From NCBI GenBank assembly GCA_031275735.1, contig JAISOJ010000101.1, positions 1 to 46,997 of the forward strand: a stretch of DNA of 46,997 bases. Direction: 5' to 3'. This DNA is from Dysgonamonadaceae bacterium. GTDB taxonomy: Bacteria; Bacteroidota; Bacteroidia; Bacteroidales; Azobacteroidaceae. Within the stretch, counting starts at the first letter, position 1. Each line of letters begins with the position of its first letter. Both the position numbers and the translations under genes were made by a program. Shown in pieces: positions 1 to 46,997 of this stretch. The notes below the pieces were generated by a model. The model did not search any database. It was not told the origin of the DNA and saw nothing but the letters and a program-made list of their open reading frames with translations.

Positions 1-119
1 TTGAGCACGGGCAAGTCCGGCAGCCGGGGAATAGCGGTGATTTCATTTGACTTTGCATCCACTTTTACCTGACCAAAAGCAATATGGTTATCCTGAGCCC
101 GGACGCTGACCATATGCAC
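1..119 (-). pseudogene. ISAs1-family transposase fragment (central part), cut by IS21
   Basis: The minus strand reads in one frame from base 119 off the left edge. It contains HMVSVRAQDN, GQVKVDAKSNEITAIP and RLPDLPVL, which match the central block of ISAs1-type (H-repeat) DDE transposases, where an 'HMVSAW' segment precedes 'KSNEITAIP.LL..L'. The reading is interrupted at base 120, where an IS21-type end begins. What looks like the preceding part of the same protein (the DGKKLKG block) lies beyond the IS21 remnant at 702-803. The gene is broken and cannot be functional as it stands. The rest of the C-terminal half, if present, is outside the window. Confidence 0.7.
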
Positions 120-164
120 TGTAGATAATAATTGAAAAGTAGCCCACTTAGTAATTGAAAAGTA
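120..164. repeat. IS21-type terminal end with two 13-bp internal repeats
   Basis: The end begins TGTAGATAATA at base 120, consistent with IS21-family ends that start TGT. The 13-mer taattgaaaagta occurs at 129-141 and again at 152-164, a spacing of 23 bases. Repeated transposase-binding sites just inside the tip are typical of IS21-family ends. The partner end on the right was not found, so the element is incomplete. Confidence 0.6.
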
Positions 165-202
165 TACCACTAAGTGTGTTGTAGAAGTAAGTGCGAAGAC
201 AG

Positions 203-667
203 TTATCTTTCTTCATTCAGCAACATTTTTTGTGTTTCTTTAACTCGATATGACTGTCCATTCATGTTAATCAAGTATGCTTTACGAGTAAGCCTGTCCA
301 GCATTGCCACCACCAGGACTTTGTCTTTCACCATTTCCCCCCATCTGGAGAAAGCCGGGTTAGTTGTAATAATGGTTGTTTTCTTTCCGGCTCTGAGAGA
401 TAGATGGTTAAAAAGCAGTTCTCCCCCTTCTTTATCACAACTGACATATCCAAACTCATCGCATACGACCATGTCATATCGTTGGAACCTGAGTTCAAGT
501 TGTCTTAAACTTTTCTGAGACCGGTATTCCCTTATTTGCGTAAGCAGGCGCGGTACAGATGTAAAGAATACGGAGTATCCTTCCAGGCAGGCCTTTATAC
601 CCAAGGCTATTGACAGATGCGTTTTTCCTGTTCCGGGGTTTCCACTTCTTAAAGTTCCGCCCTTCAA
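203..667 (-). pseudogene. istB: IstB-like ATPase of IS21 family, N-terminally truncated
   Basis: This is the helper ATPase of IS21 transposition (AAA+/DnaC-like). The Walker A motif is GNPGTGKTH near residue 9, a Walker B-like DMVVCDEFG follows around residue 66, and ITTNPAFSRWGE and MLDRLTRKAYLI are typical IstB segments. The open frame gives 154 residues from a TTG, against about 245 for an intact IstB. The N-terminal third is missing, and the few codons upstream of Walker A do not resemble IstB before a stop is met. No istA is present. It is most likely a dead remnant of an IS21 copy that landed in an ISAs1 element. Confidence 0.8.
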
Positions 668-701
668 AACTTCGTGAGACCTCCTGCTTTTTTTCCCCTT
701 T

Positions 702-803
702 TCACAAGCTCATATCCGCTTCTACTATGGCTTCTGCCGACTTCTTACAGCAATTGTTAGCCGTACCTTTCAATTTTTTCCCGTCCAAAATAATCTGCTT
801 TTT
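702..803 (-). pseudogene. ISAs1-family transposase fragment (DGK block)
   Basis: The minus strand encodes KQIILDGKKLKGTANN followed by KKSAEAIV before a stop at 702-704. ISAs1 transposases carry a '..IA(I/L)DGK.LRG' block directly before the 'HMVSAW' segment seen at 1-119. The two fragments therefore look like pieces of one transposase separated by the IS21 remnant. A stop codon lies only two codons upstream of KQII, so this piece is also decayed at its other side. Confidence 0.5.
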
Positions 804-860
804 TTATTTGTCTGTGTATAATGTCGGAGATTTTATGTACTTTTGTAAAAAATTCGTTTT

Positions 861-1427
861 TTGCTTAGAAAAAAGCTCATATTGAAATTGTCGGACGAAG
901 AAATTTTGCAACGTTATAAGGTTTCCGGAAAGTCGGAATATTTCGGTGAATTATATAACCGATATCTTCCGGAACTATATGGTGTTGGTCTGAAATACCT
1001 ACATAATGCAGAGAAAGTGCAAAATGCAATTATGCATCTTTTTACAAATCTTCTTTCGGGAATTTCACAATATGACAACATAGACATATTCCGGACATGG
1101 ATTTATTCTGTAATGAAAAATCATTGCCTGCAAATATTACAAGCAGAAAATCCGGGTATCATGCTGGACTCCTGTCCGGATGAAAAAGAATTCGACGAGG
1201 TCTTGTATTTATTCAACGAAGAAGAAGAAACAGAGCGAAAGAAAACATTAAAACAATGCTTAAAAAAATTACCCGTAGAACAACGGATTGCTGTGATTCG
1301 GTTTTTTATGGAAGAAATGTCTTATCAAGACATTGCAGACAGTACAGGGTACAACTTGAAACAAGTTAAAAGCTACATCCAAAATGGTAAACTTAATTTG
1401 AAAAATTGCATGAAAGTAAATTCCTAA
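861..1427 (+). CDS. RNA polymerase sigma-70 family (ECF-like) factor
   Basis: The 188-residue protein has a sigma-70 region 2-like block (about residues 20-90: YFGELYNRYLPELYGVGLKY and IFRTWIYSVMKNHCLQIL) and a region 4 helix-turn-helix (about 130-180: CLKKLPVEQRIAVIRFFMEE, then MSYQDIADSTGYNLKQVKSY). It should direct RNA polymerase to a small regulon. No ATG lies near the 5' end; TTG codons at 861, 882 and 888 are the only nearby starts, and a stop sits at 846-848. Either a TTG is used or the true 5' end was lost when the upstream insertion sequences arrived. A TAnnTTTG-like -7 element (838-845) lies just upstream without a well-placed -33. The stop overlaps the next gene's ATG by one base, so the two are coupled. 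Confidence 0.8.
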   Translation: MLRKKLILKLSDEEILQRYKVSGKSEYFGELYNRYLPELYGVGLKYLHNAEKVQNAIMHLFTNLLSGISQYDNIDIFRTWIYSVMKNHCLQILQAENPGIMLDSCPDEKEFDEVLYLFNEEEETERKKTLKQCLKKLPVEQRIAVIRFFMEEMSYQDIADSTGYNLKQVKSYIQNGKLNLKNCMKVNS

Positions 1428-2200
1428 TGGATTTAAGACGCTATATACAGGGAGTAAGGAAAGGAAGGGATATTAATTCCATTGAACGTAAAGCAATGCA
1501 AGATTCTTTTTTAGCCGACGCGTTGGAAGGGTACGATAAAGTGAAGGTCGAGCATGCCGAACGGATTGAAAAAATGATTAAACAAATCATCCAACAAACA
1601 CGCCCAAAGAATAATGCGGCCCAACGTTGGGGAATAGTTATAAGTATTATTTTATCGTTGGGCGCCGGAGGCTATCTTCTATGGGAAGAATTTTCATTTT
1701 CCTTCGATGACTTTTTACCTTTATATCAAAAAATAACAAATACGAACACTCCTATAGCAAGTGAAGAAACATTTGAAATGGAGCAGGATTCTTTCTTAAA
1801 AAACACGAACTTTGCAATATTTATACCCAATCATGTGGAGAAATATTTGTCGGATAGTATGAGCGAGCCTATTATATCCGAAACCGAAATTAAAAAAATG
1901 GAAGAAGATAAAACAAAAGATATACAAGAAGTTACGTCAGGTCCAAAACCATCTGTGGGATACCGTGAATATGAGAATTATTTGAGAAAACAACTCGTTC
2001 GCCCGACAGACGAAGACTGTAGCGAAGTGAAAGGAAAGGTTATTTTATCATTTTCTATCGATGGAAACGGTCGTCCTTACAATATAAACATTACAAAATC
2101 TTTATGTCCTTCGGCAGACGCCGAAGCCATTCGTTTACTGAAAGAAGGACCAGGTTGGACGGGCGAAGGCACGGAAACTAATGTAGAAGTAAAGTTCTAA
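1427..2200 (+). CDS. TonB C-terminal-domain membrane protein, partner of the sigma factor
   Basis: I place the start at the ATG at 1427, inside the sigma gene's TAATG stop/start overlap, giving 257 residues; a slightly longer frame from 1406 is less likely. The cytoplasmic N-terminus (about 60 residues) carries DSFLADALEGYD, a motif common at the N-terminus of Bacteroidetes anti-sigma and TonB-like membrane proteins. One membrane segment follows (WGIVISIILSLGAGGYLLW, about residues 66-84), then a periplasmic linker and a TonB C-terminal fold (KGKVILSFSIDGNGRPYNIN, then ADAEAIRLLKEGPGW). It may transduce energy to an outer-membrane receptor or act as a membrane anchor for the sigma factor; the sequence does not decide. 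Its stop overlaps the convergent uvrA stop. Confidence 0.75.
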   Translation: MDLRRYIQGVRKGRDINSIERKAMQDSFLADALEGYDKVKVEHAERIEKMIKQIIQQTRPKNNAAQRWGIVISIILSLGAGGYLLWEEFSFSFDDFLPLYQKITNTNTPIASEETFEMEQDSFLKNTNFAIFIPNHVEKYLSDSMSEPIISETEIKKMEEDKTKDIQEVTSGPKPSVGYREYENYLRKQLVRPTDEDCSEVKGKVILSFSIDGNGRPYNINITKSLCPSADAEAIRLLKEGPGWTGEGTETNVEVKF

Positions 2201-5040
2201 TACGTAAACGATAATTCTTGCTTCAAAAATTTTCCTGTATAACCGGTGGAACTTTTTGCTAATTGTTCGGGAGTTCCGGCAAACAACACTTTTCCTCCGC
2301 CCTTTCCGCCTTCAGCGCCCATATCAATGATATAATCGGCGCATTTGATAACATCCATATTATGTTCAATGATAATCATTGTATTGCCTTTATTGACCAA
2401 ACGGTTGATAACATCCAACAACACTTTGATATCATCAAAATGTAAACCGGTAGTCGGTTCATCCAGAATATATAAAGTTTTTCCCGTATCGCGTTTGGAT
2501 AATTCCGTAGCTAATTTCACTCGCTGGCTTTCTCCGCCCGACAAAGTAGTAGACGATTGCCCTAATTTAACATAACCCAAACCCACTTCTTGTAAAACCT
2601 TGATTTTATTATGGATTTGCGGAACGTTTTCGAAAAATTCCACCGCCCGATTAATCGTCATATCCAATACGTCGGCAATGGATTTTCCTTTGTAGCGAAC
2701 TTCCAAAGTTTCACGATTATAACGTTTACCCCGACACGTTTCGCAAGGGACCAAAACGTCGGGCAAAAAATTCATTTCTACGGATTTGTAACCATTCCCT
2801 CCACACGTTTCACAACGACCTCCCGATACATTGAATGAAAATCTTCCGGGTTTGTATCCTCTGATCTTCGATTCGGGCAATCCGACAAACAGCTTGCGGA
2901 TATCGGAAAAAAGTCCTGTATAGGTAACCGGATTAGAGCGGGGGGTACGGCCAATGGGCGATTGATCTACATTTACCACCTTATCAATGTTTTCCAAACC
3001 GTCGACGGAGGTATAAGGCAAAGGGTCTTGTAGGGAATGATACAATTTTTGGCTGATTATTGGTTGTAAGGTATCGTTAATCAACGACGATTTACCGCTT
3101 CCGGAAACGCCTGTTACACAGACAAATTTACCCAACGGAATCGTAATATCCACATTTTTCAGGTTATTTCCGCAAGCGCCTTTTAAACGAATTTCCTTGC
3201 CGTTGCCTTTCCTTCGTTTCTTAGGAACTGGGATTGTTTTTTTTCCGTTAATATAGGAAGAAGTCAGGGTATCGACAGTTTGTAATTCGGCGGGAGTACC
3301 GGCAAAAACAACTTCTCCACCCAAACGTCCGGCTCGCGGTCCTAAATCGATGATATAATCGGCATTCAACATCATCTCTTTATCGTGTTCTACGACAATC
3401 ACCGAGTTGCCGATATCGCGCAATTGCTTTAGGGAGTCAATTAAACGCATGTTGTCCCGTTGATGCAAACCAATACTCGGTTCGTCCAGAATATAAAGGA
3501 CATTTACTAATTGCGATCCGATTTGCGTCGCCAAACGAATCCGCTGACTTTCACCGCCCGAAAGGCTGGTGGACGAACGATTCAATGCGAGGTACTCCAA
3601 ACCCACATCCAACAAGAATTGCAGCCTCGTCTGGATTTCTTTCAAAATTTCCGTAGCAATCAGCTTTTGTTGTTTATTCAGATGCGATTCCAAATTATTC
3701 AACCAACCGGACAATTCGGATAAATCCATTTCCGAAAGTTCGGCAATGTTTTTACCATTAATAAAATAGTGGAGAGCCTCTTTATTCAGGCGTTGGCCTT
3801 TACATTCGGGACAAACCGTCGTGCGGATGAATTGATCGGCCCATTTTTGCGCTGCCGCCGAAGTTTCCTGTTCCTGTTGCAGGGCAATGTATTTATTCAC
3901 TCCCTCAAAAGACAAAAAGTAATTGGAATTTCCCAACGACTCATTTTTAATCTGCAAACGCTCTTCCGTTCCGTTCATGATATCGTCAATCGCTTCTTCG
4001 GGCGTCTCCTTCAAAGGCGTTTTCAAAGTAACTCCGTATTTTTCAAGTATAGCCTCTACTTGCCAGAAAATAAGCACATTCCGGTATTTGCCCAATGGAA
4101 CGATTCCTCCCTGATAAACGCTTAATTCAGGATTGGGTATAATCTTGCTGATATCAATTTGATTAATGAAGCCGATTCCCTTGCATTTCGGACAAGCGCC
4201 GTGAGGGGAATTAAATGAAAAATTGTGAGGCGAAGGTTCGCTATACGATAATCCTGAGGAAGGACACATCAGACGACGGCTGAAATGGCGCAAAAGTCCG
4301 CTTTCTGCTTCAAGAACCATAATCATACCATCGCCTTGACGCATAGCCATCGTCACGCTGTTTTTAATGCGTTCCATATTGGACGAATCAATAAGTAATT
4401 TATCTATGACGACTTCCACCGAATGATTTTTATAGCGATCCAGCTTCAAACCGAAAATAATCTCTCGTAATTCACCATCTATCCGAACATTCAAGAAACC
4501 TTTTTTACGAAGTTGCTCGAACAACTCTTTATAATGCCCTTTCCTGTTACGTACTACCGGCGCCAAAAGCAGAATCTTTTTTCCCTGGTATTGGTTAATT
4601 ATTAAGTCCAATACTTGGCTTTCGGAGTATTTAACCATTTTTTCGCCGGTCAGATAGGAATAAGCTTCTCCTGCCCGGGCATACAATAAACGTAAAAAAT
4701 CGTAAACTTCCGTTGTCGTGCCGACAGTAGAGCGGGGACTTCGGTTCGTTGTTTTTTGTTCAATTGAAATTACCGGACTTAAACCGGTAATTTTATCCAC
4801 GTCGGGGCGTTCCATATTCCTCAGAAACGAACGGGCATAAGCCGAAAAAGTTTCAATATAACGCCGTTGACCTTCGGCAAAAATCGTGTCGAAAGCCAAT
4901 GAAGATTTTCCGCTTCCACTCAAACCGGTAATAACTGTGAAGCGGTTGCGGGGAATAATTACGTCGATATTTTTTAGATTGTGCACCCGGGCGCCTTGAA
5001 CATCAATTATGTCTCCGTTCCCTATTGTATTTTGTATCAT
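2197..5040 (-). CDS. uvrA: UvrABC excinuclease subunit A
   Basis: DNA-damage recognition ATPase of nucleotide excision repair, with two ABC modules. The first has Walker [10 protein letters not shown] near residue 40 and signature [12 protein letters not shown]; the second has GVSGSGKSS and [12 protein letters not shown]. The second zinc module keeps both cysteine pairs (CETCGGNG and CETCRGKR). In the first, one pair is reduced (MCPSSGLS) while CPKCKGIG is intact. The frame is open up to 5100, but a TACCTTTG promoter element lies at 5061-5068 inside that extension, so I place the start at the ATG ending at 5040 ([10 protein letters not shown]), giving 947 residues, normal for the family. Confidence 0.95.
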
Positions 5041-5060
5041 CTTTTCAATACTTGAAAGTG

Positions 5061-5068
5061 CAAAGGTA
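5061..5068 (-). promoter_or_regulatory. Bacteroidetes -7 element upstream of uvrA
   Basis: The minus strand reads TACCTTTG, a perfect match to the Bacteroidetes TAnnTTTG -7 consensus, about 20 bases before the proposed uvrA ATG. No clear -33 TTTG was found at the expected distance. Its position excludes the longer upstream start for uvrA. Confidence 0.55.
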
Positions 5069-5214
5069 AACGTTTTTTTTGAATGGATCATGCCGCACAC
5101 TTTTATAACCGTTTATTCGTATTTTTTCATTAATGACTTGAGTTCGGTATAATAAAACGCCATCCGTCGTAGTGACGAACTTTTACCGGGCTTAATCAAA
5201 AACCATCAACATCT

Positions 5215-5343
5215 ATGTTAGATAAAGACGCGCTGTTAGAAAGGACAAGTAACGGTTTGGCTGTTTTCAAACATTGCATTTCGGGACAATTCTTTGACCC
5301 TAGTTCTTCGTATACGAACCAGCATCTTGTCTTCCACGGTTGA
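5215..5343 (+). pseudogene. 42-codon ORF, possible remnant of a Toprim/CHC2 primase-like gene
   Basis: A small frame runs from ATG 5215 to TGA 5341 in the gap between uvrA and the inositol-phosphatase gene. Its first half, LLERTSNGLAVFKHCISGQ, resembles the N-terminus of Bacteroidales Toprim/CHC2 primase-like proteins of mobile elements (pattern 'L.RT.NGL.VFKHY'). The second half does not continue that family, so it is probably a cut-off remnant. The family link is from memory and weak. The rest of the 5101-5384 gap shows nothing I recognise. Confidence 0.3.
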
Positions 5344-5384
5344 GGCGAATGGTACATAGACTGCCTCGTGACTTATACTCTTTT

Positions 5385-6194
5385 TTAGAATTCAATATCT
5401 TCAGTAAAATTTGCCAACAGATTCAAAATATTTTCATGCAAGATCTGATTGGAAGATGCAAGAATATGATGTCCCTCCATAAAATCCGTATGGCCATTCA
5501 AACCGGAAACAATCCCGTTCGCCTCTGATACAATCAAAGCGCCGGCGGCAAAATCCCACGGCTTAATGAACGCTTCCAACCAAAAATCGAATCGTCCGGC
5601 TGCCACGTAACAAAGATTAACTGCGGCCGACCCGCAGATCCGTATTCCGGAAGTAAAACCATAAAGGCAAGGAAAAAGCTTATTCAGGAAAAGCCGGTAT
5701 TTTTCATAATTATAAGGTAAGCCCAAACCAACGAAAGCTTTATTTATTTCCTTTGTTTGAGAGGAACATATTCTTTCATCATTCAAGTAAGCGCCTCCCC
5801 CTTTCCATGCCCGGAAATATTCATCCCTGCAAACTTCGTAAACGACACCCAGCAAAAGTTCCTTCCCTTTTTGCAAGGCGATACTGACACAATAAGGTGC
5901 ATAATCATGGATATAATTGGTAGTACCGTCCAAGGGGTCAATTATCCAACAATACGTTTCACCACTGTAAACGCCCTGCCCTTCTTCGGTGATAAATCCG
6001 GCATCCGGCAACAATCCGCAAAGAAGCCTGATTATTAACTTTTCAGTTTCTTTGTCCACATACGAAACATAATCATAGTGCTTTTTTTCGATTACACTTT
6101 CCGGACGAAAACATTTCCGTTGTTCACGCAAAAAAAAACCGGCTTCCCCAGCTATTTTTACTACCTGGCCGGTCAGTTGATCCAAATCCATCAT
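5385..6194 (-). CDS. Inositol monophosphatase family protein
   Basis: A 269-residue Mg-dependent sugar/inositol phosphatase of the IMPase/CysQ fold. Metal-site motifs are present: GFITEEG (about 66-72), the hallmark IDPLDGTTN (about 85-93) and the C-terminal WDFAAGALIVSEANG (about 212-226). Length is normal. The substrate cannot be read from sequence; the family includes inositol-1-phosphatases, 3'-phosphoadenosine phosphatases (CysQ) and fructose-1,6-bisphosphatases. Two adjacent ATGs (MMDL) make the start uncertain by one codon. It is divergent from the LacI gene and probably independent of the glycan locus. Confidence 0.9.
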   Translation of the reverse strand: MMDLDQLTGQVVKIAGEAGFFLREQRKCFRPESVIEKKHYDYVSYVDKETEKLIIRLLCGLLPDAGFITEEGQGVYSGETYCWIIDPLDGTTNYIHDYAPYCVSIALQKGKELLLGVVYEVCRDEYFRAWKGGGAYLNDERICSSQTKEINKAFVGLGLPYNYEKYRLFLNKLFPCLYGFTSGIRICGSAAVNLCYVAAGRFDFWLEAFIKPWDFAAGALIVSEANGIVSGLNGHTDFMEGHHILASSNQILHENILNLLANFTEDIEF

Positions 6195-6352
6195 TTATTA
6201 TTTTGTTATCATGGAAACGGAAATTAGCAGAATTTATTGTTTCGCATCAGGGCGAGTATACCCAATGCTGGGGATGGCCTTGCCGGCGTCTCCAAAAGAT
6301 TTTATACAATATCCGGTACATTTGTGTTATAAAACATATTTTTATTCTTTAA

Positions 6353-6364
6353 TTAATCGTTTAA
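6353..6364. promoter_or_regulatory. Candidate LacI operator upstream of the regulator gene
   Basis: TTAATCGTTTAA is a near-palindrome centred on CG, the usual shape of LacI/CcpA-family operators. It lies five bases upstream of a TAACTTTG -7 element, so bound repressor would block that promoter (autoregulation). The same 12-mer recurs at 10171 and a perfect palindromic version at 7441. Inferred from position and recurrence. Confidence 0.5.
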
Positions 6365-6369
6365 TTTCG

Positions 6370-6377
6370 TAACTTTG
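6370..6377 (+). promoter_or_regulatory. -7 promoter element of the lacI-family gene
   Basis: TAACTTTG matches the TAnnTTTG consensus and lies about 26 bases before the regulator's ATG. The region where a -33 TTTG would lie (around 6347-6350, ctttaatt) is only a partial match. Confidence 0.55.
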
Positions 6378-6403
6378 CATCATGATTCATAAAACACAAT
6401 GAA

Positions 6404-7420
6404 ATGACTCGTATTTCAATGAAAGACATAGCCCGCGAATTAGGGGTTTCTATAGCCACTGTTTCCCTGGTACTCAACGGAAAAGATAAAGACGGTCGGG
6501 TAGGAAAAGAAATGGCAGAGAAAATCCGTCGTAAGGCCAAAGAAATGAATTATGAACCGAACAACCTGGCCCGCGGCTTGCGCATTGGGGTTTCCAATAC
6601 AATTGGTTTGATTGTGGCGGATATATCGAACTTGTTTTTTGCTAACCTGGCTTTTCACATCCAGGAACAAGCTGAAAAATTCGGTTACAGTGTCATAATT
6701 ACCAACACTAACGAAAGCAACCTTAAACTGGAAAAAATGATTACCATTTTGAAAAATAAGCTGGTCGATGGTTTTATCATCGTACCTACGGAACATGGAG
6801 AATCCCTTATACAAAATTTAGTGAAGCGAAATATGCCGGTTGTACTGATAGACCGCTATTTCCCCAATCTCAATGTAAGTTCGGTTATTGTAGACAATTA
6901 CAACGCCTCTAAAAAAGCATTGAGGTGTTTGATAAACCAGGGATGCCGGAATATCGGATTGGTTATTTACAAAAGCGATCTGCAACACATGCTCGACCGG
7001 AAAAAAGGATATGTAGATGAACTCCAAAACGCCGGTTTGTATAATCCCGCATTGATCAAAGAAATTAATTATTCTTCCATTACAGACGACATAACAATTG
7101 CCATGGAAAGTCTATTGTCGCGTGAAAATGAAGTTGACGGCATCTTTTTTGCAACTAATACCTTATCTATGCTAAGTATCAAGTATATGCTGGATATGAA
7201 TATCAAGCTGTACGAAGAAATTAAAGTTGTTTGTTTTGATAAGAGTGATGCATTTGATTTCACCTCGCTTCACATTTCCTACATACAACAGCCGATTGCC
7301 GAAATGGGAACGAATGCCGTCGGATTATTGGTTGAACAAATGAAACGAAAATCCGTCGAACGCAAAGAGGATGAAATTAAAATTGTTGAATTGCAAACTT
7401 TCCTGATGAATGTTTTGTAG
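6404..7420 (+). CDS. LacI-family transcriptional regulator of the glycan locus
   Basis: A 338-residue repressor. The N-terminal HTH is classical (MKDIARELGVSIATVSLVLN, about residues 6-25) with a hinge at NYEPNNLARGLR, then a periplasmic-binding-protein-like effector domain (NTIGLIVADISNLFFANL onward). Length is typical. It stands at the head of the plus-strand locus, directly before the permease. A LacI repressor controlling a SusC/SusD locus is less common than hybrid two-component systems or ECF sigma/anti-sigma pairs. By position its effector could be a free sugar or sugar phosphate of the pathway (D-arabinose, D-ribulose or a derivative); that is inference. The start ATG gives the MTRISMKDIA N-terminus expected of the family. 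Confidence 0.92.
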   Translation: MTRISMKDIARELGVSIATVSLVLNGKDKDGRVGKEMAEKIRRKAKEMNYEPNNLARGLRIGVSNTIGLIVADISNLFFANLAFHIQEQAEKFGYSVIITNTNESNLKLEKMITILKNKLVDGFIIVPTEHGESLIQNLVKRNMPVVLIDRYFPNLNVSSVIVDNYNASKKALRCLINQGCRNIGLVIYKSDLQHMLDRKKGYVDELQNAGLYNPALIKEINYSSITDDITIAMESLLSRENEVDGIFFATNTLSMLSIKYMLDMNIKLYEEIKVVCFDKSDAFDFTSLHISYIQQPIAEMGTNAVGLLVEQMKRKSVERKEDEIKIVELQTFLMNVL

Positions 7421-7440
7421 CTTTTTTATAATCTGAATAG

Positions 7441-7452
7441 TTAAACGTTTAA
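7441..7452. promoter_or_regulatory. Perfect 12-bp palindromic candidate operator before the permease
   Basis: TTAAACGTTTAA is a perfect palindrome with central CG in the 92-base gap between the LacI gene and the permease gene. It differs by one base from the sites at 6353 and 10171. A weaker half-site (cgttaaac) is at 7491-7498. Confidence 0.55.
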
Positions 7453-7512
7453 TTAATGAAATAACATTATAAATTCAAAATAAATCAATACGTTAAACAC
7501 ACAAAAATTATT

Positions 7513-8928
7513 ATGAAACAACAAATTATTCCGAAAAACGTATTATTGCCTTTCATTCTGCTAACAACTTTGTTCTTTGCCTGGGCGGTCCCAAACAATC
7601 TGACCGACACCATGTTGGCAGCCTTTAAAAGAATCATGAGTTTATCCGATTCCAAAACGGCATGGATACAAGTTGTCTGTTACCTATTAGGTTACGGTTG
7701 CTGTGCCATTCCCGGTGCGCTGTTCATTAAAAAATACACCTATAAATCGGGAGTACTGTTGGGCTTATCCTTGTATGCCGCCGGATGTTTCCTTTTCTAT
7801 CCCGCCATGTTGTGCTTGCAAATCAATGCCGATGTAAGTTTCATCATGTATTTGGCAGCAATATTCATCTTATTTGCAGGACTTTCCGTACTGGAAACCT
7901 CCGCTAACTCGTATGTCTGTGCGATTGGCCCGGAAGAAACCGCTACCCGGCGATTGAATTTTTCCCAATCATTCAACCCTTTCGGGGCTATTGCAGGCGT
8001 TGTAATCAGTCAGGTGTTTATACTGTCCCAACTGAATTTGTTTACAGCCTCCGAACGAGCTTCGCTTCAAGCCTCCGAACTGGCCGAAATACAGGGCGGT
8101 GAACTAAACTCGGTAACAATGACTTATGTAGCCTTGGGCGTGATCATGTTTGTATTGTTGACTGCTATCCTGTTTACCCAAATGCCTTCTTTAAAGGAAG
8201 GCGGACAAAAATTAGAATTTGGAGCTACTTTCAAGCGGTTAATCAAAAATAAAAATTACGTATGGGGAGTTGTTGCCCAATTTTTCTATGTAGGAGCGCA
8301 AATCTCCGTCTGGTCGTTTGTAATCCGTTATGTGATGCAACAATTGAATCTGGACGGAATTGTCGCATCGGTAGGCGCGAATGCCTCTCCGGAAGCGATT
8401 GTAGAAGCTTTGCGGAATGTAGAACCGATTGCGGCAGGCTTTTATAACTTTTGTGAATGGATCGGATTAAACGATTTGTTTCCCCGCACTTCGGAACAAG
8501 CCGGGGCTACTTATTATATTCTGTCGCTTGTCCTGTTTGTGATTGCCCGCTTTACCTGTACGGGTTTGATGAAGTTCATTAAACCGCATAAAATCCTTGC
8601 AGTATTGGCTGTTGCGGCTGTCGCCTGTTGTTTGCTGACGATTTATGGAAACGGTTTCATGGGCGTTTATGCGCTGATGGGTATCTCCGGCTGCATGTCG
8701 TTAATGTTTCCGACCATTTATGGGACAGGCATTCGGGGATTGGGTGAAGATACGAAAATAGGAGGCGCCGGCATGGTGATGGCCATTGCCGGAGCAGCAG
8801 TACTTACACAAATTCAAGGCATTATATCCGACTCGTCGAGTATAAAAACAGCTTACTGGATTCCGGCAATTGCCTTTGCTGTAATAGTATATTATAGTTT
8901 AGCCGTTTGCAGGAAAATAAATGTATGA
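7513..8928 (+). CDS. fucP: FucP-type sugar:proton symporter (MFS)
   Basis: Inner-membrane monosaccharide importer of the major facilitator superfamily, L-fucose permease branch. 471 residues with about 12 hydrophobic helices. FucP signatures are visible: FFAWAVPNNLTDTML near residue 22, and the GLSVLETSANSYVCAIGPEE block near residue 133 followed by RRLNFSQSFNPFGAI. An insertion-like loop around residues 275-320 is longer than in E. coli FucP. L-fucose and D-arabinose share stereochemistry at ring carbons, and fucose systems are known to accept D-arabinose, so uptake of D-arabinose is a reasonable inference here. It lies first in the operon after the regulator. Confidence 0.88.
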   Translation: MKQQIIPKNVLLPFILLTTLFFAWAVPNNLTDTMLAAFKRIMSLSDSKTAWIQVVCYLLGYGCCAIPGALFIKKYTYKSGVLLGLSLYAAGCFLFYPAMLCLQINADVSFIMYLAAIFILFAGLSVLETSANSYVCAIGPEETATRRLNFSQSFNPFGAIAGVVISQVFILSQLNLFTASERASLQASELAEIQGGELNSVTMTYVALGVIMFVLLTAILFTQMPSLKEGGQKLEFGATFKRLIKNKNYVWGVVAQFFYVGAQISVWSFVIRYVMQQLNLDGIVASVGANASPEAIVEALRNVEPIAAGFYNFCEWIGLNDLFPRTSEQAGATYYILSLVLFVIARFTCTGLMKFIKPHKILAVLAVAAVACCLLTIYGNGFMGVYALMGISGCMSLMFPTIYGTGIRGLGEDTKIGGAGMVMAIAGAAVLTQIQGIISDSSSIKTAYWIPAIAFAVIVYYSLAVCRKINV

Positions 8929-8998
8929 ATGTAAGATAACAAAAATGCTTCATATTTAACGCATCAGCAATCATTAAAATTTAAAATTAAAAACAGTC

Positions 8999-10159
8999 AT
9001 GAAACACGCAATTTTTTTATTTACGGCATTATTTATTACCGTATCGCTTTTCTCGCAGAACCATCCATACAACGGTTTGGACAACAACTTGGGAAATCTC
9101 TTTCGTTTATCCGATGCAAAAACCCGTTCCATCAGTCCTGAAAATTTCACGGGAGAAAAAGGAAAAGGCGGCATGGCGGATTTGAAAGACAAGGACCTGC
9201 GCAACGTTGCCAACGCTGCCCATGCCGCCCGCGATCTGGGACAAGCTTGGAAAGTAAATCCCTACATTCGGATCAATCCCCAAGAAACACTTACCATTGC
9301 CGAAATCGAAGGCCCGGGAGCCATTCAGCACATCTGGATGACGCCCACAGGCAACTGGCGCTTTACCATTATCCGCATCTACTGGGACGACGAAAAAGAA
9401 CCATCCGTCGAATGTCCCGTCGGCGATTTCTTCGGCATGGGATGGGGCATTTACGCACCCTTGACTTCCCTCGCAATATGCGTCAATCCCGGAAGCGCAT
9501 TCAACTGTTACTGGACGATGCCCTTCCGCAAAAAATGCAAAATCACCATGGAAAACATCAACGACCAGGATGCGATGACTTTGTATTATCAGATCGACTA
9601 TACATTGACGGAAGTACCCCAAGATGCCGCCTATTTCCACGCACAATGGAGGCGCGCCAATCCGAACACAACTTCCGATTATACGATCGTGGACAATATA
9701 CGCGGAAAAGGCCATTTCGTAGGCCTCTACATGGCTTGGGGAGTTAACAACAACGGATGGTGGGGAGAAGGCGAAATCAAATTCTTCATGGACGGAGACA
9801 CGAAATTTCCGACTATCTGCGGAACGGGAACCGAAGATTATTTTTGCGGCTCCTACAATTTCGACCGCGACGGACAATACAGGGAATTTTGTACCCCCTA
9901 TGCCGGACTGCACCAGGTGATTCGTCCCGACGGAACTTACCGCTCCCAACAACGTTTCGGACTTTACCGTTGGCACATCAACGATCCCGTACGTTTCGAA
10001 AAAGACCTGAAAATAACCATTCAGGACCTGGGATGGCGGCATGGCGGACGCTATCTGCCGCAACAATCCGACATGGCATCCGTCGTGTTTTGGTATCAAA
10101 CCGAGCCGCACAACAAATTTCCGAAACTCCCGGAATGGGAAGCATTGGAAGTAAATTAA
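8999..10159 (+). CDS. GH172 (DUF2961) exo-furanosidase, short form
   Basis: A 386-residue secreted protein with signal peptide MKHAIFLFTALFITVSLFSQ. The body is a DUF2961 double-jelly-roll enzyme, the family now numbered GH172, whose known members act on alpha-D-fructofuranosides and D-arabinofuranosides. GPGAIQHIWMTP and CPVGDFFGMG are family motifs. The two conserved acidic motifs are WWGEGE (E257) and GTGTEDYF (E279), about 22 residues apart, and I assign them as the likely catalytic pair. It lacks the lipobox and the T9SS tail of its paralogue at 23163, so it is probably periplasmic and trims imported oligosaccharides. Confidence 0.9.
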   Translation: MKHAIFLFTALFITVSLFSQNHPYNGLDNNLGNLFRLSDAKTRSISPENFTGEKGKGGMADLKDKDLRNVANAAHAARDLGQAWKVNPYIRINPQETLTIAEIEGPGAIQHIWMTPTGNWRFTIIRIYWDDEKEPSVECPVGDFFGMGWGIYAPLTSLAICVNPGSAFNCYWTMPFRKKCKITMENINDQDAMTLYYQIDYTLTEVPQDAAYFHAQWRRANPNTTSDYTIVDNIRGKGHFVGLYMAWGVNNNGWWGEGEIKFFMDGDTKFPTICGTGTEDYFCGSYNFDRDGQYREFCTPYAGLHQVIRPDGTYRSQQRFGLYRWHINDPVRFEKDLKITIQDLGWRHGGRYLPQQSDMASVVFWYQTEPHNKFPKLPEWEALEVN

Positions 10160-10170
10160 TTTAAATTTAA

Positions 10171-10182
10171 TTAATCGTTTAA
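10171..10182. promoter_or_regulatory. Candidate LacI operator between the GH172 and GH116 genes
   Basis: TTAATCGTTTAA, identical to the 6353 site; 15 of the 16 bases of AATTAATCGTTTAATT are shared between the two sites. It lies four bases before the GH116 ATG, so it may repress a second promoter or act as a roadblock inside the operon. Confidence 0.45.
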
Positions 10183-10186
10183 TACC

Positions 10187-12757
10187 ATGAAAAAGTTACA
10201 TTACATATTATTGCTAACAACAAGCATCATTTGCAACGCTTGCCTTGTCGACAAAAAAGAAGCCGGAAAAGATTTCAACAGCATTTACGAACACGAGCGC
10301 CTGAACCGCATTGCTTTCCCGATCGGCGGCATAGGCACAGGCATGTTCTGTATCGAAGGAACGGGCGCCATTTCGCACATGTCCCTGCGGCATCACCCCG
10401 AACTCTTTCACGAACCCTGCATGTTTGCCGCCATACACGTAAAAGGCCTGCAAAACGGAACAAAAGTGATCGAAAAAACCGTTCCCGACTGGAAAAAATT
10501 TGGCGGGCGCGAATCTTCACTGGGCAACGGAGGAACCACCTGGGGATTGCCCCGATTCGAAGAAGGAACATTTTCCGTTCGTTTTCCCTTCGCGGAAATC
10601 AAGCTGAAAGACAAAGATTTACCCTTAGACGTAAGCTTGAAGGCATGGAATCCCTTTATCCCGACCGACGAAGACAATTCCGGCCTGCCCGTCGGAGCAA
10701 TCGAATACACATTCAAAAACACAAGCTCCGAAACCCTCGACGCCATTTTCTCCTACAATTCCCGCAATTTCATGTATGTACATGGAAAAGGCTCATCATC
10801 CGTCCAGCCCATTGCCAACGGTTTTATCCTCTCGCAAACAGGCGCCGAAAACGAACCCTTCCACCAGGGCGATTTCGCAATTTTCACCGACCACCCCCAA
10901 ACCAAAGTCGATCGCCTCTGGTTTCGCGGCGGATGGTTCGACCCCTTGACAATTCGATGGAACGACCTGGCCGCAGGAATCATCAAGGAAAACGGCTTTG
11001 AACAGGGAGCGCCCGGAGGCTCCCTATTTGTACCCTTCCGGCTGAAACCCGAAGAAGAACGGACAATCACTTTGTATATGGCCTGGTATGTCCCCTATTC
11101 CAATCTGCGGTTCGGCCCCGACCCCGCAACTCCCGACGACTTGCCGAGCTTTAATCCCCAAGCGGAAAAATCGGACGAAACATACAAAAACGAAGCAGGC
11201 TCTCCCTGTTACCGTCCCTGGTATAGCCGTAAATTCAAATCCATACAGGAAGTAAGCGATTATTGGAAAACAAACTATGCCGATCTCAAGCAAAAATCCC
11301 GATTATTTGCAGATGCTTTCTACGCCAGCACGCTTCCGCCCGAAGTCGTGGAAGCTGTGGCCGCCAACCTGACCATCCTCAAATCAACCACCACCTTCCG
11401 CCAATACGACGGACGGATGTGGAACTGGGAAGGAAGCGGCGACGCCTGGGGAAGCTGTCATGGCTCATGCACTCACGTCTGGAACTACGCACAAGCCCTT
11501 CCCCACCTCTTCCCCAACATGGAACGATCGCTCAGGGAAACCGAATTTCTGATCAGCCAGGATAGCCGCGGACACCAGGCCTTCCGATCCAATCTGCCGA
11601 TACGCCCCGTTCACCACGATTTTCACGCAGCCGCAGACGGACAATTGGGCGGTATCATGAAAACACACCGCGACTGGCGCATCTACGGAAACAACGACTG
11701 GCTGGCAAAAATGTATCCCGCCCTCAAGCAAAGCATGGATTATTGCATCAGAACATGGGACCCGCGCGAAACAGGCGCTTTGGAAGAACCCCATCACAAC
11801 ACCTACGACATTGAATTTTGGGGACCCGACGGCATGTGTACCAGTTTCTATACCGGCGCATTACAAGCCATCACCCTGATGGGAAAAGCCCTGGGCGAAG
11901 ACGTAAGCCCTTACGAAACCCTCTTGACAAAGAGCAGGGACTATATGGAAAACAAGCTATACAACGGCGAATACTTCATTCAGAATATCCGATGGAAAGA
12001 CCTGGACGCACCCGACCCCACGAAAGCCCTCTCCTTCCATTCCCAATACACGCCCGAAGCCGTTGCCATCCTCCAAAAGGAAGGCCCCAAATACCAGTAC
12101 GGCACAGGTTGCCTGTCCGACGGCATACTGGGAGCCTGGATGTCCCTGGTATGCGGAATGAACGAACCGATAGACAAGGCAAAAGTAAAAAGCCATTTGA
12201 ACGCCGTTCACCGTTACAACCTGAAAAAAGACCTCAAAGACCACGCCAATCCGCAACGCCCGACTTTTGCCCTGGGCAACGACGGCGGTCTGCTGTTATG
12301 CACCTGGCCCAAAGGCGGAAAAATGCAATTGCCCTTCGTTTACAGCGACGAAGTATGGACGGGAATCGAATACCAGGTCGCTTCACACCTGATGTTCGAA
12401 GGAGAAACCGAAAAAGGCCTGGAGATCGTCAAGACAGTTCGCCGGCGATACGACGGACGCATCCGCAACCCGTTCAACGAATACGAATGCGGCGCCTGGT
12501 ATGCCCGAGCCATGTCTTCCTACGGACTCCTCGAAGGATTGACCGGCGTCCGCTACGACGCCGTCGAAAATATCCTCTACATGGATTCGCGCGTGGGAAA
12601 CAACTTTACATCCTTCCTTTCCACCAGCGCCGGCTTCGGCAATGTCGGCCTGAAAAAAGGAAAACCCTTTATCGCCATCCGATACGGTTCAATTCCGATC
12701 AAAAAATGCATCGTATCGGGAATTGAAATGCCTTGTGAAATCAACAGGGAAATGTAA
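10187..12757 (+). CDS. GH116 family glycoside hydrolase lipoprotein
   Basis: 856 residues with the GBA2-type N-terminal domain (from AFPIGGIGTGMFCIEGTGAI, about residue 43) and the GH116 (DUF608) (alpha/alpha)6 catalytic domain in the C-terminal half. Signal-peptide cysteines at 16 and 19 (SIICNACLVDKK) suggest a lipoprotein with a somewhat unusual lipobox. By comparison with characterised GH116 enzymes, E415 (MWNWEGS) is the likely nucleophile and D541 (HHNTYDIEFWG) the likely acid/base, 126 residues apart. GH116 includes beta-glucosidases, beta-xylosidases and, in D-arabinan-degrading Bacteroidetes, enzymes associated with arabinofuranosides. Here it sits between a GH172 and SusC, so an exo-role on D-arabinan ends is likely. 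Its codons are strongly C/G-ending compared with the flanking chromosome. Confidence 0.88.
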   Translation: MKKLHYILLLTTSIICNACLVDKKEAGKDFNSIYEHERLNRIAFPIGGIGTGMFCIEGTGAISHMSLRHHPELFHEPCMFAAIHVKGLQNGTKVIEKTVPDWKKFGGRESSLGNGGTTWGLPRFEEGTFSVRFPFAEIKLKDKDLPLDVSLKAWNPFIPTDEDNSGLPVGAIEYTFKNTSSETLDAIFSYNSRNFMYVHGKGSSSVQPIANGFILSQTGAENEPFHQGDFAIFTDHPQTKVDRLWFRGGWFDPLTIRWNDLAAGIIKENGFEQGAPGGSLFVPFRLKPEEERTITLYMAWYVPYSNLRFGPDPATPDDLPSFNPQAEKSDETYKNEAGSPCYRPWYSRKFKSIQEVSDYWKTNYADLKQKSRLFADAFYASTLPPEVVEAVAANLTILKSTTTFRQYDGRMWNWEGSGDAWGSCHGSCTHVWNYAQALPHLFPNMERSLRETEFLISQDSRGHQAFRSNLPIRPVHHDFHAAADGQLGGIMKTHRDWRIYGNNDWLAKMYPALKQSMDYCIRTWDPRETGALEEPHHNTYDIEFWGPDGMCTSFYTGALQAITLMGKALGEDVSPYETLLTKSRDYMENKLYNGEYFIQNIRWKDLDAPDPTKALSFHSQYTPEAVAILQKEGPKYQYGTGCLSDGILGAWMSLVCGMNEPIDKAKVKSHLNAVHRYNLKKDLKDHANPQRPTFALGNDGGLLLCTWPKGGKMQLPFVYSDEVWTGIEYQVASHLMFEGETEKGLEIVKTVRRRYDGRIRNPFNEYECGAWYARAMSSYGLLEGLTGVRYDAVENILYMDSRVGNNFTSFLSTSAGFGNVGLKKGKPFIAIRYGSIPIKKCIVSGIEMPCEINREM

Positions 12758-12813
12758 ACGGCACGCAAATTATAAATTTTTCATCACTAAACAACACCAT
12801 AATAATAATAAAC

Positions 12814-14094
12814 ATGAAAAAAAGATTCACTTACTCAGTATTGCTTTTGTTGGCCGCAGGCATAATATCCTGCAACAAAAGCGCCCAAAAAGAAACAAAC
12901 ATGGATGTATTTGAAAATGGAACATTCGGCTACGACCTGAAATACTTGGCCGGAAAAGACAGTATTATCCTCTTGAGCAGCCTCGACGGGCAAGCACAAG
13001 TAATCGTTTCGCCCAAATACCAGGGCAAAGTATTTACAAGCTCTGCCGGAGGATTGGAAGGAAAAAGCCTGGGATTTGTCAATTACAAGGCATTGGAGGC
13101 CGAAACAATCGACCCGCACATGAATGGCTACGGCGGCGAAAACCGCTTTTGGCTGGGGCCGGAAGGAGGCAAATACTCGGTTTTCTTTCAGCCCCTCGCG
13201 GAACAGCGGTACGATAACTGGCACACTCCCCCACCGTTCGACACCGAATCGTGGGAAATCGCCGCTGCCGATCAAAAAAACGCCGCGCTAAAAAAGGAAA
13301 TGGAAGTAACAAACTACCTGGGAACCCGATTGAAATTGCAGATAAACAGGCACATATCCCTAATCGAACCTTCGAAAATCGAAGCGGAACTAAACATTGA
13401 GCTGAATCCGGAAATAAAAACGGTAGCCTACGCTACGCACAACAGCATCACGAACCTGAACGATTTCGAATGGACCGAAAAAACAGGAACCATTTGCATC
13501 TGGATACTCGACATGTTTATCCCCTCGCCCCGCGCACTAACGATTATCCCCTACAACGAAGGAAACGAAAGCGAACGCGGAAAAATCCTTACTTCCGATT
13601 ACTTCGGCGAAATCCCCTCCGACCGTCTGAAGATAAAAAACAATACCATCTATCTGAAAACCGACGGCAAATACCGCAGCAAACTGGGATTGAACGGCAA
13701 GCGCGCCCGAACGCTTGCAGCCAACTACGACCCCGACGCACAGCGGCTTACACTCGTCGCTTACGATGTAGACCCCGACGCCGTCTATCTGAATCAGGAA
13801 TGGAATCCCGAAAAAGACCCCTTGAACGGCGACGCCATGAACGCCTACAACGACGGCCCGCTGGAAGACGGAAGCATCATGGGACCTTTCCTCGAACTCG
13901 AAAGCGTTTCCCCCGCAGCATTCCTCCAACCGGCGCAATCGCTTTCGCACAAGCACTCGGTCTATCACTTCATTGCGGAAGAAAACGCATTAAACCCATT
14001 GGCAGAGAAACTGTTTGGAATCTCCATACACGAAATGAAAAAGATATTCGATCAACAGGAAAGTCCGCAGCCGCCGCAGAACCTTCAGCATTAA
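12814..14094 (+). CDS. DUF6786-like lipoprotein, possible mutarotase-fold protein
   Basis: 426 residues. The signal peptide ends in a lipobox (LLAAGIISCNKS, Cys 20). The remainder is predicted from its patterns to be beta-rich, with GGENRFWLGPEGGKYSVFF (about residues 107-125) and a C-terminal GPFLELESVSPA followed by HKHSVYHFIA. I recognise it as the type of protein filed under DUF6786 in Bacteroidetes; the layout recalls galactose-mutarotase-like folds (aldose epimerases), but I see no proof of activity. It lies between GH116 and SusC, so it may bind sugars, interconvert anomers or ring forms of released arabinose, or be an uncharacterised hydrolase. The ATG at 12814 precedes a normal signal peptide. 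Confidence 0.6.
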   Translation: MKKRFTYSVLLLLAAGIISCNKSAQKETNMDVFENGTFGYDLKYLAGKDSIILLSSLDGQAQVIVSPKYQGKVFTSSAGGLEGKSLGFVNYKALEAETIDPHMNGYGGENRFWLGPEGGKYSVFFQPLAEQRYDNWHTPPPFDTESWEIAAADQKNAALKKEMEVTNYLGTRLKLQINRHISLIEPSKIEAELNIELNPEIKTVAYATHNSITNLNDFEWTEKTGTICIWILDMFIPSPRALTIIPYNEGNESERGKILTSDYFGEIPSDRLKIKNNTIYLKTDGKYRSKLGLNGKRARTLAANYDPDAQRLTLVAYDVDPDAVYLNQEWNPEKDPLNGDAMNAYNDGPLEDGSIMGPFLELESVSPAAFLQPAQSLSHKHSVYHFIAEENALNPLAEKLFGISIHEMKKIFDQQESPQPPQNLQH

Positions 14095-14112
14095 CGGAAG
14101 CAACATTCGTGC

Positions 14113-14155
14113 ATTCGCGGCAAAAACAAAAATATATTCGCGGCAAAAACAAAAA
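14113..14155 (+). repeat. Two 20-bp direct repeats plus a small hairpin before susC
   Basis: ATTCGCGGCAAAAACAAAAA occurs at 14113-14132 and again at 14136-14155, three bases apart, in the 116-base gap before the SusC gene. Just downstream, GCCTC-AAAA-GAGGC (14173-14186) can form a five-pair hairpin in the leader. TTAAATCGTTAA at 14196-14207 is a weak relative of the candidate operators. These may influence susC expression, but no function can be shown. Confidence 0.6.
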
Positions 14156-14210
14156 CAGAAAACAAAGAGAACGCCTCAAAAGAGGCAATAACAATTTAAA
14201 TCGTTAATAC

Positions 14211-17200
14211 ATGAAAATTATGTTAGAAAAAGTTAAAACAGGGGGCGAAACGACCATCCTCTCCAAAAAGTTGCTAATGAAGCTGGTAGCATTATCCATT
14301 TGCCTGGTATCAGGCCTGATAATCCAGCCGATGCATGCACAGAACAGTCGCGACGGCGCCAAAAAGATAGAAGGCGTTGTACTCGACGTAAACGGAGAAC
14401 CGCTAACAGGCTTGGTAGTTGCAGTAAAAGGCACGACCCATGCAACACCCACCGACTTGAACGGAGAATTTACGATCGACGTAAAACCGTCGGACGTACT
14501 TGTATTCACCTACCTGGGATTCCAGACGCAGGAAATCCCCGTATCCGACAAGACCAGGCTCAACGTAGTCATGCGCGAAGCAAGCATAGAGCTGGAAGAC
14601 GTCGTAGTAGTAGGTTACGGCCAACAAAAGAAAATATCCATTACAGGCGCCGTTTCCAACGCCAACGTGCACGACCTCCAAGCCGTACCCTCCGCTTCGT
14701 TTTCCAATGCACTGGCAGGACAAGTACCCGGACTCATCACCCGACAACCCTCCGGAGAACCCGGATTCGACGGAGCCGCCCTCTATGTGCGCGGCATGGG
14801 AACATTCACCTCCAAACGGCATCCGATTGTCTTTGTCGACGGCGTCGAGCGCGACATCAACATCGTGAACCCCCAGGAAGTCGAAAGCCTCACCATCCTG
14901 AAAGACGCCTCCTCCACAGCCGTCTACGGCGTGCGCGGAGCAAACGGAGTCATCCTGATCACCACCAAAAAAGGAAAAAAAGGAAAACCCAAAGTCTCCT
15001 TCCGATCCGAATACGCCACGCTGGCAGCCATGCGGTTCCCCGAATACATCGAGGCATACGAATACGCCACGCTGATGAACGAAGCGCGGATAAATTCCGG
15101 CCTGACGCCCGAATTTTCGGCAGAAGAAATTGGATATTACCGCGACGGAACCGATCCCTACCTCTATCCCAATGTAGACTGGATAAGCGAAGTATTCAAG
15201 GAAAACACCTGGCAATCCTCGCAAAACCTGACCATTTCGGGAGGAAACGAAAATGTCCGCTACTACATCAACCTGGGCTATATCGGCAAAGACGGTCTGT
15301 ACAAGGAAGACAAATCGCTCGACTACAAAACCAATGGCGGAAAATTCCGACGATACAACCTGCGCTCCAACGTGGATGTGGACGTTTCCAAAGACATTGA
15401 ACTCAACATGGGACTTGCCACTACCATTCAGGACAGAGGCTACCAGGGAGCATCCGCCGGAAATATCTGGGATCAGATACGCAGAACTCCCGCAATGCTC
15501 TACCCCGTACGCAACCCCGACGGCTCCATAGCCGGAGGAGGAGCTACCGCATACCTCCTGGAAAACCCCTATGGACAGGCTACCCAGACAGGCTACACCC
15601 AGATGTTTATCGGGCACAGCCAGGGTAACGTAAACGCCCGTTGGGACTTGTCCAACCTGCTTGCCAAAGGACTGTCCGTATCCGCCAAATTCGCTTTCGA
15701 CTACTATTACAAAAACGAAGTCGTCCGACGCATTGCTTACGGCGTAAAACAGGTAACAGGCAAAGACGCAGACGAAAACTACACGTACCAGACCTGGCGC
15801 GAACAGGGAACAATGGGATATGCCGTCGATATACAGGACGCCACCTACGACCTGTATTATGAAGCCGCCCTCAATTACGAACGCACCTTCGGAAAACACA
15901 ACCTGGGCGCCATGCTCCTGTTTAACAGGAAAGAATACAAGCTGCTGACCGCCGCAACATCCATTGCCAACCTTCCCTACCGACACCAGGGACTGGCCGG
16001 ACGGTTTACCTACAACTTCAATAGCCGCTACATGGCCGAAGTGAATATGGGCTACAACGGATCCGAACAATTCCCCAAAGGAAACCGTTACGGATTCTTC
16101 CCCGCCGTATCCGCCGGATGGGTGCTCAGCAACGAAAGCTTCTGGGGAATCGACTTCATAAACCACCTGAAACTGAGGGGATCCGTCGGGCAAGTCGGTA
16201 ACGACCAGGCCGACGGCGACCGATACCTCTACATAACGGCTTTAGACGTCAACCCGCACGCCGGAGTAGAATACTGGTACGGACCGGGACAAACCAGAAT
16301 CCACGGCATCGAAGAATTTAAATTCGGCGTCCCCCTGAAATGGGAAACAGCCACCAAATACGATGCAGGAATCGATTTGGGCATATTGAATGTCTTCAAT
16401 CTCACCCTGGACATTTACAAGGAACACCGAACGGATATACTCCTCCGCAGGGCAACCGTACCGGGATTCGTCGGACTTGTGCCGCACGGCATACCCTACG
16501 GAAATATCGGCGTCGTGGACAACAAAGGCTTCGATGCATCGATCGAATTTAAAAACAAAACCTCTTACGGCTTGACGTATTCCTTCAATGCCAACATTTC
16601 GTATGCCCGAAACACCATCATCGAAGACGATTCGCCCCGTCCCGCCGAACCGTATCAGGACCACAGGGGGCAGCCCATCGACCGGCCCATGGGACTGATT
16701 GCAATGGGACTCTTCGAATCGCAGGAAGAAATAGACGGATGGCCCAAATCGACCTTTAAAACCGATCTGATCCCCGGCGACGTCAAGTATCAGGATGTAA
16801 ACAACGACGGCTTCATCGACGCCAAAGACGAAGTCTATATGGGACACCCCTTCATCCCCGAAATCATGTTTGGATTCGGAGGCGCCATGAACTATAAAAA
16901 CTTCGACGCAACCGTCCACTTTTCGGGAGTTGCCAACCGAAGCACCTTCCTGACGGGCGACGGGATATGGCCCTTCCAACTCGGATACGGAACATACAAC
17001 ATCATGAGGGAATATTACGACAACCGGTGGATACCGGGCGAAGGCGTCGACAACACCGCCGCCAAATATCCGACGGTGATATCCACAAGTGCAAATGTCC
17101 ACAACAACCGCAACTCGACCCTCTACCTGAAAGACGCCTCCTACCTGAGGCTGCAAAGCGCCGAAATCGGTTACACACTTCCGCACAGATGGACAAACGC

Positions 17201-17348
17201 AATGAAACTGGAAAGCATCCGCTGCTTCCTGAACGGAAGCAACCTGCTCACTTTCGACAAACTCAAAATAGTTGATCCCGAGCAAAACATTGGCGACAAT
17301 TATCCTTTGCAGAGAACAATTAACATAGGAGCACAAATCAACTTTTAA
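14211..17348 (+). CDS. SusC-family TonB-dependent outer-membrane glycan transporter
   Basis: 1045 residues. After a signal peptide (about 20-44, ending MHAQ) comes a carboxypeptidase-D regulatory-like domain (KKIEGVVLDVNGEPLTGLVV, about 47 onward). A TonB-box-like stretch VVVVGYGQQKK precedes the plug domain, whose SusC signatures are GQVPGLITRQPSGEPG and SLTILKDASSTAVYGVRGAN. A 22-strand barrel ends in the expected ...INIGAQINF with C-terminal Phe. It should import oligosaccharides bound by the adjacent SusD, powered by TonB-ExbBD. No N-terminal STN domain is present, so regulation through an anti-sigma factor is not expected, in keeping with a LacI-controlled locus. Confidence 0.95.
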   Translation: MKIMLEKVKTGGETTILSKKLLMKLVALSICLVSGLIIQPMHAQNSRDGAKKIEGVVLDVNGEPLTGLVVAVKGTTHATPTDLNGEFTIDVKPSDVLVFTYLGFQTQEIPVSDKTRLNVVMREASIELEDVVVVGYGQQKKISITGAVSNANVHDLQAVPSASFSNALAGQVPGLITRQPSGEPGFDGAALYVRGMGTFTSKRHPIVFVDGVERDINIVNPQEVESLTILKDASSTAVYGVRGANGVILITTKKGKKGKPKVSFRSEYATLAAMRFPEYIEAYEYATLMNEARINSGLTPEFSAEEIGYYRDGTDPYLYPNVDWISEVFKENTWQSSQNLTISGGNENVRYYINLGYIGKDGLYKEDKSLDYKTNGGKFRRYNLRSNVDVDVSKDIELNMGLATTIQDRGYQGASAGNIWDQIRRTPAMLYPVRNPDGSIAGGGATAYLLENPYGQATQTGYTQMFIGHSQGNVNARWDLSNLLAKGLSVSAKFAFDYYYKNEVVRRIAYGVKQVTGKDADENYTYQTWREQGTMGYAVDIQDATYDLYYEAALNYERTFGKHNLGAMLLFNRKEYKLLTAATSIANLPYRHQGLAGRFTYNFNSRYMAEVNMGYNGSEQFPKGNRYGFFPAVSAGWVLSNESFWGIDFINHLKLRGSVGQVGNDQADGDRYLYITALDVNPHAGVEYWYGPGQTRIHGIEEFKFGVPLKWETATKYDAGIDLGILNVFNLTLDIYKEHRTDILLRRATVPGFVGLVPHGIPYGNIGVVDNKGFDASIEFKNKTSYGLTYSFNANISYARNTIIEDDSPRPAEPYQDHRGQPIDRPMGLIAMGLFESQEEIDGWPKSTFKTDLIPGDVKYQDVNNDGFIDAKDEVYMGHPFIPEIMFGFGGAMNYKNFDATVHFSGVANRSTFLTGDGIWPFQLGYGTYNIMREYYDNRWIPGEGVDNTAAKYPTVISTSANVHNNRNSTLYLKDASYLRLQSAEIGYTLPHRWTNAMKLESIRCFLNGSNLLTFDKLKIVDPEQNIGDNYPLQRTINIGAQINF

Positions 17349-17361
17349 TACATATAACACA

Positions 17362-19386
17362 ATGAAGCAATCATGTATAACAAACACCCGCGAGCATATA
17401 AACGAGTATCCGCTTACTCGCCGCTTGTCACTCGCCGCTTGTCACTCGTCACTCGTCACTTGTCACTCGTCACTCGTTAACTCGTTAACTCGTCAACTCG
17501 TTTACTCATTTACGACTGCGATTCTTGCTGCAAGCTTGTTGTTGGCGGCCTGTGAAGACTATTTGGACAAGCTCCCCGAAGAAGACATGACCGTAGAAAG
17601 AACTTTCTCGGAATACACCCACGCCAAAAGATTTCTTGCAGGCGCCTACATGCACCTCCCCAAGGAAATCAATTGGATGGTCGAGACTGGAAAAAGTCCG
17701 TCGGAACGCAACCCCTGGGTAGGAGCAAGCGACGAAATGGAAATCGCCTTCGATGGCGCCGCCTCGCATTTGATCAACGCAGGATCGGTAAATCCGCAGA
17801 ACTCCCACAGCATATCCCCCGTATGGAACGAATGTTTCATGGGAGTACGGAAAGCGAACATCTTTATCGAAAACGTCGATAAAATACCCCTGATACTCGC
17901 CGGAGCCGAATCGCTGTCCGACCTTTTTACCGAACAGGAACGCAACGAATGGAAAGGCGAAGCCTACATGCTGAGAGCCATGATGTATCTCGAACTCATA
18001 AGAACCTACGGACCCGTGCCCATACTCGAAAACTCGCTGGCTACGGACGCCGATTTCAATTCCGTCAGGCGCAGTCCCGTACAGGAATGCATTCAGTTTG
18101 TAGCAGACGACTGCGACAGAGCCGCAGCCCTGCTGCCCATGCGATACAAGGAAGGAGCAAATACGGATACGGGAATAGACGAAAGCGCCAAGATGGGACG
18201 ATTCACCAAAGGAGCGGCGCTCGCCCTGAAATCGAGAATCCTCCTGTACGCCGCTTCCAAACTTTACAACGGCGATTCCGACTATGCCGCCTTCAAGGAC
18301 AACGAAGGCGTCCCGCTCTTCCCCCAGACGGAAGACCCCGCCAGGTGGGCGATAGCCGCCGCAGCAGCCAAGACATGCATCGACTCCTGCGAGGCCGCGG
18401 GACACCGCCTTTACAGGGGACAAAGCAGCAGTTTTATCGACAATTACCGCAACATATTCCTTGAAGACTACAACGAGGAATGGATATGCTGGCGCACGCT
18501 CGATAATTGGACGCACTTCGACCGATGCAGCACCCCCTTGAGTCTGTCGGGCTTTTCCATCCTATGCCCAACGCAGGAACTGGTAGACGCCTTCCAGATG
18601 GCCGACGGATCGACCCCCATTACAGGCTACGAAGCCGACGGCACGACCCCGATTATCAATACCGCTTCGGGATACCTCGAAACAGGCTACGTTGCCTCGG
18701 CAAGCCCCGACGGATACTGGCGCGCAGGCGTGAGAAACATGTACGTCGATCGAGAACCGCGCTTCTATGCCATCATCAACTTCCCCGGCAAGCAATGGCG
18801 CTCCTCGACCTGCCAGTTCTGGAATACGGGAACCGACGGATACTCCCGACACAACGCTTCCGACTTCTGCAAAACGGGTTACCTGAACGTGAAATACGTG
18901 AATCCAGGCGTTGCCTTCATGCCGTCCTACTCCGGAGAAAAGAAAAAATGCTGGATATATTTCCGGCTCGCCGAAATATACCTGAATTACGCCGAAGCAA
19001 TCAACGAAGCCGAAGGTCCTGCTAAAGCCTACGAATACGTGAACCGCATACGCGAACGCGCCGGTTTGCCCGACCTCCCCGCCGGACTCAACAAGGATCA
19101 GATGCGGGAAGCCATACGCCACGAACGGCGCATAGAACTGGCTTTCGAAACGCACCGTTATTTCGACGTCCGCCGATGGAAGATTGCCGAACAAACCGAC
19201 AACAAGCCCGTACACGGTCTGAACATCACGAAAGGAACCCGTTTGAACGACGACGAATTTTATCGGAGAGTCGTGGCCGACCCGCGCTCCTTCGAAAAGA
19301 AGAATTATTTCTTCCCCGTACCGTATAACGAAATAAGCCTCTCGAATTTCAATATCGTTCAGAACCCCTGGTATGCTTCCGAATAG
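17362..19386 (+). CDS. SusD-family glycan-binding lipoprotein with repeat-encoded N-terminus
   Basis: The surface partner that forms the lid of SusC. The mature part begins at the lipobox LLLAACEDYLDKLPEED and has the SusD/RagB N-terminal pattern and the C-terminal FFPVPYNEISLSNFNIVQNP. RLAEIYLNYAEAINEA followed by AYEYVNRIRERAGLP is the typical TPR-like helix pair. The open frame from 17362 gives 674 residues, about 100 more than many SusDs, partly because its first 50 or so residues are encoded by a short-unit repeat array (17413-17512). The peptide SLVTCHSSLVNSLTRQLV precedes the hydrophobic TAILAASLLLAAC segment. The signal sequence thus has a long unusual n-region; a TTG at 17425 is the only plausible later start. 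Export may still work, or may be impaired. Confidence 0.9.
   Translation: MKQSCITNTREHINEYPLTRRLSLAACHSSLVTCHSSLVNSLTRQLVYSFTTAILAASLLLAACEDYLDKLPEEDMTVERTFSEYTHAKRFLAGAYMHLPKEINWMVETGKSPSERNPWVGASDEMEIAFDGAASHLINAGSVNPQNSHSISPVWNECFMGVRKANIFIENVDKIPLILAGAESLSDLFTEQERNEWKGEAYMLRAMMYLELIRTYGPVPILENSLATDADFNSVRRSPVQECIQFVADDCDRAAALLPMRYKEGANTDTGIDESAKMGRFTKGAALALKSRILLYAASKLYNGDSDYAAFKDNEGVPLFPQTEDPARWAIAAAAAKTCIDSCEAAGHRLYRGQSSSFIDNYRNIFLEDYNEEWICWRTLDNWTHFDRCSTPLSLSGFSILCPTQELVDAFQMADGSTPITGYEADGTTPIINTASGYLETGYVASASPDGYWRAGVRNMYVDREPRFYAIINFPGKQWRSSTCQFWNTGTDGYSRHNASDFCKTGYLNVKYVNPGVAFMPSYSGEKKKCWIYFRLAEIYLNYAEAINEAEGPAKAYEYVNRIRERAGLPDLPAGLNKDQMREAIRHERRIELAFETHRYFDVRRWKIAEQTDNKPVHGLNITKGTRLNDDEFYRRVVADPRSFEKKNYFFPVPYNEISLSNFNIVQNPWYASE
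17413..17512 (+). repeat. Short-unit (7-8 bp) repeat array read through in the susD signal region
   Basis: The segment is built of units such as GTCACTC, GCCGCTT and GTTAACTC, first with 7-base and then mostly with 8-base period. The same unit family forms the array after the susD stop (19387-19528). It is in frame with susD and contains no stop, so it encodes a Ser/Leu/Thr-rich peptide upstream of the hydrophobic signal core. It most likely arrived by insertion of a dispersed repeat into the start region of the gene. Confidence 0.75.
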
Positions 19387-19528
19387 AAAACGAGTAACAA
19401 GTGAACGAGTAAACAAGTAAACAAGTGAACGAGTAAACAAGTTAACGAGTAAACAGGTAAACTCATCAACTTCTCAACTCGCCAACTCGTTAACTTGTTT
19501 ACTCGTTTACTTGTCAACTCGTTTACTA
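19387..19528. repeat. Inverted short-unit repeat array downstream of susD
   Basis: The left half is made of GAGTAAAC/AAGTNAAC units and the right half of their reverse complements (TCGTTTAC, TTGTTTAC). The 23 bases at 19428-19450 are a perfect inverted repeat of 19485-19507; with one G-T pair the arms extend to 30 bases (19421-19450 and 19485-19514) around a 34-base loop. In RNA this would form a long stable hairpin between the susD stop and the next gene, so it could stop transcription or protect the susCD message. No T-tract follows directly, so a classical terminator is not claimed. Confidence 0.8.
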
Positions 19529-19570
19529 AACATTATTTATTTTATTACATTTTTTAAAAACTATTTCATC

Positions 19571-21502
19571 ATGAAAAAAATTATTTTTTTAGCTTTATTT
19601 GTATGTTTATTTACATTCGGTGCAAATGCACAGTACAATGTATTTGACGGTATTGCAGGTCAGCACGGCGACATTGCCCTTGGCGACGTGGATAACGACG
19701 GCGACCTCGATGTTCTTTTGGCAGGCGAAACGCGCGACAACTCGCACGTTTACTCCGGCGGATTGTATATCAACGACGGGCAGGGCAATTTCACCTACAA
19801 GGATTGCCCCGTAATGCCGGGCTTCCGTGCCAGCCTCGACTTCGGAGATATTGACGGCGACGGCGACCTGGACATTCTTTTCAGCGGACACAAGAACAAC
19901 GGAATACCCGAAGCAAATGCGCGCGGCATAGCCCTCAACGACGGACAGGGTAATTTTACGATTGCCGGCGTCGACGACTATCCGCACCTGGAAATGCTCT
20001 CTCCCACAGTCCTCTTTGCCGATTTCAACAACGACGGCTTGCTCGACTACCTGAATGCCCCTATGGATGAACAAACGCATTGGGATTGGGAACTTGGAAG
20101 TAATGTCGCCTATTCAGGCAGTTGGACTTTCTATTTTCAGCAACCCGACGGCTCGTTTGTAGCGGACAACACCCAGTTCCAAAATTATTTCCGCGATCCT
20201 GTGATTACGGCCGGCGACTTCGACAACGATGGCGATGTGGACTTGTTTTACCAAGGCTATATCCCGCCGGCAAGCGCCGTTAACGAAACTTTCCCTGATT
20301 TGTATCCCGGCCGATGGGCAACCGTGCTTTTTGCCAACGACGGAACAGGACATTTCAGCGTCGGCTACGACTTCGCTAATTCCGGACTTGGCAGCTGCGA
20401 CTGGGGCGACCTGGACGGCAACGGATGGTTGGATGTTATTTTTGTTGGCGACGGATTTTATATGATTCCGGATAATATGGAAGCATTACACAACCGCATC
20501 TGTCTAAATCACAATGAGTATTTTACCGAATTGCCTGCTTTGGACAGGGCCGGCCAGTTCTCAATGCAAGGTGCGGATGTATTGCAGGATTTCGATAACG
20601 ACGGCGATGTGGACGTACTGTTCGGCGGATGGAATGCTGATCCTGGTGTCGAGCTACAAAAAACGTATGTGTATGACAACATTCATAGCGGCGGTGATTT
20701 TACTTATGAAACAAGTTTGTCGCGCAATGATTATTTGACCGACAGTTACATTCCGGGCATGTCGGAGCAGGATTTTGAATGTGCCGACCTCAATGGCGAC
20801 AACGTAGTCGACTTTGTCTATATGGGTTTCAAAGGCGTAAATTCGTTCAGTACCGACGTGTGGGGCGATAACGTCAATATCGCGGCCTGGACGCCGGGCT
20901 TGACGGGAACCGCCTACGCCAAACTGAACGCGCCGCGCAACCTGTCGGCTATTAAAACGGCAGCCGGCGATAAGTGGAAAGTTACCTTCTCGTGGAATGA
21001 GCCGGACAACATCGGCGCCAAAAAAAGCGTCACCTACAACCTCGCGCTCAAAAATGCAACCACAGGCAAATGGCTATACTACCCCAATGCCATTGTTGGC
21101 GGAGCAAAAGACGGTTTCCGTCAGGTAAACCGCATGGGCAACATGTACCTCAACAAACAATGGACGCTGACCCTCCCCGAAGGCAATTACGAATGGACGG
21201 TACAGGCTATCGACCCTGCCCGTTTGGGCGGAAGCTTTGCCCCGGTGCAGTCGCTTGCGGTGCAGTCGGGCATTGGAGAACTTTCGCCGGACGGATTGAA
21301 AATCGCCTCCTCGAATGGAAACCTCGTCGTAACGGACAATAACGCCGCTTTACTGAATCTGAAAGTTTATACCCCTGCGGGACAAAAGGTACTCGAAACG
21401 CCATTCTCCGGCCGTTTCAGCGCTCCCCTGCAAAAGGGTGTTTACATTGTCAAGATAGAAGGACCCCAAGGTTCAAAAATCGAAAAAACAGTTGTAAAAT
21501 GA
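19571..21502 (+). CDS. Secreted FG-GAP/VCBS repeat protein with FN3 domain and T9SS tail
   Basis: I place the start at ATG 19571 (MKKIIFLALFVCLFTFGANA, a clean signal peptide), giving 643 residues; the open frame to 19511 runs through the repeat array. About seven calcium-binding-type repeats follow: GDVDNDGDLDVLLAG, GDIDGDGDLDILFSG, ADFNNDGLLD, GDFDNDGDVDLFYQG, GDLDGNGWLDVIFVG, QDFDNDGDVDVLFGG and ADLNGDNVVDFVYMG. They suggest a beta-propeller stabilised by Ca2+. A fibronectin-III-like domain (about residues 450-570) precedes a type IX sorting tail (LKVYTPAGQKVLETPF, ending KIEKTVVK). It lies where a surface glycan-binding protein usually follows susCD, so binding D-arabinan at the cell surface is a reasonable guess; no catalytic domain is seen. 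Confidence 0.85.
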   Translation: MKKIIFLALFVCLFTFGANAQYNVFDGIAGQHGDIALGDVDNDGDLDVLLAGETRDNSHVYSGGLYINDGQGNFTYKDCPVMPGFRASLDFGDIDGDGDLDILFSGHKNNGIPEANARGIALNDGQGNFTIAGVDDYPHLEMLSPTVLFADFNNDGLLDYLNAPMDEQTHWDWELGSNVAYSGSWTFYFQQPDGSFVADNTQFQNYFRDPVITAGDFDNDGDVDLFYQGYIPPASAVNETFPDLYPGRWATVLFANDGTGHFSVGYDFANSGLGSCDWGDLDGNGWLDVIFVGDGFYMIPDNMEALHNRICLNHNEYFTELPALDRAGQFSMQGADVLQDFDNDGDVDVLFGGWNADPGVELQKTYVYDNIHSGGDFTYETSLSRNDYLTDSYIPGMSEQDFECADLNGDNVVDFVYMGFKGVNSFSTDVWGDNVNIAAWTPGLTGTAYAKLNAPRNLSAIKTAAGDKWKVTFSWNEPDNIGAKKSVTYNLALKNATTGKWLYYPNAIVGGAKDGFRQVNRMGNMYLNKQWTLTLPEGNYEWTVQAIDPARLGGSFAPVQSLAVQSGIGELSPDGLKIASSNGNLVVTDNNAALLNLKVYTPAGQKVLETPFSGRFSAPLQKGVYIVKIEGPQGSKIEKTVVK

Positions 21503-21712
21503 TTTTTTACGACTACTGTTAACGAAAGGGACAGTCTCAAAAGCCTCATATGGAGCGTTCGTCATTGCGGGTTTGACCCGCAATCCCCTGAAAGACAACA
21601 CCCGTTTTTCGGGAGATCCCGCGTCAGGCGCGGGATGACGCACTCTTGAGGCAGTCTCAAAAGCTTCATGTGGAGCGTTCGTCATTAACACAGGTAGTCA
21701 AATGATTTTTTA
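21497..21712. mobile_element. 190-bp palindrome-rich insertion bracketed by 13-bp direct repeats
   Basis: AAATGATTTTTTA occurs at 21497-21509 and at 21700-21712, bracketing about 190 bases like a target duplication; the first copy includes the FG-GAP gene's stop codon. The insert carries a 35-base direct repeat (21532-21566 and 21652-21686, two mismatches) near its ends. Inside are hairpins ATTGCGGG-CCCGCAAT (21564-21584), CCCG-CGGG (21601-21613) and ATCCCGCG-CGCGGGAT (21616-21636). It has no coding capacity. The structure fits a MITE-like or REP/RPE-like palindromic element. A 15-base relative of the terminal repeat is present at 30232-30246. Confidence 0.65.
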
Positions 21713-21717
21713 TATTT

Positions 21718-23118
21718 ATGATTCAATACAAATTCGATATGATTTTATGGATTTCGCTTTGCTTCCTTTTCATATCCTGCAACGGACAGGAAAAGGATGA
21801 CGATATTTCGAACAGGAAAGTCGAAATCCTGTTGAGCGCCGATACCCTGTACACCGCCTCCGCCGTTTCGAATACGGTCGAAGTAAGGATTACGAACAGA
21901 AATACCGTACAAAAATTGCTTGTCCAAAAACGAAATTCCAGGGAAACCGTCCTGCACAAAAGTATTTCGGCAAACGATCTCGCCGAAATTCTGACTTTTA
22001 CCTATCAACCGAACGAGGTCGATGAAGAACAGTTTTATTTCGTTTTCCAGGCACAGGACGCCGGCGGCAAAACGCTTGCCGCCAAAAACCTGTTTGTCGA
22101 AACCCGATACGGCATTCTGGTTTCCAATCTGGCGAAAATTGCGCGCGTAACAGGCAAAACGTTAAGCGGAGAAGGGATTCCCAACCCAAACAAAACCGAT
22201 GAACGCTACAACGTAGGAGGCACCGACCTGGGAATAATCTGGGATATGGAAAACGGCTATTACGGCTTGTTTTTCGGTGATACTTTCGGACGCAACTTCC
22301 TGCCCGTAGGCGGAGGACCAGGCTCGGCAGGGGATTGGCGTTCCAACGTACTGGCCTTTTCCAGCGATACCGACCTGGACGACGGACTGAGTTTTTCGGG
22401 AATGGCGCTCGACAACAGCGGCAACGCGCGGGAAATTGCCTACGCTGCCAAAAACACTTCGGGCAACGGCGACTACACTTCCATCCCAACGGCGGCCATT
22501 CACGCCGACGGAGTCGATTATTTGCACTACATGAATATCCGCACCTGGACGGGATGGATTACCAACTATTCGGCGCTGTATGCATCGAAAGACCACGGCG
22601 AAACCTGGAAGCGTTGCAGCGAAATCATTTTTCAGAGCAACAGCAATTTCGGACAAGTGGCCTACGCCAAAAAAGACGGATACGTATATATGATGGGAAC
22701 GCCTGCGGGACGGGACGGATCGGCTTGCCTGGCGCGCATTCCCGAAAAGTCGATGCTGAAACAAGCCGACTACGAATACTGGAACGAAAACGAAGGCTGG
22801 GTAAAAGGAAACGAAAACGCGGCCACAATCCTTATCGGCGGTCGGGTAGGGGAAGCCTCCCTGATGTATCATGAAAAATTCAAACGATGGATTTATGCTT
22901 ATGTCGACGCCGACAGCGGCCTGATTTATCGCGACGCCCAAGAGATTACAGGTCCCTGGACGCCCGAAAAGGGATTGGTTACTAGCGGATACCCCGGAGC
23001 GTACGGACAGTTCATGCATCCGTGCAAGGCTTCAGACAACAGGCTCTATTTCACCATGTCGCAATGGGACCCGTACAACGTATTTCTGATGCGCGCGGAT
23101 TTGCGGTGCGTGGAATAG
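21718..23118 (+). CDS. GH183 (DUF4185) putative endo-D-arabinanase lipoprotein
   Basis: 466 residues. The signal peptide ends in a lipobox (CFLFISCNGQEKDDD, Cys 21); the acidic run right after the cysteine resembles the Bacteroidetes lipoprotein surface-export signal. A beta-rich N-terminal domain (about 30-125) is followed by the DUF4185 catalytic propeller: GGTDLGIIWDMENGYYGLFF, GDTFGRNF, YLHYMNIRTWTGWITNYS, and the C-terminal YGQFMHPCKASDNRLYFTMS. DUF4185 was reclassified as GH183 after members from Dysgonomonas and mycobacteria were shown to be endo-D-arabinofuranases. A surface location would let it cut the polymer before SusCD uptake. The start at 21718 lies just after the inserted element; a second ATG (21739) would also give a usable signal peptide. 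Confidence 0.85.
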   Translation: MIQYKFDMILWISLCFLFISCNGQEKDDDISNRKVEILLSADTLYTASAVSNTVEVRITNRNTVQKLLVQKRNSRETVLHKSISANDLAEILTFTYQPNEVDEEQFYFVFQAQDAGGKTLAAKNLFVETRYGILVSNLAKIARVTGKTLSGEGIPNPNKTDERYNVGGTDLGIIWDMENGYYGLFFGDTFGRNFLPVGGGPGSAGDWRSNVLAFSSDTDLDDGLSFSGMALDNSGNAREIAYAAKNTSGNGDYTSIPTAAIHADGVDYLHYMNIRTWTGWITNYSALYASKDHGETWKRCSEIIFQSNSNFGQVAYAKKDGYVYMMGTPAGRDGSACLARIPEKSMLKQADYEYWNENEGWVKGNENAATILIGGRVGEASLMYHEKFKRWIYAYVDADSGLIYRDAQEITGPWTPEKGLVTSGYPGAYGQFMHPCKASDNRLYFTMSQWDPYNVFLMRADLRCVE

Positions 23119-23120
23119 AG

Positions 23121-23152
23121 AGAATTAAAAATGAAGAATTAAGAATTAAAAG
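23121..23152 (+). repeat. GAATTAA-type short-unit repeat
   Basis: Units related to agaattaa recur (agaattaaaa, gaagaatt, aagaattaaa) in the 44-base gap between the GH183 and second GH172 genes. Such AT-rich unit arrays are common junk-like intergenic repeats in Bacteroidetes. It is a different unit family from the arrays around susD. Confidence 0.5.
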
Positions 23153-23162
23153 TATTCAATTG

Positions 23163-25499
23163 ATGAGAAATATCTTTTTAATAGCGTTGTTATTCATTGT
23201 CGGATCAACCGTTTCGGCGCAAACAATCACCACCGCCTCGCTGCTGGAAGAACTGATAGACCGCGAGGCAATGGTCCGATTTCCGTCGCCCGCCTACACG
23301 CTCAAGCAATTCAGCAGTTACGACCGCGCCTCCGTCGACCCCGACCGCAGCGGATGGTTCGGCAATGAAGACAACAATCAGTTTATCCGAACGGAAACCA
23401 ACAGGGGCCGGCGCGAATACGTGCTGTTCGATGCACAAGGGCCGGGCGCCATAGTACGCTTTTGGGCAACGGTAGCGGGCTATTCCAAACCCATGTTCTT
23501 GCGTATCTACATGGACGGAAAAAGTACGCCCGTCATTCAGGGAGAACTGTTGTCGTATCTCGGCAACGGCGGCCTGGTACCTGCGCCCCTCGCGGCATCT
23601 GTGGCAAGCGCTACGGCAGCGGAACAACGGGGGTATAACCTTTACCTGCCCCTGCCTTACGCACAATCCTGCAAAATAACGGTGGAATGTGAAAACGAGC
23701 TTGTATCGCCCCCGAACGGCGAAGTGCTTTATTACAACATCAACTACCGAACGTATCCCGACGGAACCGATGTACAATCTTTTTCCCCGACCGACGTCGC
23801 TTCCACCTGCAAAAACACGCTCAACCAAGTAGTGGCCGCTTTGCGCGATTACGACCGGCAAATACCGTCCGCCGCAATTGCCCAACAGAACAACAACGTG
23901 CTGCTGGCAAGCGGACAACACGCTTCGCTGCAATTTTCAGGCTCCAAAGCCATACGGCAACTCAAAATCAAACTCTCCGCCGAAGACTTTCCGCAAGCGC
24001 TGCGCTCCACCGTTTTGTCCATTTCATTCGACGGCGAACAGCGGGTTTGGGCGCCCGTAGGCGATTTTTTTGGAACAGGCTATTGGCTTTCGGCCTACAA
24101 ATCGTGGTATTCCGAAGTGAGCGCCGACGGAACAATGACCTCCTACTGGCTCATGCCCTTTTCGGAGCAATGCACCATTCGCCTCGAAAACCTGGGCGCG
24201 GAAAACGTACAGGTAGAAACATTGGAAGCCCTGTCGACCGATCGGGCATGGGACGCGGCGCGCGACATGTATTTCGGCGCCGGATGGTATGAAGAATACG
24301 ACATGCCGAGTTGGGACGAAAACGGCAATCATTTCGACTTGAATCTACTGACGCTCACAGGCAAAGGCAAGCTGGCCGGCAACGGAGTCGCCCTGTTCAA
24401 CACCGCCGCAGCATGGTGGGGCGAAGGCGACGAAAAAATTTATGTCGATAACGAACCCTTCCCATCCTCCTTCGGCACAGGCAGCGAAGACTATTACGGC
24501 TACGCCTGGTGTTTACCCGCCCGATTTTACCATCCGTTTATTGCACAACCCGACGGAAGCGGCAACCTGGAGCCTGGCCATTCCGTCAATTTGCGCTATC
24601 GATCGCTGGACGCCATCCCCTTCTCCTCCCGATTGCAATTCGACATGGAAATGTGGCATTGGGCCTATACACGAATAAACTATGCGCCCATTACCTATTT
24701 CTACCTCCAAAGCGGCCAATCCAATCTCGGCGCGAATCCCGAAATGGCGCGAAAAAAGGTGGTAACAAACCGCAATCAATTAATAAACAATACGGTAGAT
24801 AAATATGGAATAGCAGAATTTGAAAATATGCCCGATACAAAATCCGGCGGAAACAACCAACTGCAATACGACTCTTTCGGATTGAACTGGGGCGGTCAGG
24901 CACAATCCTGGTGGCGCGACGCCGCTCCGAACGACTGGATAGAATACACTTTTATTTCGGCCGCCGAAGGTTATTTTCCCCTGGAAATGAACATCACCAA
25001 GGCAAACGACTACGCTCGGTTCGACGTCTATTTCAACGACGTAAAATGCGCCTCCGTCGACGCTTACAATCCCTTTATCACTACCGAATGGATTCCGCTG
25101 AACGAAGGGCCGCTAAAGAAAGGCGAAAATAAAATAAAAATAGTTCTTACGGGCAGAAATCCCGCTTCGATCGGCAACGTATATATGGTGGGATTCGACC
25201 GCCTGCAAATTCACGATTACTACCCTGCAGGCATGGAAAACCGTTCCGCAGGGATAAACATCTATCCCAATCCGGTAATGGACAAACTGATCATTACCGC
25301 AGAAAATGCGGGAGAAAATTTGAAAGCAGACTGCATGCAAATTTATGATTACTCGGGCAAAAAAATAATATGCCGGAAACTCTCCAATGCCAACCCCCGC
25401 TTTTCAATCATTGACGTTTCTTCGCTGCCGCAAGGCATATACTGGCTGCGTCTGCAAATCGAAAGGCAAATCTATTCCGAAAAACTGATAAAAATTTGA
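23163..25499 (+). CDS. GH172 (DUF2961) exo-furanosidase, long form with C-terminal beta-domain and T9SS tail
   Basis: I place the start at ATG 23163 (MRNIFLIALLFIVGSTVSAQ), giving 778 residues; the frame open to 23022 overlaps the previous gene and lacks a signal peptide. The DUF2961/GH172 catalytic part spans about residues 25-520. GPGAIVRFWATVAG and APVGDFFGTGYW are family motifs, and WWGEGDE (E421) and GTGSEDYYG (E442), 21 residues apart, are the likely catalytic glutamates. A further beta-sandwich follows (about 575-685, ending NVYMVGFDRLQIHDY), then a T9SS type-A tail beginning INIYPNPVMDKLIITA and ending SEKLIKI. It would be secreted or surface-attached, unlike the short paralogue at 8999, giving the locus one outer and one inner GH172. 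Confidence 0.9.
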   Translation: MRNIFLIALLFIVGSTVSAQTITTASLLEELIDREAMVRFPSPAYTLKQFSSYDRASVDPDRSGWFGNEDNNQFIRTETNRGRREYVLFDAQGPGAIVRFWATVAGYSKPMFLRIYMDGKSTPVIQGELLSYLGNGGLVPAPLAASVASATAAEQRGYNLYLPLPYAQSCKITVECENELVSPPNGEVLYYNINYRTYPDGTDVQSFSPTDVASTCKNTLNQVVAALRDYDRQIPSAAIAQQNNNVLLASGQHASLQFSGSKAIRQLKIKLSAEDFPQALRSTVLSISFDGEQRVWAPVGDFFGTGYWLSAYKSWYSEVSADGTMTSYWLMPFSEQCTIRLENLGAENVQVETLEALSTDRAWDAARDMYFGAGWYEEYDMPSWDENGNHFDLNLLTLTGKGKLAGNGVALFNTAAAWWGEGDEKIYVDNEPFPSSFGTGSEDYYGYAWCLPARFYHPFIAQPDGSGNLEPGHSVNLRYRSLDAIPFSSRLQFDMEMWHWAYTRINYAPITYFYLQSGQSNLGANPEMARKKVVTNRNQLINNTVDKYGIAEFENMPDTKSGGNNQLQYDSFGLNWGGQAQSWWRDAAPNDWIEYTFISAAEGYFPLEMNITKANDYARFDVYFNDVKCASVDAYNPFITTEWIPLNEGPLKKGENKIKIVLTGRNPASIGNVYMVGFDRLQIHDYYPAGMENRSAGINIYPNPVMDKLIITAENAGENLKADCMQIYDYSGKKIICRKLSNANPRFSIIDVSSLPQGIYWLRLQIERQIYSEKLIKI

Positions 25500-25526
25500 T
25501 TATTAAATATTTATTACAAAAAAAAC

Positions 25527-26768
25527 ATGAAAAGAAAAACAAATAAATCAAGTTGGATCTCATTGCTGCTTCTGCTTTACTTCTTTAGCTGTCAAGGAGA
25601 AGAAGACGCCGATTCCCGCTTGCAAGTCACAACGCTCGGCGCTGCGGGAATTACGAGTACCGAAGCTGCCTGCAAAGGACGCATTGTCGGAAAGAAAGAA
25701 AACATTTCCGCCTACGGCATCGAATTGATACACGGCAATGATACGGTTGCCCACCGGCGGACAAACAATCTCTCCGGCGATGAATTTATTTTCAAAATAC
25801 CCGAACTGATTCCCGCAACTTCCTATCAGTTTCGCGCTTTTGCAGACGACGGAACAATGCATTACGGAGACATAATGAGCTTTACGACGGCGCAGCCTAA
25901 AATAATCGCTTCGCATATCCCCCTTGCCGACCCCTTTATACTGTATCACGAAGGAATTTATTATGCCTACGGCACTAATTCCGACGACGGCATTCCGGTT
26001 TATACTTCCCGCGACCTCACTTTGTGGAAGCGGCGCCCGACATTAGCGCTCGCCAAAGAAAATTCGTATGGCGACCGATGGTTTTGGGCGCCGGAAGTCT
26101 GTTACAGACCCGAAAACAAAACGTTCTACCTGTTCTATTCGGCAGAAGAACATATTTGTGCAGCGACGTCCAATTCGCCGCTCGGCCCCTTCAAACAGGC
26201 CCTACAACAGCCGATGCGTGAGGAAAAATCCATCGACAACACGCTGTTTATCGACGACGACGGCAAGCCCTACCTGTTTTTCGTGCGTTTTACGAACGGC
26301 AACGCTATCTGGTCCGCCGAACTGGAAAACGACTGGCTGTCCGTAAGGGAAAATACCTTGAAGATGTGTGTGGAAGCCGTTTCCGGATGGGAAAGAATAC
26401 AGGCCAAAGTAGCAGAAGGGCCTTCCGTAACAAAACAAAACGGCCTCTACTACCTTCTCTACTCCGCCAACGACTATCAAAGCAAGGATTACGCAGTAGG
26501 CTATGCTGCGGCAAGTTCCCTGACGGATTCCTGGAAAAAGGCGCCGGAAAATCCGATTTTACACAAGCCGAACGAAGAATTGGCGGGTACAGGACATGGC
26601 GCCATGTTTAAGGACAAGGACGGTAATCTGCGCTATGTATTTCACGCGCATTACGACCCGACAACGATTCATCCGCGCAAAATGTATATTACCAACCTGG
26701 CCATTGATAATAATGGAAAAATAAGCATGGATAAGGACAATATAATATATCCGATTGAATATGAATGA
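25527..26768 (+). CDS. GH43 family arabinosidase/xylosidase-like lipoprotein
   Basis: 413 residues. The lipobox is [15 protein letters not shown] (Cys 22), followed by acidic residues that suggest surface display. Residues about 31-122 form an FN3-like domain ([19 protein letters not shown]). The rest is a five-bladed GH43 propeller with the three expected acids: D135 (LADPFIL, base), D237 (SIDNTLF, pKa modulator) and E297 (VAEGPSV, acid). GH43 enzymes usually act on L-arabinofuranosides or D-xylosides. In a D-arabinan locus it may remove a side sugar or have an altered specificity; the sequence alone does not say. The stop lies 46 bases before the proposed fucI start. Confidence 0.88.
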
Positions 26769-26814
26769 AATTATACTGTATTCGCCTACAAATTGTCTGA
26801 AATTATTTAAAAAA

Positions 26815-28596
26815 ATGGAAAAAATGAAAGTAAATTATCCGAAAATTGGAATCCGGCCGATTATCGACGGCCGCAGAAAAGGAATCCGCGAATCGCTGGA
26901 AGAAACGACGATGGCAATGGCTCGCAATGCAGCCCGGTTTTACAACGAAAAACTTCGCTATCCGGACGGTTCACCCGTACAATGCGTCATTGCAGACACT
27001 TGTATCGGAGGAGTAAAAGAAGCGGCCTGGTGCGCCGAAAAATTCGAACGGGAAAACGTAGGCCTTTCCCTGTCGGTAACACCCTGCTGGTGTTATGGAA
27101 CAGAAACCATCGACATGAATCCGCTCATCCCGAAAGCCATTTGGGGATTCAACGGTACGGAACGGCCCGGAGCCGTTTACCTGGCGGCAGCCCTGGCTGC
27201 ACACAACCAGAAAGGCCTGCCGGCTTTCGGTATTTATGGCCGCGACGTACAGGACATGGGCGATACGCTCATCCCGAACGACGTACAGGAAAAGCTCCTG
27301 CGTTTCGCCAAAGCCGGCCTGGCAGTAGCCATGATGCGCGGAAAATCATACCTGGCAATCGGGTCGGTATCTATGGGGATAGCCGGATCAATCGTCAATC
27401 CCGACTTCCTGCAGGAATACCTGGGTATGCGGACGGAATATGTCGATTGCTCAGAAATCCTCCGGCGCGTACAACAGGAAATCTACGACAGGGACGAATA
27501 CGAAAAAGCCCTGGCTTGGACAAAAAAATACTGCAAGATCAATGAATTGCCCGACCACAATCCCGAAGCCATCCGACGGACGCGCGAACAAAAGGACGGA
27601 GATTGGGAATACGTCGTCAAAATGACCCTGATCATGCGCGACTTGATGCAAGGCAATGAAAAATTGAATCTAAAAGGTTTCGAAGAAGAAGCTTTGGGAC
27701 ACAATGCCATTGTCGGCGGTTTCCAGGGACAGCGGCAGTGGACGGATTTCATGCCGAACGGCGATTTTTCGGAAGCCATCCTGAACACTTCCTTCGACTG
27801 GAACGGCGTGCGCGCTCCCATTCCATTCGCTACCGAAGACGACCACCTGAACGGCGTATCCATGCTCTTCGGCTACCTGCTGACCAATACCGCCCAGCTA
27901 TTTGCCGATGTACGCACCTATTGGAGTCCTGCCGCAATTAAACGCGTAACAGGATGGGAAGCAGACGGATTGCTGAAAAACGGCGCCATCCACCTCATCA
28001 ATTCGGGCGCATGCACTTTGGACGCTACGGGCGAACAAACGAAAAACGGCCAACCGATAATGAAACCGTTCTGGGAAATTACGGAAGCCGAAACCGAAGC
28101 CATGCTGAAAGCCACCCGATGGGGACCTTCCTCCCTGGAATACTTTCGGGGCGGCGGCTATTCCTCCAAACTGCTGACAAAGGCAGGAATGCCGGTTACC
28201 ATGTGCCGCCTGAACCTGCTGAAAGGCATGGGCCCAACGCTGCAAATCGCCGAGGGATGGACGGCTGCTTTTCCCGAAGAGGCTTTCGACATCATCGACC
28301 GGCGTACGGACAAGACCTGGCCTTCCACGTTCTTCGTTCCGCGCACTACGGGAAAAGGACGCTTCAAGGACACGTATTCCGTAATGAACTATTGGGGAGC
28401 CAATCATGGCGCCATCAGTTACGGGCACATCGGCGCCGATTTAATCGCGCTGGCCTCCTTGCTCTCGATCCCCGTATGCATGCACAACGTGGAAGAAGAC
28501 GCGATTTTCCGTCCTTCCGCCTGGGCCGCCTATGGAGAAGACCCCGAAGGCTCCGATTATCGGGCTTGTGCAGCATATGGCCCCAGATATAAATAA
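26815..28596 (+). CDS. fucI: L-fucose isomerase family; probable D-arabinose isomerase
   Basis: Cytoplasmic ketol isomerase (L-fucose to L-fuculose, D-arabinose to D-ribulose). I choose ATG 26815, giving 593 residues (E. coli FucI has 591); the frame to 26755 would overlap the GH43 gene. The sequence is close to E. coli FucI throughout, for example [55 protein letters not shown] and [14 protein letters not shown]. The metal ligands are conserved as E341 (ATEDDHLNG), D365 (LFADVRTYW) and H531 (GANHGAIS). The family works on both sugars. With no fuculose-1-phosphate aldolase nearby and a ribulokinase two genes downstream, D-arabinose is the likelier substrate here. Confidence 0.95.
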
Positions 28597-28612
28597 AAAT
28601 AAAAAAATAAAA

Positions 28613-30174
28613 ATGAAAATGAAAAAGATACTTGTCTCACTCATTCCCATTTGTTTCTGCTTTTCGCACCTGGATGCGGCAAAAATAAAAATATTGGCGA
28701 TAGGGAACAGCTTTTCCGAAGACGCTGTCGAAAATTATTTATACGATATCGCCGCCGCCGCGGACGACACCTTGATTATCGGCAACATGTATATTAGCGG
28801 CTGTTCTTTGGAAACACACCGTAACAATGCCAATACCGCCGCCGCCGTTTATTCCTATCGGAAAATCAATGAAGAAGGGATCAAGACGGTTGCCGAAAAT
28901 AAACGGTTATCGGAAGCCATTGCAGACGAAGCTTGGGACTATATTTCATTCCAGCAAGTCAGTCAAAATTCGGGCATGTACGACACTTATTTTCCCTACC
29001 TCCCCGATCTTCTCGCTTATGTACAATCGTTGGCGGCCAATCCGCAAGTTAAGTACGTTCTGCATCAAACATGGGCGTATGCCCAAACTTCCACGCATTC
29101 CGGTTTCGCCAATTACAACAACAACCAGACGACGATGTATGAAGCCATTGTAAATACCGTATTCCGTATAGCATCGGAGGTCGGCATCGATAGGGTAATT
29201 CCGTCGGGAACGGCCATCCAGAATGTACGCACGAGTTACATAGGCGACAATCTTTGCAGGGACGGTTTTCATCTGGATACAGGTCTCGGACGTTATACGG
29301 CCGCTTGCACGTGGTATGAAAAACTGACGGGAAAATCGGTGATGGAAAATACATTTGTTCCTGCGGGTTTATCCTTGAGAAAAACGGAACTTGCCCGGAC
29401 TGCCGCACATAACGCGGTTTTGTCGCCTCAAAGCGTAACCGATCTGCATGATTTTTATATTATCCCCGACGCCGGAACCTTTATATTGATGAATCCTGTT
29501 TACATTAATTTCGGTAACAGGCAAGCGCCCGTTCCCTGGAATAACGTGTCGGGATTCGAACAAGGCGTTTCTTTGGCGAGTTTACTGGATACGCTGGAGA
29601 ACGAAACGCCGCTGAAAATTGAAATTACGGATGCTTTCTGCGGAGTCAATTTCAACGGACCCGACCAGGGATTAACATCTTCGGAATGGAATTTACCGCC
29701 GGCAGCGACCTGACAATCGACGAATGGACACTGCCGAAAGACGTCGCCGTAGAATCCTTTTTCGGTAATGTATACCTTTTCAACGGCAGAATAGAAGAAA
29801 CGGTTTTTACGAATGCTTCCGATAATACTTCGGAAGCGGCAATTGTAGAAAATGTTTCACCGAAATCGGATGGTTCGATCAGGATAGAAGCCGGCGCCGG
29901 ATCGAACAATAATAATGGAAATAAATTTTTTTATATCAACGCTTTGCGGATTTCGCCCAATCGGATTGAAACCGGTATTGCATCGGATATGTTTCCGAAT
30001 GTAAACGAGATTCAAAAGGTGGATGTATATAATACCCAAGGTGTTTGGGTTTATTCAGGTAAAAATCTGCAAGGCTTTTTCGACAGCTGCAATCCCTCAA
30101 ACGGATTTCCGGAAATGTATGTAGTCAAGGCAATTGCGAAAAACGGAGTGCAAACATTCAAGATAATGAAGTGA
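28613..30174 (+). pseudogene. DUF4886 SGNH-hydrolase-like protein with T9SS-type tail, frameshifted
   Basis: The first frame (28613-29713) has a signal peptide (MKMKKILVSLIPICFCFSHLDAA) and a DUF4886 SGNH-like domain: block I AIGNSFSEDAVENYL and C-terminal CRDGFHLDTGLGRY with the usual Asp/His pair. It changes frame near 29668: frame one ends in LTSSEWNLPPAAT, while the next frame continues GINIFGMEFTAGSD smoothly to 30174 and ends in a sorting-tail-like segment (VDVYNTQGVWVYSG to VQTFKIMK). Restoring one G in the caggga run rejoins the two. Either the gene is a recent pseudogene that has lost its secretion tail, or the base is a sequencing error. Its role could be removal of ester groups from the polysaccharide. 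Confidence 0.8.
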
Positions 30175-30231
30175 TTATTGAATCCATTCGGTAAAAGAGA
30201 TTTTGGATGTAGTGTTAAGTAAATTTTCTCC

Positions 30232-30247
30232 TGAGGCTTTTGAGACA
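30232..30247 (-). repeat. Partial copy of the 35-bp repeat from the 21.5-kb insertion
   Basis: The minus strand reads GTCTCAAAAGCCTCA, 15 bases identical to the start of the 35-base repeat at 21532. It lies in the 119-base gap between the DUF4886 gene and the kinase gene, so the same dispersed element seems to have left a trace here. Confidence 0.5.
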
Positions 30248-30293
30248 GCCCCGGGCTTAACATAATAGGGAACGAAATAAAATAGGATATGAC

Positions 30294-31898
30294 ATGAAAT
30301 ACGTAATAGGAATAGACTACGGCACCGATTCGTGCCGGGCATTAATAGTTGATGCAATCAGCGGCGAAGAAATCGCTGCGGCAGTAAAAAACTATCCCCG
30401 CTGGTCGGCAGGAAAATATTGCGACCCGCAGGCCAATCAATACAGGCAACATCCGCTGGATTATACGGAAACTTTGATTGATTCGGTGCGGGAAGCCTTG
30501 TCGAAATCGCCCGAAGACGTGGCGGAAAATGTGGTCGGCATCTCGTTCGATACTACCGGCTCGACTTCGGTATTGATCGATAAGCGGGGAACACCTTTGG
30601 CCTTGTTGTCCGAATTTTCTGAAAATCCGAATGCCATGTTTATCCTTTGGAAAGACCATACGGCTATCGGGGAAGCCGCCGAAATCAACCGCCTGGCAAA
30701 ACAATGGCCTACCGATTATACAATGTATTCGGGCGGCATTTATTCCGGCGAATGGGTGTGGGCGAAAATGGCTCATGTATTGCATGACGACAGAGAGACG
30801 TTGCAGGCAACGTCTCTGCGGGAGGCTGCGTATTCATGGGTGGAACACTGCGACTGGATGACGGCTTTACTTACGGGAAACACGAAACCCGAAAAAATGT
30901 TGCGCAGCCGCTGCGCCGCCGGGCACAAGGCAATGTGGCACGCCTCCTGGGACGGCTTGCCTTCCGAAGAATTTATAACCGCCTTTGAGCCGCTGCTTTC
31001 CGGCATCCGTTCGCGTTTATATACGCACACGCAGACAGGAGGAACATTCGCCGGCTGCCTGACAAGCGAATGGGCGGCGAAATTGGGATTAACAGCCAAA
31101 GTAGCGGTAGGAGTCGGCGCATTGGATTGTCACGCGGGCGCTGTCGGCGCACAGATTAAGTCGGGTACATTCGTCCGCGTGATGGGCACTTCCACCTGCG
31201 ACGTGATGGTTGTTCCCAACGAACAGATGCAGGGAAAATTGATTTCGGGAATATGCGGACAAGTCGACGGCTCGGTTATAGAGGGAATGATCGGTCTGGA
31301 AGCCGGGCAATCGGCCTTCGGCGACATATATGCCTGGTTTTCGAAGTTGGTGGGAAAAAGTATTTCCGAACTGACCCTGGAGGCGGAAAAACTGCCGGTT
31401 TCCGAAACAATTATTGCAACTGACTGGTTGAACGGCCGGCGCACGCCCGACGCTAACCAGGCGCTCACAGGTACGATTACGGGCTTGACTTTGGGCGCTA
31501 CTCCTGCGATGATTTTCCGCTCGCTCGTCGAGGCTACGGCTTACGGCTCGAAGGCGATTATCGACTGCTTCGCCGAAAACCATATTCATATCGAGGAAGT
31601 AATCGCTATCGGCGGCATTTCCCGAAAATCGCCGTTCGTGATGCAAATCTTGGCAAATGTACTGGACATGCCTATCAAAGTAGCGAAAGCGGAACAAGCC
31701 TGCGCATTGGGCGCCGCCATGTTTGCCGCTGTAGCGGCCGGCGTTTATGCGGATGTTGCTCAGGCACAAACGGGCATGGGAAAAGGGATTGGCAGAGTAT
31801 ATACGCCTAATGCGGAAAGATGTGCCGTTTATTCCAAATTGTATCAAAAGTACCTTGATTGGGGGAGGTTTGCGGAATGGCAATCGGGTGAGTCGTAA
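30294..31898 (+). CDS. araB: Ribulokinase (AraB-type FGGY kinase); probable D-ribulose kinase
   Basis: 534 residues of the FGGY carbohydrate kinase family, AraB branch. N-terminal phosphate motif is VIGIDYGTDSCRALIVDA; NQYRQHPLDYTETL, GISFDTTGSTSVL, AAGHKAMWHASWDGLPSEEF and GTSTCDVMVVP are close to Bacteroidales ribulokinases; the C-terminal FGGY domain has IAIGGISRKSPF. AraB enzymes are known to accept both L- and D-ribulose, yielding the 5-phosphate. With FucI making D-ribulose, the product here would be D-ribulose 5-phosphate, which enters the pentose phosphate pathway directly. No AraA isomerase or AraD epimerase is in the window, arguing against L-arabinose. A 24-bp palindrome (30794-30817) adds a few residues before REAAYSWVEHCDW. 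Confidence 0.9.
   Translation: MKYVIGIDYGTDSCRALIVDAISGEEIAAAVKNYPRWSAGKYCDPQANQYRQHPLDYTETLIDSVREALSKSPEDVAENVVGISFDTTGSTSVLIDKRGTPLALLSEFSENPNAMFILWKDHTAIGEAAEINRLAKQWPTDYTMYSGGIYSGEWVWAKMAHVLHDDRETLQATSLREAAYSWVEHCDWMTALLTGNTKPEKMLRSRCAAGHKAMWHASWDGLPSEEFITAFEPLLSGIRSRLYTHTQTGGTFAGCLTSEWAAKLGLTAKVAVGVGALDCHAGAVGAQIKSGTFVRVMGTSTCDVMVVPNEQMQGKLISGICGQVDGSVIEGMIGLEAGQSAFGDIYAWFSKLVGKSISELTLEAEKLPVSETIIATDWLNGRRTPDANQALTGTITGLTLGATPAMIFRSLVEATAYGSKAIIDCFAENHIHIEEVIAIGGISRKSPFVMQILANVLDMPIKVAKAEQACALGAAMFAAVAAGVYADVAQAQTGMGKGIGRVYTPNAERCAVYSKLYQKYLDWGRFAEWQSGES
30794..30817. repeat. Perfect palindrome inside the kinase gene
   Basis: AGAGACGTTGC and GCAACGTCTCT are 11-base perfect inverted arms with a 2-base spacer. 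The segment lies in frame and encodes part of DRETLQATSLRE. Related ribulokinases, as I recall them, are about six residues shorter at this point. It resembles palindromic repeats that insert into coding sequence, as Rickettsia palindromic elements do. Confidence 0.6.
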
Positions 31899-31970
31899 AA
31901 AGCAAAAGGTTTTCCGGAGAAATAGTAGCGGACGATTACCTTGTGGCTTAATCATTATCCTCTTTCTTTT

Positions 31971-32310
31971 ACTGTTTATCTCTATCAGTCCACTACATCC
32001 TAAAAAAAGTCCCACCTTCGATGGCAGGAACCGAATTACCAATGGTCAGTGATGTTAATCCATTACAATCGAAAAAAGCCTGTTCTCCGATGGAAGAACA
32101 ATATAAGTAATCTCGCCATAAACTACTTCACCAAGAATAACCACATTACTACTAACCCACTGTCGAAAGTAGATTTGTAGGTAACAGTAGCTTCGACGCC
32201 ATTCTCATCGTAATAAATCATCACGTCATCCGAATTTGCCGCGGCAAATAAGCATACGCAAAAACCCTTGATAATAAGCCCAAAATGAGTAATAAAAGAA
32301 ACTTTTTCAT
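31971..32310 (-). pseudogene. BspA-like leucine-rich-repeat surface protein, decayed
   Basis: On the minus strand a signal peptide starts at ATG 32310 (MKKFLLLLILGLLSRVFAYA). After a frame change comes YYDENGVEATVTYKS, then NVVILGEVVYGEITY. In further frames follow SIGEQAFFDCNGLTSLTIGN and GCSGLIEINSK. This is the standard order of a BspA-type LRR_5 protein ('VTYKS..F.G.V.IP..V.Y.G..Y.V..IG..AF..C.GLTS.TIGNSV'). At least three frame changes are needed and the protein ends after about two repeats, so it is a remnant. Confidence 0.7.
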
Positions 32311-32632
32311 ACATGTCGTATTTAAAAATGTAAAAATGTTTTAACTCACGAAGTCTGGGTATTTTAGTATCTAAATGCAAAAATAGTTATTTTTAGTTCA
32401 ATCAGTCGTTATTCTCTTTGAAATTTTTATCTCTATTTCTTGCGGTTATGTTATCGAGGTATTGAAAAATAGATGATTTTTGCAGAATGCGATAAAAAGG
32501 CAACGCCTATCATGTTCCATTAAAAAGAGATAAAACGCTCGTTCAAGCTTTAGTGTTTTTCCATTATCCGGCGCTAAAATACGAAAACTTGCTGAAAAGG
32601 ATATATCAAATGCAAATTTGGGGATTATTTGA

Positions 32633-32662
32633 TTTGTATTTCTAATATTTTTGTTATATTTG
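32633..32662 (+). promoter_or_regulatory. Bacteroidetes-type promoter upstream of the XRE gene
   Basis: TTTG at 32633-32636 and TATATTTG at 32655-32662 are separated by 18 bases, close to the consensus TTTG-N19-TAnnTTTG. The transcript would have a leader of about 135 bases before the ATG at 32804. The remaining bases of 32311-32803 are AT-rich; I see no gene in them. Confidence 0.55.
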
Positions 32663-32803
32663 GGCCAAACTTTGCAATAGTTTTGCATTTTTATAGATAA
32701 AAATACGCAATAAAAACGCATATTAATTGCTGTTATATAACAAGTTTTATTAACGAATTGATCAATTATCAAATTAGTTATCAAATAAATAAAGAATAAT
32801 TAT

Positions 32804-33220
32804 ATGCCTGAATCACAAAAGAATATTATTGAAAGATTATTAAAGGAAAAGAAAAAAACGAAACGCGAATTGGCTAAATGTTTAAACATTAAAGAAAACA
32901 GTATCAATCGAACGATAAAAAATCCGAATATCTCTATCCGGCGATTAGAAAAAATTGCCGAATTTTTAGAAATAAAACTTAGCGATATACTCGAAATGAA
33001 AAATTCTTCTACGATGCAGGAAGAATTGGCTGAATATAAATTACTTAAAGATATAACTAAAAATAAACTTAACGGCAATCCGATTAACGTGGACGATCTT
33101 TCGGAATTGATAAAAACTCAAACCAGAACCATCGAAATGATGGCTGAGATTGAAAAAACCAATAGTAAAAATATTGAAAATTTGGTAAACTTAATTGTTA
33201 ACAAATATTCCGACAAGTGA
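32804..33220 (+). CDS. Small XRE-type helix-turn-helix regulator
   Basis: 138 residues. The N-terminal HTH (about 5-60) shows KTKRELAKCLNIKENSINRT and ISIRRLEKIAEFLEIKLSDI, the typical Cro/C1 pattern of a short XRE domain. The C-terminal half (about 75-138) is polar and probably helical or coiled coil (TQTRTIEMMAEIEKTNSKNI), perhaps for dimerisation. No toxin or phage partner is adjacent; it stands alone, convergent with the HD-hydrolase gene ten bases away. Its target is unknown. Confidence 0.8.
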   Translation: MPESQKNIIERLLKEKKKTKRELAKCLNIKENSINRTIKNPNISIRRLEKIAEFLEIKLSDILEMKNSSTMQEELAEYKLLKDITKNKLNGNPINVDDLSELIKTQTRTIEMMAEIEKTNSKNIENLVNLIVNKYSDK

Positions 33221-33230
33221 CATAAACATT

Positions 33231-35276
33231 TCAATTTTTCCTTTCCTTTTTTAATTCAGGATAGGTAATTCTTGAATGGTACATGGATGCCAATTTATCA
33301 ATAAAAACCTGTTTTATTGTTGTTATATTACTAAAAGTCAAAGGAGTATCAGTTAAGAAGCCATCGGCGATTTGCGAATCGATAATCTTATTTACCAAAT
33401 TGCGAATTGATTCTTCCGAATAATCTTTTAGGCTACGGGAAGCGGCTTCCACCGAATCGGCCATCATCAGGATAGCCGTTTCTTTTGTGTCGGGATTGTT
33501 GCCCTTGTACGAAAAAGCCTCTTCATCAACCGGTGCGTCGGGATTTTGATTTCGGAACATATTGTAAAAATATTTTGCTTTTCCTTTACCGTGGTGCGTT
33601 TGAATAAATTTGACAATTGCAGGGGGCAAATTGTATTCGGAAGCTTTTTTTACGCCGGCCGGAACATGGCTGGTGATTATTCGGGCACTTTCTTCCAGTG
33701 TTAAGTTATCGTGAGGATTGGTGTTTCCCAGACGGTTTTCGATAAAAAAAGCGGGATTGTTCATTTTCCCTAAATCGTGATATAAAGCACCTGTCCGTAC
33801 TAACTGAGGATTGGCTCCGATCTTCGCTGCAGCGGCTGTTCCCAACATGGACACTTGCAAGGAATGTTGGAACGTTCCCGGGCAGGTTTCCGACAAAGTC
33901 GACAAAGCCGGTGTATTAATATCTGATAATTCAACTAAGGTAACATTGGAGATATATCCGAAAATCTTTTCCAGGATATAGATGAGCGAATAAGTGAACA
34001 TGACGAACAAAAAATTGATTCCAAAGTAAATAATCAAGTACCAGTTAAGTTGGGATAAGTCGCCTTCTTGCAGGAAAAGGAATCCTAAATAAGTAACAAT
34101 ATAAGCTAAGAATATGACAAAGGCGCATTTGATTAGTTCCGAACGTTGCGTTAAATCTTTCAGCATATAAACCGCTACCATGCAAACGATAAATTGGATA
34201 AGAATAAATTCGAAAGGAAACGGTATCATCAGCGAACAGATAAGAATGGTGACAAGATGCGTTGTTTGTGCCGTACGCGATTCAAAAAAAGTCCTGATGA
34301 CGACCGGAATGATGGAGTAAGGAATGATATAAATATTGAAAAGGTTGTAGGTAACCGTTATTTCTGTCAGGAAAATAAAGAAGGCCGACATGGAAAGCAA
34401 GAATACTACGTCTTTAGTAACAGCGTAGATTTTTTTTCGGAAATAAGTCAGATAAAGCAATAAAGAAGCCATTAATGCAACAATCCATATTGAAGCGCCC
34501 ACTATAAATCCGCTTTGCCGTTGCACGCTGCCGGATTCCCTGTCATAAATCTGTTTGAGTGAACGAAGAATGTTGTAAGTCTTTTCGGTAACGATTTCAC
34601 CTTTGTCTACAATTTTTTCCCCAGCTTGCACCATACCGTCCGATGGGGCTATTTCCTGTAAGTCTTCTCGTTTAACTTTTTCTGTTAGGGATTCGTCGTA
34701 TTTAATATTGACCTGCAAATAGTTATTTAGACCGACTGATCGTAGTATGTTAATGTCTAATTCCATTGGGCGTTTTTCTAAGATATACGAATAAGCCGAT
34801 TTAATAGTAAAAATTTTGTAGGCAGGAACGGAAACCGCTTTCTTATCATCCAGTACTTTAATTGCAGTGTATTGATTATTAATAAGAAACTCGTATTCTT
34901 CGTTAGAAACAATACCGGTAGAATAGATTTCCGTTAACATTTGGTCGATATATCGTTTGTAATGCATGTCCCCATATTCCGGCGAAAAATTTTTATATGC
35001 CTCGTTAAATCGTTGAATTTGTTTTTGAGCAATTTCCTTATCAATTCGGAAATAGGGATAAACATTACTAATAATGGCGTCTTGTTCCTTTTTCAATTCA
35101 TCGCTTGTTTTATCAATCGGAAAATCGAATGGTGCTGTGAGCAAGCCGTACTTCCAAGGACGCCCTTCCATGAACGAATACCTGAATTTTCCTTCTCTTG
35201 GAAAAAGGATAATAATCAACAAAGTAACTATCGAAAAATAAATATAAGGCGCTATTTTAATTGCTTTCTTTTCCAT
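33231..35276 (-). CDS. Seven-TM HD-domain phosphohydrolase (PgpH/YqfF-like)
   Basis: 681 residues. One N-terminal membrane segment (about 10-25), an extracytoplasmic 7TMR-HDED domain, a cluster of membrane helices (about 265-460) and a cytoplasmic HDIG domain. The metal site is seen in CPGTFQHSLQVSMLGTAAA, ALYHDLGKMNNP (H500, D501), ITSHVPAG and IQTHHGKGKA. In Listeria the homologous PgpH hydrolyses cyclic di-AMP; whether this Bacteroidetes member does is inference. It is divergent from gltX with an 86-base shared upstream region. Confidence 0.9.
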   Translation of the reverse strand: MEKKAIKIAPYIYFSIVTLLIIILFPREGKFRYSFMEGRPWKYGLLTAPFDFPIDKTSDELKKEQDAIISNVYPYFRIDKEIAQKQIQRFNEAYKNFSPEYGDMHYKRYIDQMLTEIYSTGIVSNEEYEFLINNQYTAIKVLDDKKAVSVPAYKIFTIKSAYSYILEKRPMELDINILRSVGLNNYLQVNIKYDESLTEKVKREDLQEIAPSDGMVQAGEKIVDKGEIVTEKTYNILRSLKQIYDRESGSVQRQSGFIVGASIWIVALMASLLLYLTYFRKKIYAVTKDVVFLLSMSAFFIFLTEITVTYNLFNIYIIPYSIIPVVIRTFFESRTAQTTHLVTILICSLMIPFPFEFILIQFIVCMVAVYMLKDLTQRSELIKCAFVIFLAYIVTYLGFLFLQEGDLSQLNWYLIIYFGINFLFVMFTYSLIYILEKIFGYISNVTLVELSDINTPALSTLSETCPGTFQHSLQVSMLGTAAAAKIGANPQLVRTGALYHDLGKMNNPAFFIENRLGNTNPHDNLTLEESARIITSHVPAGVKKASEYNLPPAIVKFIQTHHGKGKAKYFYNMFRNQNPDAPVDEEAFSYKGNNPDTKETAILMMADSVEAASRSLKDYSEESIRNLVNKIIDSQIADGFLTDTPLTFSNITTIKQVFIDKLASMYHSRITYPELKKERKN

Positions 35277-35325
35277 AATGGCAACAAATTTTTCCGAAAT
35301 GTACTAATAAAAAAGATAAATATCG

Positions 35326-35333
35326 TAATTTTG
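35326..35333 (+). promoter_or_regulatory. -7 element upstream of gltX
   Basis: TAATTTTG matches TAnnTTTG and lies 29 bases before the gltX ATG. No convincing -33 element was seen. Confidence 0.45.
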
Positions 35334-35362
35334 CAGAAAAAAATTATTACTACATATTAGTT

Positions 35363-36880
35363 ATGCCTCAAAGAAAAGTACGGGTTCGTTTTGCTCCCAG
35401 TCCTACAGGACCTTTGCATATCGGAGGAGTTAGAACGGCTTTATATAATTATTTATTTGCAAAGAAAAATAGAGGGGACCTCATTTTGAGAATCGAAGAT
35501 ACGGATTCACAGCGTTTTGTTCAAGGGGCAGAAGAGTATATCATCAATTCTTTTGAGTGGTTAGGTGTTTCATTTGACGAAGGTCCGCATCAAGGGGGTA
35601 AATATGGTCCTTATCGCCAATCCGAAAGAAAATCGCTCTATAAACAATACGTTGATCAATTGCTAGATAAAGGATTGGCGTATTTTGCATTTGATACTGC
35701 GGAGCAATTAGAGCATAAACGAAATGAAATTGCTAATTTTCAATACGATGCTTCTACTCGCTTGGCGATGGTTAATTCATTAACTTTGCCTGAAAAAGAA
35801 GTTCAATCGCGGATTGATTCAGGGCAACAATACGTGGTGCGTATTAAAATTGAACCTAATCAATTGATCTCTGTAAACGATTTAATTAGGGGTGAAGTAA
35901 ATGTAAATTCTTCTGTTTTAGACGATAAAGTTCTATATAAATCGGCAGACAATCTTCCTACTTATCATTTGGCAAACATTGTGGACGACCATTTAATGGC
36001 GATTACGCATGTCATCAGAGGAGAAGAATGGTTGCCATCAACACCGCTTCACGTACTGCTTTACCGTTATTTCGGATGGGAAGACACGATGCCGGCGTTC
36101 TCTCATTTGCCTTTGCTGTTGAAACCTGAAGGCAACGGAAAATTAAGTAAACGCGATGGCGACCGTTTGGGATTTCCTGTTTTTCCTTTGCAATGGGCAG
36201 ACCCCGCGACGAGAGCTATTTTTTCGGGATATCGTGAAGAAGGCTATTTGCCGGAAGCTTTAATTAACTTTCTCGTTTTATTGGGATGGAATCCGGGCAA
36301 TGACCGTGAAATTCTTAGCTTAAATGAAATGATTTCCTTATTTTCTTTGGAACGATGCAGTAAAAGCGGAGCAAAGTTTGATTATAAAAAAAGCGAATGG
36401 TTTAATCATCAATATATTCAGTTAAAATCAAATGAAGAAATCGCCCATCTTTTTTATCCTTTATTAAAAGCAAGAAAAGTGGATACTTCGTTGGATAAAG
36501 TTATAAAAATAGTCGGTTTGGTTAAAGAAAGAATTAATTTTATTGATGAACTTTGGGATCAAGCGGCTTTCTTTTTTATAGCTCCTGTTGTTTATGATGA
36601 AAAGACGGTAAAAAAACGATGGAAAGAAGATTCTCCTGAAAAAATGCAAGAGTTAGTGGTCATTTTGCAAGAAATAGATGATTTTTCCGTTTATTCTGTT
36701 GAAAAGGTTGTGACGTCGTGGATTGAATCGAAAGGATATCATATGGGTAATATTATGAATGCTTTCCGTTTAGCTCTTGTAGGAGAATCCAAAGGTCCGC
36801 ATATTTTTGATATTATTGAGGTTCTTGGGAAAGAAGAAGTGGTTGGACGTTTGGAAAAAGCAATCGCAGAATTAAAATAA
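35363..36880 (+). CDS. gltX: Glutamate-tRNA ligase
   Basis: 505 residues; charges tRNA(Glu) with glutamate. Class I synthetase signatures: [13 protein letters not shown] at residues 10-22 (HIGH motif) and KLSKR at 260-264 (KMSKS motif), plus IEDTDSQRF and the anticodon-binding C-terminal half. Length is normal for the Bacteroidetes enzyme. The waaA gene follows after 31 bases and is probably co-transcribed. Confidence 0.97.
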
Positions 36881-36911
36881 GCTACGAGTCACAAGTAAAT
36901 GAAATAAAAAA

Positions 36912-38144
36912 ATGTATAATATAGCAATTGCTCTTTATGCTTTTGTAGTCCGTTTGGTTTCGCCTTTTAATAAAAAAGCGCAAAAAATGTTGTCCGGACA
37001 AAAGAAAACGTTCGCTCTCCTTGAAAAAGAAATCGACCCTAAAGCGTCTTATATATGGTTTCACGCCGCTTCTTTAGGCGAGTTCGAGCAAGGCTGTCCT
37101 TTGATAGAAAAAATAAAAAAGGAGAAGTCGGAATACAAAATCTTGCTGACTTTTTTTTCTCCTTCGGGCTATGAAGCGAGAAAAAATTATTCGGGTGTTG
37201 ACCTCATTTGTTATCTTCCTTTCGATTTTTTTCGTAACGCTACTAAGTTTCTGGATTTGGCTCGTCCGGCCATAGCTATTTTCATCAAATATGAGTTTTG
37301 GATGAATTACCTTTGCCAACTGAAAAAACGGAATATCCCTACTTACATCATTTCTGCCATTTTTCGTCCTAATCAAATTTTTTTTCGTTGGTATGGGAAA
37401 GCGTACCGGAAAGTATTAAAAAACTTCAAGTGGTTTTTCCTTCAGGACGCTAACTCCAAAGAACTGTTGAAGACATTGGATATCAGGGATAATATTACGG
37501 TTGCAGGAGATACTCGTTTCGACAGAGTGCAGGAAATTTATCGGCAACAGAAAAAAATCAGAATGGTTGATAAATTTTTAAATAGGACCTCGAATAAATC
37601 TTTTGCTTTAGTGGCTGGAAGTACCTGGGAAGAAGATGAAGCGATAATACTCCCATATTTTAATGTAACGCCGGAAATGAAGCTGATTATTGTGCCGCAT
37701 GAAGTGAACGAGGACCGCCTCAAAGCAATCGCTTCGAAGTTGAAACGGCCTTTTGTGCGGTATTCGCAAGCGAAAGAAGACGAGATACAAGAAGCCTCTT
37801 GCCTGATAATCGACTGTATAGGATTGCTTTCATACATTTACCGTTACGGGGACATTGCATATATTGGAGGAGGTTTTGGCGTAGGAATCCATAATATCCT
37901 CGAACCGGCGGTATATGGCATTCCGGTATTATTTGGAACGAATTATCGTAAATTCAAAGAAGCAAAAGAATTAATCGATTGCAAGGGTGGCGTTTCTATC
38001 TCCGCTCCCGATGTTTTTGCCAGTCGGATGAACGAATATTTAGCTTATAATTTCCTTTTACAGGAAGCAGGAAAAAGCGCCAAAAGCTACGTGGAACGTA
38101 ATCTTGGCGCCACCCACAAAATTTATGAAAAAATATTTTCTTGA
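36912..38144 (+). CDS. waaA: 3-deoxy-D-manno-octulosonic acid (Kdo) transferase
   Basis: 410 residues, GT30 family, adds Kdo to lipid A precursor at the cytoplasmic face of the inner membrane. An N-terminal hydrophobic anchor (MYNIAIALYAFVVRLVSPF) is followed by WFHAASLGEFEQGCPLI with the catalytic-region Glu, and FIKYEFWMNYL. The C-terminal GT-B donor domain shows AYIGGGFGVGIHNILEPAVY and a downstream TNYRKFKEAKEL. It indicates a normal Gram-negative lipopolysaccharide. Its 3' end is four bases from the convergent carbonic-anhydrase gene. Confidence 0.93.
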   Translation: MYNIAIALYAFVVRLVSPFNKKAQKMLSGQKKTFALLEKEIDPKASYIWFHAASLGEFEQGCPLIEKIKKEKSEYKILLTFFSPSGYEARKNYSGVDLICYLPFDFFRNATKFLDLARPAIAIFIKYEFWMNYLCQLKKRNIPTYIISAIFRPNQIFFRWYGKAYRKVLKNFKWFFLQDANSKELLKTLDIRDNITVAGDTRFDRVQEIYRQQKKIRMVDKFLNRTSNKSFALVAGSTWEEDEAIILPYFNVTPEMKLIIVPHEVNEDRLKAIASKLKRPFVRYSQAKEDEIQEASCLIIDCIGLLSYIYRYGDIAYIGGGFGVGIHNILEPAVYGIPVLFGTNYRKFKEAKELIDCKGGVSISAPDVFASRMNEYLAYNFLLQEAGKSAKSYVERNLGATHKIYEKIFS

Positions 38145-38148
38145 ATTT

Positions 38149-38667
38149 TTAACTTTCCTTGTACCATCCTGCATACATTAGATAATTCCGTGCAATTTTC
38201 TGATTGATTTCTTTCGATTGTTCTGGGTCGATTTTTTTAATGAATTTGGCAGGTGTTCCGCCATAAATACTGCCCGGTTCTACATGCGTTCCGCTCAGCA
38301 CGACCGAACCGGCCGCAATCAAAGCGCCTTCGCCAACGACAGCATGGTCTAATACTACGACATTCATGCCTATTAAAGCACCATTTTCAATTTTTGCCCC
38401 ATGAATGGTCACATTATGCCCAACACTCACATCATCTCCAATCTCGGCTACCGATTTTTCATACAAAGTATGAATCACTGTTCCGTCTTGGATATTTACC
38501 CGGTTACCTATTCGAATTGAGTTAACGTCGCCACGCAAGACCGTATTGAACCAGATACTACAGTTGTCGCCAATCACTACATCTCCGATAATCGTTGCAT
38601 TGTCCGCTAAATAAACGTTTTCTCCTATTTGGGGAGTGAATCCTCTCACTGATTTTATCAAAGCCAT
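38149..38667 (-). CDS. Gamma-carbonic-anhydrase-like hexapeptide-repeat protein
   Basis: 172 residues forming a left-handed beta-helix of hexapeptide repeats (IGDVVIGDNCSIWFNTVLRG, IRIGNRVNIQDG). Metal-binding histidines of the gamma-carbonic-anhydrase pattern are present: GTVIH and VGHNVTIHG. The C-terminal helix (NYLMYAGWYKES) is usual for the YrdA/PaaY type. Trimeric, cytoplasmic and zinc- or iron-dependent by family; real carbonic anhydrase activity varies among members. Confidence 0.9.
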   Translation of the reverse strand: MALIKSVRGFTPQIGENVYLADNATIIGDVVIGDNCSIWFNTVLRGDVNSIRIGNRVNIQDGTVIHTLYEKSVAEIGDDVSVGHNVTIHGAKIENGALIGMNVVVLDHAVVGEGALIAAGSVVLSGTHVEPGSIYGGTPAKFIKKIDPEQSKEINQKIARNYLMYAGWYKES

Positions 38668-38708
38668 TTTATAAATTATAAACTATAAAACCGATCATTT
38701 TTAAAAAG

Positions 38709-40430
38709 TTATTCTAAACTTATTTTACCGATCCCTATAGTATAGGTATCTTTCTTTTCCGGCTCGTTCTTATAGGTAATTGTCCCTATACCGAAAACTT
38801 TCGCATCTAAATATTGCGTCGGATTACACCGGATTGTACCGATTCCTTCCAAACGAGCATAAACAATTTCTGAAATCAATTCCGAGGCATCGATTTTTCC
38901 GGAACCTTCCATTTTGAAATCGGTTTTTTCTGCATTTCCTGCCAAATAGATTGTACCGATTCCTTTCAATTTGACGGTTAATAATTGAGCCGTTAAACTA
39001 TCAGCTTCGAATTTGCCGGTGCCTTCTAATTCGATTTTTAATTCTTCACACAGAAATGACTTATTCATGGATATGTTCCCGATCGCTTCAGACTTAATTC
39101 CTTTCAGTAAAGGCGTTTTAATTCGGATAATCAGATTATTGTCCGAATGAAAACGATAATCTTTACAAGTAGATAAATATAGGTCATTCCCGTTTACCTT
39201 GTATTCAATTTCATTTATTAAATTTTCGTCCCCGCTTACGCATATAGAAACACTATCGCCGGTTATTTGTTCAATTTGCAAATGAGCAGTTAAACCGTTG
39301 TTAATAGTGACATGATCAATAGGAGCTATAAAAAATTCTTTTTCGGCAAAAATTCCATTACCCTGAATTGCTGTTTTATCAGACGTAACATTCCAATTCC
39401 AACACCGGGACGAATTAATTTGTATTCCTTCGTTATTAATTCGGAATCCCGAACATAAAAATAATATCAAAGCTAATATCCAAATCAAAAAGATAGTCCA
39501 TTTAATTCCGCCATGTAGAGGTTTGGGTTTGGAAAAATAAGCAACAATTCCGTAAATAAGCGTAAACAAAGGGATTATGAGTAGAATTATGAAAGTAATG
39601 GTGGCAAGGATCGGATAAGAAACCGTTAAAAAAGCAGCTTCTCCGGAAAAAACAAAAGGCAAGCAACCGATGACTCCTCCTCCGATTCCGAATAATACGG
39701 AAAAGAGGATAATAATTGTCAGAATAATAGCAAAAAATACCGGAATGCCAATTATGCAACCCAATACGATAAAGCAAATTTTAAGGAAAGTACCGACAAA
39801 TGCGACAAAACTGCTCAGGCAGCCCCTGTTATTTTCCATTCCTTTGAGCCCTTCCATTTCTGCGGCGACTGTTTTCCCGATGTTTTCTACGGTAATCGCT
39901 TCGCCTCGCATTTGTAATTTTTGTTCTGCTGTCCGTGCTTCAGGGCATAAAATCCAAAACAACAAATAAGCCGGTATAATCCATAGCGATGTAGCAAATA
40001 TCATGATGAAAAATACAATACGTACCGGCAAAACGTCCCATCCGAAATAAGCGCTTAGACCGGAACAGATACCGGCAATTATTCTATCATCCGAACTACG
40101 GAAAAATTTTTTCTTCTTTTCCTTATATTCCTGATAAGGTATTTGTTTTTCATCGTTACTTGCTTCTTTTTCCGAAAAATCGGCCGGCTTTCCTACACGA
40201 GCAATTACTTCTTCTACTTGAGTAATGTTAATTACTTGGTATCCTTGCCGGATTATTTCACTGAACAATTCTTCGATACGGGATTCGAAATCGGCGATGA
40301 TTTCAGCAAATCCTTCTTCTTTATGAAAATAAATCCGAAGATTACGCAAGTAATTGTCTAATAATTGATAGGCGTCTTCGTCTATTGTAAAAACCCTACC
40401 GTTGAGGTTTACATTGATTGTTTTTTTCAT
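38709..40430 (-). CDS. PspC-domain membrane protein with beta-helical C-terminal domain
   Basis: 573 residues. The N-terminal soluble part (about 1-100) has TINVNLNGRVFTIDEDAYQL, usual for Bacteroidetes PspC proteins. A PspC domain follows (SDDRIIAGICSGLSAYFGWD, about 112-131), then several membrane helices (to about residue 335). The C-terminal half is a repetitive beta-helix of DUF2807/GIN type (LLKGIKSEAIGNISMN, KLKGIGTIYLAGNAEKTDFK). By family it is an envelope-stress membrane protein; its specific job is not known. It lies 11 bases after the PadR gene, and the pair is probably one operon. Confidence 0.88.
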   Translation of the reverse strand: MKKTINVNLNGRVFTIDEDAYQLLDNYLRNLRIYFHKEEGFAEIIADFESRIEELFSEIIRQGYQVINITQVEEVIARVGKPADFSEKEASNDEKQIPYQEYKEKKKKFFRSSDDRIIAGICSGLSAYFGWDVLPVRIVFFIMIFATSLWIIPAYLLFWILCPEARTAEQKLQMRGEAITVENIGKTVAAEMEGLKGMENNRGCLSSFVAFVGTFLKICFIVLGCIIGIPVFFAIILTIIILFSVLFGIGGGVIGCLPFVFSGEAAFLTVSYPILATITFIILLIIPLFTLIYGIVAYFSKPKPLHGGIKWTIFLIWILALILFLCSGFRINNEGIQINSSRCWNWNVTSDKTAIQGNGIFAEKEFFIAPIDHVTINNGLTAHLQIEQITGDSVSICVSGDENLINEIEYKVNGNDLYLSTCKDYRFHSDNNLIIRIKTPLLKGIKSEAIGNISMNKSFLCEELKIELEGTGKFEADSLTAQLLTVKLKGIGTIYLAGNAEKTDFKMEGSGKIDASELISEIVYARLEGIGTIRCNPTQYLDAKVFGIGTITYKNEPEKKDTYTIGIGKISLE

Positions 40431-40441
40431 ATCTGTTGTAA

Positions 40442-40768
40442 TTATAATTGTTTTAAATGATTGATTGTTTCATTAATATCGTTCCATGCAAATTCCAATT
40501 CTTTTAAGAATACTTTACCGTCTTGTGTTAAAGAATAATATTTGCGAGGAGGACCTTGTGTGGATTCTACCCATTGGTAACTTAATAGGTTCATGTTTTT
40601 CAGTCGAGTCAATAGAGGATATAAGGTTCCTTCTACCACAATTAATTTGGCTTCCTGCAATATCCGTATAATATCGTTGGAATATGCAGGTTCACTTTTA
40701 AGAATCAACAGTATACAATATTCCAAAAATCCCTTTCTCATTTGCGATTTTACGTGGCCGACATTCAT
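40442..40768 (-). CDS. PadR-family transcriptional regulator
   Basis: 108 residues: a winged-helix PadR domain without the long C-terminal dimerisation region (small PadR-s2 type). Motifs: KGFLEYCILLILKSEPAYSN, VVEGTLYPLLTRLKNMNLLS and GPPRKYYSLTQDGKVFL. It is the first gene of a two-gene operon with the PspC protein and probably represses it. Confidence 0.93.
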   Translation of the reverse strand: MNVGHVKSQMRKGFLEYCILLILKSEPAYSNDIIRILQEAKLIVVEGTLYPLLTRLKNMNLLSYQWVESTQGPPRKYYSLTQDGKVFLKELEFAWNDINETINHLKQL

Positions 40769-40786
40769 TTTTTATCTATTTTCATG

Positions 40787-40794
40787 CAAAGATA
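40787..40794 (-). promoter_or_regulatory. -7 element of the padR-pspC operon
   Basis: The minus strand reads TATCTTTG, matching TAnnTTTG, 19 bases before the padR ATG. The nearest TTG that could serve as -33 is slightly too far upstream, so only the -7 is claimed. Confidence 0.5.
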
Positions 40795-41018
40795 CAATAA
40801 ATAAAAATACTATGTAATACAAGGAACTTGTATTTAACTTTATTTAGCTGATTTGGCTTGGAATTTTAGTTATTTTATCAATTATTTCTTGCTTTATTTG
40901 CATGATATTAGAAAAGCATATCCTTTTTTGTTTTATCGTTTGTGATTTACGACAAAACCTGAAAGAATGTGGAAGCAAGCGGTATAAAAATAAAAAGATA
41001 TACGATGCGCTTTTTTGC

Positions 41019-41849
41019 TTACTGATTCTTTGTAAATTTTCGCAAAACTTCGGCTTCCATCGGATCATAACCTAAAGAAAGCGCCTTATCTATATCTTCT
41101 TCCGCCGCTTTTTTTTCATGTAATAAAAGGCGCGCTTTGCTTCTGATTATGTAAAGATATGGATTCTCCTCTTCCGACAAGCGAATGGCTTTGTTGATGT
41201 CGCTAAGCGCTTTTCCTGGTTTCTCCATTAGGAGATACAATTCGGCGCGTCCGGCATATGCTTTCAGATTTTCCGGTTCTTTGTCAAGAATATAGTTATA
41301 GGTGATTTCCGCTCCTTCGTAGCTTCCATTGATTTTGTAAAGCGAAGCAAATCCTAATCGAGCGTATAAACTGTTTGGGTTTAATTCGAGCATTCGGGCG
41401 AAATCTTTTTCTGCGTCTTCAAAATTTTTCAGGTTCAGGAATAATAGTCCTCTCTGGTATAAAGCTTCTTGATTATCCGGTTTTTCATTCAATAAATTGT
41501 TATAATCGATTAAAGCATTTTGCAATTGCCCCATTTCAGTGAATAAAGAAGCGCGGGCGTTTAAAAAAACTTCATTTTTAGGAAAACGAGACAACGCAGC
41601 CGTATAAGAAAGTAAGGCGTCTTCCTTTTTACCCATCCGTCGTTGCAAAGTTCCTAAATTATTAAATAAAAAAGAATTGATTGGATTTGCCGGTTCTGTT
41701 CGGAGCGCATTTTTCAGCGCTATTTCGGCAGAATCCAATTGATTGGTTTCCATATACCGAAAAGATAATTCTATCCACTTGTCGTAAGTTTGCGTCATAG
41801 CGCTTAGACAAGTGGACAGAATTAAAAATAAAATCACGTAAACACGCAT
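41019..41849 (-). CDS. Exported tetratricopeptide-repeat protein
   Basis: 276 residues with signal peptide MRVYVILFLILSTCLSAMTQ and about six TPR units (LDSAEIALKNALRTEPANPI, FEDAEKDFARMLELNPNSLY, PGKALSDINKAIRLSEEENP and others) covering nearly the whole mature part. Probably a periplasmic protein-interaction scaffold. It starts one base after the rprY stop and so belongs to the rprX-rprY operon, which suggests a link to that signalling pathway; no specific function is known to me. Confidence 0.88.
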   Translation of the reverse strand: MRVYVILFLILSTCLSAMTQTYDKWIELSFRYMETNQLDSAEIALKNALRTEPANPINSFLFNNLGTLQRRMGKKEDALLSYTAALSRFPKNEVFLNARASLFTEMGQLQNALIDYNNLLNEKPDNQEALYQRGLLFLNLKNFEDAEKDFARMLELNPNSLYARLGFASLYKINGSYEGAEITYNYILDKEPENLKAYAGRAELYLLMEKPGKALSDINKAIRLSEEENPYLYIIRSKARLLLHEKKAAEEDIDKALSLGYDPMEAEVLRKFTKNQ

Positions 41850-41850
41850 G

Positions 41851-42558
41851 TTACGAAACAGGAGATTCGGTAGGCACTATAAGCTTGTAGCCTTTGCCAT
41901 GAATGTTCATAATTTCGATGTTCGGATCTTCTTTCAATAATTTCCTTAATTTAGTAATATACACGTCCATACTGCGTGCATTGAAATAATCGACTACGCC
42001 CCAAATTTTTTTCAAAGCATAATTGCGTTCCAATACTTCATTGGCGTTTGCGCAAAGCAAACTTAACAGGTCGTTTTCCTTAGTGGTCAATTTAACTATT
42101 TGTCCATTGTTGCTTAGCGTTTGTTTTTGCGTATCAAAAATGAACTTGCCAATTGTGTAAGTACCCGCTTCTTTGCTTTTTTTGCCGCTTACACGACGAA
42201 GAATAGCTTCAATGCGAAGCAATAATTCTTCCATACTGAATGGTTTCGTCAAGTAATCGTCGGCTCCGATTTTAAAACCTTCCAAAATATCTTCCTTCAT
42301 TGTTTTTGCAGTAAGGAAAATAATGGGAATTTCACTATTGATTGCCCGAATTTCTTGAGCCAAAGTAAAACCGTCTTTTTTGGGCATCATAACGTCTAAA
42401 ATGCAAATATCGTACTTTTCCCTTGGAAAAGCTTTTGCTCCGGCTTCACCATCTGCCAATAGGTCTACAAGAAATCCCTTTGCCTGTAGATACTCTCTTA
42501 ATAACATTCCTAAATTTTCGTCGTCTTCACACATGAAGATTCTTACTTTTTCTTCCAT
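41851..42558 (-). CDS. rprY: OmpR-family response regulator RprY
   Basis: 235 residues: receiver domain with acidic pocket EDDE, phosphoacceptor D55 (YDICILDVMMPKKDG), conserved Thr/Lys (FLTAKT, LTKPFS), and an OmpR/PhoB winged-helix C-terminus (LTTKENDLLSLLCANANEVL, MDVYITKLRKLLKEDPNI). The sequence is close to RprY of Bacteroides fragilis. It lies 20 bases after the kinase gene and controls transcription of genes not identifiable here. Confidence 0.92.
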   Translation of the reverse strand: MEEKVRIFMCEDDENLGMLLREYLQAKGFLVDLLADGEAGAKAFPREKYDICILDVMMPKKDGFTLAQEIRAINSEIPIIFLTAKTMKEDILEGFKIGADDYLTKPFSMEELLLRIEAILRRVSGKKSKEAGTYTIGKFIFDTQKQTLSNNGQIVKLTTKENDLLSLLCANANEVLERNYALKKIWGVVDYFNARSMDVYITKLRKLLKEDPNIEIMNIHGKGYKLIVPTESPVS

Positions 42559-42578
42559 AATTTTATATTTAAATAGTG

Positions 42579-44114
42579 TTAATTTTGTATATAGGGCAAG
42601 GAAATAATGAATTTTGTTCCTTGTCCGTACTCGCTTTCGACTTTTATTGTTCCGTCCAATTCGGTAATAATTCGTTTGACATAAGCCAAACCTAAACCGA
42701 AACCTTTCACATCGTGTCTATTTCCGGTGTGAACCCTATAAAACCGGTCGAATATTTTCTTCTGGTTTTCTTTTTTGATACCAATCCCATTGTCCTGAAT
42801 CGTAATTAGGATTTTATCGCCGGCATTAGCCGTTTTTGCAATCAATTCCAACGGGACATTTTCTTTCCGGTATTTAACTGCATTTTCCATCAAATTGAAC
42901 AATACATTGGTAAAATGCATTTTATCTACAATGATAGTGGAATCCATAGCTTCCAATTCAATGTCTAAAGTACCTCCTGCTTTTTCCACTCTTAAAGCAA
43001 AAGTATTGGCAATACTTGCAATCAAATCGTTTGCATCTAATTCGGTTATTTTGAATTGAGTAGAGCCATCTTCAAATAATGACATTTGCAATACTTTTTC
43101 TACTAAAAATCCCAATCGCTTGCTTTCATCGCTAATAACGGCTTTTGCATAATTCATCAATTGCGGCGAATCGACGTCGGTATCGTTCAATGTTTGAGCT
43201 GCCAAAGAAATACTTGCTACCGGCGTCTTCAATTCATGTGTCATATTATTAATGAAATCATTTTTAATTTCCGACAAACGCTTTTGTCTAAATTCTATGT
43301 ATAAAGTAAATATAAATACAATCAACAAAACGATTGTAAATACAATAGAAGGAACGAAAAACCGGATGGAATTCAATACATATTTTTTTTGTGTTGGAAA
43401 GACGACTTGTAATGTATGTAATTTGTTTGGCGGGTCCCGCGGAAACAATATTTGAGAATAGACGTTTTGGGGTACGACACTGTAATTCGGACTTTGATAA
43501 ATAACTTTTTTTTCATTATCCAGTACAGCAAAAGTAAATGGCAAAGTTAAGTTATTATTTGCCAATTCTGTTTTAATGTAATTGTCTAAATTTTTAAAAT
43601 CAATCCGTTCTTCAATGGGTTTATCGCTTGCTTTCTTACTTACGTTTTTGATTACTTCATCTAATAAGTTTTGGTAGTAGAGGTAATTATCCATGGCGTC
43701 CTGAATAACTTTAGACGTTGCGGATACAGTGCTTTTTCCAAAACTGGGCAAAACGGGTAATTGATCATCAATCTCTCCGTTTATATTTATATTAATTTTG
43801 GCGGACAGCCCATCCGGATTGTTTATAGGCAAACGTTGTTGTTCATTCATTATTATCCGCGTAGGGTCGGAAGATTGTTTTCCTTTTCTTAAATATTTTT
43901 TTCGAAACGAGAATACCTGATCATTTAGGTATTTGGTTGTTTCATCTATTTCCAAATCATGAGAAACCTGATAAAGACTTCTTTTTACGGATTCTTTAAA
44001 TTGGTCTTCCTGATTGGTTATGATAATATAGATGTAATTTGCCTGTAAATAAAGCAAACCTATAAAAGCAAAAACCATCACTCCTGCAAGTAACCAAATT
44101 GTTGATTTTCTCAT
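42579..44114 (-). CDS. rprX: Sensor histidine kinase RprX
   Basis: 511 residues. Two membrane segments (about 7-25 and 255-278) enclose a periplasmic sensor domain of about 230 residues. The cytoplasmic part has the HisKA H-box NNMTHELKTPVASISLAAQT with H293, then HATPase boxes N (NLMENAVKYRKE), G1 (IQDNGIGIKKENQ) and G2 (GFGLGLAYVKRI). No HAMP domain is obvious. It phosphorylates the adjacent RprY; the signal is unknown. It heads the three-gene operon. Confidence 0.93.
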   Translation of the reverse strand: MRKSTIWLLAGVMVFAFIGLLYLQANYIYIIITNQEDQFKESVKRSLYQVSHDLEIDETTKYLNDQVFSFRKKYLRKGKQSSDPTRIIMNEQQRLPINNPDGLSAKINININGEIDDQLPVLPSFGKSTVSATSKVIQDAMDNYLYYQNLLDEVIKNVSKKASDKPIEERIDFKNLDNYIKTELANNNLTLPFTFAVLDNEKKVIYQSPNYSVVPQNVYSQILFPRDPPNKLHTLQVVFPTQKKYVLNSIRFFVPSIVFTIVLLIVFIFTLYIEFRQKRLSEIKNDFINNMTHELKTPVASISLAAQTLNDTDVDSPQLMNYAKAVISDESKRLGFLVEKVLQMSLFEDGSTQFKITELDANDLIASIANTFALRVEKAGGTLDIELEAMDSTIIVDKMHFTNVLFNLMENAVKYRKENVPLELIAKTANAGDKILITIQDNGIGIKKENQKKIFDRFYRVHTGNRHDVKGFGLGLAYVKRIITELDGTIKVESEYGQGTKFIISLPYIQN

Positions 44115-44931
44115 TTTTTATATACTTGGTATAATTAATGAACAAAGTAAACTTTTTTTTGTTTAACATTTCCTAAAAAAAACAAAAAAAAATCGTGTAA
44201 AAAAATAAATCATTTTAACAAATCAATCGAAGTGTGAAAAATCGAGCAAATTAAGTTAAAATTAACAATCCGTCCAAATTTTTTGAAAGAAATTTTTCCG
44301 AAAAATGGAGAAAATAAAATAACTACTTAATCGCCCCTTAAAAAATAGATTTTTTGATTGATTAAATTTAAGGAAAAGAAAAAAAGCATCCAAAGGTCGG
44401 AAAAATTTTTCGAGCGAAAAGAGGAGAACTTTCCATTTGTTCATTTTCTTCTTAAAGTTGAAAGTAGTAGCTGCCGATCGCACATTAATCTCGTCTCCAA
44501 AGATGCCTTTACTGCTTACTGTTTTGAGACGAAAATCGAAATCAAACAAAGCCTTTCGACAGTTGCAGCCCTGATACGGATGCACTTTATCAGTCATTTG
44601 GACTTGTATTAGGTCATCAAAACAGAAATAAAGCCCCTTCCGCAATACAATTATTGTTGTTTGATTCAGGTGGAAGCTTTTTAAAAATAACTATTTTTTG
44701 AATATAATAAATTAATTATCAGTTGAATAAAAATATGATCGGATTTTGTCGATCAATAGTGATTTTTAACTTTTTTTCTCTCTAAATCGCTGAAAAACAG
44801 TGTTGTTTAGTTGTGTTATAAAACATGTAAAAAATAGTTGCAAATTGTTTTGTTAACAACTGTTTTTTTATACCTTTACCGCATTTAGAGATTATTAATT
44901 ATTTATCTATCAACTTATCAAAAATGACGCC
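44115..44931. other. AT-rich intergenic region with a possible decayed ORF
   Basis: This 817-base gap has no confident gene. The minus strand is open from 44645 to 44262 (127 codons); its middle (KTVSSKGIFGDEINVRSAAT, then TFNFKKKMNKWK) vaguely recalls the C-terminus of IS4/IS5-type transposases, but the remainder is lysine/phenylalanine-rich translation of AT-rich DNA. I would not annotate a product. A promoter for the downstream T9SS-tail gene lies at 44849-44878. Confidence 0.4.
44849..44878 (+). promoter_or_regulatory. Promoter of the T9SS-tail gene
   Basis: TTTG at 44849-44852 and TACCTTTA at 44871-44878, separated by 18 bases, give a good match to TTTG-N19-TAnnTTTG with one mismatch at the last base of the -7. 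The start codon at 44932 is 53 bases further. Confidence 0.45.
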
Positions 44932-46406
44932 ATGAAAACATTTCTTTCTATACTTTTATCTGTGTGTAGCGCCTCTGTGCTTTATTCACAAGAAAATGAT
45001 TTGCAGACAGGCAACGATTCCACATCCTATTTTGGCGGGAAAGTTGCTGGTCATACAAAGCGAAAATATATGCGGCAATCGAAATCTATCATTGGGCTCC
45101 CATTCAATGGTCTTTGCGAGGAGATACGGTTATCAATCAGAAAAATTACAAACAATGTTCCGCTTATTACCCATTTACCGCTATCCGACAAGAAAATCAA
45201 AAAATATATGCCGTTGACAATTCTTATTCGGACGAATATCTGTTATATGATTTTGGCGTGGAAAAAGGCGATATTATTCATTCGGAAGCTCAAAGCGGAT
45301 ATATTTCGCGAACACCGACTGTTGAGGATGTGGACAGTATTTGGCTTTACAACGGGGAACGGCGAAAGCGAATTCATATAGGAGAAGGCGATACCTGGAT
45401 TGAAGGAATCGGCAGTGTGAATGGTTTTGACAGTCCTGTCAGGGAGTATGCTACGTGCGATTGCAACAATGAATATCAACTCATTGCTTTTGCCAAAGAG
45501 GATACGGTTTCATTTTTTGATCCGGAATTAGCTCCCGGATGGGGTTATTGCGGTAAAGTAGTTGATGCATTCCCCCGAGCGGATGCCATCTGGAATATTA
45601 AAATAAACGACAGATATGAAGAATATTATGGATTATCCGGCGATACGATTATAGACAACAAATTTTATAATAAATTATATTTGCTGAATGATACTACATT
45701 GAATATAGATGCGGAAGACGAATACTATGGCTGTTTTAGACAAGAAGGAAAAAAGGTTTGGTATCGGTTTCCCAGTTTTCGCAATGAAACTTTACTGTAT
45801 GACTTTTCGAAAAACGTAGGCGATACGATATGGCACGACGTAATTGGTTATATAGATTACTTTGAAGAAAAATACAAAGGAAGTTTAAGCATAATAAAAG
45901 ACGTTTCCTACGAAAATGGTGTCAAAAAATACACTTCTGAACAATATATTAATCAAGGAGACCATATATGGCCAAATGAATATGGAGAAAATGTTTGCAT
46001 AGAAGAAATCGGAAGTACTCAAGGATTGTTTTGGTTTTTGTGTCGACCCCACATGGATGGAGGCATCTCTTATCGTTTAGCTTGTCTTAAGCACGGAAAT
46101 GAAGTGAAATACCTGAATAATCCAGATTGTAATACTTGTTTTTACCAAGCAACTGGAATTTATGAAGTTAACTCAATGCAAATAGAGATATTTTTAGAAA
46201 ACGATGTTATCAAGATACAAGGTGAACCGTCCTTTTTCCCTTGCCAACTGACCTTTTTTAATCCAATGGGGCAAGTATTGTTTGGAACAACGATAATTTC
46301 AAACGCGGAGCAAATTCCGGTCAATCAAAATTTAAAAGGAGTTTATTTATATCAAATACAAAAGGATAGCGAGATTATAAAATCAGGAAAAATAATAATA
46401 AAATAA
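44932..46406 (+). pseudogene. Secreted T9SS-tail protein of unknown function, frameshifted near its N-terminus
   Basis: The first frame gives a signal peptide (MKTFLSILLSVCSASVLYSQ) and about 16 further residues, to YFGGK near 45040. The following frame then continues SCWSYKAKIYAAIEIYHWAP through LRGDTVINQKNYKQCSAYYP and remains open to 46406. Adding one A to the gggaaag run joins both. The long part contains repeats of 'GDT.I..K.Y.KLY' and 'LLYDF....GDTIW' type, common in uncharacterised secreted Bacteroidetes proteins, and ends in a type IX sorting tail (LTFFNPMGQVLFGTT to SGKIIIK). No enzymatic motif is seen. It is either a recent pseudogene or affected by a one-base sequencing error. Confidence 0.7.
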
Positions 46407-46415
46407 ATAATCGCC

Positions 46416-46997
<582 letters not shown>

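Follow-up and report, generated by a model that had tools for sequence, protein, structure and literature searches.

The 14 genes that run along the plus strand from position 6404 to 31898 of the window (the whole 46,997-nucleotide stretch analyzed, from a Dysgonamonadaceae bacterium), as delimited by ORF listing and profile searches, form with high likelihood a D-arabinan utilization locus, probably acquired by horizontal transfer. D-arabinan, an unusual polymer of mycobacterial-type cell walls, is very probably used as food by this uncultured bacterium through the cluster. This substrate, already proposed in a preliminary description of the DNA, is supported by the best solved-structure matches of three hydrolases (GH183, GH172a, and GH116), which are all characterized D-arabinan enzymes, and by the conservation of their catalytic residues. 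The matched enzymes, of the EndoMA1, ExoMA1, and ExoMA2 types, come from Microbacterium arabinogalactanolyticum. What the analysis shows directly is which genes and families are present, which catalytic residues are kept, and how the genes relate by paralogy and synteny; all activities, localizations, and the substrate are predicted.

Gene Content and Hydrolases

Pfam matches identify a SusC/SusD pair, linked hydrolases, and a regulator, which define a polysaccharide utilization locus (PUL). The run opens with a LacI-family regulator (6404–7420; PF00356, 45.7 bits; PF00532, 73.7 bits). A SusC-type TonB-dependent transporter (14211–17348; PF07715, PF13715) precedes a SusD-type glycan-binding protein (17362–19386; PF07980, 212.5 bits) and an FG-GAP repeat protein with a T9SS sorting tail (19571–21502, in an ORF listed from 19511; PF13517, 95.2 bits; TIGR04183, 27.7 bits), which perhaps binds glycans at the surface. 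SusC/SusD and the T9SS tails fit a member of the Bacteroidota, as do the nearest GH172a records. The genes named in the preliminary description were all recovered on the plus strand where it had placed them, with profile scores far beyond chance. Missing from its list were DUF6786, the FG-GAP protein, GH43, and the DUF4886 gene with its T9SS-tail piece.

GH183 (21718–23118) has a lipoprotein-like N-terminus and covers profile positions 3–309 of 309 of PF13810 (DUF4185) at 320.3 bits, above the curated cut-off of 39.5. Its best match among solved structures is EndoMA1 (8hhv, 195.1 bits), and D170 in a TDLG motif and D188 in an FGDT motif align with the catalytic residues D33 and D51 of that enzyme. 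As judged from these alignments, GH183 is an endo-D-arabinanase homolog with both catalytic aspartates kept. GH183 of this type is rare. A DUF4185 match at an E value of 1e-20 was found in 10 of 395 genomes of the phylum, including the bacterium's own; the ten matches of the nine other genomes score 88.9–111.5 bits, and the TDLG motif is absent from all of them.

The family assignments of the preliminary description stand, with PF11175 in both DUF2961 proteins and PF13810 in the DUF4185 protein. GH172a (8999–10159; PF11175, 335.7 bits), an exo-α-D-arabinofuranosidase homolog with a signal-like N-terminus, is much nearer to ExoMA1 (8ic8, 403.4 bits, 53% identity) than to alphaFFase1 (154.1 bits). 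The divergent GH172b (about 23163–25499; PF11175, 213 bits), which carries a T9SS tail (PF18962, 48.9 bits), is not of the ExoMA1 type in the PDB comparison, scoring at most 65.2 bits with any structure (4kq7 best). GH172a keeps the glutamates of the motifs WWGEG and GTGTED (E257 and E279), and counterparts of both motifs are found in GH172b. We take these motifs to hold the catalytic pair, judging by the spacing of the two glutamates: GH172a has them 22 residues apart, and GH172b 21, the same distance as in DgGH172c (E233/E254).

GH116 (10187–12757; PF04685, 181.5 bits; PF12215, 137.7 bits), an exo-β-D-arabinofuranosidase homolog with a lipoprotein-like N-terminus, scores 380.5 bits with ExoMA2 (8ic6) and 45.2 bits with the next GH116 structure. 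E431 and D557 of ExoMA2 and its β-D-Araf specificity residues H446 and R483 are all identical in GH116 (with an inferred chain numbering offset of 4), which thus has the residues of a subfamily 4 exo-β-D-arabinofuranosidase.

The lipoprotein-like GH43 (25527–26768; PF04616, 175.9 bits) best matches 3kst (317.9 bits), deposited as an endo-1,4-beta-xylanase; for a role in galactofuranan removal, a literature search returned nothing on the GH43 protein concerned. The DUF4886 gene (28619–29713; PF16227, 354.9 bits) and a T9SS-tail piece in a different frame (29686–30174), together spanning 28619–30174, are both matched by single ORFs of two related loci (L063 and L073) and are apparently one split gene.

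Predicted D-Arabinose Catabolism

Three genes point to a monosaccharide pathway within the locus, as the preliminary description had proposed. The FucP-type sugar:H+ symporter (7513–8928), a putative D-arabinose importer, and the FucI-type isomerase (about 26815–28596) exceed the cut-offs of the L-fucose models TIGR00885 (400.4 bits for FucP, cut-off 280.4), NF008220 (1046.5 bits for FucI, cut-off 775), and TIGR01089. The best PDB match of FucI is a D-arabinose isomerase (3a9r, 961 bits). The AraB-type pentulose kinase (30294–31898), a putative D-ribulokinase, scores 680 bits with NF003154 (cut-off 428), 565.4 bits with TIGR01234, just below the cut-off of 583.25, and 55.3 bits with the FucK model TIGR02628 (cut-off 470.9). 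Several sugars are handled by the FucI and AraB families, which counts against a firm substrate call.

Another contig of the same genome (C111) encodes an endo-L-arabinanase, two GH51-like proteins, AraD, AraA, and an AraB-type kinase that is 67% identical to that of the window. The kinase of the window is thus additional to the one that this L-arabinose operon already has. FucA was not found in the draft genome, where AraD is the sole class-II aldolase detected; at 75.9% completeness, this absence is a weak argument. Given the separate L-operon and the undetected FucA, we read the isomerase FucI and the additional kinase, both encoded beside the hydrolases, as most likely a route from D-arabinose to D-ribulose 5-phosphate.

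On the two trees built, the kinases of D-type loci do not group as a single specialized clade. Kinases were gathered from the records of 20 loci and the bacterium's own genome, leaving out L192 (broken ORF) and a G514 fragment. On a tree of 26 rows, the D label requires three changes, at least two of them forced. On a second tree of 25 rows, without the long-branched L193 and with three previously unlabeled loci counted as D, there are three changes, at least three forced; three changes may equal one gain and two losses. The relabeled loci have GH116 (L172 and L183, 64–65%) or FucP (L179, 70%) beside the kinase. The L191 kinase pairs with an L-operon kinase (support 100/99). On the 25-row tree, the kinase of a Dysgonomonas sp. 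falls with other D kinases (support 89/89), and that of the window is placed at an unresolved fork. The kinases of L066, L073, L085, and L095 cluster together, with the window kinase apart.

Related Loci and Signs of Recent Gain

The preliminary description regarded the union of uptake, depolymerization, and catabolism as unusual, a view that published systems contradict. The M. arabinogalactanolyticum cluster combines GH183, GH172, and GH116 with a transporter and a putative isomerase and kinase, through which a route to D-ribulose 5-phosphate has been drawn (PMC10509167). It has a putative ABC transporter and exo-enzymes devoid of signal sequences (PMC10509167), whereas the window has SusC/SusD and signal-like exo-enzyme starts. 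Dysgonomonas gadei PUL42, tied by proteomics to growth on D-arabinan, is described as combining three GH172, two GH183, a GH116, and a fucose isomerase (PMC10115798). Its GH172a and GH116 have adjacent locus tags (HMPREF9455_02467 and 02468) and are neighbors in the window too. Compared with PUL42 as described there, the window has one GH183 and, in addition, a FucP-type permease, GH43, the DUF4886 gene, and T9SS-tailed proteins.

A contig of the Dysgonomonas sp. has nearly the same gene set as the window: LacI (40% identity), a permease, GH172a (79%), SusC (66%), SusD (54%), GH116 (68%), DUF6786 (58%), a second GH172, FucI (81%), GH183 (52%), and an AraB-type kinase (64%). Its permease is only 29% alike to the window FucP, and it has a 697-aa protein of its own that lacks a Pfam match. 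Among cultured relatives, Dysgonomonas sp. Marseille-P4677 carries the locus. L066, L073, L085, and L095 share the GH172a, DUF6786, FucP, FucI, and AraB families with the window, but their four records contain no DUF4185 match at an E value of 1e-10.

The locus has a raised GC3, its GH183 was not seen in 96 relatives, and in one congener the genes flanking the locus sit adjacent, with the locus missing. Together, these data suggest that the locus was recently acquired, probably by horizontal transfer. GH183 is not a usual neighbor of GH172a, being found by tblastn at 2 of 80 GH172a loci. The genomes behind 50 of these 80 loci were searched for GH183: four encode one of about 300 bits, two more have one that scores less (133 and 117 bits) and retains the two motifs, and 44 have neither. 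GH172a alone, therefore, does not imply a D-arabinan polymer.

Proposed Pathway and Alternative Substrates

In the pathway that we propose, GH183 would cut, at the cell surface, the D-arabinan present in arabinogalactan, in lipoarabinomannan, or in some comparable D-Araf glycan. SusC and SusD would bind and import the oligosaccharides, perhaps assisted by the T9SS-tailed FG-GAP and GH172b proteins. The exported GH172a would then take off α-D-Araf and GH116 β-D-Araf, DUF6786 may accelerate mutarotation of the freed D-arabinose, and FucP would carry this sugar into the cytoplasm. There, FucI would convert it to D-ribulose, which the extra kinase would phosphorylate to D-ribulose 5-phosphate.

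The natural target might instead be the D-Araf that Gram-negative neighbors carry in LPS, pilin, or other short glycans. We consider this unlikely, though worth weighing; it is a narrower variant that overlaps the main reading, so the odds of the two do not sum to one. Some GH183 enzymes are described as acting on pilin oligosaccharides of Pseudomonas PA7, and LPS is named there as a possible source (PMC10115798). GH172a is also often accompanied by FucP, FucI, or the kinase where no GH183 is found. The joint presence of an endo-enzyme, GH183, and an exo-β-enzyme, GH116, argues against this variant. β-D-Araf ends are typical of mycobacterial-type arabinan.

Three other substrates were rejected as the main reading. 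A locus for α-fructans or difructose dianhydrides, with GH172 as an α-D-fructofuranosidase, is very improbable: the PDB structure that GH172a matches next best is that of alphaFFase1, which synthesizes and hydrolyzes difructose dianhydride I, but it scores far behind ExoMA1, and GH183, an ExoMA2-type GH116, FucI, and AraB are not known to take part in fructan breakdown. An L-fucose or fucoside locus, to which the FucP and FucI model scores would point, is hardly credible with a kinase of AraB and not FucK type, Pfam searches of the locus that yield no fucosidase family, and no FucA found in the draft. We give equally little weight to an L-arabinan locus. The AraB-type kinase speaks for it, as does GH43, which weakly resembles a model of endo-L-arabinanases (33.1 bits against a cut-off of 480), but the genes for that sugar lie on C111, and Pfam finds neither AraA nor AraD in the locus.

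Returning to the D-arabinan locus, its lipoprotein-like DUF6786 protein (12814–14094; 509.9 bits) has a predicted fold that is galactose-mutarotase-like, as for aldose 1-epimerases, and it may be a D-arabinose mutarotase. DUF6786 often neighbors genes of D-arabinofuranoside-type loci, and in one relative (L037) it shares a single reading frame with GH116. The window protein was aligned with 22 of 27 homologs (L037, L053, L063, L077, and L108, which are fused, cut, or short, were omitted). E361 and E363 are invariant within a LELES stretch, which we take to resemble LETQ of GalM, and the sole invariant histidine is H385, near the C-terminus; the comparison with the GalM catalytic residues, taken as E304 and H170, is at motif level. 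A literature search found no mention of DUF6786. Tentatively, and with less than even confidence, the exported DUF6786 proteins could form a new mutarotase family for D-arabinose (aldopentoses), or be glycosidases on that fold, tied to D-arabinofuranoside uptake in Bacteroidota; in the same proposal, D-Araf use would be common in the phylum and often exo-only, pointing to a widespread unrecognized D-Araf glycan.

D-arabinan loci of such make-up are already known, and the present one adds another member; new here are the signs of recent gain and the predicted fold and GH116 fusion of DUF6786. The locus suggests a possible, testable function for this unnamed family. L- and D-arabinose apparently have mirror-image pathways in this one genome, each with one of two paralogous kinases, which makes the choice of enantiomer in the AraB family testable. 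With this locus, the range of D-arabinan loci grows by a further uncultured lineage, and a fresh set of putative enzymes for mycobacterial-type cell-wall glycans becomes available.

The locus and its predicted D-arabinan hydrolases

The source draft genome, of which the window is one contig, is 2.43 Mb long and 75.9% complete. Fourteen plus-strand genes form a single run (6404–31898), with a gene for inositol monophosphatase at one border and a small HTH gene at the other. The gene families named in the preliminary description were found in their places, with four additional genes encoding DUF6786, an FG-GAP/T9SS protein, GH43, and DUF4886. At 28619–30174, a T9SS-tail piece occupies a different frame from the DUF4886 gene and overlaps it, and both pieces are matched by single ORFs in two relatives. 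This split may be a frameshift, an assembly error or decay.

Among solved structures, the first GH172 (GH172a, 8999–10159) is closest to the D-arabinan enzyme ExoMA1 of Microbacterium arabinogalactanolyticum (403.4 bits, 53% identity; 154.1 bits for the difructose dianhydride I synthase/hydrolase alphaFFase1). The best matches of GH116 (10187–12757) and GH183 (21718–23118) are ExoMA2 (380.5 bits; next GH116, 45.2) and EndoMA1 (195.1 bits), from the same species. According to PMC10509167, the key residues are D33 and D51 of EndoMA1 and E431 and D557 of ExoMA2, whose H446 and R483 form the main distinction from a GH116 beta-glucosidase. Aligned to these enzymes, the locus GH183 keeps equivalents of both EndoMA1 residues and the locus GH116 those of all four ExoMA2 residues (inferred chain numbering offset, 4). 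D-arabinan, the substrate proposed earlier, is thus a sound prediction from sequence: the key hydrolases match D-arabinan enzymes best and retain their key residues. The second, divergent GH172 (GH172b, about 23163–25499) reaches only 65.2 bits with its best structure match.

When 23 DUF4185-family rows are aligned, the TDLG and FGDT motifs of the window GH183 also appear in EndoMA1 and seven others (L121–L126 and L134; the second motif is FGDS in L123 and L126). Because 14 rows (L018–L027, L135, L002, L003, and L004) are devoid of the first motif, the wider family should not be equated with this GH183 type.

N-termini inspected by eye are lipoprotein-like in GH116, DUF6786, GH183, and GH43 and signal-like in GH172a, GH172b, FG-GAP, and DUF4886; neither type of start was seen in FucI or the kinase. 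GH172b and FG-GAP carry T9SS tails.

Known counterparts and spread of GH172a

The preliminary description regarded this gene combination as unusual, which is not borne out by comparable clusters. Growth of Dysgonomonas gadei on D-arabinan was linked to PUL42, and three GH172 and two GH183 enzymes were studied (PMC10115798). PMC10509167 also places a GH116 in PUL42 and already draws the route from D-arabinose to D-ribulose 5-phosphate. A Dysgonomonas sp. contig encodes counterparts of LacI (40% identity), the permease (29%), GH172a (79%), SusC (66%), SusD (54%), GH116 (68%), DUF6786 (58%), FucI (81%), GH183 (52%), and the AraB-type kinase (64%), and additionally a 697-aa protein without Pfam match and a 645-aa GH172. 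In UBA8128, GH183, SusC, FucI, DUF6786, GH116, and GH172a share one contig. The 697-aa protein adjoins the 645-aa GH172 in one GH183-bearing and one GH183-free locus (L182, 8098–10191; L066, 13133–15226), and is perhaps an enzyme of this pathway yet to be recognised. At L037 (7263–10964), GH116 and DUF6786 share a single open frame of 1233 residues, the DUF6786 part missing its start, including the signal.

Scanning genome contigs yielded at least 573 confirmed GH172a relatives. We surveyed the neighbours of 80 (68–93% identical; Bacteroidota titles, one Chlorobiota) by tblastn (E 1e-10) up to 10 kb around GH172a. In these loci, many of which end early, we found DUF6786 (27/80), SusC (22/80), GH116 (21/80), FucP-type permease (19/80, 11 of them at ≥63% identity), LacI (16/80), SusD (13/80), FucI (11/80), AraB-type kinase (8/80), GH43 (6/80), and GH183 (2/80). 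Among 50 of these 80 records, searched over their full length, 13 have a DUF4185 match (E 1e-10); four reach about 300 bits, and two more (133 and 117 bits) show both motifs. As such matches are few, D-arabinofuranoside use without GH183 looks common, if GH172a specificity is kept. The 133-bit gene (L196; contig C127 of genome G509), on a contig with FucI (75%), LacI (48%), and SusC matches, perhaps represents a second GH183 branch for D-Araf.

The predicted D-arabinose pathway and its kinase

Among solved structures, FucI matches 3a9r, a D-arabinose isomerase, best (961 bits; 849–871 for five L-fucose isomerase sequences); both activities occur in its family, according to PMC3637100. One FucI copy and four FGGY kinase matches were found in the draft genome. 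One of these kinases lies on contig C111, in an L-arabinan/L-arabinose operon (2216–15513) with endo-L-arabinanase (876.9 bits, cut-off 800), AraA (767, cut-off 622), AraD (NF009003, 376.8, cut-off 331), a regulator akin to NUDIX-type repressors but scoring below cut-off, and two GH51-like genes. The operon also encodes a 1070-aa fusion of an alpha-galactosidase-like part with a GH127 part. The window kinase (30294–31898), 67% identical to the C111 kinase, is an extra copy. Since AraD is the sole class-II aldolase found in the draft, the assembled portion of the genome offers no aldolase for an L-fucose or ribulose-1-phosphate route. The genome seems to hold mirror-image L- and D-arabinose routes. 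Another sugar locus (contig C25, 179–17885) encodes SusD, two GH127-type proteins, GH172, an FGE-sulfatase-type-domain protein, and an oxidoreductase.

A single clade of D-locus kinases was rejected. The 26-row tree takes three changes (at least two forced), as does the 25-row tree (at least three forced), which omits the long-branched L193 and also labels L172, L179, and L183 as D; 0/500 label shuffles were as low on either. Seven D-locus kinases cluster with support of 85/9 (26-row) and 97/92 (25-row), and six of them with 99/100 and 100/100. The L191 kinase groups with an L-operon kinase, and in neither tree is the window kinase joined to another with good support. The alternatives are repeated recruitment of L-ribulokinases to D-ribulose and a single gain of this role followed by loss. 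At L172, L183, L179, and L190, AraA and AraD are not among the matches; the AraB-type kinase neighbours GH116 at L172 and L183 (64–65%) and FucP at L179 (70%), and none of the searched genes adjoins it at L190.

Origin and meaning of the locus

GC3 is 0.515–0.643 for the kinase and all genes between GH172a and DUF4886 inclusive, 0.431 for LacI, 0.464 for FucP, 0.442 for the T9SS-tail piece, and 0.294–0.428 for 12 flanking genes. A strong reading is weakened by two other sugar loci of this genome, where GC3 is also raised (0.412–0.519, 8 genes; 0.445–0.576, 7 genes). In a search for DUF4185 alone, no match above 52.4 bits was found in 96 relatives, many incomplete and 37 of the same genus (own genome, 321.7). 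In congener G014, UvrA follows an HD-receptor gene within about 50 bases; in the window, the two flank the locus on opposite sides, one gene intervening on each, with UvrA reversed relative to G014. Around the HD gene of 12 relatives, no locus genes were seen in the stretches available, several of them short, and UvrA adjoins it in 1/12. Taken together, GC3, the lack of stronger DUF4185 matches in relatives, and synteny favour a gain by horizontal transfer.

The locus is a new, predicted example of an already known type of D-arabinan cluster, and DUF6786 and the paired AraB-type paralogues are side findings worth taking to the bench.
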